64,000 bases of DNA from Thiomicrorhabdus indica (lineage in GTDB: Bacteria; Pseudomonadota; Gammaproteobacteria; Thiomicrospirales; Thiomicrospiraceae): the NCBI RefSeq assembly GCF_004293625.1, contig NZ_CP033040.1, positions 1,364,001-1,428,000 on the forward strand, written 5' to 3'. Both the position numbers and the translations under genes were made by a program. Shown here piece after piece: positions 1 to 64,000 of this stretch (its first letter is position 1; the number at the start of each line of letters is the position of its first letter). Below the pieces are notes generated by a model, which saw only the letters and a list, made by a program, of their open reading frames with translations, was not told where the DNA came from and did no database searches.

Positions 1-852
1 CCAATTTCCAAATGGAAGTTTGATCGCAGTGGTTTTGCTGGTATCCGAGCGATTAAAGATTTATATGAATCAGTTCAGACTGCACCAGAGAAGATTGAAG
101 AAATCGCAGAGAGTTTGACTACGATCGCACAAAAAATTTCTCAATCGCCAAAACAGGCTTTGGTTGTGTCTGATGAACAAGGAATTGAAGAGGCATTACA
201 TGCTGTAGATTCAGTTTGGGGGCAAGAATCCGAGTATGCAGGACAAAAAGAATTTAGCCTTCAGGCCTCAAACTTGCCAGTCAAACAAGCTTGGATTACA
301 TCAACACAAGTGAACTTCTGCGCTATGGCTTATCCTGCCGTGCCAAGCGGTCATCCAGATGCTCCGAAACTGGCTGTTTTAGGTGCTTGTTTACGAAATG
401 GTTTCTTACATACCGCAGTTCGTGAAAAAGGTGGTGCATACGGCGGAGGCGCAAGTTTTAATTCAGAAGCGGCTGGGTTTGTATTTTATTCTTATCGTGA
501 TCCTCGATTGATGGAAACCTTTGATGACTTTGCTCAAGCAAAAGATTGGTTAATGTCTTCGGAAGCGACTCAAGCTAAAGTGGATGAAGCGATTTTGAAC
601 GTGATTTCAGCGATGGATAAACCGGGTTCACCGGCCGGTGAAATGAAAAAAGCGTTTTTTCAGCAACTTTATGGGCGCACTTATGATGTTCGGATGGCAT
701 ACCGACAAGGAGTCATTTCGACCACTATTGATGAATTGCGTGCCTTAGCAGAAAAATACTTTAATCCTGAAAAAGCTTCCTACGCTGTGCTCACTCATAA
801 AGGCACAATTGAAGCGCTTCAAGATCAGGGATTTGAGAGCTTCACTCTTTAA
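1..852 (+). CDS. M16C-family zinc metallopeptidase, C-terminal part
   Basis: The reading frame is open from the first base, so this is the 3' end of a longer gene that begins outside the window. The fragment of about 283 residues carries the signature of the last domain of presequence-protease-like M16C peptidases: a REKGGAYGGGASF stretch followed by FYSYRDPRL. In that family two halves close around an unstructured peptide and the zinc site (HxxEH) lies in the N-terminal half, which is not visible here. The likely role is degradation of short peptides. An ACCGGCCGGT palindrome at 630 encodes Pro-Ala-Gly. The TTG at 115 is not taken as a start because coding sequence continues upstream of it. 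Confidence 0.85.
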   Translation, partial: PISKWKFDRSGFAGIRAIKDLYESVQTAPEKIEEIAESLTTIAQKISQSPKQALVVSDEQGIEEALHAVDSVWGQESEYAGQKEFSLQASNLPVKQAWITSTQVNFCAMAYPAVPSGHPDAPKLAVLGACLRNGFLHTAVREKGGAYGGGASFNSEAAGFVFYSYRDPRLMETFDDFAQAKDWLMSSEATQAKVDEAILNVISAMDKPGSPAGEMKKAFFQQLYGRTYDVRMAYRQGVISTTIDELRALAEKYFNPEKASYAVLTHKGTIEALQDQGFESFTL

Positions 853-879
853 GTTCTTTATGATTTTGATGACTCTTTC

Positions 880-910
880 AAAAAAGCCAATAATTTAATT
901 GGCTTTTTTC
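880..910 (+). terminator. Intrinsic terminator after the M16C peptidase gene
   Basis: AAAAAGCCAA (881-890) pairs with TTGGCTTTTT (899-908) around an 8-nt loop and runs into six T residues. It lies 28 bp after the peptidase stop codon. The A-tract on the other side makes it potentially bidirectional. Confidence 0.85.
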
Positions 911-961
911 GTTTAGAATGAATGACTTTCTAAGTATCTTATATAAATTGGGCAGAAAACG

Positions 962-1817
962 TTGTTGATAACGCCTTATGTTAGAGTAGTTCTTGGACAT
1001 AGAATAATAGCAGGTTTTACGCAAGTGACTTCACAAACTCAGCCAAATATTTTAGACAAAATTGAATACAGAGATCAGTCTGGCCGCGAATATTCACTGG
1101 ATTGCCGCCGTTGTGCATCCATGATAAATTTTGATTTTAGTTATGCGTTTCAACCGATTATTAATGCCGATCTAAAGCAGATATTTGGTTATGAAGCGTT
1201 GGTTAGAGGACCTAATAGTGAATCTGCATGGAGCGTTATTTCGAAAGTTAATGATGATAACCGATATGCATTCGATCAAATCTGTCGTCAAAAAGCGATT
1301 CGTATGGCGGCTGAGCTGAATGTTCAGTCTATGCTCAGTATCAATTTTCTTCCTAATGCTGTATACGAGCCGGAACACTGCATTCAAAGTACCTTAAAAG
1401 CTGCACATGAAGTGAATTTTCCCGTTGAGAAGATTATGTTTGAAGTTACAGAATCTGAAAAAGTCTTAGATCGCAAACATCTCACTAACATCTTCCAGTA
1501 TTACCATTCTCAAGGTTTTACTGTGGCATTGGATGATTTTGGTGCTGGGCACGCAGGGTTGAATATGTTGTCGAGTTTTGTTCCGGATATACTCAAAATT
1601 GATATGGAATTATGATCAAGATAAGGTGAAACAGATTATAGCCAGAAACCTTGTTAAGATGTGTCAAGAGCTTAAGGTAACAGTACTGGCTGAAGGAATT
1701 GAAACCCAAGAAGAATATCAATTCTATCGTGATTTGGGTGTGAACTTATTTCAAGGTTATCTTTTCGCTAAACCCGGTTTTGAGTGTCTGCCCGAAATCG
1801 ACTGGTCGGTTGCTTAA
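962..1817 (+). pseudogene. EAL-domain c-di-GMP phosphodiesterase, frameshifted
   Basis: Two overlapping frames together encode one EAL domain. The first (to 1615) has FQPI, GYEALVRG, SINFLP, FEVTE and ALDDFGAG and then stops just after KIDMEL. The second frame continues with DQDKVKQ, VLAEGIET and LFQGYLFAKP to 1817. Between the two halves a single base stands where the family has about four residues (typically VRNI or IRNI), so roughly 11 bp appear to be lost near 1615. A CxxC (CRRC) precedes the domain, as in a common stand-alone EAL subfamily. The product would lose the later catalytic residues, including the glutamate of LAEGIE, so it is probably inactive. The TTG at 962 is an uncertain start; ATG 1121 is an alternative that omits the CxxC. 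A sequencing error is possible but less likely for a deletion of this size. Confidence 0.7.
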
Positions 1818-1844
1818 GGTATCAAGTGAAAACTGCAAGAAGAA

Positions 1845-1866
1845 CGTCTTTTTATTTAATAAGACG
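1845..1866. terminator. Weak hairpin between the convergent EAL and cnoX genes
   Basis: CGTCTT (1845-1850) and AAGACG (1861-1866) are perfect arms around a 10-nt AT-rich loop, between the 3' ends of two convergent genes. There is no long T-run on either side, so the call is tentative. The palindrome copy at 1881-1890 lies next to it and overlaps the cnoX stop codon by one base. Confidence 0.4.
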
Positions 1867-1889
1867 CTCATCAAATGTTCACCGGCCGG

Positions 1890-2753
1890 TTAAAATAATA
1901 ATGCCTGAAACTTTCGACGGTATTCATTTACCAACTCAGGGTGAGAGCTCTTTAGGTTTTCAAACTGTTCTAATAGCGTCTTTCGTGCATATCCATCCGA
2001 AAAATTTCTATCGACCTGAAATAATATCATTAAATTTTGAAAAGCTTCTTCGTACTGTTGATGAGCGAGGTGAAGCTTGCTTTTTGCTTGTAATAATTCA
2101 GGATTCTTTGGCTTTGATATCAGTTGCTGTTCTATCTCATCTAAACTTGGCGCCCCTTGAAGTTCATAAGCAAGCGTGATTTGTTGCTGTGAAGATTTAC
2201 CGGCCGGTGAAGTTTGAACCTCGTCTGGCAGCTGTTCAAATAGAGATTTTGCTTCAGACAATTTTTCTTGAAGAAGAAACACTTCTATTAAATCGAAATG
2301 TATACCAAAGTTATGAGGGTTTTGTTGGCTCGCTTGTGCCAGTACTTCAAGTGCCTCATCGAATTTACCTTCTTTTTTTAAGACATTCGCTTGGGAGCGC
2401 AGTTCTTCGGTCTCATCTGCCGGCATGTATTTTTCGAGTAATTTTTTGAATTCGGAAATGGGTTGAGCACCTTGCATCTCTTCAACGATTTTGCCATCCA
2501 CTACGACTTTAAAGCTTGGAATGCTTTGAATTGAAAAATGGCTTGAAAGTTCTTGTTGCTCTTCGGTATTCACTTTTGCTAAAAAGAACTGGCCGGCATA
2601 TTCTTGAGTGAGAGCTTCCAACATTGGCATAACTTGTTTACAAGGTCCGCACCAAGGCGCCCAGAAATCTAAAAGTACGGGGATTTTTTCCGACATCTCA
2701 ATAACAGAGGTTTGAAAGTTTTCTGGGGTAATATCTGCAATCATATTTGCCAT
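1890..2753 (-). CDS. cnoX: Chaperedoxin CnoX/YbbN (thioredoxin plus TPR)
   Basis: The 287-residue product has an N-terminal thioredoxin domain (about residues 1-110) with the active-site motif WAPWCGPCK, then helical TPR-like repeats to the C-terminus. This architecture and length match YbbN/CnoX, a holdase that protects substrates from oxidation and passes them to GroEL or DnaK. E. coli CnoX has a degenerate SxxC site, whereas this protein keeps a full CGPC and may be redox-active, as reported for the Caulobacter type. It lies 31 bp downstream of roxA on the same strand and is probably co-transcribed. ATG 2753 is preceded by a purine-rich AAGGAAACC stretch. A palindrome copy at 2199 encodes SPAGK in the linker-rich C-terminal half. 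Confidence 0.88.
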   Translation of the reverse strand: MANMIADITPENFQTSVIEMSEKIPVLLDFWAPWCGPCKQVMPMLEALTQEYAGQFFLAKVNTEEQQELSSHFSIQSIPSFKVVVDGKIVEEMQGAQPISEFKKLLEKYMPADETEELRSQANVLKKEGKFDEALEVLAQASQQNPHNFGIHFDLIEVFLLQEKLSEAKSLFEQLPDEVQTSPAGKSSQQQITLAYELQGAPSLDEIEQQLISKPKNPELLQAKSKLHLAHQQYEEAFQNLMILFQVDRNFSDGYARKTLLEQFENLKSSHPELVNEYRRKFQALLF

Positions 2754-2784
2754 GAGGTTTCCTTGTTCAACGCTCAGTAATAAA

Positions 2785-3954
2785 CTATTCGATAAAAATT
2801 AAATACTGCAATTTCCACAAATCAAACAGCAATTCACTGACACCTGGTTTGTCGAGTTCTGCGAGTATCATTTCTTGAGTAAAGAAGTTATGGTTTGCGA
2901 GCATTTGTAAAAACACATCGGGTGCATCAAAGGTTTCCCATATGGCACCATTGATATAAAGCTGAGTATGACCGTCAATGTCCGTGTAGGCAAAACGGCA
3001 CACCGCGTCTTTAATCAATCCATATTCAGAGTGTAAGGCCGTTACAAATTCAGATAATTCTGGCGTTTCGTCTTCTGTTAAGGGTTCTGGGAGCTGTTGT
3101 GCAGCACCTTGGTCCAGTTGTGTCGCAAAACGCGCAAACCATGATTGCAGTAATTTAGGGTCTTGTAGCTTTTTTTCAAGCAGCTGTTTCGCTTGCATCG
3201 CCGAATCAATAGAAACTTCTCCGGGGTTTAAGTGTTCTGACATTTTCGGGTCGAAATAGAGTTCTTTGAAAAGAGCGTGTTCTGAAAGGTGATCACCCAA
3301 AGAGTCCCAAAGCTCCTGACCTCGATAAGAGCGATAACCGACTGAGAAAGTCATGCATTCATTGTCGAGGGCAATACCATGATGTCCGACTTTTGGGGGC
3401 AAATAAAGAATATCTCCGGGATTTAAAACAAAGGATTCTTCCACCTCAAAAGTTTTCATTAAGCGTAAATCCACGCCTTGAATATAGTTGCTTTCTAAGC
3501 AGTCCTTTGCAGTGATTTGCCAATTTCGCTGACCTGCCGCTTGTAATAAAAACACATCATAATGGTCAAAGTGAGGGCCGACATTACCGCCTTGCGTCGC
3601 GTAAGAAATCATAATGTCATCGATTCGCCAGCGTGGAAGAAAATCAAAATCATTGAGAATGTCTGCTACTTCTGGCAAGAGTCGATCACAGCCCTGAACC
3701 AACAAGGTCCAGTTTTCATCCGGAAGTTCACCGTAAATGGATTCCTCAAATGGGCCACGCTTAAGTTCATAGTCTTGCTCACCATGTTGAATCACCATAC
3801 GGCTTTCAACCTCTTCCTCTAATGATAGGCCGGCAAGTTCTTCTGCAGTAATGGGGGCCTCAAAATCAGGCAAGGCATTTCGCAAAAGGATAGGTTTTTT
3901 CTGCCAGTACTCATTTAAAAAAGTGGCAAGGTCGATGGTATCGAAGTGAATCAT
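2785..3954 (-). CDS. roxA: Ribosomal protein uL16 3-hydroxylase RoxA (YcfD)
   Basis: This is a 389-residue JmjC-type Fe(II)/2-oxoglutarate oxygenase. The iron-binding HxD is seen in GPHFDHYDVF and the distal histidine in PPKVGHHGIAL. WRIDDIMISYATQGGNVGPH closely resembles E. coli YcfD, which hydroxylates an arginine of ribosomal protein L16. The frame is open to 4092, but I start at ATG 3954 (MIHFDTIDLATF), which aligns with the usual N-terminus WxxFLxxxWQKxPxLLRxA. The upstream in-frame stretch holds a palindrome copy (4042) and resembles no family N-terminus. An AGAGAA stretch may serve as ribosome-binding site. The gene is followed by cnoX, giving a short operon for translation and protein quality control. 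Confidence 0.9.
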   Translation of the reverse strand: MIHFDTIDLATFLNEYWQKKPILLRNALPDFEAPITAEELAGLSLEEEVESRMVIQHGEQDYELKRGPFEESIYGELPDENWTLLVQGCDRLLPEVADILNDFDFLPRWRIDDIMISYATQGGNVGPHFDHYDVFLLQAAGQRNWQITAKDCLESNYIQGVDLRLMKTFEVEESFVLNPGDILYLPPKVGHHGIALDNECMTFSVGYRSYRGQELWDSLGDHLSEHALFKELYFDPKMSEHLNPGEVSIDSAMQAKQLLEKKLQDPKLLQSWFARFATQLDQGAAQQLPEPLTEDETPELSEFVTALHSEYGLIKDAVCRFAYTDIDGHTQLYINGAIWETFDAPDVFLQMLANHNFFTQEMILAELDKPGVSELLFDLWKLQYLIFIE

Positions 3955-4041
3955 GCTTTGTTCTCTGAAAATGTTAGTCGCACCATTATAGAGAAGTTTG
4001 TTGCAGATGTTAGCTAGAGAAGTTGATAGATTGGTTAACTT

Positions 4042-4051
4042 ACCGGCCGGT
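4042..4051. repeat. ACCGGCCGGT copy between the DUF6858-like gene and roxA
   Basis: This copy lies in the 143-bp gap between two minus-strand genes. It extends to CTTACCGGCCGGTAGG, so only a short stem could form, and no T-run follows. It is therefore not a convincing terminator. Confidence 0.85.
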
Positions 4052-4097
4052 AGGAAATTCTTCTTAATGCCCGGTAAGCAAATTTGAGTCAAAGCTA

Positions 4098-4484
4098 TTA
4101 TTTCACCAAGGATTTAACCCAATTTTCCATTGTATCATTGGCAATCGGGTTAGGCGCTTCCATGAAGTTGACCACAAATTCATCACCCAAATCCGTAACA
4201 CCAATTGAGCGCGGTCGAACGGCAACCGGATCCGGTGAGGGTAGCTGCATGCCAAAACAAAGAATAATATTTTGGGCATCTTTGATATTGTCAGCGATTT
4301 CACCATTGCGTTCTTTGGTATGAGTGTAGTGGTCAAAACGTGCAATAAAACCGGCTTTTGGATGCGCATCGACTTGTTCTTGTAGAAAGTCCAAAATTGC
4401 AGGGACGGAATCAAATTTTGATTCTTCTTTTGTGAAACGAAGTTCAAAAATTGGGTATTTCTCTTTAAATATTTTTTGTTGCAT
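4098..4484 (-). CDS. Conserved protein, DUF6858-like
   Basis: A 128-residue soluble protein without signal peptide or membrane segment. Recognisable stretches are KYPIFELRF near the start, FDHYTHTK near the middle, CFGMQLP, AVRPRSIGV and EAPNPIANDTMENWVK at the end. I recall this pattern from an uncharacterised family (DUF6858) found in sulfur-oxidising Campylobacterota and Gammaproteobacteria; the name is from memory and unverified. I start at ATG 4484 because an AAGGGTG ribosome-binding site lies just upstream; the frame itself extends to 4532. No biochemical function is known to me. It is upstream of roxA on the same strand, separated by 143 bp. Confidence 0.65.
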   Translation of the reverse strand: MQQKIFKEKYPIFELRFTKEESKFDSVPAILDFLQEQVDAHPKAGFIARFDHYTHTKERNGEIADNIKDAQNIILCFGMQLPSPDPVAVRPRSIGVTDLGDEFVVNFMEAPNPIANDTMENWVKSLVK

Positions 4485-4720
4485 GGTTTTCACCCTTCTA
4501 TTAACGAAATATTTTTTAAGGTTTTTAGTCAAGAAAATAATATAAATTATAAAAATAACTTATGAATTATAGTAATTTCTTATGGGTGAATTGATTAAAT
4601 GTTTTTATAGATTTGATTAAAGAGCCTTAAGCTATTTTCTGCATTATGCTGCCCTAATAATTCAATTTTTTGGGGTTAAATGTTGTAATGTGGATAGCCT
4701 ATCGAGCTTGTGGGATTACT

Positions 4721-6121
4721 ATGATGCAAATAAATACTCGCCATGAACCTACTGAAACCACGGATTTGAATTTTTTCGACGAACAGAATTTAAGCCTATC
4801 CGAGGTGATTAGTGCTTTGAGTTATGCACTGGATTTAACCGAGGGGCAGCCGGCTGGTCACAGTATCCGTTGTTGTTGGATTGGGATGCATATTGGCAAA
4901 ATCATTGGGTTAAAACCTGCGGATTTATGGGATTTGTACTATACGCTGCTGCTCAAAGATGCTGGTTGTAGCAGCAATGCCGCACGACTCTATGAGCTTT
5001 ATGGCAGTGATGATCGACAAACAAAAAGGGATTTTAAATTAATTAATAATGACAGTTCTAAGCAGGTGGTTGATTTTGTTCTGAAACATACCTCTGTGGG
5101 TGGGAGTCTAATTTCCAAGGCAAAGCGCCTGATTAATTTAGCCAAGCATGGAGAGCAAGAAACGGTTGAGCTGTTTACGACTCGTTGTGAACGCGGCGCT
5201 GAAATTGCACAAAGATTAGGGTTTAATGAGATTATTGCGAATGGTATTCGTTATTTAGATGAGCACTGGAATGGCAATGGCAAACCTTATGGCATCAGTG
5301 GGACGAGTATTCCTGTTCACTCACAAATTGCTTTACTGGCTCAGGTGACGGACGTCTTTTTTCAAGCGGGTGGCAAGTTTTCAGTCTTAAATGAAGTCCG
5401 CCGCCGAAAAGGGACTTGGTTTAATCCTGAGTTAGTTGATGCGCTTTGCAGTATTGAAGGAAATAATGCATTTTGGGAAAGCCTTTCAAAAAAAGAGCTG
5501 GAAGAAGAGATTCGTCAGCTTGAACCACAACAGGAAAAAGTACCTCTTAGTGAAAATAAGCTTGACGATATTACCTTTGCCTTTGCAATGATTGTTGATG
5601 CCAAAAGCCCATTTACTCATGATCACAGTTCACGAGTAGCAGATTACACCATTCGGCTAAGCCAAGTTTTCGGATTTTCGCTCGAACAACAACGAGAGTT
5701 GAACCGCTGCGCACTGTTGCATGATATTGGCAAACTCGGTGTTAGCAATCATATTTTAGATAAGCCAGGCAAACTAACCGATAAAGAATTTGATCAGATT
5801 AAATTGCATCCGCTTTACTCGGAGCAAATTTTGCAAAGAATTAAACCTTTCTCCAGAATAGCGAAAATTTGTGGGGCGCATCATGAGAAGCTGAATGGTG
5901 GTGGTTATCCGTACGGCTTGAAAAATGAGCAGATTTTATTTGAAACCAAGATGATTACAGTGGCTGACATTTTTGATGCTTTGACTGCTCAGCGTCCGTA
6001 TCGCGACGCAATGCCATTGGAAAAGGCTTTGCAAATTATGAAAAGCGAATGTGGAACATCCATTGATCCTGAAATATTTGAAGCTATGTTACAAATTGCT
6101 CCAGACTTGGAGTTGGTTTAG
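4721..6121 (+). CDS. Tandem HD-GYP protein, probable c-di-GMP phosphodiesterase
   Basis: The 466-residue protein has two HD-GYP-like units. The C-terminal one (about residues 280-466) is complete: HDHSSRVADYT, HDIGKLGV, HPLYSEQIL, then HHEKLNGGGYPYGL and DIFDALTAQRPYR. The N-terminal one (about 25-250) keeps the fold but is degenerate, with LKDAGC in place of HDIGK and EHWNGNGKPYGI in place of HHExxxGxGYP. It may be regulatory rather than catalytic. The family hydrolyses c-di-GMP. The frame is open from a TTG at 4670; ATG 4688, 4721 and 4724 are all possible and no ribosome-binding site is decisive. I use 4721, which starts at the conserved part. The gene stands alone and converges on purB. 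Confidence 0.85.
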   Translation: MMQINTRHEPTETTDLNFFDEQNLSLSEVISALSYALDLTEGQPAGHSIRCCWIGMHIGKIIGLKPADLWDLYYTLLLKDAGCSSNAARLYELYGSDDRQTKRDFKLINNDSSKQVVDFVLKHTSVGGSLISKAKRLINLAKHGEQETVELFTTRCERGAEIAQRLGFNEIIANGIRYLDEHWNGNGKPYGISGTSIPVHSQIALLAQVTDVFFQAGGKFSVLNEVRRRKGTWFNPELVDALCSIEGNNAFWESLSKKELEEEIRQLEPQQEKVPLSENKLDDITFAFAMIVDAKSPFTHDHSSRVADYTIRLSQVFGFSLEQQRELNRCALLHDIGKLGVSNHILDKPGKLTDKEFDQIKLHPLYSEQILQRIKPFSRIAKICGAHHEKLNGGGYPYGLKNEQILFETKMITVADIFDALTAQRPYRDAMPLEKALQIMKSECGTSIDPEIFEAMLQIAPDLELV

Positions 6122-6153
6122 AAAAAGTATTATGTATTATTCACTGAAAAACA

Positions 6154-6219
6154 AAAAGCCATTCACAGATCTGTGCTTAAGGAACCTCAGATTCAATCAG
6201 AAGTTCCTGAATGGCTTTC
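6154..6219 (-). terminator. Three-branched inverted-repeat terminator, purB side
   Basis: An outer stem AAAGCCATTCA (6155-6165) with TGAATGGCTTT (6208-6218) encloses two inner elements: the 12-bp palindrome CACAGATCTGTG (6164-6175) and AGGAAC/GTTCCT (6180-6185, 6203-6208). On the minus strand the outer stem runs into TTTTTGTTTTTC, so it most likely terminates purB transcription. On the plus strand the T-run is short. The neighbouring genes converge here. Confidence 0.7.
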
Positions 6220-6257
6220 AATGAATAATGCAATTTTAAGATAAGGACTATCTACAA

Positions 6258-7697
<1,440 letters not shown>

Positions 7698-7892
7698 TTA
7701 TAGAGGAATTATGAATAGAAAACTTAAAAAAGAGGGCTCTGCAAAGAGGTTAGCACCTCCTTAAAACCAATTGTTTTTTTTAAGAATCTCCGTATTAGAA
7801 GGTATTCTTGAGCGAGTTATCTAAACGACAATTTTTTGTGCTAAATAGCGTATTCCTTTATACTTCACCAAAATTTATTGAAAGGTGTGACT

Positions 7893-10691
7893 ATGAGCTT
7901 ATATTCTGAATACATGGAAGAAATCGCAACACGTAAAAACGAATTGGGATTACATGCAAAACCCATCGATAGCGCGGAACTACTTGCTGAGATTATTGAG
8001 CAAATCAAGGATACTGCAAACGTCAATCGCGAAGATTCTATTCAGTTTTTTATCTACAACACGCTGCCAGGTACAACACCTGCTGCGGGTGTTAAGGCTA
8101 AATTCCTAAAAGAAATTATTTTAGGGCAAGAGCAAGTTGCGGAGATTTCAACAGAATTTGCATTTGAATTGCTGTCGCATATGAAAGGTGGCCCATCTAT
8201 TGAAGTGCTTTTAGATTTAGCTCTTTCAGATGATTCTTCGGTTGCTCTTCCTGCTGCTGAAGTACTGAAAACTCAAGTGTTTTTATATGAAGCGGACACG
8301 GCTCGTTTAGAAGCTGCAGTTAAAGCTGGTAATACGATTGCCAAAGAGCTGTTAGAAAGCTATGCGCAAGCAGAGTTTTTTACCAAGCTTCCTGAGTTAC
8401 CTGAAGAAATCAAAGTTGTGACTTATGTTGCAGCAGAAGGGGATATCTCAACAGATCTTCTGTCACCGGGTAACCAAGCTCACTCTCGTTCTGACCGCGA
8501 ATTACACGGTCAATGTATGATCACACCTGAAGCTCAAGAAAAAATCAAAGAATTGCAAGCAGCTAACCCAGATGCAAAAGTGATGTTGGTTGCTGAAAAA
8601 GGGACTATGGGTGTTGGTTCTTCACGTATGTCTGGGGTGAATAACGTAGCACTTTGGACAGGCGAACCTGTCAGTCCTTATGTCCCATTCGTTAACAAGG
8701 CACCGATTGTAGCTGGAACAAACGGTATCTCGCCAATTTTCCTAACGACAGTGGATGTGACTGGTGGTATTGGAATTGACCTTAAAAACTGGGTCAAAAA
8801 GACGGACGCAGATGGCTCGGTTGTCAAAGATGATAGCGGCGAGCCAATTCTTGAACAGGTTTATTCAGTCGATACAGGTTCAGTATTGACCATCAATACC
8901 AAACAGAAAAAGCTGTATAACGGTGACAAAGAACTTGCAGATATTTCAGCATCTTTCACGCCAGCTAAAGTTGAATTTATGCGTGCTGGTGGTTCTTATG
9001 CTGTGGTCTTCGGTAAAAAGCTGCAAACATTTGCCGCTGAAACTTTGGGGGTTGAAGCACCGTCAGTGTTTGCACCTGCGAAAGAAATTTCTCATAAAGG
9101 CCAAGGGTTAACAGCGGTTGAGAAAATCTTTAACCGAAATGCTTTAGGTGTCAAATCTTCAACGCCATTGCATACAGGTTCCGACATTCGCGTAAAAGTG
9201 AACATTGTTGGTTCTCAAGATACAACGGGCTTGATGACGGCTCAAGAATTAGAAGCGATGGCGGCGACGGTGATTTCTCCATCGGTTGATGGTGCTTATC
9301 AATCGGGTTGCCACACTGCTTCGGTTTGGGACTCAAAGGCGCAAGCAAACATTCCAAAGCTTATGAGTTTTATGCACAATTTTGGCATGATCACCGGTCG
9401 TGATCCGAAGGGTGTTTACTATCCGATGACAGACGTAATTCATAAGGTTTTGAATGACATTACTGTTGATGATCGTGACATTATTATTGGTGGTGATTCG
9501 CACACCCGTATGTCAAAAGGTGTCGCGTTTGGTGCGGATTCTGGAACGGTTGCTCTGGCGCTGGCAACAGGTGAAGCTTCTATGCCAATTCCAGATTCGG
9601 TGAAAGTCACGTTTAAAGGTCAGATGAAGAGCTACATGGATTTCCGTGATGTAGTGCATGCCACACAGATGCAAATGCTGAAAGAGTTTGGTGAGAACGT
9701 TTTCCAAGGTCGTATTATCGAAGTGCATATTGGTACTTTATTAGCTGACCAAGCATTTACCTTTACCGATTGGACTGCAGAAATGAAAGCCAAGGCATCC
9801 ATCAATATCTCTGAAGATGAGACGTTGATTGAGTCGCTTGAAATCGCGAAAAGTCGAATCCAAATCATGATTGATAAAGGAATGGATAACGACAAGCAAA
9901 TGCTGCAAGGTCTTGTGGATAAAGCCAGCAAGCGTATTGCAGATATTAAATCGGGTGCAGAGCCTGCGTTGCGTCCAGATGCAAATGCGAAATACTATGC
10001 GGAATTAGTGGTTGATTTGGACCAAATCGATGAGCCTATGATTGCCGATCCAGATGTGAATAACCCTGATCCTTCGAAACGTTATACGCATGACTCGATT
10101 CGCGGGCTGTCTTATTACGGTGGCACCAAACAAGTGGATTTAGGATTTGTTGGTTCATGTATGGTGCATAAAGGCGATATGCAAATTATTGCGCAAATGT
10201 TCCGTAACTTAGAACAACAAAATGGTTCGGTTGAATTTAAAGCGCCACTGGTTGTTGCTCCACCAACGTACAATATCGTGGATGAGCTTAAAGCCGAAGG
10301 TGATTGGGAAATTTTACAGAAATACGCTGGATTCGAATTTGATGATTCGGCACCCAAAGATACCGCTCGTACCAAGTACGAAAACATTATGTATCTTGAG
10401 CGACCAGGTTGTAACCTATGTATGGGTAACCAAGAAAAAGCTGAGAAGGGTGATACGGTTATGGCCACTTCAACGCGTCTTTTCGAAGGTCGTGTCGTGC
10501 AGGATTCAGATGAGAAGAAAGGTGAGTCACTATTGGCCTCAACGCCTGCCGTTGTACTTTCGACTATCTTAGGTCGTACACCAACTTTGGATGAGTACAA
10601 AGCTGCAGTAGAAGGGATTCACTTAACTGACTTTGCACCGCCAGCGAAAGAGTTAAATACAGGACCTGCTACGATTGAGTTCAATATCTAA
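7893..10691 (+). CDS. acnB: Aconitate hydratase B / 2-methylisocitrate dehydratase
   Basis: A 932-residue protein with the AcnB order: N-terminal HEAT-like domain, swivel domain, then the 4Fe-4S core. Visible markers are AHSRSDRELHGQCMI, GTMGVGSSRMSGVNN, GGDSHTRMS, and the cluster cysteines in QSGCHTASVWD and RPGCNLCMGNQEKAEKG. It interconverts citrate and isocitrate in the TCA cycle. I place the start at ATG 7893 with AAAGGTG ribosome-binding site at 7881-7887, rather than the upstream in-frame TTG. The gene has its own terminator. It contains no copy of the ACCGGCCGGT palindrome over 2.8 kb. Confidence 0.97.
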   Translation: MSLYSEYMEEIATRKNELGLHAKPIDSAELLAEIIEQIKDTANVNREDSIQFFIYNTLPGTTPAAGVKAKFLKEIILGQEQVAEISTEFAFELLSHMKGGPSIEVLLDLALSDDSSVALPAAEVLKTQVFLYEADTARLEAAVKAGNTIAKELLESYAQAEFFTKLPELPEEIKVVTYVAAEGDISTDLLSPGNQAHSRSDRELHGQCMITPEAQEKIKELQAANPDAKVMLVAEKGTMGVGSSRMSGVNNVALWTGEPVSPYVPFVNKAPIVAGTNGISPIFLTTVDVTGGIGIDLKNWVKKTDADGSVVKDDSGEPILEQVYSVDTGSVLTINTKQKKLYNGDKELADISASFTPAKVEFMRAGGSYAVVFGKKLQTFAAETLGVEAPSVFAPAKEISHKGQGLTAVEKIFNRNALGVKSSTPLHTGSDIRVKVNIVGSQDTTGLMTAQELEAMAATVISPSVDGAYQSGCHTASVWDSKAQANIPKLMSFMHNFGMITGRDPKGVYYPMTDVIHKVLNDITVDDRDIIIGGDSHTRMSKGVAFGADSGTVALALATGEASMPIPDSVKVTFKGQMKSYMDFRDVVHATQMQMLKEFGENVFQGRIIEVHIGTLLADQAFTFTDWTAEMKAKASINISEDETLIESLEIAKSRIQIMIDKGMDNDKQMLQGLVDKASKRIADIKSGAEPALRPDANAKYYAELVVDLDQIDEPMIADPDVNNPDPSKRYTHDSIRGLSYYGGTKQVDLGFVGSCMVHKGDMQIIAQMFRNLEQQNGSVEFKAPLVVAPPTYNIVDELKAEGDWEILQKYAGFEFDDSAPKDTARTKYENIMYLERPGCNLCMGNQEKAEKGDTVMATSTRLFEGRVVQDSDEKKGESLLASTPAVVLSTILGRTPTLDEYKAAVEGIHLTDFAPPAKELNTGPATIEFNI

Positions 10692-10713
10692 AGTTACTGT
10701 TTAGATTGATTCA

Positions 10714-10755
10714 CAAAAAAACCGGGTAACGTGTTAGCGTTATCCGGTTTTTTTA
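10714..10755 (+). terminator. Intrinsic terminator of acnB
   Basis: AAAAAACCGG ending near 10725 pairs with CCGGTTTTTT beginning at 10744. The inner arms GTAACG and CGTTAT extend the stem around a TGTTAG loop, and seven or more T residues follow. It lies about 25 bp past the stop codon. Confidence 0.9.
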
Positions 10756-10771
10756 TGCTTGGAAATTTATA

Positions 10772-10810
10772 TAAAAAAATACCGGCGAGTAAATCGTTAC
10801 CGGCCGGTAT
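10772..10810 (-). terminator. Terminator of sppA using an ACCGGCCGGT copy
   Basis: ATACCGGC (10779-10786) and GCCGGTAT (10803-10810) form an 8-bp stem. The right arm is part of the palindrome copy at 10799-10808. Read on the minus strand the stem is followed by ATTTTTTT (A-run at 10772-10778 on the plus strand), the form expected for termination after sppA. Confidence 0.75.
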
Positions 10811-10836
10811 TCTTTATAGGATTAAAGCTGAGTTGC

Positions 10837-11793
10837 TTACTTCATGGTATTCATCATGACACTCAATCTTGCAGCGGTTTCAGCGCTGATGTCACCCATT
10901 AGTTGTTCAATAAAGCTACGCTCCACTTCATAAAAACGTACATGATTATTACCAATAACTTCTCGAGCAACATAACCTATATCACCTAGACCATCGATCA
11001 TGCCATTTTCAACCGCTTTGTCGCCCAACCAGACTAAGCCAGTATAAGTGTTTTCATCTTCCTTGATTCGGTCACCGCGTCCTGCTCGTACCGTATCAAT
11101 AAATTGCTGATGAGTGCGCTCCAATACTTCTTTTTGGAAAAATGCACGGCCTTCTTGATCTGCCGGGCTGAAAGGGTCAATAAAGGTTTTGTGCTCGCCA
11201 GCGTGCATGGAACGATTTTCGACACCAATTTTATCCATTAACCCTGTGAGACCAAAGGTATCCATACGAACACCAATCGAGCCGATCATCGACCCTTTGT
11301 TGGCATAAATTTCATCGGCAGCGACGGCTACGTAATAGCAACCAGACGCACAAAGATCTTCAACGACTGCATACACAGGTTTGTTGTATTGTTTTTTCAA
11401 GCGCATTATTTCATCATTAATCAAAGCCGACTGCACTGGGCTGCCACCTGGAGAATTAGCTTTGATAATGACGGCTTCACTTTTCGGGTTTCGGAACGCG
11501 CGCTTTAAAATGTCGTTAATCACTTCAGCACTGACATGACTACCGGGCATAATCGCGCCTTCAAGGCGAACCACAGCAACATGCTTGTCACTGGTGCTGA
11601 CACTTTCCATTACTTCTTTAGGTTGCAGGTTATCTACGGCGACATAGATAAAAAACACAATATATGCGGCAATCGCTAATTTGAGTAAATTGCCAAAACG
11701 GCGCGTCCAACGTTCTTGTTTTACGAGGCTTTCAACAGCAATTGCTAAGCGATCGAAACCACCGTTGTTTTTTTGAGGCTCTTGTTCCATCAA
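10837..11793 (-). CDS. sppA: Signal peptide peptidase SppA-type S49 protease
   Basis: A 318-residue short-form SppA. One N-terminal membrane segment (about residues 40-57, LAIAAYIVFFIYVAV) anchors a periplasmic S49 domain. The catalytic region shows IKANSPGGSPVQS, then EDLCASGCYYVAVAAD with the nucleophile serine, and NKGSMIGSIGVRM, which lines the binding groove. The family uses a Ser-Lys dyad to cut signal peptides left in the membrane after secretion. It is divergent from uvrC across 59 bp and ends at a palindrome-containing terminator. M1 and M2 are adjacent ATG codons; an AAGGAAGG-like stretch precedes them. Confidence 0.92.
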   Translation of the reverse strand: MMEQEPQKNNGGFDRLAIAVESLVKQERWTRRFGNLLKLAIAAYIVFFIYVAVDNLQPKEVMESVSTSDKHVAVVRLEGAIMPGSHVSAEVINDILKRAFRNPKSEAVIIKANSPGGSPVQSALINDEIMRLKKQYNKPVYAVVEDLCASGCYYVAVAADEIYANKGSMIGSIGVRMDTFGLTGLMDKIGVENRSMHAGEHKTFIDPFSPADQEGRAFFQKEVLERTHQQFIDTVRAGRGDRIKEDENTYTGLVWLGDKAVENGMIDGLGDIGYVAREVIGNNHVRFYEVERSFIEQLMGDISAETAARLSVMMNTMK

Positions 11794-11852
11794 GCGGTCC
11801 TTCCTTTATAATAAAGCTTTAAAATCCAAAGCATTCTACCGTTTTCAAGATC

Positions 11853-13769
11853 ATGACCCAAGAAAATCCATCCAATTCAATTGATGACTCAAAACAAACT
11901 CAATCGTCTAACAAGTCAAGTGGCGCCAATGAAGAACTAAACCGGCCGGTAGAATTCGATATCAAAGGATTTCTGAAGCAGTTGAGTGAACGTCCCGGTG
12001 TTTACCGTATGCTGGATGCTAAAGGTGACATTATTTATGTGGGCAAGGCGAAAAATTTAAAGCGTCGTGTCAGTAGCTACTTCTTAAAATCGCAGAAAGA
12101 GATAAAAACTGAAGCTATGGTGGCACAAGTGGCGTCGATAGAGGTCACGATTACCGACACAGAAGCCGAAGCGTTGATTCTTGAAAATACCCTTATAAAA
12201 CGCCACAAACCCAAATATAACATTCTTTTTAGAGATGATAAGTCTTATCCGTATATCTATGTTTCAACGCAAAAAGCATTTCCTTCGCTCAGCTTTTTTC
12301 GCGGTGCGAAGCGCAAAAAAGGCGACTATTTTGGGCCTTTTCCTAATGCTTCGGCCGTGCATCAAACGATGGATGTTTTGCAAAAAATTTTCCCTGTTCG
12401 ACAATGCCCAGAAAGCGTGTTTCGTCACCGTTCACGACCTTGTTTGCAATATCAAATTAAACGCTGTTCAGGCCCTTGTGTCGAAGGGTTGGTTTCAAAA
12501 GAAGCCTATGCACAAGATGTCCGACACACTTTGATGTTTTTGCAAGGTAAAAGCTTTGATGTGATCGAAGAACTTGGTCAACAGATGGAACAAGCGTCAA
12601 TGGCACTGGAATTTGAAGAAGCGGGGATTTTGCGTGATCGAATTTCGGCACTGAGAACGGTTCAGAGTCAACACATTATCAACCAGCCGGGTGATAAAGA
12701 CATGGATGTGTTGGCGATTTACGAGCAAGCCGGAGTGTTTGCTTTATGTTTGATGATGTATAGAGGTGGCAACCTTTGGGGAAGTGAAGTTTTTTATCCC
12801 AAAGTACCGGCAGATTTACCGGCCGGTGAAATTTTTAGTGCATTTATTTCTCAGCATTACAGTTTGCATCCGTTACCGAAGCTCATTATCTTGGAAGAAG
12901 ATTTTGAAGAGCGCGATACCATACAGAAAGCCTTATCCGAACAGGTAAAAAACCCAGTCAGATTGCGGGTGGCGAATACGCATAATGACAAGGGTTTGAT
13001 TAATCTTGCCCAAACTAATGCGCAAGCGGCTTTAAAGCAGCATTTGTCGCAAAAAGCCTCTCAGTTTGAACGGGTCACGGCATTGCAAGAGGTTTTAGGA
13101 TTAAAAACACCGCCGAATTACATGGAGTGTTTTGATATCAGTCACACTCAGGGTGCGCAGACCATAGCCAGCTGCGTTGTGTTTAAAGAGGGAATTCCTA
13201 GTACGCAGCATTATCGAAAATTTAATATTGAAGGCATTCAAGGTGGCGATGATTATGCCGCTATGCATCAAGTGTTAACCCGGCGTTATCAGCGCTTAAA
13301 AAATGAATCGGTGAAACTGCCTGATTTGGTGATTGTTGATGGTGGAAAAGGGCAATTGAATCAAGCCATTGATGTATTAAAAGATTTAGAGCTTGAAAGT
13401 TTACCTTTAGTTTCTGTTGCAAAAGGCGAAGGCCGAAAAGCCGGACTGGAAATTTTATACACACCGCACAACAAACAAGGCATTGATTTGCAACCTGATG
13501 ATCGAGCGCTACATCTAATCAATCACATTCGTGATGAGGCACACCGTTTTGCGATTACCAGTCACCGCAAAAAACGCCAAGCAACGTTTTCACAATCTCG
13601 ATTGGAAGATATTGAAGGCATTGGTCCAAAAACACGAAAAAAACTCCTGATGCATTTTGGTGGCCTGACGGAAGTTAAAAACGCTGCTGTTTCAGAGCTG
13701 CAAAAAGTTAATGGCATTAGTGAGGCGAAGGCTCAACAAATCTACGATTATTTTCATGGCGAAGCTTGA
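11853..13769 (+). CDS. uvrC: Excinuclease ABC subunit C
   Basis: A 638-residue UvrC. The GIY-YIG endonuclease domain (GVYRMLDAKGDIIYVGKAKNLKRR, about residues 49-72) starts after a polar N-terminal extension of about 40 residues rich in Ser, Asn and Gln. A UVR motif follows (about residues 235-270), then the RNase H-like 5'-incision domain (ECFDISHTQG, VDGGKGQL) and C-terminal helix-hairpin-helix motifs (IEGIGPKTRKKLLMHFGG). It makes both incisions in nucleotide excision repair with UvrA and UvrB. Palindrome copies at 11941 (NRPVE, in the extension) and 12818 (LPAGE, linker) fall in poorly conserved parts. A shorter start near the domain cannot be excluded. As in enterobacteria, it is adjacent to pgsA and a Gly-Cys-Leu tRNA group. 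Confidence 0.95.
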   Translation: MTQENPSNSIDDSKQTQSSNKSSGANEELNRPVEFDIKGFLKQLSERPGVYRMLDAKGDIIYVGKAKNLKRRVSSYFLKSQKEIKTEAMVAQVASIEVTITDTEAEALILENTLIKRHKPKYNILFRDDKSYPYIYVSTQKAFPSLSFFRGAKRKKGDYFGPFPNASAVHQTMDVLQKIFPVRQCPESVFRHRSRPCLQYQIKRCSGPCVEGLVSKEAYAQDVRHTLMFLQGKSFDVIEELGQQMEQASMALEFEEAGILRDRISALRTVQSQHIINQPGDKDMDVLAIYEQAGVFALCLMMYRGGNLWGSEVFYPKVPADLPAGEIFSAFISQHYSLHPLPKLIILEEDFEERDTIQKALSEQVKNPVRLRVANTHNDKGLINLAQTNAQAALKQHLSQKASQFERVTALQEVLGLKTPPNYMECFDISHTQGAQTIASCVVFKEGIPSTQHYRKFNIEGIQGGDDYAAMHQVLTRRYQRLKNESVKLPDLVIVDGGKGQLNQAIDVLKDLELESLPLVSVAKGEGRKAGLEILYTPHNKQGIDLQPDDRALHLINHIRDEAHRFAITSHRKKRQATFSQSRLEDIEGIGPKTRKKLLMHFGGLTEVKNAAVSELQKVNGISEAKAQQIYDYFHGEA

Positions 13770-13983
13770 TCCAAAAACGGTAGATGAAGCGATTCAATTT
13801 AATTCAATTGCGTGATTGGTTTCATCAAAACCTGAATTGACGTGAGAACAAAAACATACCATTAATAAGAAGTAAGAAGGGCAGTACAAATAAAATGAGT
13901 GAGTAGTAGTTTTATTGAAGAAAAACGATTTAAGGGTTTTTGAAATTGATAGGGGATTATATATTGATATAGAGCAATAAAGA

Positions 13984-14070
13984 TGGTGCCCAGGGCCGGA
14001 GTCGAACCGGCACAGTATTTCTACCGGGGGATTTTAAGTCCCCTGCGTCTACCAATTTCGCCACCTGGGC
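13984..14070 (-). tRNA. tRNA-Leu(UAA)
   Basis: The reverse complement begins GCCCAGGTGGCGAAATTGG and ends with CCTGGGC plus ACCA, so CCA is encoded. The anticodon loop reads ACTTAAAAT with anticodon TAA. An extended variable arm is present, as in class II leucine tRNAs. It is last of the three-tRNA group transcribed from the minus strand. Confidence 0.96.
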
Positions 14071-14130
14071 AGGTGTTTAGCATGTTGCTAAATAATGCGA
14101 CTAAACAATTGTTTGTTTAGTATAAGAAAA

Positions 14131-14204
14131 TGGAGGCGGAACCCGGAGTCGAACCGAGGTCCACGGATTTGCAATCCGCTGCATAGCCACTCTGCCATTC
14201 CGCC
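14131..14204 (-). tRNA. tRNA-Cys(GCA)
   Basis: The reverse complement begins GGCGGAATGGCAGAGTGGC and ends GGGTTCCGCCTCCA, with encoded CCA. The anticodon loop ATTGCAAAT gives anticodon GCA. It is 7 bp downstream of tRNA-Gly. Confidence 0.96.
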
Positions 14205-14211
14205 ATATTCT

Positions 14212-14287
14212 TGGAGCGGGAAACGAGGTTCGAACTCGCGACCTCAACCTTGGCAAGGTTGCGCTCTACCAGCTGAGCTATTCCCGC
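14212..14287 (-). tRNA. tRNA-Gly(GCC)
   Basis: The reverse complement begins GCGGGAATAGCTCAGCTGG and ends TTCCCGCTCCA, with encoded CCA. The anticodon loop CTTGCCAAG gives anticodon GCC. It is the first gene of the group, directly behind a strong promoter. Confidence 0.97.
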
Positions 14288-14300
14288 TTGAATGGGGCGT

Positions 14301-14328
14301 ATTATAGGGGCTGGTAAGCAAAGGTCAA
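14301..14328 (-). promoter_or_regulatory. Sigma-70 promoter of the Gly-Cys-Leu tRNA group
   Basis: On the minus strand TTGACC (14323-14328) and a perfect TATAAT (14301-14306) are separated by 16 bp. A G+C-rich discriminator (ACGCCCC, 14294-14300) follows, as is typical of stringently controlled stable-RNA promoters. Transcription would start only a few bases before tRNA-Gly. Confidence 0.85.
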
Positions 14329-14368
14329 GCAGTTTTTATCAAGTTTTTGCACATTCTTTGAAATGTTT

Positions 14369-14414
14369 ACCGGCCGGTGTTTTGTAATGAATTGTAAAAA
14401 AGATACCGGCCGGG
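14369..14414. repeat. Paired palindromes after pgsA (one exact, one near copy)
   Basis: An exact ACCGGCCGGT at 14369-14378 and a one-mismatch ACCGGCCGGG at 14405-14414 lie 36 bp apart in the gap between pgsA and the tRNA promoter. Each can fold alone or pair with the other. On the minus strand the first copy met is followed by ATCTTTTTT, so it may act as the pgsA terminator. Confidence 0.6.
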
Positions 14415-14429
14415 AAAGTCTTTAGTTAA

Positions 14430-15002
14430 CTATTCTTTTGTCGATGCAATAATTTGCGGTAGGGCAGCTTTGGTGTATTGAACCCAAGTGATGACGGTTA
14501 AAGTTGCTGCAAAGTAAAGCATTGGGAACCCAAGTTCGCCCCAGTTTACTCCCCAAAGTTCTCCGCCATAGAGTAGCCATGTTAATGCAGCTAATTGTGA
14601 AGCAGTTTTGATTTTTCCAAGATAGGAAACTGCAACGACTTCACGAGCGTTATTTTCAGCCATCCATTCTCGCAATGCAGAAATGGCGACCTCACGCATC
14701 ATAATAACAATCGCGGACAAGATAACGAGAAGGTTTTCATGGTACTCTGCTGTGACAACAATCAGTGCTGCTGCGACGATTAATTTGTCGGCGACGGGAT
14801 CTAGAAACGCCCCAAGTTTGCTAGAAGAACCAAGCTTGCGTGCTAGGAAGCCATCAAACCAGTCTGTGATCGCGGCAATCATAAATGCAAGCCCAGCCCA
14901 GAATCGAGCGTCTTCGATAGGGGCGTAATAACAAACAATGAATACTGGTATTAAAATTACCCTTGACCACGTCATCATCATTGGAAGCGATTGTAAATTC
15001 AT
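14430..15002 (-). CDS. pgsA: CDP-diacylglycerol-glycerol-3-phosphate 3-phosphatidyltransferase
   Basis: A 190-residue integral membrane enzyme that makes phosphatidylglycerol phosphate, the committed step to phosphatidylglycerol and cardiolipin. The CDP-alcohol phosphotransferase signature is seen as DWFDGFLARKLG, then GAFLDPVADK. The starting segment LPMMMTWSRVILIPVF is typical of PgsA. The frame is open to 15086, but ATG 15002 (MNLQSLPMMMTW) gives the normal size (E. coli 182). No clear ribosome-binding site precedes it, so the start is only likely. The tRNA group follows on the same strand, the same order as pgsA-glyW-cysT-leuZ in E. coli. Confidence 0.93.
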   Translation of the reverse strand: MNLQSLPMMMTWSRVILIPVFIVCYYAPIEDARFWAGLAFMIAAITDWFDGFLARKLGSSSKLGAFLDPVADKLIVAAALIVVTAEYHENLLVILSAIVIMMREVAISALREWMAENNAREVVAVSYLGKIKTASQLAALTWLLYGGELWGVNWGELGFPMLYFAATLTVITWVQYTKAALPQIIASTKE

Positions 15003-15109
15003 ATCGGATACTTTTATGTGTCTTGAAATGGTGGAATAGTACCACAAGGATTTGAATCCGTGTCTGGCAGTTTTCAGACAATTCATTGCAAATTCAATGT
15101 CACATCACG

Positions 15110-15370
15110 TTATCGAATGTCTAAATTCAAATTTAGAGGGACATATTTTTTTTCTAACCAAATAAACCAGTCTTGCTGCTGCTGGCAGTGACTATGGCAA
15201 CCACCAGTTGAACAGTTTTGGCCGGTGAGTTTTTGAATATTCCCTTGACGTATTAGCCGTTGCAAAATTCCTTCAGCGGCAGAGGTGTTTAAGTCAAAAT
15301 GATGACAAATGTCATCAAAAGTGACTTTTTCATGCTGCTTAATGTAGCGTTTCACTTCAAGTAGAATCAT
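15110..15370 (-). CDS. feoC: FeoC-like iron transport regulator
   Basis: An 86-residue protein with an N-terminal winged-helix fold (about residues 1-50: VKRYIKQHEKVTFDDICHHF, then a recognition-helix-like segment) followed by a short cysteine cluster CSTGGCHSHC (about residues 53-62), as in FeoC. In enterobacteria FeoC stabilises FeoB and its cysteines bind an oxygen-sensitive Fe-S cluster. The start codon overlaps the feoB stop by 4 bp, so it is translationally coupled and last in feoABC. Confidence 0.85.
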   Translation of the reverse strand: MILLEVKRYIKQHEKVTFDDICHHFDLNTSAAEGILQRLIRQGNIQKLTGQNCSTGGCHSHCQQQQDWFIWLEKKYVPLNLNLDIR

Positions 15371-17706
15371 ACAGTTTGCTGAGTTTTAGAAGAATTCGCG
15401 ATACGCTTTAAGCTTATAAATAAAGCGATAAAAATAAGTGAAAAAGCCAAGAGCCAGAGGCTACTGGTTGTTGGGTGTCGCTCAAAAATCATAATTTGGT
15501 AAAAACTTACTGCAACCGCATAGCCCAAGAATAAACTCCAGCCTGCACTAAACAGTGCCCATTTTGAGCCGAGTTCTTGCTTTAAGGCACCAAAAGTCGC
15601 CACACAAGGGAAATAAAGCAAGATTAATAACAGATAAGCAAACGCGCCGACCTGCCCATCAAAATAGTTTGCCATTTTGTCTAGGGTACTTAACTCAAAC
15701 CCTTGTTCATCAGCTATTAGAGATTTATCTTCAATTGATTGAATACTACTTAATCCTAGTGGGTCGGCTAAATCTGCAAATAAATTTTGTAGGTTGTCTC
15801 CAATCGTTGCACTGGCTTCGGTTAAGGCGGGGATTAAGGCGTAGGAATCTTCCGAAGCACTAATTGGAGTTTTTTGTTGGTAAAGTGCATCAAGCGAGCC
15901 AACAACCACTTCTTTAGCCAAGATTCCGGTAAACAATCCAACGGTTGCCGGCCAGTTCTCTTCAGTAATGCCTAGAGGCGCAACAATTGGGGTTGCAGCT
16001 TTGGCAATTTTACTTAGAACAGAATCAGATTGATTTTCATGCCCAAAAGATCCGTCACTGCCTAAACTGTTTAGAACATTTAGAACCATCACAACAATAA
16101 CAATGACTTTCCCTGCGTCGATAATAAAGCTCTTAAGTTTATTGCGAGCATTCAGTAAAACATTCAGGGCAGTGGGTTTATGGTAAATTGGTAATTCCAT
16201 AAGCAACGGTGAAACCTTACCTTGCAGCAGTGTGTATTTTAAAAGCAGTGCCGTCAGCACAGCAGCCAGAATGCCGACAAGATACAGTGTGAAGACAATT
16301 AAAGCGGCATTATCTGGAAAGAAAGCGGTTGCAAACATTACGTAGACAGTCAGGCGTGCGCTACAGGACATAAAAGGTGTCATTAGGGCGGTTTTGATAC
16401 GGTCTTTTGAGTCTGGCAAAGTTCGTGTTGCCAATACGGCTGGTATATTGCAACCAAACCCTACCACGAGTGGTACGAATGCTTGGCCGGATAGGCCGAG
16501 CTTGCGCATCAGGTTGTCAACCACAAGAGCTGCACGTTGCATATAGCCGGTATCTTCAAGAATGGAAAGCAAAATAAACAAAGCACCAATGACAGGAATA
16601 AATGTCGCAACCACTTGAATGCCGCCGCCAATCCCATTCGCCAGAACGGTGATTAACCACTCTGGGGCATTGATTTGCTGGAGCAGATAGCTTGGCGTAT
16701 CAACAAAAAGTGCTTGTGCACCTAAATCGAAAAAATCGATAAAGACATTCCCAAAGGCAATAGACGTTGCGAAAAGTAGATACATCACCAATAAGAAAAT
16801 CGGCATTCCTAAAATCGGGTGTAAAACCCAGTGGTCAATAACATCGGTAGTATTACGGGTAAATTGGTCTGTGCGGGTTTCACTGGCATGAGCAGAATCA
16901 TGAGCAAACTGAAAGTATAAATCTGCACTGATAAGTTCAAGATCTTCTGAGTAAGTTTTCTCAAGTTGTTGTTTTTCTTGCTGACAAAAGGTTCTTACAT
17001 TTTCAGGAGCACTTTGTGGGTTCACTAACATCTGTAATGATTTCCAACAAGAACGCTTCTCTTTTATTTCAACATGTCCTTCCATCATAAGCTGCAGTTT
17101 CCCTAAACTGATAGCGAGCTCTTCTGGGAGTTCAAAGCTTATTGACGTTTTTTGGTTTAAATATTCAGGCAGTTTCTGTTTTAGCTCATCAATACCTTTG
17201 TTGTGATAAGCAGAAATAGGAATAACAGGACAGCCTAATGCATTGGAAAGTTTTTCAATATCAATGTGTAGATTGTAATCTTTAAGCAAATCCATGCGAT
17301 TCAAGACAACGACCACTGGAAGACCCATATGAAGAAGTTGCGCTGTTAAAAACAATTGGCGTTCTAAGTTTGTGGCATCTATGACATTAATGATTAAATC
17401 AGCCGGTTGGCATTGCAAAAAATTACAGGCAACGCGTTCATCTAAACCACAGTGCTGAGATTGTTCAAGGCTGTAAACCCCTGGCAAATCTATTAGATGA
17501 AACGGTGTTTGATTGATTTTAAAATGCCCAGATTTTTGTTCAACTGTCACTCCAGGCCAATTTCCTGTTGTTTGTTGTGCGCCTGTTAAGCGATTGAATA
17601 GGGTGGTTTTCCCACAGTTAGGATTACCAATCAATGCAATTTGATAGTGATGTTGGGCACTATACCGGCCGGTATGGTTTTCAGTGTTTTTGGGAATGAC
17701 TGTCAT
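15367..17706 (-). CDS. feoB: Ferrous iron transporter FeoB
   Basis: A 779-residue inner-membrane Fe(II) transporter. The N-terminal G domain has GNPNCGKTT (residues 27-35), the G2 threonine in WPGVTVEQ, DLPGVYSL (G3) and NRMD (G4). A helical spacer follows, and then two membrane Gate regions with the conserved cysteine in GFGCNIPAV and again in FMSCSARL. It is coupled to feoA by a 4-bp ATGA overlap and to feoC by another. A palindrome copy at 17664 encodes HTGRY in the non-conserved N-terminus before the G domain. Confidence 0.97.
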   Translation of the reverse strand: MTVIPKNTENHTGRYSAQHHYQIALIGNPNCGKTTLFNRLTGAQQTTGNWPGVTVEQKSGHFKINQTPFHLIDLPGVYSLEQSQHCGLDERVACNFLQCQPADLIINVIDATNLERQLFLTAQLLHMGLPVVVVLNRMDLLKDYNLHIDIEKLSNALGCPVIPISAYHNKGIDELKQKLPEYLNQKTSISFELPEELAISLGKLQLMMEGHVEIKEKRSCWKSLQMLVNPQSAPENVRTFCQQEKQQLEKTYSEDLELISADLYFQFAHDSAHASETRTDQFTRNTTDVIDHWVLHPILGMPIFLLVMYLLFATSIAFGNVFIDFFDLGAQALFVDTPSYLLQQINAPEWLITVLANGIGGGIQVVATFIPVIGALFILLSILEDTGYMQRAALVVDNLMRKLGLSGQAFVPLVVGFGCNIPAVLATRTLPDSKDRIKTALMTPFMSCSARLTVYVMFATAFFPDNAALIVFTLYLVGILAAVLTALLLKYTLLQGKVSPLLMELPIYHKPTALNVLLNARNKLKSFIIDAGKVIVIVVMVLNVLNSLGSDGSFGHENQSDSVLSKIAKAATPIVAPLGITEENWPATVGLFTGILAKEVVVGSLDALYQQKTPISASEDSYALIPALTEASATIGDNLQNLFADLADPLGLSSIQSIEDKSLIADEQGFELSTLDKMANYFDGQVGAFAYLLLILLYFPCVATFGALKQELGSKWALFSAGWSLFLGYAVAVSFYQIMIFERHPTTSSLWLLAFSLIFIALFISLKRIANSSKTQQTV

Positions 17707-17933
17707 GATAATAGTTCAACTTCAATGAATTTTGCGTAGGTTTTATCAATTGCAAATCGACTGCCATCGACATTAATAACGAAGTTTTGTCCGCGAGTCA
17801 TAAGAAGTTGAATAATGCTGTGTGTGTGAAAACCTAAGTTAACCAGACGCATTTTTAAATCGACATTCCCTTTCAATCGAAGAAGTTGGCAGTGTTGCCC
17901 TGTTTTACATTGGTCTAAAGTCATGTTTTTCAT
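17703..17933 (-). CDS. feoA: FeoA family protein
   Basis: A 76-residue SH3-like small protein that partners FeoB. It shows the FeoA pattern: GQHCQLLRLKG near the N-terminus, a central RLVNLGF(H)xHSIIQLL and NVDGSRFAIDKTYAKFIEV at the end. It is first in feoABC and divergent from a small cysteine-rich gene, with a Fur-box-like site in the shared upstream region. Confidence 0.93.
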   Translation of the reverse strand: MKNMTLDQCKTGQHCQLLRLKGNVDLKMRLVNLGFHTHSIIQLLMTRGQNFVINVDGSRFAIDKTYAKFIEVELLS

Positions 17934-18093
17934 CGTATATTTTGTCAGCCTAAAATACTAGGTCTGAAAATAAATAGTCGCTTTTGAATGGCGCATTGTT
18001 AATTCAAATGAACTGTTCAATGGGATCAAATAATGGAATCAATCAAGGATACCTATTTTCTAAAGGTAAATTTTACTTGAAAAGTTGAAAGTT

Positions 18094-18112
18094 AATGATA
18101 ATAATTACCATT
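18094..18112. promoter_or_regulatory. Fur-box-like operator between feoA and the Cys-rich gene
   Basis: AATGATAATAATTACCATT is a 9-1-9 inverted repeat with one mismatched pair and fits the classic Fur consensus built from GATAAT-type hexamers. It lies 35 bp before the start of the 18147 gene and 161 bp before feoA. It therefore fits best as operator for the plus-strand gene, with a possible role for feoABC. Confidence 0.75.
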
Positions 18113-18146
18113 AATAAATTTTATTCAGAGCTATTCAGGAGGCGTA

Positions 18147-18404
18147 ATGAATCATTCAAACTCAATCATGCCGACAAATTTATCCACGTCAATCAAGGTT
18201 GCTGATGTTGATCAGGGTGAAATGGCTTTGGCGATTTCTCAGCACGCACTTGAAAAATTATTAAAGTCCGGTGTCTTAAATGCAAGTGACCTCCGACCAC
18301 TGACGACGCAAACCAAAAATACAATCCAAAAACAGTGTCTTAAAGGTTGTCAAGGCCACTCTTGTACGCAGTGTATTTTTCAAAAAGTTTGTGAATTTTC
18401 CTAA
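18147..18404 (+). CDS. Small cysteine-rich protein, probably iron-regulated
   Basis: An 85-residue protein with a hydrophilic N-terminal half and five cysteines packed in 20 residues near the C-terminus (QCLKGCQGHSCTQC, then VC; spacing C-x3-C-x4-C-x2-C-x5-C). I do not recognise a named family. The cysteine cluster could bind Fe-S or a metal, and it recalls the short cluster in the FeoC next door. The ribosome-binding site AGGAGG is strong and correctly spaced. A Fur-box-like palindrome sits just upstream. Context suggests a part in ferrous iron uptake or its sensing, but that is inference. It is divergent from feoABC. Confidence 0.75.
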   Translation: MNHSNSIMPTNLSTSIKVADVDQGEMALAISQHALEKLLKSGVLNASDLRPLTTQTKNTIQKQCLKGCQGHSCTQCIFQKVCEFS

Positions 18405-18513
18405 TTCATTACGACTGTTGTCTTAAGTCTGGTATAACCGAAAGGTATTTTCTATCAAGTTTGTCAAACTGTTAAAATGTCCGCAATTTTAACAGTGATA
18501 GAGAGTCAGCATC

Positions 18514-19890
18514 ATGTCTAAGCAAAATCCTACCGTTGGTGTCATCAGTCTTGGTTGCCCGAAGGCGACTGTGGATACAGAGCGAATTTTGACTCAGCTT
18601 AGAACGGAAGGTTATCACCTCACTAACAGCTATGAAGATGCGGATACGGTGATCGTTAATACCTGTGGATTCATTGATAGTGCGGTTCAAGAGTCATTGG
18701 ACACCATCGGTGAAGCACTGGAAGAAAACGGCAAGGTCATTGTCACAGGCTGTTTGGGAGCAAAAGACGATGTTGTTAAGGATGTTCACCCTAAAGTTCT
18801 CGCAGTGTCTGGGCCGGCCGCTTATCAGGAAGTGGTTCAGGCCGTTCATGATGTTGTCCCTCCACCGCAGCATAATCCATTTGTTGATTTGGTGCCGCCT
18901 CAAGGGATCAAACTCACCCCTAAACATTTTGCATATCTGAAAATCTCTGAAGGTTGTAATCATCGCTGTACTTTCTGCATTATTCCATCAATGCGTGGTG
19001 ACTTAGTTAGCCGGCCGGTAGCGGATGTTCTGGCCGAAGCGAAACGCTTGAAAGAAGCAGGTGTTCGTGAGTTATTGGTGGTTTCACAAGATACCGCTGC
19101 TTATGGTGTCGATGTGAAATATAAAACTGATTTTGCAGATGGTCGTCCAACAAAAACCTCGATGGTTGGTTTGTGTGAGGCCTTGGGTGAAATGGGCGGT
19201 GTGGATGATTTTTGGGTACGTTTACACTATGTTTACCCCTATCCGAACGTTGAAGAAGTGATTCCTCTTATGGCTGCTGGAAAAATTCTGCCCTATTTGG
19301 ATATGCCTCTACAGCATGCCAATCCACGGGTTTTGAAAGCGATGAAACGTCCTGGAAATGTGGAAAAAACCTTAGAGCGTATTCAGAACTGGCGCAAACA
19401 AGTACCGGATTTAGTCATTCGTTCAACCTTCATTGTTGGTTTTCCAGGTGAAACTGAAGAAGAATTCCAAGACTTGCTCGATTTCTTGGAAGCCGCTCAA
19501 TTAGACCGTGTGGGATGCTTCCAATATTCTCCGGTTGAAGGTGCTGTGGCAAACGAAATTGCTGAACCTGTTCCTGATGAGGTAAAACAAGATCGTTGGG
19601 AGCGCTTTATGGAGACACAGCAACGAATTTCTGCAAACAAAATGCAGGCAAAAGTCGGGCGTCAGATGAAAGTTCTAGTGGATGAAATTGATGAGCAAGG
19701 CGCGATTGCTCGTTCTATGGCAGATGCACCTGAGATTGATGGTCTTGTTTTTATTGAAGGTGGGCATCATTTAATGCCAGGACAGTTGATTGAAGTTAAA
19801 ATCGTTGCAGCAGATGCTTATGATTTATGGGCAGAAGTTGTCGAAGAGTTTGAAGCGGATAAAGAAACGTCCTATATTGAACTTGGCTAA
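18514..19890 (+). CDS. rimO: Ribosomal protein uS12 methylthiotransferase RimO
   Basis: A 458-residue radical-SAM enzyme that adds a methylthio group to an aspartate of ribosomal protein S12. The order is an N-terminal MTTase domain with the auxiliary cluster cysteines ([25 protein letters not shown]), the radical SAM motif CNHRCTFC (about residues 149-156) and a C-terminal TRAM domain. ATVDTE stands where most RimO have N(L/A)VDSE, a small variation. A one-mismatch palindrome (GCCGGCCGGT, 19010) encodes SRPVADV at a naturally conserved site. The gene ends directly at a long inverted repeat. Confidence 0.96.
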
Positions 19891-19931
19891 GGAACCTCTG
19901 TTTGAATCAATTTGATTCAAACAGAGGTTCC
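19891..19931 (+). terminator. Near-perfect 41-bp inverted repeat after rimO
   Basis: Two 20-base arms starting GGAACCTCTG (19891) and ending CAGAGGTTCC (19931) are perfectly complementary around a single base. The repeat starts immediately after the rimO stop codon. No T-run follows, so it may be an attenuating hairpin or an mRNA 3'-end stabiliser rather than a classic terminator. Its ends resemble the inner stem at 6180-6208. Confidence 0.6.
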
Positions 19932-19956
19932 CTGAGTCTGTAAATTATTCAAAAAT

Positions 19957-20472
19957 ATGAGCAACCTACAGAATTCAACCATCCAAGGATTTAGACCGAT
20001 TATTCCAAAGCAACCTAAAATCTTGGTTCTTGGAAGCATGCCAAGTGTCAAATCCTTAGAGGATGAATTTTATTACGCACATTCTCGAAATGCCTTTTGG
20101 CCGATTATTGAGAACTTGACCGGCCGGTCTTTAAAGAGTATTTCCGAAAAAATCTCTGCATTGGATGACCTAGGGATCTTTTTGTGGGATGTGCTCCAAG
20201 CTTGTGAACGTAAAGGAAGTTTGGATAGCGCCATTCGAAATCCCGAAGCGAATGATTTTGAAGGGATTTTTACAGATTACCCCGAGATTCAGGCAGTTTG
20301 CTTTAATGGTCAAGCTGCAGAGAAATTGTTCCGGCAGCATGTTCTTAAACACCAATCCTTACCGGCCGGTCTCGTTTATCGATCACTTCCCTCAACCAGT
20401 CCTGCCAATGCAAAATTAAAAATCGAAGATAAATACTTGATTTGGGAAGAAAATTTGCGTCCTTTTTTGTAG
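19957..20472 (+). CDS. DNA-deoxyinosine glycosylase (UDG superfamily, family 6-like)
   Basis: A 171-residue member of the uracil-DNA glycosylase fold. LVLGSMPSVKSL near residue 30 matches motif 1 of the family 6 hypoxanthine-DNA glycosylases, followed by FYYAHSRNAFWPII. The C-terminal LPSTSPAN (about residues 146-153) is the substrate-loop motif. Family 6 enzymes remove hypoxanthine, formed by adenine deamination, and this is the likely role. The closest alternative is a Mug/TDG-type enzyme, but GSMPS and YYAHxRNxFW favour family 6. Two palindrome copies (20119 TGR and 20361 PAG) lie 242 bp apart in this short gene. Confidence 0.82.
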   Translation: MSNLQNSTIQGFRPIIPKQPKILVLGSMPSVKSLEDEFYYAHSRNAFWPIIENLTGRSLKSISEKISALDDLGIFLWDVLQACERKGSLDSAIRNPEANDFEGIFTDYPEIQAVCFNGQAAEKLFRQHVLKHQSLPAGLVYRSLPSTSPANAKLKIEDKYLIWEENLRPFL

Positions 20473-20541
20473 AATACGCGTCCAAAGTGGCAATACACAT
20501 GATTGCCCAAATATTTTACCCTTTCATATAGGAGATTTGCC

Positions 20542-22086
20542 TTGCAAGCAGAGACTCAAAACATGACTGATTCAGGTTCAGTCAAAGTGGTATCGGAACT
20601 TTTATCACCGGCCGGTACTTTAAAGAACATGGAATATGCGTTTGCTTATGGCGCGGATGCGGTTTATGCCGGTCAGCCTCGTTACAGTTTGCGAGTGCGT
20701 AATAATGAGTTTAATGAGGAAAACCTTGCTAAAGGGATTGCGCGGGCGCATGAGTTAGGCAAGAAGTTTTATGTGGTATCGAATATCGCCGCCCATAACT
20801 CCAAAGTAAACACCTATATGAAGGACATTAAGCCAATCATCGACATGAAGCCGGATGCATTGATTATGTCTGATCCAGGGTTGATTGCGATGGTTCACGA
20901 GCAATATCCTGAACAAGAAATTCATCTGTCGGTGCAATCCAATGCTGTGAACTGGGCAACGGTAAAGTTTTGGTATAACGCTGGAGTGCGTCGAGTGGTG
21001 CTTTCGCGTGAATTATCGATGGCAGAAATCCGAGAAATTCGTGAAAAAGTTCCCGAAATGGAGTTGGAAGTTTTTGTTCACGGTGCTTTGTGTATCGCCT
21101 ATTCGGGGCGTTGTCTGCTTTCGGGTTATATCAACAAGCGTGATGCGAACCAAGGGACATGCACCAATGCGTGTCGTTGGAACTACAACACCTATGAAGC
21201 GAAAGAAGATGAAACCGGTGAATTAGTCGGCACGCCTAAAATTCAAGTGGAAAATATTACAGACTTGACTGGTACGACTGATCGTCCAGCCCCAGAAACC
21301 AGTGTTTATGAGCCGACATTGGGAGAAGGGGAAACAACCGATCAAGCGATGTTATTGGAAGAAGAAGGTCGTCCAGGTGAATTAATGCCGGCTTTTGAAG
21401 ATGAGCATGGCACCTACATTATGAACTCCAAAGATTTGCGTGCTGTGGAACTGATTCCTGAATTGGTGGATATGGGCGTTCACTCTCTTAAAATTGAAGG
21501 CCGAACCAAGTCACATTACTATGTGGCAAGAACGGCGCAGGTTTACCGTAAAGCCATTGATGATGCACTTGAAGGTAAACCATTCGACCGTAGTTTGTTG
21601 GAAGATTTAGAATCCTTGGCAAGTCGCGGTTATACCGAAGGTTTTTTACGTCGTCATGTTCATTCGGAATACCAAAACTACGAATATGGCGTTTCAAAAT
21701 CAGAGCGCCAACGTTTTGTGGGTGAAGTTGTCGATGTCGTGGAGCGCGATGGTCGTTCAATGTTGGAAATTGATGTTAAAAACAAATTCTGCGTTGGTGA
21801 TTCGCTGGAAATCATGTCACCGGCCGGTAATGTTTCATTGGTGTTGGATCACATGCAAACCCACCATGACGAAGTGGTTGATTGTGCAAAAGGCTCTGGT
21901 TGGGTTGTCCGTATTGTCAATCCGTTCAAAGATTTGGACAAGGAAACATTGCTGTTCTGTTTGGTCATGCGCAATGAGTCGTGGGGTGGTGATGTCAAAA
22001 GAGATGCCGCTGCCAAAAAGGCGAAAGACGAACAAACGAAAATCGATGAAGCGAATCGCGCAGCGGCAGCCGCGAAAAAAGCATAA
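20542..22086 (+). CDS. trhP: tRNA 5-hydroxyuridine synthesis protein TrhP (YegQ, U32 family)
   Basis: A 514-residue peptidase-U32-like protein. It shows LLSPAGTLKNMEYAFAYGAD near the start, YAGQPRYSLRVRNNEF, FVHGALCIAYSGRC, and further cysteines in GTCTNACRW, matching YegQ. TrhP takes part in prephenate-dependent hydroxylation of U34 in several tRNAs. I choose TTG 20542 because AGGAG lies at 20530-20534 with good spacing; ATG 20563 is an alternative and the longer frame from 20503 lacks support. The C-terminal tail is rich in Lys and Ala. Palindrome copies at 20607 and 21819 both encode SPAG, the first at a naturally conserved position. A YfhL ferredoxin gene follows. Confidence 0.92.
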   Translation: MQAETQNMTDSGSVKVVSELLSPAGTLKNMEYAFAYGADAVYAGQPRYSLRVRNNEFNEENLAKGIARAHELGKKFYVVSNIAAHNSKVNTYMKDIKPIIDMKPDALIMSDPGLIAMVHEQYPEQEIHLSVQSNAVNWATVKFWYNAGVRRVVLSRELSMAEIREIREKVPEMELEVFVHGALCIAYSGRCLLSGYINKRDANQGTCTNACRWNYNTYEAKEDETGELVGTPKIQVENITDLTGTTDRPAPETSVYEPTLGEGETTDQAMLLEEEGRPGELMPAFEDEHGTYIMNSKDLRAVELIPELVDMGVHSLKIEGRTKSHYYVARTAQVYRKAIDDALEGKPFDRSLLEDLESLASRGYTEGFLRRHVHSEYQNYEYGVSKSERQRFVGEVVDVVERDGRSMLEIDVKNKFCVGDSLEIMSPAGNVSLVLDHMQTHHDEVVDCAKGSGWVVRIVNPFKDLDKETLLFCLVMRNESWGGDVKRDAAAKKAKDEQTKIDEANRAAAAAKKA

Positions 22087-22156
22087 TTTTCGGATAAACA
22101 CCGTACAGTCAAGTAGCCATTTCAAAGTGCGCTGTGCACCCTCCATGGTTACTCAT

Positions 22157-22178
22157 CGTAGCACTTCCATGTGCTACG
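22157..22178 (+). terminator. Hairpin between trhP and yfhL
   Basis: CGTAGCAC (22157-22164) and GTGCTACG (22171-22178) form a perfect 8-bp stem with a 6-nt loop in the 140-bp gap. The T-run that follows (GTGCTTTTC) is short, so it may only attenuate read-through into yfhL. Confidence 0.5.
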
Positions 22179-22226
22179 GTGCTTTTCAATGACTTTTGGC
22201 TGCGGTTCAAATATAGGTTGTAAATT

Positions 22227-22484
22227 ATGGCTTTAAAAATTTTAGAAGGCTGCATTAACTGCGATATGTGCGAGCCGGAATGTCCTAATAAAGCGATTTA
22301 TATGGGAGAGAAAATCTACGAGATTAATCCGGATTTGTGCACAGAATGTGTTGGCTTTTATGATTCGCCAACCTGTATTAGTGTTTGTCCATTGGATGTG
22401 ATTATCACTGATCCAGAACGAGTGGAAGACAAAGAAACACTCTATGAGAAATTTACTCAGCTTGTCAATGAAGACAAAATTTAG
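22227..22484 (+). CDS. yfhL: YfhL-type 2[4Fe-4S] ferredoxin
   Basis: An 85-residue ferredoxin with two cluster motifs. CINCDMCEPECP (about residues 9-20) is canonical. The second, CTECVGFYDSPTCISVCP, has the long insertion between the second and third cysteines that marks the YfhL/Alvin-type ferredoxins with low-potential clusters. It is likely an electron donor. It directly follows trhP, and I recall E. coli YfhL being linked to TrhP-dependent tRNA hydroxylation; that memory is unverified. The gene has a good terminator of its own. Confidence 0.93.
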   Translation: MALKILEGCINCDMCEPECPNKAIYMGEKIYEINPDLCTECVGFYDSPTCISVCPLDVIITDPERVEDKETLYEKFTQLVNEDKI

Positions 22485-22513
22485 TCTAAATGCAGTTTGT
22501 TAATTAAATAATC

Positions 22514-22542
22514 AAGCCTCAAGTTATCTTGGGGCTTTTTTG
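22514..22542 (+). terminator. Intrinsic terminator after yfhL
   Basis: AAGCCTCAAG (22514-22523) pairs with CTTGGGGCTT (22528-22537), with one G-T pair, around TTAT. Six T residues follow. It ends only about 12 bp before the next start codon. Confidence 0.85.
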
Positions 22543-22554
22543 TATGGAGATGGA

Positions 22555-23361
22555 ATGAGGTCTTTTCTAATTTTAGCGCTATTTATCGGCAGTCTTAAAA
22601 TCGCCAACGCAATGAATCTACCGGCCGGTGAATTAGTTCAAATAGGGCAGAAGATTTACCAAAATGAATGCGCTTCTAAGCCTGAAAACCTAATGCATTG
22701 GAATGCTAATGAGTCGTTCGCATCCATGGGAATCGGCCATTTTATTTGGTTTTCTGAAGTCACCAATCAAACAGACTTACGTTTTGAAGAGCAGTTTCCA
22801 GAGTTGGTTCGATTTATTTCTCAACATCAAACTTTACCGGCCGGTCTCAATTGGCTAACTGGTTCCGCGCCTTGGAACTCTAAACAAGCGTTTTTACAGT
22901 TTAAACACAATGCAGACTCCTCACAGCTAAAACAGTGGCTCATAAAAACTCAAAGCCTTCAGGCTCAGTTCATCTGGAGTCGTTTTCTAAAACGTCTAAC
23001 ACGCTTAAAGAGTCAAAATGCCTTAAAAAAACCTGAAGTGTCAGAAATTTTGCATCAAATGTTGCGAAATCCTAAAACGCGTTTTGCTTTAGTTGATTAT
23101 GTCAATTTTAAAGGTTGGGGAGATAACCCAAAAGAGCGTTATCAAAATCAAGGATGGGGATTATTACAAGTTTTAGAAAAGGTGGCGTTGGTTCGAGGAA
23201 AACCTGACCGGCCGGTAAACTTTCAACAGCAGGTGTTGCTTGAGTTATTTGTTAACTCAGCCAAACAGGTTTTGGATAGTCGCATTAAAAATGCCCCTTC
23301 ATCAAAAAATGAAGGGGCGTGGCGGAATGGTTGGTATGTACGATTGAATGGTTATCTTTAA
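22555..23361 (+). CDS. Exported conserved protein of unknown function
   Basis: A 268-residue protein with an N-terminal signal peptide (MRSFLILALFIGSLKIANA, cleavage likely after the Ala). The mature part shows IYQNECASKP, then LMHWNANESFASMGIGHFIWF, FPELVRFI, APWNSKQAF and GWGLLQVLEKV. GIGHFIWF and the late GLLQV recall lysozyme-like folds, and I have a memory of a widespread uncharacterised family with this pattern, but I cannot name a function. I start at ATG 22555, which has GGAG 7 bp upstream. Three palindrome copies (22620, 22836, 23207) fall in 600 bp, the densest gene in the window. Confidence 0.75.
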   Translation: MRSFLILALFIGSLKIANAMNLPAGELVQIGQKIYQNECASKPENLMHWNANESFASMGIGHFIWFSEVTNQTDLRFEEQFPELVRFISQHQTLPAGLNWLTGSAPWNSKQAFLQFKHNADSSQLKQWLIKTQSLQAQFIWSRFLKRLTRLKSQNALKKPEVSEILHQMLRNPKTRFALVDYVNFKGWGDNPKERYQNQGWGLLQVLEKVALVRGKPDRPVNFQQQVLLELFVNSAKQVLDSRIKNAPSSKNEGAWRNGWYVRLNGYL

Positions 23362-23380
23362 GCAGGTTAAATTTAATCCT

Positions 23381-26300
23381 CTAAATAGGTTTGGTAATAA
23401 TCGTCACAATACAGCTTTTTACGCGGTTATTTTCCAACATCTCAAGAGGTGAAACAGTGGCTCGAACTTCAAGTGAATCAGTATCGCTATTTTTTGGTTT
23501 CAATTTGAAACGTATGGTCATAGTTTGCGTAAGTTTCAACTTTTGAACTTTGGACAAATATGCGATAAAGCTATCACGACTCTCTTTAGAAATTTGATCA
23601 ATGAATTCATCAGAGTTAAAACCTTGTTCAATTTGGCTCTCTGCGACATTAAATAACTGAATAAAACGATCATTCAAATGTGTAAATTTTTCACTGCTAA
23701 AGTCAAAAACCGATTGGGCAGCTGGAATATCAAAGACTTCTTCTATTAAGCTCTCTTTTTCCGAAAGTTGCTGTTGATGTGCCACGATTTGACTGACGTC
23801 TTTCAGGGTACCGATTAGCTTGTTTGCTTGTTTCAAATCATTGAAAGACACTACGGCATCAAACTCTATCCAAATAGTATTTTTTGATGAAGATTTCTGT
23901 ACTCGATACACGAGTGGTTTCAGTGATTTTCCTTCAAGCAATTCGTGTATATATTTTTCTAATTTTGCGCGGTCTTCACTGTGAGCAAGTCCAATAAAGG
24001 CTTCATAGCTTGGAGAAAAATTTTCATCGTCTATTTCAAACAGATGAGACGCTCCGGTGGTCCAATTTAATTTTCGAGAATTAATGTCCCAATTAAAGGC
24101 ACCGATTTTACCAAGGAATTCTGCTTCCCGAAGACGCTGATTAGATTGAGCTAAATCACAAGTGAGTTGTTCCAGTTTAGATTGCTGAGCTTCTTTGTCT
24201 TCATAGGCAACTCGAAGTTCTGCATAGGCTGTTTGTAATTCTTCGTTGGTTGACTGCAACTCCTCATTCGTAGTTTCGAGTTCTTCGTTTGAGCTTTGAA
24301 GTTCCTCGTTTGAGCTCTGCAATTCTTCGTTCATCGATTGCATTTCTTCGTTGGACGTTTCAAGCTCTTCAATGACGGATTGAAGTTGTTCTTTGGCTTT
24401 AATTAACTGGCGTTCTTGCTCTTTACTAAAACGCTCTTCTCCTGCATTGCTGTCCATTGATCGAGGGACATCCATCTCTTCATCAATTTGACAAAGCAGT
24501 AAAAAAAGAGCCCCTAAACGAGGGCGTTCTTCAATTCTTAGTAGGTTGATACGAGCATAAAAACTGTTATTACCAATTTCGAGACGTTGGTAGGGGGTTT
24601 TTATGGATTCAACATCTTGTAATTCCAATGAGTGCATTGCCGATCGAAGATCAATAGTCAATGTTGGGTGTAAATTTTTATATATGTTGTTGGAAGGTTG
24701 ACCATCTGGACGAACCAACAATGGGTTTTGACCTTTATTGAAAATGATGTCGAGGTTTTCATTCAAAACGATGACATATTTAAAAAACTCTTGATTGAGT
24801 TTTTCAGTAATTAAGTCTTGAAGGGTGATTTCAAAAGACGGTTTGGTTGCACGCCCAACCTTCATGTCATCGTCTTTGGCCTGTACCGGATCAATATAAT
24901 CTTCAATATCTTGGTATGAAACATTTCTTAGGGGTGCATGTTTTTTTCCTAAGAATACGGCTTCATAAACTTTTCCAGAACGCGATGCAGAACGGAACTG
25001 TTCGTGGAATACGCCAATGGATTCGGATTGTCCCAAGAAAAGTAAACCTTTAGGGTTTAAGGCATAATGGAAGATCGGAATAAGTTGACGTTGTAACTCT
25101 AAGTTGAAATAAATCAACAGGTTACGACAAGAAAGTAAATCAAGTCTTAAAAAAGGTGGATCATTGATTAAGTTGTGAACCGAGAAAATTAGATTTGCTT
25201 TAATCGGTTTGATGACCTCGTAGTGATCATTATGCAAGGTAAAGTATTTACGCTTATAAAGGTCTGGCATGTTTTGCAGAGCGCTTTCAGGGTAAACACC
25301 ATTTCTGGCAAACTCGATAGCATTTTTGTCAATGTCGGTTGCAAAAATTTGAATTTTATATTCATCAATTGCAGGGCCAATGACCTCATTAAGAAGGATG
25401 GCTATTGAATAAGCTTCTTCCCCAGTGGAACAACCTGGAATCCATGCTCGAAATACTTTGCTCGATTTGTTAACAAAGTAATGCTGCAAATGAGTGTGCA
25501 GAGACTCAAACGCACGGTTGTCACGGAAAAAGGCGGTTACACCAATTAAGAAATCATTGAACAAGAGTTCGATTTCTTTGGCATTGTCCATTGAATAACT
25601 TAGGTAGTCTTCAATCTTGGGAATTTTTAATGTCGTCATTCGACGTTCAATACGACGAAGAATAGTTGTCTCTTTATAGAGAGTGAAATCAACATTAAAG
25701 TGCTTTTTAACCAAGCCCATAATGCGATTGTAATTGTCGCGCGAGATGGCTGTTTCTTCAAATGAGTAGTTGTGTGCTCTTGGAAATTTAAGAATATTTT
25801 TAAGTTCAAGACCTATCTCTTGAGCGTTTAGAATTAAATCAATATTTCCAGAATTAATGGCAGAATTTGGCATGCCGTTATATTTTGCAGCATTTGGATC
25901 CTGTGCTATACCAAAACCACCTTCGCCTTTAATTGCTCGAATTCCACGGGCTCCGTCTGAGCCAGTTCCTGACAAAACTATCCCTATTGCATTTTCTTTT
26001 TTTGCAACAGCAATAGATTCGAATAATAAATCCACAGATGGACGTGGACTTTGTCGTTCTTGTGACGCTGCAGTTAGGATAATTTGGTCATTGTGATTAA
26101 TTTCAATATTGTAATTCGGAGGACAAACATAAATAGTATTAGGCTGTAATGATGCTTGGTGTTTGGCTGGCACGACAGGGATGGTCGAGTCTTTTTCCAG
26201 TAAGTCAACCATCATGCTTTTATAAGATGGAGAAAGGTGTTGCGCTATGACAAAACTCATACCGGTGTTGGTAGGCAGGTTCGCCACCATATGTTGTAAA

Positions 26301-26527
26301 GCTTCAAGACCACCTGCACTTGCACCAACACCAACGACGTAATGAATGTCTTCTGGGTTTAAGGTGTTTTTCTCAACACTCATTTTGTAATCTTCAGTCA
26401 AGTTTTCAAAATCGTTCGTTGCTATGGCCAAATCTTTATTTATGGCTTCGGTACTAACGTCTGTTTTCGATGAATTAGCGTTTTCAATTGGCTCGGCTGA
26501 TTGAGGTTGATCTGTTTTCTTGGTCAT
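23381..26527 (-). CDS. CheB-CheR-PAS fusion protein
   Basis: About 1,048 residues. First comes a CheB methylesterase domain (GASAGGLEALQ, AQHLSPSYKSMM, LSGTGSDGARG hold the Ser-His-Asp triad) without a receiver domain. A CheR methyltransferase follows (RRIERRM, TAFFRD, PGCSTGEEAYSIA, SCRNLLIYF). A long coiled coil with repeated SNEELQ-type heptads comes next, then one or two PAS-like domains. No histidine kinase or GGDEF domain is seen at the end. Such fusions usually act in alternative chemosensory or stress-signalling routes rather than flagellar taxis, and no che operon is adjacent. The frame is open to 26593; I prefer ATG 26527 (MTKKTDQPQ), with weak support from an upstream GGGA. No palindrome copy occurs in 3.1 kb. 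Confidence 0.9.
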   Translation of the reverse strand: MTKKTDQPQSAEPIENANSSKTDVSTEAINKDLAIATNDFENLTEDYKMSVEKNTLNPEDIHYVVGVGASAGGLEALQHMVANLPTNTGMSFVIAQHLSPSYKSMMVDLLEKDSTIPVVPAKHQASLQPNTIYVCPPNYNIEINHNDQIILTAASQERQSPRPSVDLLFESIAVAKKENAIGIVLSGTGSDGARGIRAIKGEGGFGIAQDPNAAKYNGMPNSAINSGNIDLILNAQEIGLELKNILKFPRAHNYSFEETAISRDNYNRIMGLVKKHFNVDFTLYKETTILRRIERRMTTLKIPKIEDYLSYSMDNAKEIELLFNDFLIGVTAFFRDNRAFESLHTHLQHYFVNKSSKVFRAWIPGCSTGEEAYSIAILLNEVIGPAIDEYKIQIFATDIDKNAIEFARNGVYPESALQNMPDLYKRKYFTLHNDHYEVIKPIKANLIFSVHNLINDPPFLRLDLLSCRNLLIYFNLELQRQLIPIFHYALNPKGLLFLGQSESIGVFHEQFRSASRSGKVYEAVFLGKKHAPLRNVSYQDIEDYIDPVQAKDDDMKVGRATKPSFEITLQDLITEKLNQEFFKYVIVLNENLDIIFNKGQNPLLVRPDGQPSNNIYKNLHPTLTIDLRSAMHSLELQDVESIKTPYQRLEIGNNSFYARINLLRIEERPRLGALFLLLCQIDEEMDVPRSMDSNAGEERFSKEQERQLIKAKEQLQSVIEELETSNEEMQSMNEELQSSNEELQSSNEELETTNEELQSTNEELQTAYAELRVAYEDKEAQQSKLEQLTCDLAQSNQRLREAEFLGKIGAFNWDINSRKLNWTTGASHLFEIDDENFSPSYEAFIGLAHSEDRAKLEKYIHELLEGKSLKPLVYRVQKSSSKNTIWIEFDAVVSFNDLKQANKLIGTLKDVSQIVAHQQQLSEKESLIEEVFDIPAAQSVFDFSSEKFTHLNDRFIQLFNVAESQIEQGFNSDEFIDQISKESRDSFIAYLSKVQKLKLTQTMTIRFKLKPKNSDTDSLEVRATVSPLEMLENNRVKSCIVTIITKPI

Positions 26528-26751
26528 AAGAATACAATTTCCCAGAGATTGATATGAGACTGTCATACATGGCTTAAATAAATACTTTATCAATAAGTAA
26601 TAATTATTACTTAAACCGCGATATTAGAGAATGTTACCAAATTTAAAGCGCCTAAAGTAAGTGATTTTTTGCAAGTTAAGTTGTTTTATAAAAAATGTTT
26701 ATCGAGTAAGATTCCTTAAGTTTTATTTCATTGTGGAGTTTGTCAAAACCA

Positions 26752-27762
26752 ATGCAATCACAAGATATCTCGTCTTTATCCAAATGGGATAAATTTCGCA
26801 AACTATTGGTTGCGACACGTCCAAATTTTTTAGTGCTTCCAATTGCATTAGTCACTTTAGGTTTTTCAATCGCATTTGAAAATGGCTATTCATGGAATTG
26901 GCCAGCATTTGTTATGACTTTGGTAGGTGCTATTTTTGCTCATGCTTGGGTGAACTTGCACAATGAAATAACGGATTCAAAAAATAAATTAGATGCTCAA
27001 ACCCCTAAAACCCCATTTAGCGGAGGAACTGGAACTTTTGTATTAATACCGAGCTTATTGCCCTTAGCAAATCAAGCCCTCTTAGTGTTGTTTGGAATAT
27101 TAATGGTTATTTTGATGGCATTTACTTGGATTTATGGCATAGAGTTATTTTTCCTAGCATTTATTGGTGGTATTTTAATGTTGTCTTATAGTCGTTGGTT
27201 AGTACATAGACCTTGGCTATGTTGGGCTTCTGCTGGTTTAGCATTTGGCCCATTAATGGTTTTAAGTGCATTTTGGATTGCCAGTCAGACTTTCACCGTC
27301 GAGTCATTCGTTTTATCGTTCGTGGTTTTTTTCTGGGTGAATAATTTGTTGTTGTTGAATCAAGTTCCGGATTACTTTGCAGATCAAACGGTTGGTCGTA
27401 AAAATCTCGTGATTAAATATGGATTAAAAAACGCCTTATGGTTTTATTCTGCGGGTGCATTTCTCAGCCTGTGCTGCTTGTGGAGCATGGCGATTCAGGG
27501 CCAAACTTATGGATGGATTTTTATAAGTTTTATTTGGAGTGCGTTTATTATCTGGCAAATAAAACAGGTATTCAGTACTTATCATCAAATGTCTGATGAG
27601 TTTAAGATGGCATTTGAGAGAAAGGTTTCAGATTTAAACTCACTTCCAGAACATATTGCTACACATACATTTGAAGATTGGCACCGGGTACTTGGAATTA
27701 ATGTCGCAATCAATATACTTATACCGTTAAGTCTCTCAGCTCTGCTAATATTGGGTTCATAA
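26752..27762 (+). CDS. UbiA-family prenyltransferase
   Basis: A 336-residue polytopic membrane protein with about eight or nine hydrophobic segments. The first Asp-rich motif is NLHNEITDSKNKLD (about residues 75-88), and the second is DYFADQTVGRKNL (about 221-233), the Mg-diphosphate-binding sites of the UbiA superfamily. The order resembles MenA-like members more than UbiA proper, but the aromatic acceptor cannot be told from sequence. A soluble C-terminal insertion (EFKMAFERKVSDLNSLPEH) precedes the last membrane segment. An upstream in-frame TTG (26731) exists; I prefer ATG 26752. The following gene is cysM, on the same strand after 53 bp. Confidence 0.8.
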   Translation: MQSQDISSLSKWDKFRKLLVATRPNFLVLPIALVTLGFSIAFENGYSWNWPAFVMTLVGAIFAHAWVNLHNEITDSKNKLDAQTPKTPFSGGTGTFVLIPSLLPLANQALLVLFGILMVILMAFTWIYGIELFFLAFIGGILMLSYSRWLVHRPWLCWASAGLAFGPLMVLSAFWIASQTFTVESFVLSFVVFFWVNNLLLLNQVPDYFADQTVGRKNLVIKYGLKNALWFYSAGAFLSLCCLWSMAIQGQTYGWIFISFIWSAFIIWQIKQVFSTYHQMSDEFKMAFERKVSDLNSLPEHIATHTFEDWHRVLGINVAINILIPLSLSALLILGS

Positions 27763-27815
27763 AACTATTTAGATAATACAATTTCTATTAAAACCCTGTC
27801 GATTAAGGAATGAAT

Positions 27816-28709
27816 ATGCACTACCAAACACTTAGTAACTGTGTTGGAAATACACCTTTAGTTCAATTGGTACGTTTGGTTAATACCGAGACAAATAGCA
27901 TTGTTTTGGCAAAACTTGAAGGAAATAACCCGGCTGGCTCAGTAAAAGATAGGCCCGCATTGAATATGATTTTGCAAGCGGAGAAACGTGGAGAGATTAA
28001 ACCCGGTGACACGCTGATCGAGGCTACTAGCGGCAACACAGGAATAGCTTTGGCTATGGCGGCTGCTATGCGTGGTTACCAAATGAAATTAATCATGCCT
28101 AATAACATGAGTATGGAGCGAAAGGCTTCGATGAGTGCGTATGGAGCACAGTTAATTGAAGTAACCAAAGAAGAAGGGATGGAAGGTGCAAGAGATTTAG
28201 CGCAACGTATGGTTAATGAAGGTCAAGGCATCATGTTAGATCAGTTTGCCAATCCGGATAATCCGTTAGCGCATTATCAAACCACAGGTCCTGAAATTTG
28301 GCATGCCACTCAAGGGCAAGTCACGCATTTTGTTTCAGCGATGGGAACCACTGGAACAATTATGGGGACATCTATGTATCTAAAAGAACAAAATGCTGAT
28401 GTCGAGATTGTCGGTGTGCAACCTAAAGAAGGCGCAGCAATTCCTGGTATACGTCGTTGGCCAGAGGCGTATATGCCGAAAATTTATGAATCAACTAGAG
28501 TTGATCGTACGATTGATATGTCGCAAGATTTAGCAGAAGAAACTATGCGAAATTTGGCAAAACAAGAGGGGATTTTTGCTGGAGTTTCCTCGGGAGGAGC
28601 TGTCGCTGCCGCACTTCAAGTTGCGAATGAAACTGAAAATGCCGTTATCGTCTGTATTATTTGTGACCGAGGGGATCGCTATCTCTCGACCGGTGTTTAT
28701 AATCCATAA
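27816..28709 (+). CDS. cysM: Cysteine synthase B
   Basis: A 297-residue PLP enzyme of the O-acetylserine sulfhydrylase family. The PLP lysine lies in NPAGSVKDRPA, the substrate loop in EATSGNTGIALA, and the phosphate-binding glycine loop in AMGTTGTIMG. CysM-type features are IPGIRRWPE and a short C-terminus ending DRGDRYLSTGVYNP. CysM accepts thiosulfate as well as sulfide, fitting an organism that handles reduced sulfur. I choose ATG 27816, because AAGGA (27805-27809) abuts the ATG at 27810 but is ideally spaced from 27816. Confidence 0.95.
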   Translation: MHYQTLSNCVGNTPLVQLVRLVNTETNSIVLAKLEGNNPAGSVKDRPALNMILQAEKRGEIKPGDTLIEATSGNTGIALAMAAAMRGYQMKLIMPNNMSMERKASMSAYGAQLIEVTKEEGMEGARDLAQRMVNEGQGIMLDQFANPDNPLAHYQTTGPEIWHATQGQVTHFVSAMGTTGTIMGTSMYLKEQNADVEIVGVQPKEGAAIPGIRRWPEAYMPKIYESTRVDRTIDMSQDLAEETMRNLAKQEGIFAGVSSGGAVAAALQVANETENAVIVCIICDRGDRYLSTGVYNP

Positions 28710-28735
28710 AATAGATAAAAAAGAGACACGCTCGT

Positions 28736-29230
28736 ATGGCTCGTGAAATAGAAAGAAAGTTTTTACTTAAAACTGACGATTGGAAATCTTTAGCTCATCA
28801 ACACACTCCTTTTGCACAAGGTTATTTAACTCCTTTGAATTCAAAAGCGAAAAGCTCGGTTAGAATTCGCATTGAAGGAGATAAAGCCAACATCAATATC
28901 AAAAGTCTAGAAATTGGCTTAAGCCGAGATGAATACGAATATTCAATTGATTTTGATGATGCAAAGAAAATGTTGGCTACTTTAGCAGTAGGCCCTGTGA
29001 TTGAAAAAGTTCGCTACTTAGTCAAGTTTGGTCAACATACCTGGGAGATTGATGAATTTAGCGGAGATAATGCCGGACTTGTCGTTGCCGAAGTTGAAAT
29101 GGCTTCTGAAGATGAATTGATTGCTATGCCTGAATGGGTTGGCAGAGAAGTGACTCAAGAGAAACGCTTTTACAATATAAGTTTGTCTGACTATCCTTAT
29201 TGTGCTTGGCGAGCAGATGAAAAATCTTAA
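28736..29230 (+). CDS. CYTH-domain protein (triphosphate tunnel metalloenzyme)
   Basis: A 164-residue stand-alone CYTH domain. The signature ExExK appears at once as EIERKFL, followed by basic and acidic strands of the tunnel (SVRIRIEG, NINIKS, DEYEYSI, WEIDEFSG, VVAEVEM). Small proteins of this type hydrolyse inorganic triphosphate or related substrates; the true substrate is unknown. It follows cysM by 26 bp and is probably co-transcribed. Confidence 0.9.
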   Translation: MAREIERKFLLKTDDWKSLAHQHTPFAQGYLTPLNSKAKSSVRIRIEGDKANINIKSLEIGLSRDEYEYSIDFDDAKKMLATLAVGPVIEKVRYLVKFGQHTWEIDEFSGDNAGLVVAEVEMASEDELIAMPEWVGREVTQEKRFYNISLSDYPYCAWRADEKS

Positions 29231-29275
29231 ATTCAAGAAGAATGTGCATATTTTGTCAAACAATTTGCACATTTA

Positions 29276-29299
29276 AAAGTGTAGTAGCTGTTACACTTT
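29276..29299. promoter_or_regulatory. Inverted repeat upstream of the TolC-like gene
   Basis: AAAGTGTA (29276-29283) and TACACTTT (29292-29299) are perfect 8-bp arms separated by 8 bp. The size and symmetry fit a dimeric repressor site, though an RNA hairpin is also possible. It lies about 110 bp before the TolC-like start codon. Confidence 0.45.
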
Positions 29300-29325
29300 G
29301 CAAACTATTTAATAAATTTTACTCG

Positions 29326-29396
29326 TTTAAGTGTTTCTTCCCTTGGAAGGTTTTCAACCTTGTGGCGAGGGCAAAGCACCTAGTTTGTCACTTAAA
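29326..29396 (+). ncRNA. Candidate structured leader of the TolC-like gene
   Basis: Three nested or stacked stems can be drawn: TTTAAGTG/CACTTAAA (29326-29333 with 29389-29396), CCCTTG/CGAGGG (29340-29345 with 29366-29371) and AAGGTT/AACCTT (29347-29361). The 3' arm of the outer stem leads directly into the AAAAGGA ribosome-binding site at 29394-29400, so folding could hide it. The unpaired part holds GCAAAGCACCTAG. I do not recognise a known riboswitch. Confidence 0.4.
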
Positions 29397-29407
29397 AGGA
29401 TTTAGTC

Positions 29408-30745
29408 ATGTTGCCATTAAATAAAGTTTTGAAGAAAAAAATAACCAATTCGGTATTGGTGACCGCCATGAGCTTAGCATTACCGGCCGCTGCGTCTGCA
29501 AACGGATTGGTTGATATTTTTCAAATGGCGTTACAAAATGACCCTCTGTTGGCTCAGTCAAAGGCTCAACTTGAAGCCGATAAACAATCCATTCGTTCAA
29601 TTAAAGGTGGACTTTACCCTCAAATTACTGCGAGTGGCCAATATAATGACATTGATTCACCAAGCGCTGATTACAATTCCTCTCAAATGGCCGTGACACT
29701 GAATCAATCGATTTATCAACATGAAGTGTGGTCTCGTTATGACCAAGCAAAAACTGCCATTCAAACGTCTGAACTATCAGTCGCAATTGCCGAACAAAAT
29801 TTGATTTTATCGACAGCTCAGGCATATTTTGATGTGCTTTTAGCAAAGCAAAATCTACAACTCTTCAAAACTAAGGAAGCGTCAGATTTAACGCAACTTG
29901 AGAGTGCGCAAGCTTCAGCTGAAGTTGGTTTAGCCAGCAGAGTCGATGTATTACAAGCGCAATCAAGCTATGATTTATCGCGTTCAGAACGTATCAGTGC
30001 AGAAAACGCCTTGGATATTAGTCTTGAAGCTTTAGCAAAATTAACTGGCAAGCGTTTTGATGAAAACCAATTAAATGAATTGTTGATGTCGACATCTCTG
30101 CCTAGCATGCATTTTGACATTGACAAGCTACAAATGGATTCTAGCCAAAATAATTTGGCTGTTTTGCAGGCAAAAGCGCAATTAGAAGTAGCATTGCAAG
30201 AAATTGAAGTTCAAAAATCTGGATTTTGGCCAACGGTCAATTTTCAAGCTAGTTTAAGTGATACACAATATTCGAATGGGTCAGGGGCGCAAGCTGCAGA
30301 CGGTACAACCTCCTCATTTGGAGTAAATGTCTCTATGCCTTTGTATTCAGGTGGTTCAACGACTGCAAATGTTAAGTCATCTGAAGCTTCAAAAGAAGCT
30401 AGTCAGCAGGGTTTAAGAGAAACCATAGATTCTGCAAAACTGGATGCACGTACCTTATCTAGAAATATTGAGCAGGGTGTAAATTTGATTCAAGCCTTGC
30501 GTGAAGCGGTAAAATCGAATGATGCATTTTTAGAAGCGGCCGAAGAGGGTTACAAAGTTGGTTTGAAGGATATGCTTGAAGTATTGAGTGCCCGAACCAA
30601 TCAAGTGCAAGCTCGTAAAAACCTGATTGAAGCCTTACATAATCAGGTTTTGAATATGCTACAACTTGAAGCGGTTCTTGGGGATTTAACGGTTGAGGAT
30701 TTGCAAAGATTTGATAAATTCCTGCAAATCCCAGTTACGTCATAA
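29408..30745 (+). CDS. TolC-family outer membrane efflux protein
   Basis: A 445-residue outer-membrane channel of the type I secretion/efflux class. A signal peptide (LVTAMSLALPAAASA, cleavage near residue 31) precedes two repeats of the OEP family, each with long helices: NGLVDIFQMALQNDPLLAQSKAQLEADKQ begins the first, and NLAVLQAKAQLEVALQEIE the second. Near the C-terminus YKVGLKDMLEVLSARTNQVQARKNLIEA is typical of TolC. No inner-membrane partner (ABC, MFP or RND) lies next to it, so like E. coli tolC it may serve several pumps. The 5' leader looks structured. Confidence 0.93.
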   Translation: MLPLNKVLKKKITNSVLVTAMSLALPAAASANGLVDIFQMALQNDPLLAQSKAQLEADKQSIRSIKGGLYPQITASGQYNDIDSPSADYNSSQMAVTLNQSIYQHEVWSRYDQAKTAIQTSELSVAIAEQNLILSTAQAYFDVLLAKQNLQLFKTKEASDLTQLESAQASAEVGLASRVDVLQAQSSYDLSRSERISAENALDISLEALAKLTGKRFDENQLNELLMSTSLPSMHFDIDKLQMDSSQNNLAVLQAKAQLEVALQEIEVQKSGFWPTVNFQASLSDTQYSNGSGAQAADGTTSSFGVNVSMPLYSGGSTTANVKSSEASKEASQQGLRETIDSAKLDARTLSRNIEQGVNLIQALREAVKSNDAFLEAAEEGYKVGLKDMLEVLSARTNQVQARKNLIEALHNQVLNMLQLEAVLGDLTVEDLQRFDKFLQIPVTS

Positions 30746-30758
30746 TTTTTATTTTTGA

Positions 30759-30814
30759 CACATCATCCGTTATGTTTTGATCCATTTTGGAGGTTTACAC
30801 AAACAGATGATGTG
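30759..30814. repeat. Inverted repeat upstream of the peptide-binding lipoprotein gene
   Basis: CACATCATC (30759-30767) and GATGATGTG (30806-30814) are perfect 9-bp arms separated by 38 bp, in the gap between the TolC-like gene and the next operon. It could be a terminator-like hairpin without a T-run or a looped operator. Confidence 0.4.
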
Positions 30815-30846
30815 GTTTATAAGTTTTACTTGAACATATCTCTTTT

Positions 30847-32430
30847 ATGAAAACTCGCCGAGAAACCATCAAACAAAGCGTAAAAATTTTTTCCGGCCTA
30901 GGTGGGTTTTCTCTTCTTTCTGGATTGCAAGGCTGTTCAGATTCTCAGAAATCTCTGTCTGATAGAACGATTCGTATGGGAGTGTCTGGTGCACCTCAAA
31001 TGCTAGATCCGCGAAAAGCAACGGATGCTCTCTCAACTCGAATTAATCGTTTAATCTATCGTCAGCTTATTGATTTTGATGCACAATTTTTGCCAAAACC
31101 CGACTTGGCGACTTGGCAACAATTGTCTCCAACACATTACCGTTTTACACTGGTTGAACAGACGCAGTTTCATCACAATCAAACAAGCTTAACTTCAAAG
31201 GATGTGATTGCGACTTATCAAAGTGTATTTGATAAAACACTGGGGTCAGCGCACAGGGGGTCGTTGTTAAACATTTCACAGATGGAAATCATTGACGATC
31301 AACAGTTTGATATCTATTTGCACAAGCCCGATGCTTTGTTTGTTGGTCGTTTGGTTATTGGTATCTTGCCCAAAGAACTGATTGATCAAAATCACCCTTT
31401 TCATAAACAGCCAATAGGGAGCGGCGCTTGTGTATTTGAGCAGCAAACCGCTCAAGCATTGAGAATTATTAGACGAACAGACCAAACACCGCTTGAATTT
31501 TTTACTGTGAAAGACGCTACGGTAAGAGTGTTAAAACTTCGTAAAGGTGAAATTGATTTACTTCAAAATGATTTGTCACCAGAGTTGGTGCAGTATTGCT
31601 CTCAACTTGATGGCTTTCAGGTTGATTGGCATAAAGGGACTAATTTCGGTTATTTAGGGTTTAACTTTGAAGATCCTCTTCTTGGTCAATTATCGCTTCG
31701 TCAAGCGATTGCCCAAGGAATTAACCGACAGCAAATCATTGATGCCATTTTCAATGGCCAAGGGCGACTTGCTCAAGGGTTATTAGTTCCCGAGCATTGG
31801 TGTGGTGTCGATCATTTGAATGCTTATGATTATGAACCTGAGATTGCGAGAAAAAAAGTTCAATCTATTATTCAAATATGTCTACAAGACAATAATTTAA
31901 AAGAATATATATCGGAACGAATGACACCGGCCGGTCAGAAACAGAGGTTTTTAAGTTTAAGTTTCAAAACATCAAATGATCCAACAAGGATTCGTTTGGC
32001 GACAATTTATCAATCCCAATTAAAAAAAATCGGGATTGATTTGAAAATTCAAAGTTATGACTGGGGAACCTTCTACAGTGATATTAAAAAAGGTCGTTTT
32101 CAGCTCTATAGTTTGGCGTGGGTCGGTGTAAAAAGTCCCGACATATTCCAATATGTGTTTGCTTCCACCGCTATTCCACCTAATGGTGCAAACCGAGGAC
32201 GATTTATCGACCCTCAAACGGATACTTTGATCAAAGAAGGGGGAATGGCGCAAACTATTGAATCACAAGCGGCCATTTACCGGCAGTTACAAACACGATT
32301 GCACGACCAATTAGCTGCTATGCCTTTATGGTATGAGAATCAATACGTCGTTCGTTCCAAGAATCTACGAAACTATCCACTTTTTTCTGATGGACGCTAT
32401 GACGGGCTGTTAAATGTCTATAAAAGTTAA
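30847..32430 (+). CDS. Peptide-type ABC transporter substrate-binding lipoprotein (SBP family 5)
   Basis: A 527-residue family 5 solute-binding protein. The N-terminus has a basic KTRRETIK stretch, a hydrophobic segment and the lipobox LSGLQGC (cysteine near residue 30), so it should be anchored in the membrane facing the periplasm. Markers are APQMLDPRKATD, FTLVEQTQFHHNQ, TSKDVIATY and NFGYLGFNFEDP. Typical ligands are di- or oligopeptides. Downstream are an L,D-transpeptidase and two Opp/Dpp-type permeases on the same strand, suggesting uptake of peptides possibly derived from murein. ATPase genes are not in the window. A palindrome copy at 31926 encodes TPAGQ. Confidence 0.88.
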   Translation: MKTRRETIKQSVKIFSGLGGFSLLSGLQGCSDSQKSLSDRTIRMGVSGAPQMLDPRKATDALSTRINRLIYRQLIDFDAQFLPKPDLATWQQLSPTHYRFTLVEQTQFHHNQTSLTSKDVIATYQSVFDKTLGSAHRGSLLNISQMEIIDDQQFDIYLHKPDALFVGRLVIGILPKELIDQNHPFHKQPIGSGACVFEQQTAQALRIIRRTDQTPLEFFTVKDATVRVLKLRKGEIDLLQNDLSPELVQYCSQLDGFQVDWHKGTNFGYLGFNFEDPLLGQLSLRQAIAQGINRQQIIDAIFNGQGRLAQGLLVPEHWCGVDHLNAYDYEPEIARKKVQSIIQICLQDNNLKEYISERMTPAGQKQRFLSLSFKTSNDPTRIRLATIYQSQLKKIGIDLKIQSYDWGTFYSDIKKGRFQLYSLAWVGVKSPDIFQYVFASTAIPPNGANRGRFIDPQTDTLIKEGGMAQTIESQAAIYRQLQTRLHDQLAAMPLWYENQYVVRSKNLRNYPLFSDGRYDGLLNVYKS

Positions 32431-32480
32431 ACTCCGATGCCTCGAAACTCTGTCGATAGCTGTTAACCTAATGGAGCAAG

Positions 32481-33158
32481 GTGAGCTTTGTGAATGATGA
32501 CCGGCCGGTAAACTTACCGTTGAACTTAGGTTGGCCTAATTATGTAACATGTCAGCAGCCTAATATTGCGGATCAAGAATTGTTTGTGGTGGTTTCGATT
32601 ACCGAGCAAAAAGTTTATGTCTGTAAAAAGCAGGTGAACAATTCAATGGGGTTTAGTGTGCTATGGAAAGCATTGGTCAGTACTGGGAAAGCGGGCGTGG
32701 GGAATTTATCTGGGAGCGGCCAAACCCCATTAGGCTGGCATCGAATTAAAGCCAAAATTGGTGAAGGCTTGCCTGAAAATTCGGTTTTTGTTGGACGACG
32801 TGCAACGGGTGAAATTTTTACGGAAAAGTTGTCGCTTGAGAATCCTGATAGAGACTGGATTCTTACTCGAATTTTGTGGTTAACGGGTTGTCAAAAGGGC
32901 TTTAATCGCCGAATCGCTAGATTCGGGCAATGTGACACCTTGGCAAGGTATATCTATTTTCACGGTAGTGGGAATTGGAAGAATGAACCGGCCGGTAAAC
33001 CTTATTCTCATGGATGTATTCGATTGCATAACAATGATTTACTTAAGCTTTTTAATATGACTTCTACGACAACTAATGTTTTGATTTTGGAGCCTGAATT
33101 GTCGCAGTTGAAAGCGCTGATTGAGCAGAATCAAATAAACGGGTGGAACCAATGCTAG
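32481..33158 (+). CDS. L,D-transpeptidase-like (YkuD) protein
   Basis: A 225-residue protein with a YkuD catalytic core. The motif YFHGSGN precedes SHGCIRLHNNDL (about residues 171-182), containing the catalytic His and Cys. A GQTPLGWHRI stretch is typical of the fold. No signal peptide is visible from the GTG start at 32481, which has GGAG at 32473-32476. A periplasmic substrate would need export, so the location is unclear. It sits between the peptide-binding protein and the permease and overlaps the permease start by a few bases, indicating one operon. Two palindrome copies (32500 DRPVN and 32987 EPAGK) occur. Confidence 0.85.
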   Translation: MSFVNDDRPVNLPLNLGWPNYVTCQQPNIADQELFVVVSITEQKVYVCKKQVNNSMGFSVLWKALVSTGKAGVGNLSGSGQTPLGWHRIKAKIGEGLPENSVFVGRRATGEIFTEKLSLENPDRDWILTRILWLTGCQKGFNRRIARFGQCDTLARYIYFHGSGNWKNEPAGKPYSHGCIRLHNNDLLKLFNMTSTTTNVLILEPELSQLKALIEQNQINGWNQC

Positions 33159-34075
33159 GTTTTTCACTGCGTTTATTGGGATCGGTCGTCTTTGTCTCTT
33201 GGGTGGTTGGAACGCTTGTCTTTTTCTTACTTCACTTGGTTCCGGGTGACCCCGTAGCCGTCATGTTAGGGGAATGGGCAAGTCCAGCCGATGAAGAAAC
33301 TCTCAGAGAACAGTTGGGGCTGCATCTGCCAATCTATCATCAATATTGGCTTTATCTAAGTGGTGTATTTCAAGGGGATTTAGGCACATCGCTATTTTCG
33401 CAAATGCCGGTGTCTGAATTAATTGCAGAGCGTTTTCCAATGACTGCGCAATTAGCGTTAATGTCGATGTTGATCGCCATTCTAATTGCATTTCCCCTTG
33501 GAATTTGGGCTTCGATTCGAGCAGGACAATGGCCAGATCATCTATCCATGAGTGTGTCTCTAGTCGGGGTCTCTATTCCGAATTTTTGGTTGGGACCAAT
33601 GTTAATTTTGGTGTTTGCGCTATGGCTTGGTTGGTTTCCTGTCAGTGGAACTGAACAACCTTGGTCATGGGTTTTACCTGCCATTACTTTGGGAACCGCA
33701 CTGGCTGCTATTTTAGCTCGAATGTTACGAGCTTCCATGTTGGAAGTATTGCATGAAGACTATATTCGTACAGCAAAGGCCAAAGGGTTAAATGGGTGGC
33801 AAGTAACAACCAATCATGCCATGAGAAATGCTTTGCTACCGGTTGTCACCCTATTGGGTTTACAGTTGGGGACACTTTTAGGAGGTGCTGTGATTACCGA
33901 AGTGGTCTTTGACTGGCCGGGACTTGGTCAATTATTGATTGAATCCATTCAAAAACGCGACTATCCAGTGGTTCAAGCCTGTATTTTAGTGATTAGTATT
34001 GCCTATATTGCAATCAATGGGCTCACTGAATTGGTTTATGCAACACTTGACCCTCGTATCCGAATTCAAAAGTAG
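33152..34075 (+). CDS. Peptide ABC transporter permease, OppB/DppB type
   Basis: About 307 residues with six predicted membrane helices. The N-terminus LLGSVVFVSWVVGTLVFFLLHLVPGDPVAVMLG is the DppB/OppB signature, and the ATPase-contacting EAA loop is seen as DYIRTAKAKGLNGWQV. It imports peptides with the neighbouring OppC-like permease and binding protein. I choose ATG 33152, within the end of the transpeptidase gene; a GTG at 33143 is in frame. The partner ATPases are absent nearby. Confidence 0.9.
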   Translation: MLGFSLRLLGSVVFVSWVVGTLVFFLLHLVPGDPVAVMLGEWASPADEETLREQLGLHLPIYHQYWLYLSGVFQGDLGTSLFSQMPVSELIAERFPMTAQLALMSMLIAILIAFPLGIWASIRAGQWPDHLSMSVSLVGVSIPNFWLGPMLILVFALWLGWFPVSGTEQPWSWVLPAITLGTALAAILARMLRASMLEVLHEDYIRTAKAKGLNGWQVTTNHAMRNALLPVVTLLGLQLGTLLGGAVITEVVFDWPGLGQLLIESIQKRDYPVVQACILVISIAYIAINGLTELVYATLDPRIRIQK

Positions 34076-34087
34076 CGAGCGTTGGTG

Positions 34088-34906
34088 ATGTTACGATTTT
34101 TACAAATTTTCAGCTATGTCATTGTTTCGCTTTGGGTGTGTTTTGCCTTGCTTGGTTTTGTGATGGGAGAGCAGGCAAATCAAGTCAACCTGAATCTGAT
34201 TTTACAGACACCAAATATGTCACAAACGGCAACACTCTTTGGCAGTGATGAGCTTGGACGTCCTATGTTAGAACGTTTGATTCTGGGTGCGCAAACTTCT
34301 TTTTTAGTGGCATTAGGTGTTGTGACTTTTTCAGCTATTATTGGTACGAGCATTGGCTTGTACAGCGGCTATATGGGCGGAATGACCGACCGAGTTGTGA
34401 CCAAAATCATTGATGTGTTTCTCGCTTTTCCAGGGTTATTGTTAGCTATAGCATTAGCGGCGGTGTTGGGACCAGGGATTGAAAATGTGATTTTTGCATT
34501 GGTCGTTGTTGGCTGGGTTGGTTATGCACGCCTAGCCAGAGTCCAAACTTTAGCGCTTAAAAACCGTGAACACATTCATGCAGCGAAGGCCTTAGGTACT
34601 TCGCAGCCAGTAATCCTATGGCGCCACATGTTGCCATTGACTCTTGCTCCTCTAGGGGTTGAAGCGACCTTTGGAATCGCTGCAGCGGTGATTTCGGAAG
34701 CAGGCTTATCGTTCTTAGGGTTAGGCGTGCAACCCCCAGATGCCTCTTGGGGAAATATGATTAAGGAGGGGACTCGCTATTTGTTGGTTGCACCTCATAT
34801 GGTATTAGTGCCTGGGATTGCATTAATGTTAGTGGTACTTGCGGTGAATCTAATTGGTGATCAATGGCGCGATCATTTAGACATCAAACAGCGGCATAAT
34901 CATTAA
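34088..34906 (+). CDS. Peptide ABC transporter permease, OppC/DppC type
   Basis: About 272 residues with an N-terminal helix and five more membrane segments. FGSDELGRPMLERLILGAQTS is the typical DppC/OppC start (usually GTDxxGRDxxSR), and the EAA loop reads HIHAAKALGTSQPVILWRH. GLSFLGLGVQPPDASWGNMI near the C-terminus is diagnostic. It starts about 12 bp after the OppB-like gene; GTG or TTG codons at 34082-34085 are alternatives. It is the last gene of the transport cluster on this strand. Confidence 0.9.
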   Translation: MLRFLQIFSYVIVSLWVCFALLGFVMGEQANQVNLNLILQTPNMSQTATLFGSDELGRPMLERLILGAQTSFLVALGVVTFSAIIGTSIGLYSGYMGGMTDRVVTKIIDVFLAFPGLLLAIALAAVLGPGIENVIFALVVVGWVGYARLARVQTLALKNREHIHAAKALGTSQPVILWRHMLPLTLAPLGVEATFGIAAAVISEAGLSFLGLGVQPPDASWGNMIKEGTRYLLVAPHMVLVPGIALMLVVLAVNLIGDQWRDHLDIKQRHNH

Positions 34907-34927
34907 GCAAGTGATTAACTTTAGAAT

Positions 34928-35395
34928 TTAATCAAGCCAACGAACGGCATCTCCGACTTCAATCCATCCGCCTTGAAGCACTTCACATCGTGCTCCACCT
35001 CGCCAATTTGGTGTTAAGGCGTGTTTTAAGCCTTGATGGAGCTTATCCATCAGTTGGCAGGGATCGGTCTCTTGGTTGATTTGTAATATAACTTTGCCAA
35101 TGGCAATTTTTCGACCAATATCCTCATCGGAGAATTCGATATCATCTATTAAGAGCTGAGCTCGTCTTTGTGTCCAATCAAGATTGGCTGCCGATTCTTT
35201 ACATGCAATTTCCCAAGATTTCTTTGAAATTAATGTGATAGCTGTTTTTCGATTTTTGTTACCACGATAATCTCCCAACCCATTTTCAAGGGTAATAAGT
35301 GCGGTTTGATGAAGTGAAATGTCACCAAGGTGTGTTTGATGAGTGGCAATCGATAAAAGTTGGCTTTGTTTTGAATCAGTCATAGTAATCATCAA
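34928..35395 (-). CDS. MOSC-domain protein
   Basis: A 155-residue MOSC domain (the C-terminal domain of molybdenum cofactor sulfurases). Visible are GLGDYRGNKNRKTAITLISKKSWE, RAQLLIDDIEF, IGRKIAIG, the DPCQLMDKLHQGLKHALTP segment with the conserved cysteine, and WRGGARCEVLQGG. Stand-alone proteins like this (YiiM or YuaD-type) use molybdenum cofactor in N-hydroxylated compound reduction or sulfur transfer, but the exact role is open. It is transcribed against the neighbouring transporter and nagZ genes. ATG 35383 is an alternative start. Confidence 0.8.
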   Translation of the reverse strand: MMITMTDSKQSQLLSIATHQTHLGDISLHQTALITLENGLGDYRGNKNRKTAITLISKKSWEIACKESAANLDWTQRRAQLLIDDIEFSDEDIGRKIAIGKVILQINQETDPCQLMDKLHQGLKHALTPNWRGGARCEVLQGGWIEVGDAVRWLD

Positions 35396-35580
35396 TTTTT
35401 TGAGTTATAACAAACGGGTTTTTTACTAGCCGGTATTTAAAGTCTAAAAACGGCTATAAAAAACAGCGGCATTAGTGCGTTAAGATAGCACATTTTTATA
35501 GGTTTATAGATTTCGGTAGTTTCATGTCATTAAATGTTCATTTCAACCCTTTATCATCACGTAGATTATTAGGAAAAGCG

Positions 35581-36630
35581 ATGTCGTTAGGTTCCGTGAT
35601 GATTGACATTCAAGGAACACAATTAACCCCAGAGGATAAAGAACGTTTACTTGACCCACTGGTGGCTGGCGTAATTCTGTTTAGCCGTAATTATGAGTCT
35701 GTTGAACAATTAAAAATGCTCACCTCGCAGATTCATGCTTTACGCCATCCAAAGCTATTGATTGCGGTGGATCATGAAGGTGGCCGAGTGCAAAGATTTC
35801 GTGAAGGGTTTACGCGCATACCGCCTATGCGTGCGTTAGGAAAATATTTTGCCGAGCACCCTGAAAAAGCTCAGTCGGATGCGAAAAAAGTTGGGTGGCT
35901 ATTAGCTTCGGAACTACTTGCCTGTGGGGTTGATTTTAGTTTTACACCTGTATTGGATATTGACTACGGTGAGTCAAGAGTTATTGGAGATCGTGCATTT
36001 TCATCGGATAAAGCAACGATTTCAAAATTGGCAGCGCATTTAATGAACGGAATGCATCAAGCAGGAATGGCCTGTGTGGGAAAACATTTTCCCGGTCATG
36101 GGTTTATTGAGGCGGATACCCATTCTGAGATTGCTGTGGACGATCGAAGTTTTTCTGAAATTCAACAGAAAGATTTACAACCATTTTTAGGTTTGATTGC
36201 AGAAGGTTTGGAAGCAGTTATGCCAGCACATGTCATTTATTCGCAAATTGATAACAAGCCGGCTGGTTTTTCAGCTTTTTGGTTGCAAGAAGTTTTGCGA
36301 AAAAAATGTCACTTTGAAGGTGCGATTATCTCCGATGATATGAGTATGCAAGCGGCAAAATCCTATGGAGATATTGTGACTGGTGTCGAAGCGGCGTTAA
36401 ATGCGGGTTGCGACTTGGTTTTAGTCTGTAATGATCCCATTGCGGCAGATAAAGTTATTGCACAGGTAAACTGGCAAGGTTCACCTCTAAATCACGCGCG
36501 CTTGATTCGCCTTCAGGCGCATGGCAAATTTACAATGGAAAAACTTCATTTAGATCCGGTTTGGCAATCAGCGGTGCAAGCGGTGAATCGAGTGTTTAAT
36601 TATCAAGAGATTCAAGAGGCATTACTTTAA
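35581..36630 (+). CDS. nagZ: Beta-N-acetylhexosaminidase NagZ
   Basis: A 349-residue cytoplasmic GH3 enzyme that removes N-acetylglucosamine from anhydromuropeptides during murein recycling. The family signature KHFPGHGFIEADTH carries the general acid/base region, and SDDMSMQAAKSYG carries the catalytic nucleophile aspartate. VAVDHEGGRVQRFREGFTRIPP-like residues mark the sugar site. I start at ATG 35581 (MSLGSVMIDIQG), which has AGGA 7 bp upstream and aligns with E. coli NagZ; the frame extends to 35524. The stop codon overlaps the next start by one base. Its position after a peptide transporter and an L,D-transpeptidase suggests a murein-recycling theme. Confidence 0.95.
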   Translation: MSLGSVMIDIQGTQLTPEDKERLLDPLVAGVILFSRNYESVEQLKMLTSQIHALRHPKLLIAVDHEGGRVQRFREGFTRIPPMRALGKYFAEHPEKAQSDAKKVGWLLASELLACGVDFSFTPVLDIDYGESRVIGDRAFSSDKATISKLAAHLMNGMHQAGMACVGKHFPGHGFIEADTHSEIAVDDRSFSEIQQKDLQPFLGLIAEGLEAVMPAHVIYSQIDNKPAGFSAFWLQEVLRKKCHFEGAIISDDMSMQAAKSYGDIVTGVEAALNAGCDLVLVCNDPIAADKVIAQVNWQGSPLNHARLIRLQAHGKFTMEKLHLDPVWQSAVQAVNRVFNYQEIQEALL

Positions 36631-37757
36631 TGGAATGGTTAGTAGGGCTTTGGGCCGATTTAGTCACCTTATTCGGTGGGCAAGTATGGATTCTAATGAT
36701 TTCTGCAATCCTGTTAGCGACATCCGTTATCGACCTAATTTCTAGACGCTTTTTAAAGACTTTACATTATCAACTTTTGAAGCGTCATAAAGTTTGGTTG
36801 GACAGTTTTGTTGATGCTTCTCGTGCACCCGTTTCTTTCTTTATTTGGGTGACAGGTACTGTTCTAGCATTAACAACCCTTATTTATAGACTCAATATCT
36901 ATGTTGATTTAATTCCAATTATTCAATCGTTTAAATCCACAATCTTAACTTTGTCTGTCGGTTGGTTTGTGATTCGATTGGTGCAACGACTTGAATTGCA
37001 TCTTAAAGCTTATGCTCGTGTGGATGATCGTTTTGATGAGGTGACCGTTGAGGCACTTGCAAAGATTATTAAATTGCTAGCGTTTGTTTTGACTGGGTTG
37101 TTCTTCCTTAATGCATTTGGTGTCAGTTTGACAGGGCTGTTAGCATTTGGTGGGATCGGTGGTATCGCGGTTGGTTTTGCGGCAAAAGACCTTCTTGGGA
37201 ATATTCTTGGTGGTTTAATGATTTACTTGGACAAACCCTTTACAGTTGGTGAATGGATTCGTTCACCAGATAAACAGATTGAGGGAGTCGTTGAAAAGAT
37301 TGGCTGGCGTATGACGACAGTTCGCACCTTCGATAAACGACCGCTGTACATCCCTAATGGAATTTTTGCAACCATCGCCATTGAAACCCCCACGAGAATG
37401 ACAAATCGCCGAATTTATGAGCATATTGGCATTCGATACAGCGATATTCATGTAATGCCTCAAGTGGTGGCAGATGTTAAACAGATGCTACAAGAACATC
37501 CTGAAATTGATCAGGAGCAAACGTTGATTGTTAATTTTAATGCGTTTAATGCGTCTTCTATTGATTTTATGGTCTATACCTTTACCAAAACCACAAATTG
37601 GGTTGAGTATCATGAGATTAAGCAAGATGTATTTTTGAAAATTAGCGATGTAATCGCGAGTTATGGGGCAGAGATTGCCTTTCCGACACGCACGTTGCAT
37701 ATGTTTAATGAAAACTCTTCCACGAATTTAGAGGCATCGGACTCCATACCGAAATAG
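36630..37757 (+). CDS. MscS-family mechanosensitive channel
   Basis: A 375-residue channel. Four or five hydrophobic segments end in the pore helix region LLAFGGIGGIAVGFAAKDLLGNILGGLM (about residues 168-195), followed by YLDKPFTVGEWI, the start of the cytoplasmic beta domain. The C-terminal vestibule ends with AFPTRTLHMF, typical of YnaI/YbiO-like members. The channel releases solutes on hypo-osmotic shock. The start codon overlaps the nagZ stop (TAATG), so translation is coupled. Confidence 0.92.
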   Translation: MEWLVGLWADLVTLFGGQVWILMISAILLATSVIDLISRRFLKTLHYQLLKRHKVWLDSFVDASRAPVSFFIWVTGTVLALTTLIYRLNIYVDLIPIIQSFKSTILTLSVGWFVIRLVQRLELHLKAYARVDDRFDEVTVEALAKIIKLLAFVLTGLFFLNAFGVSLTGLLAFGGIGGIAVGFAAKDLLGNILGGLMIYLDKPFTVGEWIRSPDKQIEGVVEKIGWRMTTVRTFDKRPLYIPNGIFATIAIETPTRMTNRRIYEHIGIRYSDIHVMPQVVADVKQMLQEHPEIDQEQTLIVNFNAFNASSIDFMVYTFTKTTNWVEYHEIKQDVFLKISDVIASYGAEIAFPTRTLHMFNENSSTNLEASDSIPK

Positions 37758-37763
37758 GAAAAA

Positions 37764-37784
37764 ATAAACTTACCGGCCGGTAAG
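37764..37784 (-). terminator. Terminator of murB built on an ACCGGCCGGT copy
   Basis: CTTACCGGCCGGTAAG (37769-37784) is a perfect 16-bp palindrome containing the copy at 37772. On the minus strand it is followed by TTTATTTTTTCC, a good T-run. It lies between the convergent mscS-like and murB genes. Confidence 0.75.
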
Positions 37785-37807
37785 CTTTAACTGGCTGGTA
37801 TTCAGTT

Positions 37808-38830
37808 TTACCAAATTAACACTTCAGGTTCTAGGTGAATCCCAAATTTATGGTTTACCTCTTCTTGGATGGCTTGCGAAAGGTTCTTTATATCACAACC
37901 GGTTGCACCGCCAAGATTCACCAATACTAAAGCGTGAATATCACAAACCCCAGCTTGTCGTATCGATTTCCCTTTCCAACCAGCCTCTTCAATAAGCCAA
38001 GCAGCTGGAATTTTGTAGCATCCGTTCACCATTCTATGATGAGGCATGTCAGGAAAATCTTCTGTGAGTTTTTCAAAGTATTCTTGATCGACAACAGGGT
38101 TTTTAAAGAAAGAACCGGCATTTCCATTTTTGTTTGGATCAGGCAGTCGATTCCGACGAATTCTCTCAACGGTGTCACAAATAATTTGCGGCGTAAGTTC
38201 TTCTTTTTCGTAACTAGCGACGGCATTTTTCAAAGGTTCATAGAATAGGTTTGCATGGCCTGCTGTAAGTTTTTTCAAACGGAAAGTAACACGGTGTACT
38301 AAGAGTCGATTACTAAATTCTTCTTTGAAAATACTGGTGCGATAATCGAAATTACATTCGCTGTTGCGAAATTCTCGGCGTTGACCATCGAATAAGTCTA
38401 ATGTTTGTACTCGGGTAATCGTGTCTCGAGCTTCTGCACCATAAGCGCCAATGTTTTGAACCGGTGCAGCACCAACAGTTCCAGGGATGAGAGCGAGATT
38501 CTCAAGCCCCCACCAACCTTGAGCCACGGTGTAACGAACCAAGTCAATCCAAGCGACGCCTGCACCGACCGAAATCCATACATCATCGTTATCTTCCTGC
38601 ATGATTTTGATTTTATTGAAGGTACAGCAAACGGTGACACCATTGAAGTTTTCAGTGAAGAGCAAGTTACTGCCGCCGCCAATTATCCTCCAAGGTAGTG
38701 ATGCCAACTTAAGATCCGATCTCAATGTGAGAATGTCGCTTTGACGGCTGACTTCAGCATAATATTGAGTTTTCGACTGTATATGAAAAGTGTTATGTTT
38801 CAATAAAGAGTAGTTGGCCTGGATATGCAT
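37808..38830 (-). CDS. murB: UDP-N-acetylenolpyruvoylglucosamine reductase
   Basis: A 340-residue FAD enzyme of the E. coli (type I) class, reducing UDP-GlcNAc-enolpyruvate to UDP-MurNAc. Visible are IIGGGSNLLF (FAD phosphate), LIPGTVGAAPVQNIGAYGAE, the region RNRLPDPNKNGNAGSFFKNP with the catalytic serine, and AAWLIEEAGWKG. The C-terminal EPEVLIW carries the catalytic glutamate. It is monocistronic and divergent from the NSS transporter across 53 bp. Confidence 0.97.
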   Translation of the reverse strand: MHIQANYSLLKHNTFHIQSKTQYYAEVSRQSDILTLRSDLKLASLPWRIIGGGSNLLFTENFNGVTVCCTFNKIKIMQEDNDDVWISVGAGVAWIDLVRYTVAQGWWGLENLALIPGTVGAAPVQNIGAYGAEARDTITRVQTLDLFDGQRREFRNSECNFDYRTSIFKEEFSNRLLVHRVTFRLKKLTAGHANLFYEPLKNAVASYEKEELTPQIICDTVERIRRNRLPDPNKNGNAGSFFKNPVVDQEYFEKLTEDFPDMPHHRMVNGCYKIPAAWLIEEAGWKGKSIRQAGVCDIHALVLVNLGGATGCDIKNLSQAIQEEVNHKFGIHLEPEVLIW

Positions 38831-38883
38831 GGGCTTGTGTATAATAAATTTTTGATTGTTTCACCAATTATAAAGGAAACGCT

Positions 38884-40236
38884 TTGAGCCAGCTAAAACT
38901 TTCAAAAGAAACTTGGTCTTCCCAGTCAATTTTTATCCTTGCGGGGATTGGCTCCGCAGTAGGACTGGGAAATCTCTGGAAATTCCCTTATATCACTGGT
39001 GAATATGGGGGGTCAGCTTTTTTGTTGGTTTATCTTTTTTGTGTGCTGTTGGTTGGCTTGCCGCTTTTAATTGCTGAAATTACCTTAGGACGAGCAGGAC
39101 AGGCGAATCCTGTACAAGGTATGGCGAATTTAGCTCGAGAAAATAAGGCTTCAAAGCTTTGGTCATTACTTGGGTTAAATGGGGTTTTAGCCGCTGGTTT
39201 TATCTTGTCTTTCTATTCCGTCATTGCAGGTTGGTCTGGTGCTTATTTTGTTTCAAGTCTTCAAGGAAATTTTATTTCTCAAGATGTGGCAACCATTCAG
39301 GGGGATTTTTCAGCCTTGCTGAGTTCACCATGGCAACTGTTATTTTGGCATACGGCTTTTAGTTTGCTGGCCGTTTGGATTGTCTCTAGAGGTGTTAAAA
39401 ATGGTTTAGAGAAAGCCATCAATATTTTAATGCCAGCTTTATTTGCGATTTTGTTAATTTTATTGGGGTATGTGGTGGCTTCAAGAGGGTTTGAAGAAAG
39501 CGTTACCTTTTTGTTTCAGCCAGATTTTTCGAAATTAACCGCTGAAGCGGTTCTGGTTGCAATGGGACATGCGTTTTTTACTTTGAGTCTGGGATTGGGT
39601 GTCATGATGGTGTATGGCTCTTATTTAAACCAACAAAGCTCAATCGTTAAAGCATCAATTTGGATTGCTGTTGCTGATACAGCCATTGCCCTGTTAGCAG
39701 GGGTGATTATTTTCTCAATTGTCTTCGGTAATAATTTAGATGCAGCTTCGGGACCGGGCTTGTTATTCCAAACGTTACCAGTGGCCTTCAGTGAAATGTG
39801 GGGTGGTTGGTTTTTTGGCACACTTTTTTTTGGTTTGGTTGTTTTGGCGGCGCTGAGTTCAGCTATTTCTTTAATTGAACCTGCTGTCAGTTGGTTTGAA
39901 CAAAACTGGGGAATTCAACGTAATAAAGCGGCCTGGGGATTTGGGTTTGTCACTTGGGTGTTAGGAATTGGGACCGTTTTGTCTTTTAATACTTGGTCTG
40001 ATATTTATCTATTTTCAGACAAAACTTTCTTTGACAGTCTAGACTTTCTAACGGCAAATATAATGTTACCGGCCGGTGGATTCTTTATGGCAATTTTTGT
40101 TGGCTGGGTACTTTCGAAAGAGAAACTAAAAGGTGAGTTGGGTTTACAGGAACGTACTTTAAATCAGTATCGCGTCACCTTAAGATGGATCGTCCCTGTA
40201 CTAGTAATGATTGTCTTTATTTACAATTTAATCTAA
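38884..40236 (+). CDS. Sodium-dependent transporter, NSS/SNF family
   Basis: A 450-residue LeuT-fold membrane protein with about 11 helices. The N-terminal motif AGIGSAVGLGNLWKFPY is the NSS signature lining the sodium and substrate sites. The length is typical of bacterial members with 11 helices (MhsT-like). Substrates are usually amino acids; the identity is unknown. The TTG start at 38884 is preceded by AAAGGAAA. A palindrome copy at 40068 encodes LPAGG in a late helix. Confidence 0.93.
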   Translation: MSQLKLSKETWSSQSIFILAGIGSAVGLGNLWKFPYITGEYGGSAFLLVYLFCVLLVGLPLLIAEITLGRAGQANPVQGMANLARENKASKLWSLLGLNGVLAAGFILSFYSVIAGWSGAYFVSSLQGNFISQDVATIQGDFSALLSSPWQLLFWHTAFSLLAVWIVSRGVKNGLEKAINILMPALFAILLILLGYVVASRGFEESVTFLFQPDFSKLTAEAVLVAMGHAFFTLSLGLGVMMVYGSYLNQQSSIVKASIWIAVADTAIALLAGVIIFSIVFGNNLDAASGPGLLFQTLPVAFSEMWGGWFFGTLFFGLVVLAALSSAISLIEPAVSWFEQNWGIQRNKAAWGFGFVTWVLGIGTVLSFNTWSDIYLFSDKTFFDSLDFLTANIMLPAGGFFMAIFVGWVLSKEKLKGELGLQERTLNQYRVTLRWIVPVLVMIVFIYNLI

Positions 40237-40262
40237 TGGAATCGAAATCGTTGGAGAAGTGC

Positions 40263-40787
40263 TCAATGACTCTCTTTGTAGTCATTAGTCCAAGCTGGAT
40301 CGAATTCAGTTTGATTTAGTTCTAACCCAAGTTCTGTCATTTGTTTTTCAAGTTGCTCTTTTTCCACTTTCATATCGATTAATGCAGAGCTGTTTTGCTC
40401 AAGTTTGTGCATCTGCGTCAACCCCAGATGATAAAAGCGTAAAATCTTCACTGCCTTTTGATCGCCAACCTTTGCTGCGGATTGAATATTCGCTAAACGA
40501 TTTGTGACATACATTAAGTTTCGTTTGAGTTTCCAACCATACACAGCTTCTTGCATGAAAGGCTTATCTGCAAAGAACTTTTTCATAATCCACGCAGTAA
40601 TCAACAGTCCGATAAATGCGCCTATAAAGTTCAAAACTAAATGATTATTTGAATAAGGCCCTAAATACTCAACCGTTAGAGTGGCTGTGATGAATCCTAT
40701 AACAATAAAAATGGCCATCATTGAAAGCGTGACATTGCGAGTTTTTTTGCGATAGGTTGCAGGATCAATCTCTTGAATTTTAAACAT
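40263..40787 (-). CDS. DUF3087-like membrane protein
   Basis: A 174-residue protein with two N-terminal membrane helices (about residues 22-42 and 52-68) and a helical soluble C-terminal part. The opening MFKIQEIDPATYRKKTRNVT and the pattern KLKRNLMYVTNRL resemble DUF3087 proteins of Vibrio and Shewanella as I recall them. No function is known. It is convergent with the NSS transporter and divergent from the thiamine operon. Confidence 0.7.
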   Translation of the reverse strand: MFKIQEIDPATYRKKTRNVTLSMMAIFIVIGFITATLTVEYLGPYSNNHLVLNFIGAFIGLLITAWIMKKFFADKPFMQEAVYGWKLKRNLMYVTNRLANIQSAAKVGDQKAVKILRFYHLGLTQMHKLEQNSSALIDMKVEKEQLEKQMTELGLELNQTEFDPAWTNDYKESH

Positions 40788-40870
40788 TGTTCATCTCCAT
40801 ATAGGTAGTTTGGTGCAAGATTTTACTGAATTTTTAGTGGGCTTTTCGACAAACTACCTGATAAATAGAC

Positions 40871-40898
40871 TTGCATCTGGTTAAATTCTTACTATACT
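40871..40898 (+). promoter_or_regulatory. Probable promoter of the thi operon
   Basis: TTGCAT (40871-40876) and TATACT (40893-40898) are spaced by 16 bp and lie just upstream of the TPP riboswitch, so the aptamer would begin near the transcript 5' end. Confidence 0.65.
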
Positions 40899-40915
40899 TT
40901 CTATCATACTTAATT

Positions 40916-41014
40916 GTCGGAGTGCCAAACGGTTGAGATTTCTCACCGAGGCTGAGATCGCGAAAGCGGGATCCGTTGAACCTGATCTGGTTAAGGCCGG
41001 TGTAGGGAACAATA
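40916..41014 (+). promoter_or_regulatory. TPP riboswitch (THI element)
   Basis: The aptamer shows the conserved blocks: CGGAGTGC at the 5' end, GGCTGAGATCGCGAAAGCG, GGATCCGTTGAACCTGATC, and CTGGTTAAGGCCGGTGTAGGGAA. CTGAGA and CTGATC...GGTTA bind the pyrimidine and the diphosphate. It controls thiCOSG. The roughly 180 bp between the aptamer and thiC are AT-rich; I see no obvious terminator, which points to translational control or control at a distance. Confidence 0.97.
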
Positions 41015-41185
41015 GCAACTCTGGCGTTTACTTGACTTAAGTACGCGTCGAAATTGTAGATTTCTATCTATCTTTTCCTTTTGTCTTATTTTCATGTAGC
41101 GCCTTGCTAATTCAACTATTTTTTCTCATGTCTCTTTGCTAATGTTTATTAGCATCTCGCGTTTGCCTTCCTTATCTATAACTAA

Positions 41186-43153
<1,968 letters not shown>

Positions 43154-43155
43154 AG

Positions 43156-44268
43156 ATGCACGCAATATCAGAAAACGTTGAGCCTAGAATAGCTATTCTA
43201 GGCGCAGGGCTTTTAGGTCGCTTGATGGCTTATCATCTAAAAGACCATGCAAAGGTGTTTTTATATGACAAAGATCAAGGTGATGCAAAACAAAGCGCGG
43301 CTTACCTAGCCGCAGCGATGTTGGCACCTTTGGCTGAATCGGCAGAAAGTAGCATTGGAGTCATGCGATTAGGTGAATATTGTCTGGAGCGTTGGAAAGA
43401 GATTTTGGCTGATTTACCTGAATCCGTCTTTTTTCAACAAAACGGCTCACTACTGCTTGCTTTTGAACAAGATCGATCCAGTTTGCAAAATCTGCAAAAT
43501 AATCTCAAAGCTAGAAATTTTCAAAAGGTTGATTCTCAAGGCATTGCTAACTTAGAACCCGAGATAAACCAGAGATTTCAAGTTGGGTTGTTTTTGCCTG
43601 ATGAAGGACAGCTGGATAATCGCCACTTACTTAAAGTCTTAGCAAAGGTTTTGCAAAATTCTAAATCAGTCAACTGGCAAACGGGTGTTGATGCACAAAT
43701 TGATGGGAGTAACGTTTCTATCAACGGTTTAAAGAATTCATTTGATTGGATTTTAGATTGTCGCGGTCTTGGTTCCAAGCCTGATCAAGCTGATTTACGT
43801 GGTGTTCGAGGTGAAGTCATTCGCTTGAGAGCGCCAGATGTGAATTTACACCGGCCGGTAAGATTAATGCATCCACGTTATCCCATTTATATTGCACCTA
43901 AACCGAATCATGAATTTGTGGTTGGTGCGACGCAATTGGAAAGTGAGGATCAGCGCAAAGCAACCGTTCGTTCAACACTGGAGTTATTATCAGCGTGTTT
44001 TTCGGTTCACTCCGGTTTTGCTGAGGCAGAGATTTTATCTAATGAATCAGGACTCCGCCCAGCCTATTTGGATAATGAGCCTCAAATGCGCGTTTCCGGT
44101 AATGTCATCAGTTTAAATGGACTTTATCGCCACGGTTACTTACTGTCACCAGTTTTGGTGGACATGTGTGTGGCGCACATTTTGGATGAAATGATTAATC
44201 CATATTTTTGTGAACAGATGCCACATATTCTAAAAATTGATTCTGGGAATATGGAGGTGCCAGCGTGA
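43156..44268 (+). CDS. thiO: Glycine oxidase ThiO
   Basis: A 370-residue FAD-dependent amine oxidase. The N-terminal dinucleotide motif is ILGAGLLGRLMAYHL (about residues 14-28), and the C-terminal SGLRPAY and NGLYRHGYLLSP are typical of ThiO. It oxidises glycine to dehydroglycine for the thiazole ring, using oxygen, which marks an aerobic route instead of ThiH. The gene starts 2 bp after thiC and overlaps thiS by 4 bp. A palindrome copy at 43850 encodes LHRPVR. Confidence 0.92.
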   Translation: MHAISENVEPRIAILGAGLLGRLMAYHLKDHAKVFLYDKDQGDAKQSAAYLAAAMLAPLAESAESSIGVMRLGEYCLERWKEILADLPESVFFQQNGSLLLAFEQDRSSLQNLQNNLKARNFQKVDSQGIANLEPEINQRFQVGLFLPDEGQLDNRHLLKVLAKVLQNSKSVNWQTGVDAQIDGSNVSINGLKNSFDWILDCRGLGSKPDQADLRGVRGEVIRLRAPDVNLHRPVRLMHPRYPIYIAPKPNHEFVVGATQLESEDQRKATVRSTLELLSACFSVHSGFAEAEILSNESGLRPAYLDNEPQMRVSGNVISLNGLYRHGYLLSPVLVDMCVAHILDEMINPYFCEQMPHILKIDSGNMEVPA

Positions 44269-44462
44269 AAGTCTTGGTGAATATGCAACAAATCGAGGTT
44301 TCAGAAGCAGGACTTTTGGCTCAAGCGTTGCATTTGTTTGGAGCAACACCTCCGTTTGCTGTCATGGTCAATGAGGAGTTCATCCCTAAATCTCAGCAAG
44401 AAGGTTTCGTGCTCAAAGAAGGTGATAAAGTCGAGGTGCTCGGTGCAATTCAAGGCGGTTAG
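44265..44462 (+). CDS. thiS: Sulfur carrier protein ThiS
   Basis: A 65-residue beta-grasp protein ending in IQGG, the Gly-Gly tail that is adenylated and thiocarboxylated. The GTG start overlaps the thiO stop. An adenylylating partner (ThiF or MoeB) is not in the window. Confidence 0.94.
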
Positions 44463-44483
44463 AAATTCAATTCATAGAACTTT

Positions 44484-44493
44484 ACCGGCCGGT
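44484..44493. repeat. ACCGGCCGGT copy between thiS and thiG
   Basis: It extends to a 16-bp perfect palindrome TTTACCGGCCGGTAAA (44481-44496), leaving a GGCC loop. It lies 26 bp before the thiG start and could fold in the mRNA between the two cistrons, without a T-run. Confidence 0.9.
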
Positions 44494-44518
44494 AAACTTG
44501 AGATTTAAAAGGGCAATT

Positions 44519-45319
44519 ATGCGTTCAAAACTTGATATTTATGGCACAAAACTCGATAGTCGAATGCTAATTGGTAGTGCGCTTTACCCATCACCAAAAG
44601 TGATGCAGGATAGCATAGTGGCATCTGGCGCTCAGGTTGTAACTCTATCCCTCAGTCGTCAAAATCCGACACAAGTAGGTGGTCAATCGGGTGGGGAAAA
44701 CTTTTGGGAAATTATAAAATCACTCGGTTTGCATCTTTTGCCAAATACTGCCGGTTGTCACTCAGTCAAAGAAGCGGTAACAATGGCCAAAATGAGTCGA
44801 GAGATTTTTGGAACTGACTGGATCAAGTTAGAGTTGGTGGGTGATGATTTTAATTTGCAACCTGACCCTATTGACTTGGTTAAAGCAACTGAAATTTTGC
44901 TCAGTGATGGGTTTAAGGTTCTGCCTTATTGCACCGATGACTTAGTCATTGCACGTCATTTAGTCGAGTTGGGTTGCAAGGTCATTATGCCTTGGGGTTC
45001 ACCAATTGGAACAGGCAAAGGGTTGCTGAATCCTTATGCTCTTCGGGCGATTCGTGAGCGTTTCCCTGAGGTGACTATGATTGTCGATTCAGGCATTGGC
45101 TTACCATCGCATGCTATGCAAGCGATGGAAATGGGGGTTGATGCCATATTGCTGAATACAGCTGTGGCGCATGCTCAGCACCCTGATATTATGGCTCAAG
45201 CTTTTAAAGGTTCGATTGAAGCTGGGCGTTTGGCCTATGAAGCCGGTGCTATGGTTGAAAGAGAGTCTGCAAGCGCCAGTACGCCAACTTTGGATTCTCC
45301 TTTTTGGCATCAAGCATAG
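44519..45319 (+). CDS. thiG: Thiazole synthase ThiG
   Basis: A 266-residue TIM-barrel enzyme that joins dehydroglycine, ThiS thiocarboxylate and deoxyxylulose phosphate into the thiazole phosphate. LIGSALYPS opens the barrel, [14 protein letters not shown] and IKLELVGDD carry active-site residues, and [15 protein letters not shown] and [11 protein letters not shown] bind phosphate. Most ThiG read GTGKY in the first position, but here it is GSALY. I start at ATG 44519, with AAAAGGGC just upstream; the frame begins at 44498. It is the last gene of the operon in view. Confidence 0.95.
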
Positions 45320-45378
45320 TAAACAAGGTCTCTAAGATTACCCTGTTTGATTCATACTGTACTAAGTCGAAAGATTCA

Positions 45379-46737
45379 TTATTGACCCGGTGTTAAATTC
45401 ATCAATGTGTTGTTATAGGCAACCACTTGATTTCTTCCTTGATCCTTGGCTACATAAAGCGCCTTATCAGCTTGAGCCAGAATTTTTTCAAGATTAAAGT
45501 TTTGATCTGTTATTTCTGCAACACCGAAGCTGGCGGTAAACCGAATCGTTTGATTATTTTCGGTTAGCTGCGTGTTAGATACAGATTCTCGAATTTTTTC
45601 TGCGACATGGAAGCCGCCTTTAAGATCTGTTTGAGGCAGTAGTATCGCAAACTCTTCTCCTCCGAACCGCCCAATTAAATCAGAGGCCCGGCAGGAGTCT
45701 TTTAGAGTTTTAGCAAAACTTTGCAGTACTCGGTCGCCAGTTGCGTGACCATGAAGGTCATTAATTTTTTTGAAATGGTCAATATCGACCATGATAATGG
45801 TTGTTGTAAAGTGATGGCGACGTGCATTCTGGAGCTGTTGCTGACCTAATTCAAAAAATGCTCGTCTTGTTTTGACTTCGGTTAGCATATCGGTGTAAGC
45901 AAGTTTTTCAGCGGCTTCCTTTGCTTTAACTAACTCTTTTGTCCGCTCTTTTACCTTATTATCAAGTTCAGCATTTAAAACTTCCAGTGCTTTTTGGTGT
46001 TTTTGCAAGCTACAGATCATTTGGTTATAACTGTCTTTCAATAATAGAATTTCGTTATTCTCTGACCAAGAGATATCCAGACTAATTAGACTCGGCTGAT
46101 TGATATCTTGTTGCTTTATCTTGCGTGTAAATTCATTAAGCGGTTTTCCGAGGTAGCGTTTGATGAAGTAGTAAATAATAAACCACAGCGCAAGTGTTTT
46201 GATGACCGAGTTGATAAGGATAAGAAAAAAGCCATATTTGACCCTTTCAAAGACCAATCGTTCATTGGAATAAATAGTTACTTCTCCAAGTGGTTGGGGG
46301 TCTTTAAATGCAGGGCCTTGATAGGTAATGGGAAATGTGTGACCGAATAATGCATCAGCGCCTATGCCTGTTTCTGGTGAAGAACTTGGATGGTTTTCTG
46401 TATCGTAATAATGCGTTTGGTTATTTTCATCCAAAATCGAACCAATCTTATAATCCATTTTATGATCAAATGATTCGACTTTAATTCCGACTACAATCGG
46501 ACTGTTATAAACACCTTGTAGAATAGAATGTAGTAATTCTTGATTATAAGTCCAGACTGAGTCACTAATGCCTTGACCAAAAGTAGTGGGCAGCAGTTGG
46601 ATTTCATGATAAAAACTTTTTTTTGTATTTTCGTACTCTTTATAGAGCTGAATTACTGTAACGATAATGGCCACTAAAAAATAAAAACTAAAAATAACCG
46701 TTAATAGGTGAAGGGCTATGGAGTGGCGAAATGACAT
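45379..46737 (-). CDS. Membrane-bound diguanylate cyclase with periplasmic sensor
   Basis: About 452 residues. A first membrane segment (about residues 8-28), a periplasmic sensor region of about 140 residues, and a second segment (about 170-195) lead to a HAMP-like and coiled-coil stretch, then a GGDEF domain. The active site is GGEEF, and an RxxD inhibitory site (RASD) sits five residues before it, so product inhibition is expected. It follows the periplasmic binding protein gene by 12 bp, suggesting that the pair acts as one sensor. TTG 46743 is an alternative start. Confidence 0.9.
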   Translation of the reverse strand: MSFRHSIALHLLTVIFSFYFLVAIIVTVIQLYKEYENTKKSFYHEIQLLPTTFGQGISDSVWTYNQELLHSILQGVYNSPIVVGIKVESFDHKMDYKIGSILDENNQTHYYDTENHPSSSPETGIGADALFGHTFPITYQGPAFKDPQPLGEVTIYSNERLVFERVKYGFFLILINSVIKTLALWFIIYYFIKRYLGKPLNEFTRKIKQQDINQPSLISLDISWSENNEILLLKDSYNQMICSLQKHQKALEVLNAELDNKVKERTKELVKAKEAAEKLAYTDMLTEVKTRRAFFELGQQQLQNARRHHFTTTIIMVDIDHFKKINDLHGHATGDRVLQSFAKTLKDSCRASDLIGRFGGEEFAILLPQTDLKGGFHVAEKIRESVSNTQLTENNQTIRFTASFGVAEITDQNFNLEKILAQADKALYVAKDQGRNQVVAYNNTLMNLTPGQ

Positions 46738-46749
46738 ATGCAAGAATAT

Positions 46750-47535
46750 TTAAGGATTGGTTTTCCAATCCTGCATTCCATAAGTGGAAAGAATTTCTTT
46801 TAGCCTTCCTGATTTGCGCATATTTTCAATCTCCTCATCTAAAATTTGGGCATAGATTTTAGAGTTTTCGTTTGCTGGAGAAAAGCCAGTATAGACATCG
46901 ATCACAACAGGTGTATTTCCAGAAATCTGAACAAATTCAGATTTACCCATTTGCTGGAGTTTATATTCAAAAACACTTTTATCTTCGATAATCGTTGTTA
47001 AACGACCAGCCAGTAACATTTCTAGCAGCCGCTCTAGTGGTTTCTCACCGGTGATTGCAAGAACATTATTTGGGTTTTGGTTGATATAGCCCATTACCTC
47101 GGGATCAACATAGTCATAACCTTTAATGACGCCAATCATTTTTGCCTGTTTCAGCGATTCGAGACCTTGATAACGCCATTCATTGGTTTTAAGACTAAAA
47201 AAAGTGCTGTTGCTAATACCTTGTGGGTTTGAGGGCATAATGAAATCAGGAGCTTCTTCTCTAAAACATGCTTGAGTTGCATCTAATTTGCCTTCTCTGA
47301 CTAGAGTAAGGCCACGAGAGTAAGAGACCTCAACGAATTCAACGTCATGACCGTGTTTTTTTAGAGCTTCGACTAACATATCTCCTAGATAACCAACTTT
47401 TCCATTGTTTTGAGAGGCAATACAGTCGTAGGGACACCATTCATCCGTTGCAATTCTAAGCGTATCTGCAGAAGCATTCAGCGACACAAGAAGACTTAAA
47501 GTAATCGAGTAAAAAAAGCGAGAATGATGTTGCAT
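46750..47535 (-). CDS. Periplasmic solute-binding protein, SBP family 3 type
   Basis: A 261-residue protein with a signal peptide (YSITLSLLVSLNASA, cleavage near residue 23). The mature part opens TLRIATDEWCPYDCIA and continues with GYLGDMLVEALKKHG, VREGKLDATQACF and a late EEIENMRKSGRLKEIL, the pattern of extracellular amino-acid-binding proteins. No transporter subunits are adjacent; the neighbour is a diguanylate cyclase, so it may present a ligand to that sensor. Two cysteines, CPYDC, sit close together near the N-terminus and may form a disulfide. Confidence 0.87.
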   Translation of the reverse strand: MQHHSRFFYSITLSLLVSLNASADTLRIATDEWCPYDCIASQNNGKVGYLGDMLVEALKKHGHDVEFVEVSYSRGLTLVREGKLDATQACFREEAPDFIMPSNPQGISNSTFFSLKTNEWRYQGLESLKQAKMIGVIKGYDYVDPEVMGYINQNPNNVLAITGEKPLERLLEMLLAGRLTTIIEDKSVFEYKLQQMGKSEFVQISGNTPVVIDVYTGFSPANENSKIYAQILDEEIENMRKSGRLKEILSTYGMQDWKTNP

Positions 47536-47589
47536 ATGTGTCTTCTTCCTAATTTTATGGCTACCGGTTTAAGACTTTATCTGCTTCAG

Positions 47590-48246
47590 TTAATCCAATT
47601 TACGAATTTGCAGTAAAACCCCAAATAGAGGATGGTCAATATAATGAAGTTCATCGGATTTCATTTTACGCTGGGCGCTTATATGAAATGGCCAATGAGT
47701 TGGTAGGTCATTCAGTGGTATTTTTTGCATTTGAGCAAATTCAGATCTTACTGCATTCGGTATCATCCGCTCATAGTTGAAATCAATTTCTATGTGGTTA
47801 AAACGAGATTGATACATTTTTACGGTTCCGTAAAAACTGGTTGAACCCTGGTTTGCTTCTAAAAAAAGTTTGGGAGACTCTTTTGCTCCTAATGCATTTT
47901 GAACCCAACTTTGATGCGTAATAATTCGGTAATTTTTTGCTACTCTTGAGGCTTCTGCATCTAACATTGGGTTTGCATTTTCGATAAACAAAGGAGACCG
48001 GCCGGTTGCTGTTAAATCCTGCACATTTTCAATCTGAGCTGAATCAACAATGCTTGGCCAATATTCTTCCGTCCAACCTTTTAATGCAAGATGTTCAAAG
48101 ATAATCATATCAATATGATAACGTTGGATTTTTTCTTCTGCAGAAGCCTTTGTCGTGAATAATCCTGCTAAACAAGCGACAAGAACTAAAGCGACGGTTG
48201 TAGGAGAGGTTATTTTCGCTGTTGGTTTAGAGTGCGTCAAAATCAC
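47590..48246 (-). CDS. CsiV-like periplasmic protein
   Basis: A 218-residue exported protein. The N-terminal hydrophobic segment (VALVLVACLAGLFTTKASA) may be cleaved. YHIDMIIFEH, then AKNYRIITHQSWVQ, MYQSRFNHIEIDF and HPLFGVLLQI match CsiV proteins, which are commonly found next to mfd in Gammaproteobacteria. Its role is poorly defined. It starts 4 bp after mfd on the same strand. A palindrome copy at 47997 encodes TATGRSPL. Confidence 0.75.
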   Translation of the reverse strand: MILTHSKPTAKITSPTTVALVLVACLAGLFTTKASAEEKIQRYHIDMIIFEHLALKGWTEEYWPSIVDSAQIENVQDLTATGRSPLFIENANPMLDAEASRVAKNYRIITHQSWVQNALGAKESPKLFLEANQGSTSFYGTVKMYQSRFNHIEIDFNYERMIPNAVRSEFAQMQKIPLNDLPTHWPFHISAQRKMKSDELHYIDHPLFGVLLQIRKLD

Positions 48247-48250
48247 AAAT

Positions 48251-51200
48251 TTATTCCTCTAAAGTAATTTGCTGTAGCAAGTGTTTAAACGCTTTCATGC
48301 GCTCGTCAATAGTTGGCATTGTATCGAAAAATTTCAACTCGGTTTGTCCTTTAAGATCAAATTGCTTTGGCTGGCTCTGAATAAGAGGGATAAGCTTTCC
48401 AGGATCAATCTTTGGTTGTGGTCCAAATTGAATGCGAATCATCTCGTCACTGATATCGACTTTTTTGAAGCCTAAATCGTTCACCCAAATTTTTACCTTG
48501 GATAGTTCCAACAGATTTTGAACATAGTCTGGGAAAAGGCCAAAGCGATCGATAATTTCAATACGTAGCTCTTGTAACTCAGCTTCAGATTCAGCGGCAG
48601 CAATACGTTTATAAAGTACTAAACGACTATGAACATCCGGCAAATAGGTTTCAGGTATGAGAGCAGGTTCTCCTATGTCTACTTCGCACCCAGTTTCGAG
48701 AGATAGTGATAATTCAGGCTGTTTACCAGATTTAAGTGCTTTTACAGCACGTTCTAAAATTTCACTGTATAGCGTAAAACCGATTTCAGTAATTTGCCCC
48801 GACTGTCCATCTCCTAAAAGTTCACCGGCCCCTCGAATTTCCAAATCGTGACTAGCCAGCATAAACCCAGCACCAAGCGTATCGTGTTTGGCAATCGCTG
48901 TTAAGCGCTTTTCCGCATCACTAGTCAGTTGAGATTTTCCTGCTGTAAATAAATAGGCATAAGCACGGTGATGAGAGCGTCCAACACGACCTCGTAGTTG
49001 GTGTAACTGCGCTAAACCAAATTTATCAGCCTGGTGGATTAAAATGGTGTTGGCTGTTGGAATATCAATCCCTGTTTCAATAATGGTGGTGCAAACTAAG
49101 ATATTAAAACGTCGATGGTAGAAGTCTTCCATAACGCTTTCTAGTTGTCGTTCGTTCATCTGACCATGTGCATAACTTACCGCTGATTCAGGAATCAGTT
49201 CTTGAATGTCTTGAGCCATCTTTTCGATACGATCGACATGATTGTAGAGCAAATACACTTGTCCGCCACGTCGTATTTCACGCAAACAAGCCTCGCGTAC
49301 GACTTCTGGGTTCCACTCTTGGACAAAGGTTTGCACCGCCAAACGTTTTGCCGGCGGTGTGGCAATAATGGAAAGATCACGCAAATCGTTCATTGCCATA
49401 TTCAAGGTTCGTGGGATAGGGGTTGCTGTCATAGTTAAGACATCAACTTGGGCGCGCATCTTTTTGAGCTGTTCTTTTTGACGTACACCAAAGCGGTGTT
49501 CCTCATCAATAATGATCAAGCCGAGATTCTGGTAGTTGACGCCTTTTTGAATGAGCTTGTGTGTTCCAATGATAATATCGATTTTTCCAGCGGCTAAATC
49601 CTCTTGAATTTGCTTTTGTTCTTTGGCTGTTTGAAAACGAGATAAGACTTCAATTCTCATTGGCCAATCTGCAAAACGATTCCTGAAGTTTTCTAAATGC
49701 TGGTGCGCTAAAAGGGTTGTAGGGACAAGCATCGCAACTTGCTTTTCATCAAACGCAGCGATAAATGCAGCGCGCATGGCGACTTCTGTTTTACCAAAAC
49801 CGACATCACCACAGACCAAGCGATCCATTGGTTTTTCGGAACGCATATCTTCAACCACTGAACGAATTGCAATGTATTGATCTGGGGTTTCTTCAAATGG
49901 GAAGCTTTTAGAAAATTGATTGTAGGCATCATCCGGTGTTTGGAAGGCCGTGCCTTTTTGAGCAGCTCGTTGTGCATAAATATCAAGAAGCTCTGCGGCA
50001 ACATCACGGGCCTTTTCGGCGGCTTTTTGTTTAGCTTTATCCCACTTATCCGTACCGAGTTTGTGCAAAGGTGCTGTTTCAGGAGTTGCTCCCGTGTATC
50101 GACTAATAAGGTGCAGAGAGCTGACAGGCACATATAGGTTGGCTGAGTCGGCATATTCTATTTTCATGAACTCTTGAGGTTCACCGCTCAATTCCATGGT
50201 TTCAAGGCCCTTATATCGACCAACACCATGATCAAAATGAACAATTGGACTACCAATGTTTAGTTCTATCAAGTTCGCGACTGCACTGTCAAAGTCTGAA
50301 TGCTTTTTGCGGCGTCGGCGTTTTTGCAAAACTGTTTGGCCAACAATATCGCTTTCACTAATGACCGCAAATGTTTGATTAACAAATGATTCTTGTAATG
50401 GAGTGATCGTTAAGATAATTTGAGTCGCAGGACTCTCTTTGATGAGAGTTAAAGTTGCAGACCAACTATCTGTGACTTCAAAGTTTCTTGCAGGCAGCTG
50501 TTCTTTTAAAAGTTGCGCCAAACTTTCTCTACGACCTTTGGTTTCGGTGGAAAGTATGATTTTATTAAGCTGCTTTGGATTATTCTCACTCAAAAATTGG
50601 TCAAAAAAACTGTTTAGTGCTGCGAGCGGATATTCACTTTTAGCATTCAATGCTAGGTTGGGAATGGGTACAGATTCAAATAAAGTCGTTACAGATTTTT
50701 GATGGGCTTCTGGGTGCAGACTAATTCGATGATAGTGCTTGAGACGGGTTAAGAAATCCGTTTTGTTTTGGATAAGGTTTTCAGGTGCCAGAATTGGATA
50801 CTGTATGTTGTGGCGACCAATTTCAAAACGTTCTTCATAGTTTTGCCAGCCTAAATCAATTTGTTCATCTAGCTGATCAAAGTCAAAAAATAGCGTATCT
50901 TCGGGGAAGTAATCAAATAAAGTGGCAAGTTTTTCGTGAAATAAGGGTAAGTAGTATTCAATACCACCAATGGCTTGACCTTGGGTGATGGCTTGATAAA
51001 CCTCGGATTGCAGACGGTCTTCACCAAACACTGTACGAAACTGATTTCGAAAAGTAGCTAAGCCATTTTCTGTCAGATCAATTTCTTTGGCCGGCAGCAG
51101 TTCAATTTGTTCGATTTTATCGATTGATCTTTGGCTTTCTGGGTCAAAGCTTCGAATGGATTCGACTTCATCATCAAATAAGTCAATTCTAAAAGGCAAA

Positions 51201-51787
51201 GTGCTACCCATTGGAAAGACATCAATGATCGAGCCTCGAATTGCAAATTCACCATGTTCCATGACTTGACTAACGCGACTGTAGCTATTTGCCTCTAATC
51301 GACTTGCAAACGAATTAGGTTCTAATATTTCACCCGCTTTTAACAAAAATGAATGTGCGATGACATAATCGGAGGGCACAACTTTTTGCATTAAGGTTGA
51401 AACGGGCAGAACTAAAATTCCCCGTTTCTGTTGCGGTAGTTTGTAAAGTGTTTTTAATCGTTCGGAAACTAGGTCTTGATGAGGTGAAAAACGGTCGTAA
51501 GGCAGTGTTTCCCATTCTGGAAAACTTAGCAGATCGTTTTTTTTCTCGCTACCCAAAAATGACTGAATGTAATCTTGCAGTTTATTCGCTATTTGTGAAT
51601 TGCTTGTCATCACGACAAAAAAACCAGGTTTCTGCTGATAAAGCTGCGATATTAAAAGGGCGCTTTGAGGTGTCTGCATGGCACCAAAGTGACTGCGATG
51701 ACCTTTGGGTTGCCAATGACTAAGCCAGGATTGGATTGCATTGAGTGGGTGTAATGATGCGTTAGATTCAGATTTTTTGGTAGCCAT
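48251..51787 (-). CDS. mfd: Transcription-repair coupling factor Mfd
   Basis: A 1,178-residue protein with the full Mfd order: UvrB-homology N-terminal domains, the RNA polymerase-interacting CarD-like domain (IVHFDHGVGRYKGLETMEL), and the RecG-like translocase (Walker A GDVGFGKTEVAMRAAF, DEEHRFGVRQKEQ, TATPIPRTLNMA, QLRGRVGRSHHRAY), followed by the C-terminal regulatory domain. It removes stalled RNA polymerase and recruits UvrA. No palindrome copy occurs in 3.5 kb. Upstream lies the MITE-like element. Confidence 0.97.
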   Translation of the reverse strand: MATKKSESNASLHPLNAIQSWLSHWQPKGHRSHFGAMQTPQSALLISQLYQQKPGFFVVMTSNSQIANKLQDYIQSFLGSEKKNDLLSFPEWETLPYDRFSPHQDLVSERLKTLYKLPQQKRGILVLPVSTLMQKVVPSDYVIAHSFLLKAGEILEPNSFASRLEANSYSRVSQVMEHGEFAIRGSIIDVFPMGSTLPFRIDLFDDEVESIRSFDPESQRSIDKIEQIELLPAKEIDLTENGLATFRNQFRTVFGEDRLQSEVYQAITQGQAIGGIEYYLPLFHEKLATLFDYFPEDTLFFDFDQLDEQIDLGWQNYEERFEIGRHNIQYPILAPENLIQNKTDFLTRLKHYHRISLHPEAHQKSVTTLFESVPIPNLALNAKSEYPLAALNSFFDQFLSENNPKQLNKIILSTETKGRRESLAQLLKEQLPARNFEVTDSWSATLTLIKESPATQIILTITPLQESFVNQTFAVISESDIVGQTVLQKRRRRKKHSDFDSAVANLIELNIGSPIVHFDHGVGRYKGLETMELSGEPQEFMKIEYADSANLYVPVSSLHLISRYTGATPETAPLHKLGTDKWDKAKQKAAEKARDVAAELLDIYAQRAAQKGTAFQTPDDAYNQFSKSFPFEETPDQYIAIRSVVEDMRSEKPMDRLVCGDVGFGKTEVAMRAAFIAAFDEKQVAMLVPTTLLAHQHLENFRNRFADWPMRIEVLSRFQTAKEQKQIQEDLAAGKIDIIIGTHKLIQKGVNYQNLGLIIIDEEHRFGVRQKEQLKKMRAQVDVLTMTATPIPRTLNMAMNDLRDLSIIATPPAKRLAVQTFVQEWNPEVVREACLREIRRGGQVYLLYNHVDRIEKMAQDIQELIPESAVSYAHGQMNERQLESVMEDFYHRRFNILVCTTIIETGIDIPTANTILIHQADKFGLAQLHQLRGRVGRSHHRAYAYLFTAGKSQLTSDAEKRLTAIAKHDTLGAGFMLASHDLEIRGAGELLGDGQSGQITEIGFTLYSEILERAVKALKSGKQPELSLSLETGCEVDIGEPALIPETYLPDVHSRLVLYKRIAAAESEAELQELRIEIIDRFGLFPDYVQNLLELSKVKIWVNDLGFKKVDISDEMIRIQFGPQPKIDPGKLIPLIQSQPKQFDLKGQTELKFFDTMPTIDERMKAFKHLLQQITLEE

Positions 51788-51987
51788 GTCGTTTTTATGG
51801 TGTTTTCATTGAGTTGTAGTAATTGTTTGTTTAAGTGAAATTACTGGATAAACGATTTAAACCATCTCATTTGTATGAAATTTAAACAGGTTTTATGTAT
51901 CAGTTTCGAGTTCTAAGGGTTTGTTAAACTAGTGGCGATTTTAAATTTAGCGAGTTCAATCAAGCTTAGAATTTATCTCTAATTGTA

Positions 51988-52198
51988 AATAGTCGACTCT
52001 GAATAACTGGTTTAGATTTATGTGGGATGTTTAAGTAGATAGGCTCTAGGCGTGGATTGAAGATAATGGTTATTCCATTATTGAGATTCACAACAACGAG
52101 AATATCTGCTTAAACGCCCACCCAAACAAAGCACTCGGCTGCAGAGCAGAGAAAGGGGCTTTGCCATAAATTAAACGAGTTATTCAGAATCGACTAAA
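51988..52198. mobile_element. MITE-like element with ~28-bp terminal inverted repeats
   Basis: The left end (AGTCGACTCTGAATAACTGG from 51991) and the right end (AGTTATTCAGAATCGACT, 52179-52196) are inverted copies, with about 24 of 28 bases matching when extended. Each end has a TA next to GTCGA, as would a TA target duplication. Inside, GTTTAAGTAGAT (52029-52040) pairs with ATCTGCTTAAAC (52104-52115), ATAATGG with CCATTAT (52063-52081), and CAAAGC with GCTTTG (about 52127-52163). No coding capacity is seen. It occupies the mfd-RND gap, where I find nothing else. Identity with a named element was not checked. Confidence 0.65.
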
Positions 52199-52254
52199 TA
52201 TGTAAACGTGTGATTGTATAAATTTTTAACACTAATGTGAGGTTTTTGGTTGCC

Positions 52255-53583
52255 ATGAGCAATAATTGGATTTACCACTGGGTGCAAATAATGGCTCATC
52301 ATAAAAAAATGCTCGGCCTGTTCTGGTTGATGCTGATTGTTGTCAGCAGTATAGGCGTGCTGACAACAGATAGCAGTCACCTATCAGTTCTCTGGACAGC
52401 CGAAGACACTTTTTTAAGACCTTTAGAGGTGTTATTTTTGAGCTCGGTTATTATCAGCCTATTTTTTGGCTGGCAGTCTGAGTCTGTAAAATCAGGATTG
52501 CTCAACCTTCTATTTTTGAATCTCGCTTATATCATAACGATTGGGTTGGCTAGTTGGTTTGATATTTATTGGGGCAGTCTGGAATTTTTAGCATTAATCA
52601 TTGCGTCGACATTAGTTACCGCTAACTTTATTCATTTGTTAAGTACTTTACACAGGGAAATGGCGCGAGGGCTTTTTCAGTTTGACGCTGTTGCGGAGGC
52701 GGTAAAGCTCAATCATTCACCCATTTTTCTTTCTAATTTAACGACGGCACTGGGCGTTATTTGTATTGCTTGGTTTGAACCTGAGTTAGCCGAGATGGCT
52801 TGGGTCATTTCATTGGGGGTTTTGGTAAGTTATTTATTTAGTGTGACGCTGTTTCCTTGGTTACTACTTACTTTCTTTTTGGAGTTTCGTGTTGGTAATT
52901 CGCGTGATCGTCAAGGTTTTTACCAATGGATGAAAAAACTCGAAGCTCTGACACATTATCCAATTTTGCTACCTGCAATCAAAATTGCTTTAGCTTTGGG
53001 GTTTGCAGTCTTATTCATTTTATTTTTCAGCTGGATGGACAATCTTCATTTGTTACCGGCCGGTAGTTTAGCCGCATTAGGGACTTTTCTAGTCATAATG
53101 TGGGGAGGATTAGGAATGTGGTGGCAACAGTTTTCCTGGTCAACCGCCATTGTCTTAACAATCAGTTTGGTCGCTATTGTTACCAATATGATTATTGCAA
53201 TAATGGTGATGAAATTCGATTTTCTACCGGCCGGTAATATTCCAGAATTTTTGCCAAATAAAGATTTATTTTGGTTATTAATGTGGATTGCGCCAATGGG
53301 CATCGTTGTAGATGATTTAATTCATTTTTTTTCCAGAATGAAGCGTGCAAAATCAACCGTTTTTGCTTCACCAAAAGAGTCTGTTCGCTTTGCGATGATT
53401 AGTGTTGGGCGGCCGATATTGGTTACCTCCATAACTTTAGTTATGGTTATGTTATTAATATTTTTTGTGAGTGAACCGATTTTAGGTTTTATTGCGCTAA
53501 ATGTATTGGTTTCAGTTGTTTTAGTTTCTTTAATTGTGCTTTTTATCATGCCTTTTGTCATGATTGCTCAATACAAAAAATAG
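52255..53583 (+). CDS. RND/MMPL-like membrane protein without porter domains
   Basis: A 442-residue protein of about 12 predicted helices. NLTTALGVICIAWFEPELAEMAWVISLGVLVSYLFSV and PMGIVVDDLIHFFSRMKRA recall the repeated transmembrane halves of RND/MMPL proteins, including a charged helix motif VDDLIHF. The large periplasmic domains that normally sit between helices 1-2 and 7-8 are missing, so it cannot pump in the usual way. The role is unknown. I start at ATG 52255, with GAGG at 52239-52242; the frame begins at 52237. Palindrome copies at 53055 and 53226 encode LPAG twice, 171 bp apart. sqr follows after 200 bp. Confidence 0.7.
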   Translation: MSNNWIYHWVQIMAHHKKMLGLFWLMLIVVSSIGVLTTDSSHLSVLWTAEDTFLRPLEVLFLSSVIISLFFGWQSESVKSGLLNLLFLNLAYIITIGLASWFDIYWGSLEFLALIIASTLVTANFIHLLSTLHREMARGLFQFDAVAEAVKLNHSPIFLSNLTTALGVICIAWFEPELAEMAWVISLGVLVSYLFSVTLFPWLLLTFFLEFRVGNSRDRQGFYQWMKKLEALTHYPILLPAIKIALALGFAVLFILFFSWMDNLHLLPAGSLAALGTFLVIMWGGLGMWWQQFSWSTAIVLTISLVAIVTNMIIAIMVMKFDFLPAGNIPEFLPNKDLFWLLMWIAPMGIVVDDLIHFFSRMKRAKSTVFASPKESVRFAMISVGRPILVTSITLVMVMLLIFFVSEPILGFIALNVLVSVVLVSLIVLFIMPFVMIAQYKK

Positions 53584-53785
53584 TAGTTGGGTTGCTAATC
53601 AATATGAATTTGGCTTAAATAAACAGTCACTTAAATGCCTTAAAAGCAGATTGTTTCATGGTATTCAAGTCAAAGAAAAGACAAACTATATAAAAAATTT
53701 AAATCATTATTGAGATTTAAGAGTTAAGTTATACCTGAAATGAAAATAGGAATACTTAGTCTCCAGAACATAATAGAGGTAGAAA

Positions 53786-55102
53786 ATGGCAACAGTTGTT
53801 GTGGTAGGTTCTAGCACAGGTGGATTACCAATGTCTTATGACATTCGTAAGCATCTTGATAAAGGTCATACAGTTAAAGTCGTGAATGCGATTGATGAGT
53901 TTAACTTTGTTCCATCTAACCCTTGGGTTGCTGTCGGTTGGCGTAAACCGGAAGATATTTCCTTTAAACTGGAACCTCATTTAACCCGTAAAGGCATTGA
54001 ATTCTATCATCAAACTTGTGTAGGTCTTGATCCTGAGCAAAACCAAATTACCTTAGATGATGGTCAAACAATGGATTATGACTATTTAATCTTGTCGACA
54101 GGCCCAGCTTTGGCATTTGATGAAGTTGAAGGTTTTGGCCCGAAAAGCCATGGTGGAAATACCGTTTCGGTTTGTACAACGCCTCACTCTGTAGAAGCTT
54201 ATGAACAGTGGCAAGAGTTCTGTAATGAACCTGGTCCAATTATCGTTGGAGCAGTTCAGGGAGCCTCATGCTTTGGGCCTGCTTACGAATTTGCGATGAT
54301 TATGGAAACTGATTTGCGCAAACGCAAAATCCGTAATCAAGTTCCGATGACTTTTGTGACTGCTGAGCCGTATATCGGGCATTTAGGTCTTGGTGGGGTA
54401 GGTGATTCCAAAGGTTTAATGGAATCTGAAATGCGTAATCGCCATATTAATTGGATTTGTAATGCCAAAACGACCAAAATTGAGGACGGTGTGATGTATG
54501 TTGATGAACATGACCTTCAAGGGAATGTTATTAAGCAGCATGAACTTCCATTTAAGTATTCAATGATGTTACCGGCTTTCCGTGGTTCAAAATTCCTAAT
54601 GGAAATGGTCGATTCAAATCCTGAAGCTGCTGGGGGTCCTTTAGTCAACCCTCGCGGTTTTGTAAAGGTTGACCAATTTAGTCGTAACCCGACTTATAAA
54701 AACATTTATGCATTAGGTGTTGGGATTGCTATTCCTCCTGTCGATACCACTTGTCCTGTTCCTTGTGGCACCCCAAAAACAGGTTTGATGATTGAGTCAA
54801 TGGTGACAGCAATTTGCCATAACATTGAGGCGAACATCAAAGGTGAAGATGCTCATGAGGAGCCAACGTGGAACACTGTATGTTTGGCTGACATGGGTGA
54901 CTCGGGTGCTGCATTTGTTGCATTGCCACAGATTCCACCTCGGAATTTGACATGGGCAAAGAAAGGTAAATGGGTGCATTTAGCGAAAATTGCATTTGAA
55001 AAATATTTCATTCGAAATATGAAAGCTGGGAACTCTGAACCGATTTACCAGAAATATATTATGAAAATGTTAGGAATCAACCGTTTGAAGTCTCAAAAAT
55101 AA
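53786..55102 (+). CDS. sqr: Sulfide:quinone oxidoreductase
   Basis: A 438-residue flavoprotein of the disulfide oxidoreductase superfamily. VVVVGSSTGGLPM binds FAD, DYLILSTGP is the second FAD motif, and the cysteines expected for sulfide oxidation are at about 130 (VSVCTTPHS), 162 (QGASCFGPAYEF) and 323 or 327 (TTCPVPCGTPKTG). It feeds electrons from sulfide into the quinone pool at the membrane, possibly via the amphipathic C-terminus (HLAKIAFEKYFIRNM). The exact SQR type is not certain from sequence; type VI seems plausible. GAGGT precedes the start. It is monocistronic with its own terminator. Confidence 0.9.
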   Translation: MATVVVVGSSTGGLPMSYDIRKHLDKGHTVKVVNAIDEFNFVPSNPWVAVGWRKPEDISFKLEPHLTRKGIEFYHQTCVGLDPEQNQITLDDGQTMDYDYLILSTGPALAFDEVEGFGPKSHGGNTVSVCTTPHSVEAYEQWQEFCNEPGPIIVGAVQGASCFGPAYEFAMIMETDLRKRKIRNQVPMTFVTAEPYIGHLGLGGVGDSKGLMESEMRNRHINWICNAKTTKIEDGVMYVDEHDLQGNVIKQHELPFKYSMMLPAFRGSKFLMEMVDSNPEAAGGPLVNPRGFVKVDQFSRNPTYKNIYALGVGIAIPPVDTTCPVPCGTPKTGLMIESMVTAICHNIEANIKGEDAHEEPTWNTVCLADMGDSGAAFVALPQIPPRNLTWAKKGKWVHLAKIAFEKYFIRNMKAGNSEPIYQKYIMKMLGINRLKSQK

Positions 55103-55143
55103 GACATCAAGTGTTCAATGATCTTTAACAGATTACTTCAGAG

Positions 55144-55177
55144 AAAAACGCTCCAATTCAGGGGCGTTTTTTTTTAG
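55144..55177 (+). terminator. Intrinsic terminator of sqr
   Basis: AAAAACGCTCC (55144-55154) pairs with GGGGCGTTTTT around AATTCA, with one G-T pair, and is followed by nine T residues. Confidence 0.9.
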
Positions 55178-55211
55178 TTTAAAGTTTTCGTCGTTTATAA
55201 TTGCAGCCACT

Positions 55212-55916
55212 ATGGCAATTTCAATTTTAATTCACTACCTAGATATTTTAGGAACCGTTGTTTTTACAATTACGGGGTTGCTTGCTGCGCGCTATAAACG
55301 CCTAGATTTATTTGGGGCGATCGTGATTGCAATGGTCACTGCAATTGGTGGTGGGACTGTTCGCGATTTGATTATTGATGAGCCTGTTTTCTGGACACAG
55401 AATGATTCTTATATTTATTTAGTTGTGATTACTGCACTCATCTTTTTTTTCCTTGCTCGCTTTAAACGACTTCCCATTAAAATGCTGGTGCTTCTTGATG
55501 CGTTAGGTCTCGCAGTGTTTACAGTAATCGGTACTCAAAAAGCCTTAGAGCTCGGCTTTTCTGATCCAATCGCTATTATGACCGGGGTGATGACAGGGGT
55601 TGTTGGAGGAATGATTCGTGACGTTCTAGTGGGTGAAATGCCACTGGTACTTAGAAAAGAGATCTATGCGACGGCCTCATTTTTTGGCGCCAGTGCATTA
55701 TTACTGCTTGACCAGTGGGATGTTTCGTTGGATATTGCTATTTTGGTATCCATCGTAATTACGCTAAGTCTGCGGGTTTTAGCAATTATCTATACGATTG
55801 AGTTGCCTGTTTTTGTTTCCTATCAACCTAAAATCCCGAACTCTGAAGGTTCAAAGGAAGCAAAGAACGACGCTAATCAATCGGATTCAAAAAATGAATC
55901 TAATAACCTTTATTAA
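55212..55916 (+). CDS. UPF0126 (TRIC-like) membrane protein
   Basis: A 234-residue protein with seven hydrophobic segments in two repeats. Each repeat has a glycine-rich signature: AIGGGTVRDLIIDEPVFW in the first and GVVGGMIRDVLVGEMPLVL in the second. The family (YicG-like) is related to trimeric intracellular cation channels and some members move glycine. The C-terminal tail is hydrophilic (NSEGSKEAKNDANQSDSKN). The start at 55212 is in a good position 35 bp after the sqr terminator. Confidence 0.9.
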   Translation: MAISILIHYLDILGTVVFTITGLLAARYKRLDLFGAIVIAMVTAIGGGTVRDLIIDEPVFWTQNDSYIYLVVITALIFFFLARFKRLPIKMLVLLDALGLAVFTVIGTQKALELGFSDPIAIMTGVMTGVVGGMIRDVLVGEMPLVLRKEIYATASFFGASALLLLDQWDVSLDIAILVSIVITLSLRVLAIIYTIELPVFVSYQPKIPNSEGSKEAKNDANQSDSKNESNNLY

Positions 55917-55966
55917 TTTATTAACTACGGATAAGTCATTTATCCGACCAACCATACTGAGTGGAT

Positions 55967-57217
55967 ATGTTTAAACTCCCTTATGAATTTCTTTTGAGTT
56001 GGCGATACACTCGCGCAAAACGTCGTAATGGTTTTATCTCCTTTATTTCCCTTTCATCCATGATTGGTATCGCACTCGGTATCACCGCATTAATCACGGT
56101 GTTATCGATTATGAACGGGTTTCAACAAGAGTTACGTGAACGAATTCTTGGAATGACTGCGCACATGACCTTGACAGAAGCAGATAACAGACTAAGAGAT
56201 TGGCAGAGTGTGTATTCTCAAGTGATTGATTATCCTAAGATATTAGGCGCTGCACCGAATATTTCAGAGCAGGCAATGTTAACCGGTTCAGGAGAAGTCA
56301 AAGGAACGATGATTCGAGGGGTATTACCTGAACAAGAAGGGCAAGTTTCAGATATTGAAAACCAGATGGTTTTAGGAAGTTTTGAACAATTGCAACCTAA
56401 AGCATACCAAATAATTTTAGGGTCGGAATTGGCTTCAACGCTTGGCGTTTCTTTAGGTGATAAGGTTACAGTTATTGCACCACAAGGCACGGTATCTCCT
56501 TTAGGTGTGGTGCCTAGAATCAAACGTTTTACTGTTATTGGAGTGTTTGAAGCGGGCATGCATGAATATGATAGCGGTATGGCATTTATTCATTTAAAAG
56601 ATGCGCAAACGCTATTCAAATATGGCGAAGCGGTGGGCGGACTTCAACTAAAGATTGATGATTTGTTCAAAGTGTTCGAAGTTCGTGAAGATCTGGGAAA
56701 ACATCTTACCGGCCGGTATTATGTGCGTGATTGGACACAACAACATGTAAACTTTTTTAAAGCGATTGAAATGGAAAAGCGCATGATGTTCATTGTTCTT
56801 GCATTAATAATTATGGTTGCCGCGTTTAATATCGTTTCTACCATGGTAATGGTTGTGACAGATAAGCAAAGTGATATTGCAGTTTTAAGAACGATTGGTG
56901 CCTCTCCTTTTAATATTCAAAGCATTTTTATTTTGCAAGGCTTGATTATCGGTTCCATAGGCGTGATTTTAGGATTAATTGGTGGAATAAGTCTGGCATC
57001 AAATATCGATGTAATCGTGCCACTTATTGAACAACTGCTTGGTTTCCAGTTCTTCCCTGCGGATGTGTATTACATCAGTAAGGTTCCTTCTTTAATTATT
57101 TGGAGCGATGTCTATTCTGTTGCGATTGTTGCTTTTGTTCTAACGTTAATTGCAACCCTTTATCCAGCATGGCGGGCGTCCAAAATTCAACCTGCTGAGG
57201 CGTTACGCTATGAATAA
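55967..57217 (+). CDS. lolC: Lipoprotein-releasing ABC transporter permease LolC/E type
   Basis: A 416-residue MacB-like permease. One N-terminal helix (FISLSSMIGIALGITALITVLSIM), a large periplasmic domain with MTLTEADNRL, then three C-terminal helices with STMVMVVTDKQSDIAVLRTIGAS and [17 protein letters not shown]. LolCDE releases outer-membrane lipoproteins to LolA. Only one permease is present with lolD, so it may work as a homodimer (LolF type) or have a distant partner. It overlaps lolD by 8 bp. GTG 55961 is an alternative start. A palindrome copy at 56708 encodes HLTGRY. Confidence 0.9.
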   Translation: MFKLPYEFLLSWRYTRAKRRNGFISFISLSSMIGIALGITALITVLSIMNGFQQELRERILGMTAHMTLTEADNRLRDWQSVYSQVIDYPKILGAAPNISEQAMLTGSGEVKGTMIRGVLPEQEGQVSDIENQMVLGSFEQLQPKAYQIILGSELASTLGVSLGDKVTVIAPQGTVSPLGVVPRIKRFTVIGVFEAGMHEYDSGMAFIHLKDAQTLFKYGEAVGGLQLKIDDLFKVFEVREDLGKHLTGRYYVRDWTQQHVNFFKAIEMEKRMMFIVLALIIMVAAFNIVSTMVMVVTDKQSDIAVLRTIGASPFNIQSIFILQGLIIGSIGVILGLIGGISLASNIDVIVPLIEQLLGFQFFPADVYYISKVPSLIIWSDVYSVAIVAFVLTLIATLYPAWRASKIQPAEALRYE

Positions 57218-57911
57218 ATCCATGCAGTCAAATATTGTCCTTCAGGCAAACTCCTTAGCGAAGTCTTACAAAGATGGAAGTTTAGAAACCAGTGTTTTCA
57301 ATGAAATTAGTCTCAATCTAACAAGTGCTGAAAAAATGGCCATTGTTGGCGCGTCCGGTTCTGGAAAAAGTACACTGCTGCATTTGTTAGCGGGATTGGA
57401 TACACCAACTTCAGGTGAAGTCTTATTAAAACAGAAAACGTTTTCAAAGTTGTCAGAAGCGAAACGTGGCAGGATGCGTAATGATTTAATGGGTTTTGTT
57501 TACCAATTTCATCATTTGTTACCCGAACTAAGTGCTATTGAAAATGCGATGTTACCACTATGGATTCGTCGTCAGAATCGTCGTGAAGCTGAAGAAAAAG
57601 CCAAAACGCTTTTGACTCGAGTCGGTCTTGGGCACCGTTTAAACCATAAGCCTGCTGAGCTGTCTGGTGGTGAGCGACAACGAGTTGCACTTGCTCGTGC
57701 TCTAATTACCGAACCTGCCTGTATACTCGCCGATGAGCCGACTGGGAATTTAGATGCAAGCTCCGCTTCACAAGTATTTGATTTGTTACTGGAGTTAAAT
57801 GAGGAACATCAAACGGCTCTGCTTATAGTGACGCACGATTTGAGTCTGGCTTCAAAAATGGACACACAACTTTCATTGGTCGAAGGTAAGTTACAAAGAG
57901 TCTCTATCTAA
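57210..57911 (+). CDS. lolD: Lipoprotein-releasing ABC transporter ATPase LolD
   Basis: A 233-residue ATPase. Walker A is GASGSGKST, the signature is [15 protein letters not shown], and Walker B is [11 protein letters not shown]. The region [25 protein letters not shown] is typical of LolD. The ATG at 57210 lies within the lolC end; ATG 57222 is an alternative. It starts one base before yheS. Confidence 0.95.
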
Positions 57912-57912
57912 C

Positions 57913-59832
57913 ATGATTTCAATTCAAAACCTGTCATTACGCGCTGGCACAAAACCTTTATTAGATTCAGCAAATCTAACGATTCATCCCGGACAAAAAA
58001 TAGGCCTAGTTGGAAAAAATGGCGCCGGTAAAAGTACCTTTTTTAAAGCTGTTTTAGGTGAAACGACTATTGATTCAGGTGACATTAAAGTTCCAAATAA
58101 CTGGCAAATCGGTTACGTGGAGCAAGAAACAAAAGACCTAAGTGTAGGAATGTTAGATTATGTATGCTTTGGGGATAGTCTATATTTTGAAGTCATGCAA
58201 TCACTTGAGCAAGCAGAGAGTACTCAAAACAATCAAGCGTTGGTTAAGGTCTATGATCAAATTGAACACATTCAGGCTTATGAAGTGCCGTTAAAAGCTA
58301 AGCAAATGTTATTTGGGTTAGGGTTTAACCAACTGGATTTTGATAAGCAGTTGTCAGAATTTTCAGGTGGGTGGCAGGTGCGTTTGAAATTGGCGAGAGC
58401 CTTAATGCAGCGATCAGACTTACTTTTGCTTGATGAACCTACGAACCACTTGGATATTGAAGCGGTCACTTGGCTGGAACTTTGGCTCAAATCTTATCAA
58501 GGGGCGATTTTGGTCATTTCGCATGATCGAAACTTCTTGGATGAGGTCGTTCAAGGTATTGCAGAGATCGACCAGCAGAAGATTCAATACTATTCTGGAA
58601 ATTTTGCGGCGTTTGAAAGACAACGTCACGAGCAGTTGATGCAACAACAAAGTCTGCATGACAAGCAAAAACAACAGATGCAGCACCTTAAAACATTCAT
58701 TTCCCGTTTCAAAGCCAAGGCAAGTAAAGCCAAGCAAGCTCAGAGTCGTGTCAAAGCGTTGGAGCGCATGGAGCAGGTAGCTGCCGTCCAAGCCTGTACA
58801 GATTTTCATTTTGCATTTAGTGAGCCGAAACAGATGCCGGATCCAATGTTGGAGATTCAAGCGTTAGATTTTGCTTACAATGATAAAACCATTTTAGATA
58901 AGGTTAATCTTGTTGTGAGAAGTGGTGACAGGATTGGGCTTGTTGGAGTGAATGGATCAGGTAAAACCACTCTACTAAAATTATTAGTAGGTGATTTAAA
59001 ACCTGTAGCAGGGAAAATACAGCTAAGCAAAGGTTTAAAAATTGGCTATTTTTCACAACACCAACTAGAAACGCTTCGCCCTGAATGGAGTCCTTTACAG
59101 CATCTTTTAGCAATGGAAGAGGCTCCGTCTGATCAAGAATCGCGAGACTTTTTAGGTCAATTTGGTTTTTCTAATCAGCAAGCACTGGAGACAATCGAAA
59201 ATTTTTCAGGGGGAGAAAAAGCTCGTTTAGCACTGGCTTTGATCCGTTTCCAAGAACCCAATTTGATCATTCTCGATGAGCCTACCAACCATTTGGATAT
59301 GGAAACTCGTGATGCCCTAGAAATGGCAATCAATGATTTTACCGGCGGCGTGATTATTGTTAGTCACGATAAGCAACTTTTAAATGCCTGTGTAGACCAG
59401 TTTTGGTGGGTACATCAAGGACAGGTTGAATTGTATTTTGGTTCATTGGATGAATACCTACAGGATCAAATGAAGCGTGTTCGTGATGAAAACCGTTTAC
59501 TTTCCAACACGGGTAAAAACTCCGATAAAAATGAAGTCAATAAAAAAGCCATTCGACAGACAAATGCCCATATTCGTAAACAACTTGAACAGCAGCTTAA
59601 GCCGCTAAAGAAGCAGTTGAAAAAAATGGAAACTCAACTTGAGAAAAGCCAAAATAGATTAGAGGAAATCCATTTATTGATGGAAAACCCTGAATTGTAC
59701 GATGCACAGAACAAAGAGAGGCTCGAACCCATCTTACTGGAAGAAGCACAATTGAAAAAAACAATTGAAGAGTGTGAAGAGCAGTGGTTAGAGCTTGAGG
59801 AAGAGATGGAAGAAATTCGTCAATCTCAATAA
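57913..59832 (+). CDS. yheS: ABC-F ATPase, YheS type
   Basis: A 639-residue soluble protein with two ABC domains: Walker A GKNGAGKST and GVNGSGKTT, signatures FSGGWQVRLKLARAL and FSGGEKARLALALI, and Walker B LLLDEPTNHLD and IILDEPTNHLD. An acidic linker and a long C-terminal coiled coil (about 540-639) match YheS. ABC-F proteins act on ribosomes. It starts two bases after lolD and has a palindrome-built terminator. Confidence 0.94.
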   Translation: MISIQNLSLRAGTKPLLDSANLTIHPGQKIGLVGKNGAGKSTFFKAVLGETTIDSGDIKVPNNWQIGYVEQETKDLSVGMLDYVCFGDSLYFEVMQSLEQAESTQNNQALVKVYDQIEHIQAYEVPLKAKQMLFGLGFNQLDFDKQLSEFSGGWQVRLKLARALMQRSDLLLLDEPTNHLDIEAVTWLELWLKSYQGAILVISHDRNFLDEVVQGIAEIDQQKIQYYSGNFAAFERQRHEQLMQQQSLHDKQKQQMQHLKTFISRFKAKASKAKQAQSRVKALERMEQVAAVQACTDFHFAFSEPKQMPDPMLEIQALDFAYNDKTILDKVNLVVRSGDRIGLVGVNGSGKTTLLKLLVGDLKPVAGKIQLSKGLKIGYFSQHQLETLRPEWSPLQHLLAMEEAPSDQESRDFLGQFGFSNQQALETIENFSGGEKARLALALIRFQEPNLIILDEPTNHLDMETRDALEMAINDFTGGVIIVSHDKQLLNACVDQFWWVHQGQVELYFGSLDEYLQDQMKRVRDENRLLSNTGKNSDKNEVNKKAIRQTNAHIRKQLEQQLKPLKKQLKKMETQLEKSQNRLEEIHLLMENPELYDAQNKERLEPILLEEAQLKKTIEECEEQWLELEEEMEEIRQSQ

Positions 59833-59888
59833 GAAAAAAGAGTAGTTTTAAATAAAAACTAGCAAAATATTAATCTTCTTAGGTGAAA

Positions 59889-59916
59889 AAAGACTTTACC
59901 GGCCGGTAAAGTCTTT
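59889..59916. terminator. Bidirectional terminator with an ACCGGCCGGT core
   Basis: AAAGACTTTACC (59889-59900) and GGTAAAGTCTTT (59905-59916) form a perfect 12-bp stem with a GGCC loop, centred on the palindrome copy at 59898. The minus strand continues in six T residues. It sits between the convergent yheS and DUF2892 genes. Confidence 0.88.
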
Positions 59917-59936
59917 AATAACGCATAATGATTCAA

Positions 59937-60140
59937 TTACTTGAATGCACAGCCATGTTTTAAGCCAAACTTACGCAGTATTTTAACCATTGGACAAAAG
60001 CCAGTCATTCCTGCAAACAACAAGTTTGCGCCTACAAATCCAGTTAAATATAACCACAGAGGATCGTGGTAAACAGATAATAGGGTGCTAACAAGAACCA
60101 TTGTTCCAGCCATAAGCATGACGATTTTTTCAATAACCAT
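59937..60140 (-). CDS. DUF2892 (YgaP-like) small membrane protein
   Basis: A 67-residue protein of two membrane helices. GFVGANLLFAGMTGFCPMVKILRKFG matches DUF2892, seen as the membrane tail of YgaP rhodaneses and as stand-alone proteins, often in sulfur-related regions. AAAGGA precedes the start by 7 bp. It may have a role in sulfur or cyanide handling, but this is inference. Confidence 0.85.
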   Translation of the reverse strand: MVIEKIVMLMAGTMVLVSTLLSVYHDPLWLYLTGFVGANLLFAGMTGFCPMVKILRKFGLKHGCAFK

Positions 60141-60505
60141 GATTTTTCCTTTAAATATAAGGGGTTAAAATAACGTTTCGCGCATTTTACCTGAAACCAC
60201 TCAATTCAACAAAAAAACTAATACATTCTTAATGAATGTATAAAAATATCTAGTCAACTAAGAGATTTTTATCGTACTGGCGAAATAAAATTGGCTCAAT
60301 TTAGTTTTTTTTGTGCGTAGAAGTCGGTAGGATTTGGCTGACTAATTTGAAAGCAAGGGTTTTTTCTTTAAATTCATGTGCTAAGCCAGTATAATTCTGC
60401 TCCAAAATTTTCTAAGGTTTCGTTTTGCCGAAGTGGATTCAATTAATTCATAAATGAGTAAACTGAAGCCTTTACTATATAACCCTTAAATTTCGAGATG
60501 AAACA
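60141..60505. other. Intergenic region upstream of tig and DUF2892
   Basis: 365 bp of AT-rich DNA between the divergent DUF2892 and tig genes. I see a small inverted repeat, TACATTC (60222-60228) and GAATGTA (60234-60240), separated by five bases, about 80 bp before the DUF2892 start. No gene, RNA or clear promoter is evident to me. Confidence 0.5.
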
Positions 60506-61825
60506 ATGCAAGTAACTGTTGAAAAGCCTGAACAAGGTCTAGCGCACAAAATGACCGTTTCTTTCCCAGCGGATGACTACAAAGTAAAAGTAGAAAAACG
60601 CTTAAACGAGCTTCGTCGTACTGCCAAAATGGATGGTTTCCGTCCCGGAAAAGTCCCTTTAAACATTGTGAAAAAACGTCACGGTGCACAAGTTCATCAA
60701 GAAATGATGGGTGAAGCTCTTCAGAACGCTTTCTATGAAGCTGTTGAAAAAGAGTCAATCCAAGTTGCTGGTTTCCCTCAGTTTGAAGACTTAAATGATC
60801 AGGATGGTGACAACATCACATTCACAGCTTCATTCGAAGTTTATCCAGAAATTACTGTTCCTGAGTTTTCTGGGATTGAAGTTGAAGTGATTGAGTCGGA
60901 TGTGACTGATGAAGATGTTGAAGACATGATCAACCGTTTACGTGAACAGCGTATGGCTTGGAAGCCTGCAAACGGTAACAAGAAAGCTAAAGAAGGTGAG
61001 CAGGTCATTATTGATTTCCTAGGGAAAATCGATGGTGAGACGTTTGAAGGTGGTTCTGCTGAAAATGTGCCTTTAGAAATCGGTTCTGGTCGCATGATTC
61101 CAGGTTTCGAAGATGGCATTATTGGTATGAAAAAAGGTGAAGAGAAGCAAATTGAAGTCACTTTCCCTGAAGACTATCATGCAGATAGCCTAAAGGGTAA
61201 AACAGCAACTTTTGATATCACTGTTCATTCTGTATCGACTAAGCAATTACCTGAAATCGATGAAGAATTTGTAAAATCATTTGGCGTTGAAGAAGGTACT
61301 GAAGAAGCTCTTCGTAAAGAAATCAAAGACAATATGACGAAAGAGCTTGCGCGTGCAGTAGAAGCTCAAAACCGTAATGCGGTCATGCAATCTCTACAAG
61401 AAGTTGCAGATGTGGAAGTTCCAAAAGCATTGGTTCAACAAGAAGCGCAACAATTGATGCAACGTGCTCAACAACAACTTCAGCAGCAAGGTGTTGATTT
61501 GAAAGATGCACCAATTAATCCTGAAACGTTCAACGATGAAGCCGCTAACCGTGTAAAACTTGGTCTAATGTTAGGTGAAATCATTAAAGTAAATGATTTC
61601 CAAGCTGAAGACTCAGAAGTGGAAGCTTATATTGCTGAGCAAGCATCTTCTTACGAAGATCCGAGTGAAGTGATGGCTTGGTATGCTCAAAACCCTGGTG
61701 CTCGTAGCGAAATTCGTGCGGTACTTGTGGAAAACAAAGTTGCTGAGAAAATTTTAGCGGAAGCAAAAGTCTCTAAAGTAAGCAAAAACTTCAAAGAAGT
61801 GATTGCGCCAAATCAAGCAGCTTAA
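60506..61825 (+). CDS. tig: Trigger factor
   Basis: A 439-residue ribosome-bound chaperone with the classical order: ribosome-binding N-terminal domain (about residues 1-115, with GFRPGKVPLNIVKKRHG, the ribosome signature being GFRxGKxP), a peptidyl-prolyl isomerase (FKBP-like) domain (about 150-245), and a helical C-terminal domain. It stands first in the tig-clpP-clpX group, an order shared with E. coli. No palindrome copy occurs. Confidence 0.97.
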   Translation: MQVTVEKPEQGLAHKMTVSFPADDYKVKVEKRLNELRRTAKMDGFRPGKVPLNIVKKRHGAQVHQEMMGEALQNAFYEAVEKESIQVAGFPQFEDLNDQDGDNITFTASFEVYPEITVPEFSGIEVEVIESDVTDEDVEDMINRLREQRMAWKPANGNKKAKEGEQVIIDFLGKIDGETFEGGSAENVPLEIGSGRMIPGFEDGIIGMKKGEEKQIEVTFPEDYHADSLKGKTATFDITVHSVSTKQLPEIDEEFVKSFGVEEGTEEALRKEIKDNMTKELARAVEAQNRNAVMQSLQEVADVEVPKALVQQEAQQLMQRAQQQLQQQGVDLKDAPINPETFNDEAANRVKLGLMLGEIIKVNDFQAEDSEVEAYIAEQASSYEDPSEVMAWYAQNPGARSEIRAVLVENKVAEKILAEAKVSKVSKNFKEVIAPNQAA

Positions 61826-62060
61826 GCTCTAAGCTTTTATTTTTGTGGTGTCTTATTTTTTTTGTTAACCTCAAAGATAGCTAAAACTTAATTTCGATAA
61901 TGAAACAAACGTTTTGTTGTTGGAGTTAAGTTTTTTTTTGCCTGTAAAAAAGCTAATATTAAGTATCTGAAAGATTTAAGGTCCGTGTTTACGTAAAATT
62001 AAAATCTTTTTTACCGAACAGCCTTGAATAAATAAACTTTATCTCTAAATACTTATAAAG

Positions 62061-62089
62061 CTGATTACTTTATGGATACAAGTAGTCAG
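62061..62089 (+). promoter_or_regulatory. Hairpin in the clpP leader
   Basis: CTGATTACTT (62061-62070) pairs with AAGTAGTCAG (62080-62089) over ten positions, one being G-T, around a 9-nt loop. It ends 27 bp before the clpP start in a 291-bp gap where no gene or terminator is clear. A role in mRNA stability or regulation is possible. Confidence 0.35.
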
Positions 62090-62116
62090 TGATTATAAAA
62101 ACTAGAAAACACAAGA

Positions 62117-62716
62117 ATGGATAATATGATTGAAAACGCATTAGTGCCAATGGTAATTGAGCAAACCAGTCGTGGTGAGCGATCTTATGATATTTACTCA
62201 CGTCTTCTAAAAGAACGCGTCATATTTTTGGTTGGGCAAGTCGAAGACCATATGGCGAATTTGATTGTGGCACAAATGCTTTTTTTAGAATCCGAAAACC
62301 CAGATAAAGATATCCATTTGTATATCAATTCCCCAGGAGGAAGTGTTACTGCAGGGATGGCCATCTACGACACTATGCGCTTTATCAAGCCGAATGTCAG
62401 CACGATGTGTATTGGTCAAGCAGCTAGTATGGGTGCTTTTTTATTATCAGCTGGTGAAAAAGGAAAACGTTTTGTCTTGCCTAACTCTCGTGTGATGATT
62501 CACCAGCCCTTAGGAGGTTTCCAAGGGCAAGCAAGTGATATTCAAATTCATGCTCAGGAAATTTTGCAAATTAAGCAGCGTTTAAACGAAGCATTGGCAG
62601 ATCATACTGGGCAAGACTTGGAAACCATTGAGCGTGACACGGATCGCGATAATTTTTTAAGTGCTCAAGCCGCAGTCGACTACGGTCTAGTTGATAAAGT
62701 TGTTTCTAGCCGCTAA
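62117..62716 (+). CDS. clpP: ATP-dependent Clp protease proteolytic subunit
   Basis: A 199-residue serine protease. The catalytic serine is in [11 protein letters not shown], the histidine in MIHQPLGG, and the aspartate in [28 protein letters not shown] is the signature. It forms a 14-mer with ClpX. ATG 62117 lacks a strong ribosome-binding site; ATG 62126 is an alternative. It follows tig and precedes clpX by 10 bp. Confidence 0.97.
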
Positions 62717-62726
62717 GGGGGAGTCT

Positions 62727-63989
62727 ATGACTGAAAAACACCTATATTGTTCATTTTGTGGCAAGAGTCAGAATGAAGTTCGTAAATTAATCGCTGGGCC
62801 AGAAGTCTATATTTGTGATGAGTGTGTTGATCTCTGCAACGATATTCTTAAAGAGGAGTTTGGTAGTGATGAAGAGTTCAATAGCTTAGATTTAGAAAAT
62901 CTACCGACACCAAAAGAGATTAGTCAAATTTTGGACGATTATGTCATTGGTCAAAATCAAGCAAAAAAAGTTCTATCAGTTGCGGTGTATAACCACTATA
63001 AGCGATTAAATTCAAAATCTCATACGGACGATGTTGAGCTAACCAAAAGCAATATTCTGTTGATTGGACCCACTGGTTCGGGGAAAACCTTGCTAGCACA
63101 AACGCTTGCCAGATTGTTGGATGTTCCGTTCGCTATCGCTGACGCAACAACCTTGACAGAAGCCGGTTATGTTGGTGAAGATGTTGAAAGCATTGTTCAA
63201 AAATTGCTTCAACGTTGTGAGAATGACTCTGATAAAGCGGAAATGGGAATAATTTATATTGATGAAATCGATAAGATTACCCGTAAATCTGAAAACCCGT
63301 CCATTACTCGAGATGTCTCCGGAGAAGGTGTTCAGCAAGCGTTACTAAAGTTGGTTGAAGGCACGATTGCGAACATTCCTCCACAAGGAGGTCGTAAACA
63401 CCCAAATCAGCAAGATATGATTCAAGTTGATACGTCAAAAATTTTATTTATCGTGGGTGGGGCTTTTGAAGGTCTGGATAAAATCATTGAACAACGTACT
63501 TCTACAGATGTTGGAATTGGTTTTTCTGCGGAAATTCGTAGCAAAGACAACGAAGTGACAATCACTGAGAAATATAAACAAATTGAACCGGAAGATTTGG
63601 TGAAGTTTGGTTTGATTCCAGAATTTGTTGGGCGGTTGCCAATGGTTGCTTCACTTGAGGAATTGGATGAAGAGGCGCTAATTCGAATTTTAGTTGAACC
63701 TAAAAATGCTCTAGTGAAACAGTTCCAAAAAATGTTCGAAATGGAAAATGTGGAACTGCAATTTAGAAAAGATGCGCTGAATGAAATTGCAAAACTTGCG
63801 ATAAAGAGAAAAACCGGTGCTCGTGGATTGCGCTCAATTATGGAAAATCTATTACTGGATACCATGTACGAACTGCCAGGCATTAAAAATGTTGAGAAAA
63901 TTGTGATTAATAAATCGGTTGTACTAGGTGACAAGAACCCTATCTATGTTTATCAGGATGAACCTAAAGCAATGGCTTCAAGTGAATAG
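62727..63989 (+). CDS. clpX: ATP-dependent Clp protease ATP-binding subunit ClpX
   Basis: A 420-residue AAA+ unfoldase. The N-terminal zinc domain is [10 protein letters not shown] and [10 protein letters not shown]. Walker A is [13 protein letters not shown], Walker B is [10 protein letters not shown], and [13 protein letters not shown] and [11 protein letters not shown] are typical. I start at ATG 62727, with GGGGGAG in front; the frame begins inside clpP at 62691. The stop is at 63989, so the gene is complete. Confidence 0.97.
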
Positions 63990-64000
63990 TTTATCTGTCT

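Follow-up and report, generated by a model that had tools for sequence, protein, structure and literature searches.

The 10-bp palindrome ACCGGCCGGT, together with the A/T arms that flank it, is probably the self-DNA uptake word of Thiomicrorhabdus indica, preferred by the natural-transformation machinery of this species; judged from sequence evidence, this reading has a probability of about 0.65. ACCGGCCGGT is one dialect of a word family that extends across the order. More tentatively, and at somewhat less than even odds, the family may represent a third lineage in which the recognition of self-DNA through genome-wide words evolved independently, in the order of Hydrogenovibrio, with a receptor that would read a two-fold symmetric element of ~24 bp as a dimer or a two-site assembly.

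An earlier note on the 64-kb window (the whole stretch of DNA analyzed) reported 28 exact copies of the palindrome, and a recount returned the same number over the same span, 630-59907. The excess it claimed is also borne out, since 100 dinucleotide shuffles of the window gave a mean of 0.03 copies and a largest value of 1. There are 30 CCGGCCGG octamers in the window, 28 of which sit within the full 10-mer, so that only two lack the flanks, as had been stated. The copies are listed below; all are exact matches and no strand is assigned.

630..639, word copy ACCGGCCGGT
1881..1890, word copy, not wholly within an ORF by a simple ORF rule
2199..2208, word copy
4042..4051, word copy
10799..10808, word copy, intergenic
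11941..11950, word copy, uvrC codons ~30-33, poorly conserved N-terminal stretch (also from relatives' alignment)
12818..12827, word copy, uvrC LPAG at residues ~322-325, variable stretch (also from relatives' alignment)
14369..14378, word copy, intergenic
17664..17673, word copy
20119..20128, word copy
20361..20370, word copy
20607..20616, word copy
21819..21828, word copy
22620..22629, word copy
22836..22845, word copy
23207..23216, word copy
31926..31935, word copy
32500..32509, word copy
32987..32996, word copy
37772..37781, word copy, intergenic between convergent genes
40068..40077, word copy
43850..43859, word copy
44484..44493, word copy, intergenic
47997..48006, word copy
53055..53064, word copy
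53226..53235, word copy
56708..56717, word copy
59891..59914, example of the full ~24-bp element: word at 59898-59907 (intergenic) with two 7-bp arms

Conservation at the two uvrC places was judged from those relatives with a plus-strand alignment there (8/21 and 10/21). Across the 2.83-Mb genome the word occurs 1025 times, or once per 2.8 kb, against a single copy of the reversed control. The earlier note's extrapolation to about a thousand copies was right, and the genome-wide count is neither near expectation nor a peculiarity of the window. When up to one mismatch is allowed, RCCGGCCGGY is found 1424 times (exact words included) vs. 348 for its control. Decayed copies are few within the octamer: an 864-kb portion of the genome holds 317 exact words against 91 10-mers with a single mismatch, and 61 of these 91 differ at the two outermost positions, leaving 30 with a mismatch at the inner eight.

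ACCGGCCGGT is a perfect dyad with CCGGT halves. The arms that flank it (consensus AAWnTTT on the left and AAAnWTT on the right) are symmetric about the same dyad, giving an element of ~24 bp in total. The word itself is species-specific, with 0-15 copies in 31 congeners. Of 62 genomes of the order, 32 have a related octamer, CAGGCCTG, in 236-1173 copies each, and the dialect ACCAGGCCTGGT is present in 181-718 copies in 12 of 58 genomes, those 12 having 0 copies of the control. Further dialects of the order are the symmetric AGCAGGCCTGCT and, in another genome, AACAGGCCGGGT, which is asymmetric with one arm. The dialects are words centered on GGCC and have this inner core in common. Among 365 sampled genomes from other families of the class, none had more than 46 copies of CCAGGCCTGG. 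In T. indica and in several relatives' dialects the dyad has a T-tract 10-12 bp away, and this common distance looks like one recognition system using different words across relatives. A USS-like word, AACAGCGG, was rejected for two “word-free” genomes: in G003, 8 of 12 copies in 40 kb belong to one local repeat, and G024 has 4, 2, 2, and 2 copies in four 20-kb stretches.

Where do the words sit, and how do they arise? Within the same 864 kb, 209 of the 317 copies fall inside ORFs when 274 are expected, so non-coding DNA is enriched, and 142 of the 209 coding copies (68%) encode xPAG. The word codons contain no gap in 113 of 131 word-homologue pairs, which shows that words arise mostly via substitution and mostly not by insertion. 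The protein stretches concerned are weakly conserved, identity around the words being 0.479, compared with 0.610 for positions drawn at random from those alignments, and the available part of PMC2397512 offers a parallel of uptake words at permissive positions. Over 63 bins of 20 kb the counts show under-dispersion (var/mean 0.59, lower-tail P 0.004). This evenness is absent from the gaps that separate the first 100 copies, and it is not seen in the first 23 bins either (P 0.14). The word-poor stretches examined include a word-free glycan-synthesis locus and an integrase-flanked island with one word in ~11 kb, while two others are metabolic or regulatory and not mobile.

The closest known systems include, besides the cyanobacterial HIPs discussed below, the uptake words of Pasteurellaceae and Neisseriaceae, compared here from the available parts of the cited papers. 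Pasteurellaceae USS consist of a high-copy 9-bp core and AT-rich segments, the first made of A's then T's, at about helical-turn spacing; they arise by substitution and exist as subclade-specific types (PMC1626085). ACCGGCCGGT shares the high-copy core with AT arms and the substitution origin, and its family shares the lineage-specific types. Compared by eye, each half, CCGGT followed by AAAnWTT, is similar to the end of the USS core (GCGGT) and its segment 2. However, the word does not fit the asymmetric USS cores AAGTGCGGT and ACAAGCGGT: its two halves face each other as a perfect dyad flanked by arms on both sides, whereas both AT segments of the USS lie downstream of the core. There are also more dialects here than the two USS types, and they belong to another order of Gammaproteobacteria. 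Neisseriaceae DUS form family-wide dialects with a conserved inner core, some members having no obvious word (PMC3630211), which resembles the dialects around a common inner core and the word-free relatives found in this order. DUS are, by contrast, asymmetric and, as far as the available text of PMC1626085 goes, without flanking motifs, although 1294 overlapping DUS pairs in Simonsiella muelleri do show dyad symmetry, and the authors who describe them raise dimer-based recognition (PMC3630211). One-mismatch DUS outnumber exact copies in all species in the available part of that paper, yet by only 21% in K. oralis, whereas in T. indica they are the fewer. The density in T. indica is below the roughly 1 per kb given for USS and DUS (PMC1626085, in part).

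If ACCGGCCGGT is an uptake word, the dyad would be read by a DNA receptor on the cell surface, perhaps a minor pilin that works as a dimer or a two-site assembly; fragments carrying the word would be taken up more often, and recombination would then spread the word and repair damaged copies by molecular drive. Once the receptor switched specificity, the existing words would become neutral and another dialect could accumulate at new positions. The symmetric dialects ACCGGCCGGT and AGCAGGCCTGCT and the half-switched, one-armed AACAGGCCGGGT could then be snapshots of specificity changing half-site by half-site. Since the half-site resembles the USS core end and first AT segment, asymmetric and symmetric uptake words may even derive from one half-site grammar.

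The genome encodes ComEC/Rec2 and two PilT/PilU-family ATPases with scores over curated cut-offs. ComEC is uninformative as a discriminator, being found in 56 of the 62 genomes of the order and failing to separate word-bearing from word-free ones. A motif scan for type IV prepilins that covered 46% of the genome (1.298 Mb) yielded two matches, neither of them credible; the same motif recovers 13 of 17 listed prepilins in relatives. The GspH model gave three weak matches, in clusters of four prepilin genes which by eye look like type II secretion gspGHIJ, and these were rejected as FimT-like receptor candidates. Literature searches on transformation in these genera returned nothing. We count for uptake the copy excess, the few decayed octamers, the dialects, the T-tract, the substitution origin, the permissive locations, the under-dispersion, the word-poor loci, the ComEC and PilT/PilU-family genes and the published parallels in USS and DUS. 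Against it we count the prepilin scan, the non-discriminating ComEC, the perfect dyad, the lower density than USS and DUS, the word inside the integrase-flanked island, the two non-mobile word-poor stretches, the evenness missing in part and the empty literature searches. Of the roles suggested in the earlier note, uptake thus gains indirect support, the cytosine-methylation and repair by-product readings lose ground, and a nucleoid protein persists as a competitor.

This last is the main rival, although we consider it unlikely. The word would be the site of an abundant dimeric chromosome-organizing or nucleoid protein, a bent operator with A/T arms and a specificity of its own in each species, and about a thousand such sites would be kept by weak selection. 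The perfect dyad with symmetric arms, the fairly even 20-kb counts and the presence of words both within and between genes all suit such a protein. However, the dialects of congeners differ, and the words of T. indica show no clear coincidence in position with words in its relatives (shared in 6 of 131 pairs vs. 3.35 expected, so inheritance of positions is not clearly above chance). Tiny selection on each single site would therefore have to re-establish a thousand of them at other positions. Furthermore, G021, a genome of the order, has an asymmetric word that is armed on a single side, a site that a homodimer is not expected to choose, and with T. indica and G021 set aside, 28 of the 62 genomes have only 0-67 copies of CAGGCCTG.

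The methylation reading follows Elhai's model for cyanobacterial HIPs, in which part of the word is recognized by a methyltransferase and the word is both made and maintained through methylation-dependent repair. HIP1 and the alternate HIPs are likewise GC-rich, highly iterated palindromes, one replaceable by another in a relative (available part of PMC4390886), much as ACCGGCCGGT is swapped for other words here. HIPs go with a cognate methyltransferase, whereas in this single-contig genome neither of the two methylase families searched, PF00145 and PF01555, gave a match, and nor did Vsr, although in a set of 14 control genomes these models find matches in 10, 11, and 5, respectively. Very-short-patch repair, which pairs a Vsr endonuclease with a C5 methylase, fails on both counts, CCGGCCGG offers no A to an adenine methylase, and the available part of PMC4390886 describes no A/T arms for HIPs. 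A methylation or repair origin is therefore disfavored, was dropped as a leading idea and now seems very improbable. We give equally little credence to a donor-side drive, in which a packaging or export machine (a gene transfer agent or DNA secretion) prefers word-bearing DNA and spreads it without receptor choice; recombination would be expected to leave the same genomic pattern, but the word systems known so far work on the recipient side (PMC12616744, in part). A role in transcription termination or as an RNA element is the least probable of all. Of the 54 non-ORF copies in the first 464 kb, 15 lie between convergent genes, and two close pairs of ACCGGCCGGT, 21 and 29 bp apart, could form stems, but the location of most copies inside ORFs already disfavors it.

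These uptake-like words combine two-fold symmetry with order-wide dialects and are probably analogous to neisserial DUS and Pasteurellaceae USS. If the uptake reading is true, they would form a third family, with numerous dialects inside a single order, among kin of the chemolithotroph Hydrogenovibrio. It would provide a natural series for studying the onset, shifts and loss of uptake specificity, and the joint change of a receptor and a thousand genomic sites. Were the nucleoid rival right, a nucleoid-protein site with unusually high turnover would also be unexpected. Under either reading, the words can readily be used to trace species boundaries and gene flow within these genera.

A paired-word scan of other genomes' contigs matched at least 119 stretches. 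Among the matches listed, 79 are actinobacterial as counted from titles, and 99 stretches have 2 copies, 18 have 3 and 2 have 4; the T. indica record is absent from them, and the scan may leave it out. We take the matches in unrelated genomes as mostly chance. Five low- or middle-GC stretches among the matches listed look less like chance.

The window contains 28 copies of the palindrome ACCGGCCGGT, compared with 0.03 in dinucleotide shuffles and 3 for the next most frequent 10-bp palindrome, which bears out the excess claimed in the earlier note. About a thousand copies per genome had also been projected; the single contig of the genome (2,829,883 bases, GC about 42% in the sample examined) holds 1025, with one copy of the reversed word used as control, and the excess extends beyond the window. 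The copies are near-perfect: in 864 kb of sampled genome, 317 exact words are accompanied by 91 one-mismatch relatives, 61 of which differ at the two outermost positions. Genome-wide, RCCGGCCGGY with at most one mismatch has 1424 sites, exact words counted in (control 348). Among 58 genomes (Thiomicrorhabdus indica, hereafter G000, and 57 relatives) only G000 is rich in ACCGGCCGGT, with 0–15 copies in 31 congeners and a maximum of 20 in the remaining relatives, reached in a genome with 45 copies of the control. The word is real, genome-wide and lineage-specific. Two relatives, G013 and G024, each carry 15 copies in their whole genomes (controls 3 and 2), possibly as relics or imports; the word is absent from 20 kb of G013 and from 80 kb of G024.

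The palindrome sits within a larger element. When the halves of 472 sites from 1.264 Mb of genome were pooled, positions 6–8 from the dyad, the centre of two-fold symmetry, were A in 61, 58 and 51%, position 10 was A or T (39, 44%) and positions 11–12 were T (56, 58%), with background composition from about position 14 outward. This profile defines an element of about 24 bp with two-fold symmetry: AAWnTTT, word, AAAnWTT. At 75% of sites, one side or both carry two or more T at positions 11–13 (chance would give 37%), and the left and right arms vary nearly independently (correlation 0.06).

Different highly iterated words with the same GGCC centre were recognized by eye in 11 of 20 relatives sampled at 13–20 kb. 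ACCAGGCCTGGT is present at 181–718 copies in 12 of the 58 genomes, spanning four genera (control 0 in those 12), and at 0–84 copies in the others. Of 62 genomes in the order, 32 carry the octamer CAGGCCTG at 236–1173 copies, with no control count above 28 among them; the remaining 30, some of which are incomplete, have 0–74 copies and include G000 (12) and the relative G021 (74). Further dialects were found in samples of individual relatives.

Dialects in genomes of relatives
AGCAGGCCTGCT: G008, 11 copies in 75 kb
AACAGGCCTGGT and AACAGGCCTGTT: G005, 8 and 6 copies in 100 kb
ACCAGGCCTGCT beside ACCAGGCCTGGT: G075, 5 and 8 in 60 kb
ACCAGGCCTGCT beside ACCAGGCCTGGT: G035, 8 and 3 in 40 kb
CCAGGCCTGG, next base free: G070, 18 of 27 CAGGCCTG sites
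AACAGGCCGGGT, asymmetric: G021, 31 copies in 120 kb

Half patterns read outward from the dyad
CCGGTaAa.ttt: G000, 212 sites
CCTGGTaa.t: G030, 40 sites
CCTGCT.A.TTT: G008, 26 sites
CCTGt..a.ttt: G025, 32 sites
CCTGtTcagttt: G005, 39 sites
CCTGG.c..TtTt: G070, 27 sites
CCTGGT...Ttt: seven congeners pooled, 33 sites

A T-tract 10–12 bp from the dyad recurs in six of these seven half patterns, and from this common position the G000 word looks like a family dialect and not an unrelated repeat. The tract exceeds the threshold solely at position 10 in G030 and solely at position 12 in G018 (14 sites), falls below it in G019 (16 sites), G075 (31) and G035 (20), and in G021 (59) is found on the AACAGG side alone. 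ACCGGCCGGT is one dialect in an order-wide family of iterated words, most of them dyad-symmetric. Across the class, 370 genomes of at least 90% completeness were surveyed, almost every one representing a different family or genus (about 166 families). The 10-mer CCAGGCCTGG has 747 and 263 copies in two members of the G000 family, 0–1 in three other sampled members, G000 among them, and at most 46 in the 365 genomes outside it, many of which show a modest excess over the reversed control (46 v 5, 32 v 0). Judged by CCAGGCCTGG, the one dialect word counted in this survey, the system is limited to a single order.

How did the words arise, and where do they lie? For 79 coding words a homologous stretch was found in sampled relatives (1.298 Mb of G000 compared with 1.42 Mb of relatives), giving 131 word–homologue pairs. 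The word codons contained no gap in 113 pairs and one gap in 18, so most words arose by substitution. The 16 residues around the word were less conserved (47.9% identity) than randomly chosen positions of those alignments (61.0%; Wilcoxon P 1e-10, the pairs not being independent). A relative's CAGGCCTG or CAGGCCGG lay within 8 residues of the word in 6 pairs vs 3.35 expected, and word positions are not clearly shared by descent. In UvrC both words fall in variable stretches of the alignment (with 8 and 10 of 21 relatives). Under a simple longest-ORF rule, 209 of 317 words are ORF-internal vs 274 expected from coding density; 142 of the 209 use the xPAG-encoding frame, 63 as LPAG. One cluster of tRNA genes was noted in the window:
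13984–14287, minus strand: tRNA cluster Leu(taa)-Cys(gca)-Gly(gcc)

Counts in 20-kb bins are more even than Poisson (63 bins, mean 7.5, variance/mean 0.59, lower-tail P 0.004); the first 23 bins alone give P 0.14, and the spacing of the first 100 copies looks exponential (CV 1.13). The word-poor stretches examined comprise two gaps, one of 17 kb with the glycan genes WbsX and RgpF and the other of 16 kb with MauG, MbnP and EAL genes, one metabolic stretch, and an island between two phage-type integrases that adjoins mutS and carries HipA, WYL and FtsK-domain genes. This island (positions 1–11346 of sampled stretch L164, genome from 2,054,001) holds a single word, in the WYL gene. Such stretches are compatible with words accumulating in long-resident DNA and are not a clean test of it.

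What, then, maintains the words? The methylation or repair origin that had been proposed is disfavored, as G000 has no match to the methylase families PF00145 and PF01555 or to Vsr (PF03852), in a search limited to these families. Some components of a pilus-based (type IV) uptake route are present, namely ComEC/Rec2 (genome position about 1,189,207) and two adjacent PilT/PilU-family ATPases (sampled stretch L279); a scan for prepilin motifs over 46% of G000, using a pattern that recovers 13 of 17 prepilin cases from relatives, yielded no credible prepilin, and the pilus is therefore putative. Of the 62 genomes of the order, 56 encode ComEC, word-bearing and word-free ones alike. A UvrC tree covers 22 congeners, 13 carrying a word of some dialect and 9 word-free; it requires four changes in word presence and, with modest support, sets the G000 species by itself among word-free lineages, which argues that loss, gain or dialect change is frequent. 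Biased DNA uptake may drive the spread of the words, and it can be argued that such drive would account for near-perfect copies, new positions and fast turnover. If the words were instead a thousand nucleoid-protein sites kept by selection, these features would, on the same argument, be accounted for less well. ACCGGCCGGT behaves most like an uptake word, and its membership of that class is putative.

Neisseriaceae and Pasteurellaceae are described as the only families known to have uptake words (Helsem et al., 2025, PMC12616744). The USS of Pasteurellaceae are reported to arise by substitution and to carry AT segments (2006, PMC1626085), and the DUS of Neisseriaceae to form dialects, with DUS pairs of Simonsiella muelleri in dyad arrangement (Frye et al., 2013, PMC3630211); Treangen et al. 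(2008, PMC2397512) place both in permissive regions of the core genome. Literature on the “highly iterated palindrome” is mostly on cyanobacteria, whose HIPs are treated by Elhai (2015, PMC4390886). In the literature searched there was no work on Thiomicrorhabdus natural transformation, a Thiomicrospira uptake sequence or Hydrogenovibrio natural competence. By title, Thiomicrospiraceae palindromes led only to phages of vent symbionts and ACCGGCCGGT to unrelated subjects; CAGGCCTG with “uptake” gave no title on this order among the matches listed. With most subscription papers outside the search, this silence is weak evidence of novelty.

Other iterated elements were also seen. C/G runs of at least 8 are numerous in three word-free congeners, G017 (stretch L206), G029 (L208) and G023 (L187), where CCCCCCCC occurs 33, 20 and 7 times in 20 kb (expected at most 0.3); these runs may be an iterated element peculiar to those genomes, or an assembly effect. 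In unrelated lower- or middle-GC stretches (L083, L082, L104, L039, L092) from Cyclobacteriaceae, Bacteroidetes and Auribacterota MAGs and Oligosphaera ethanolica, ACCGGCCGGT copies lie in close pairs, in several cases between A/T-rich flanks; these pairs may be hairpin repeats or mark other word-rich genomes. The 12-mer CTCGCTGCCGCC, presumably a local repeat, has 98 copies in 40 kb of G020 (L171/L210), and similar repeats are found in G024, G061 and G064. In G063, which has the same genus label as G064 and lacks a CAGGCCTG excess, four copies of CCCAGCCTGGCA in 20 kb (L231) may represent a further dialect or a local repeat.
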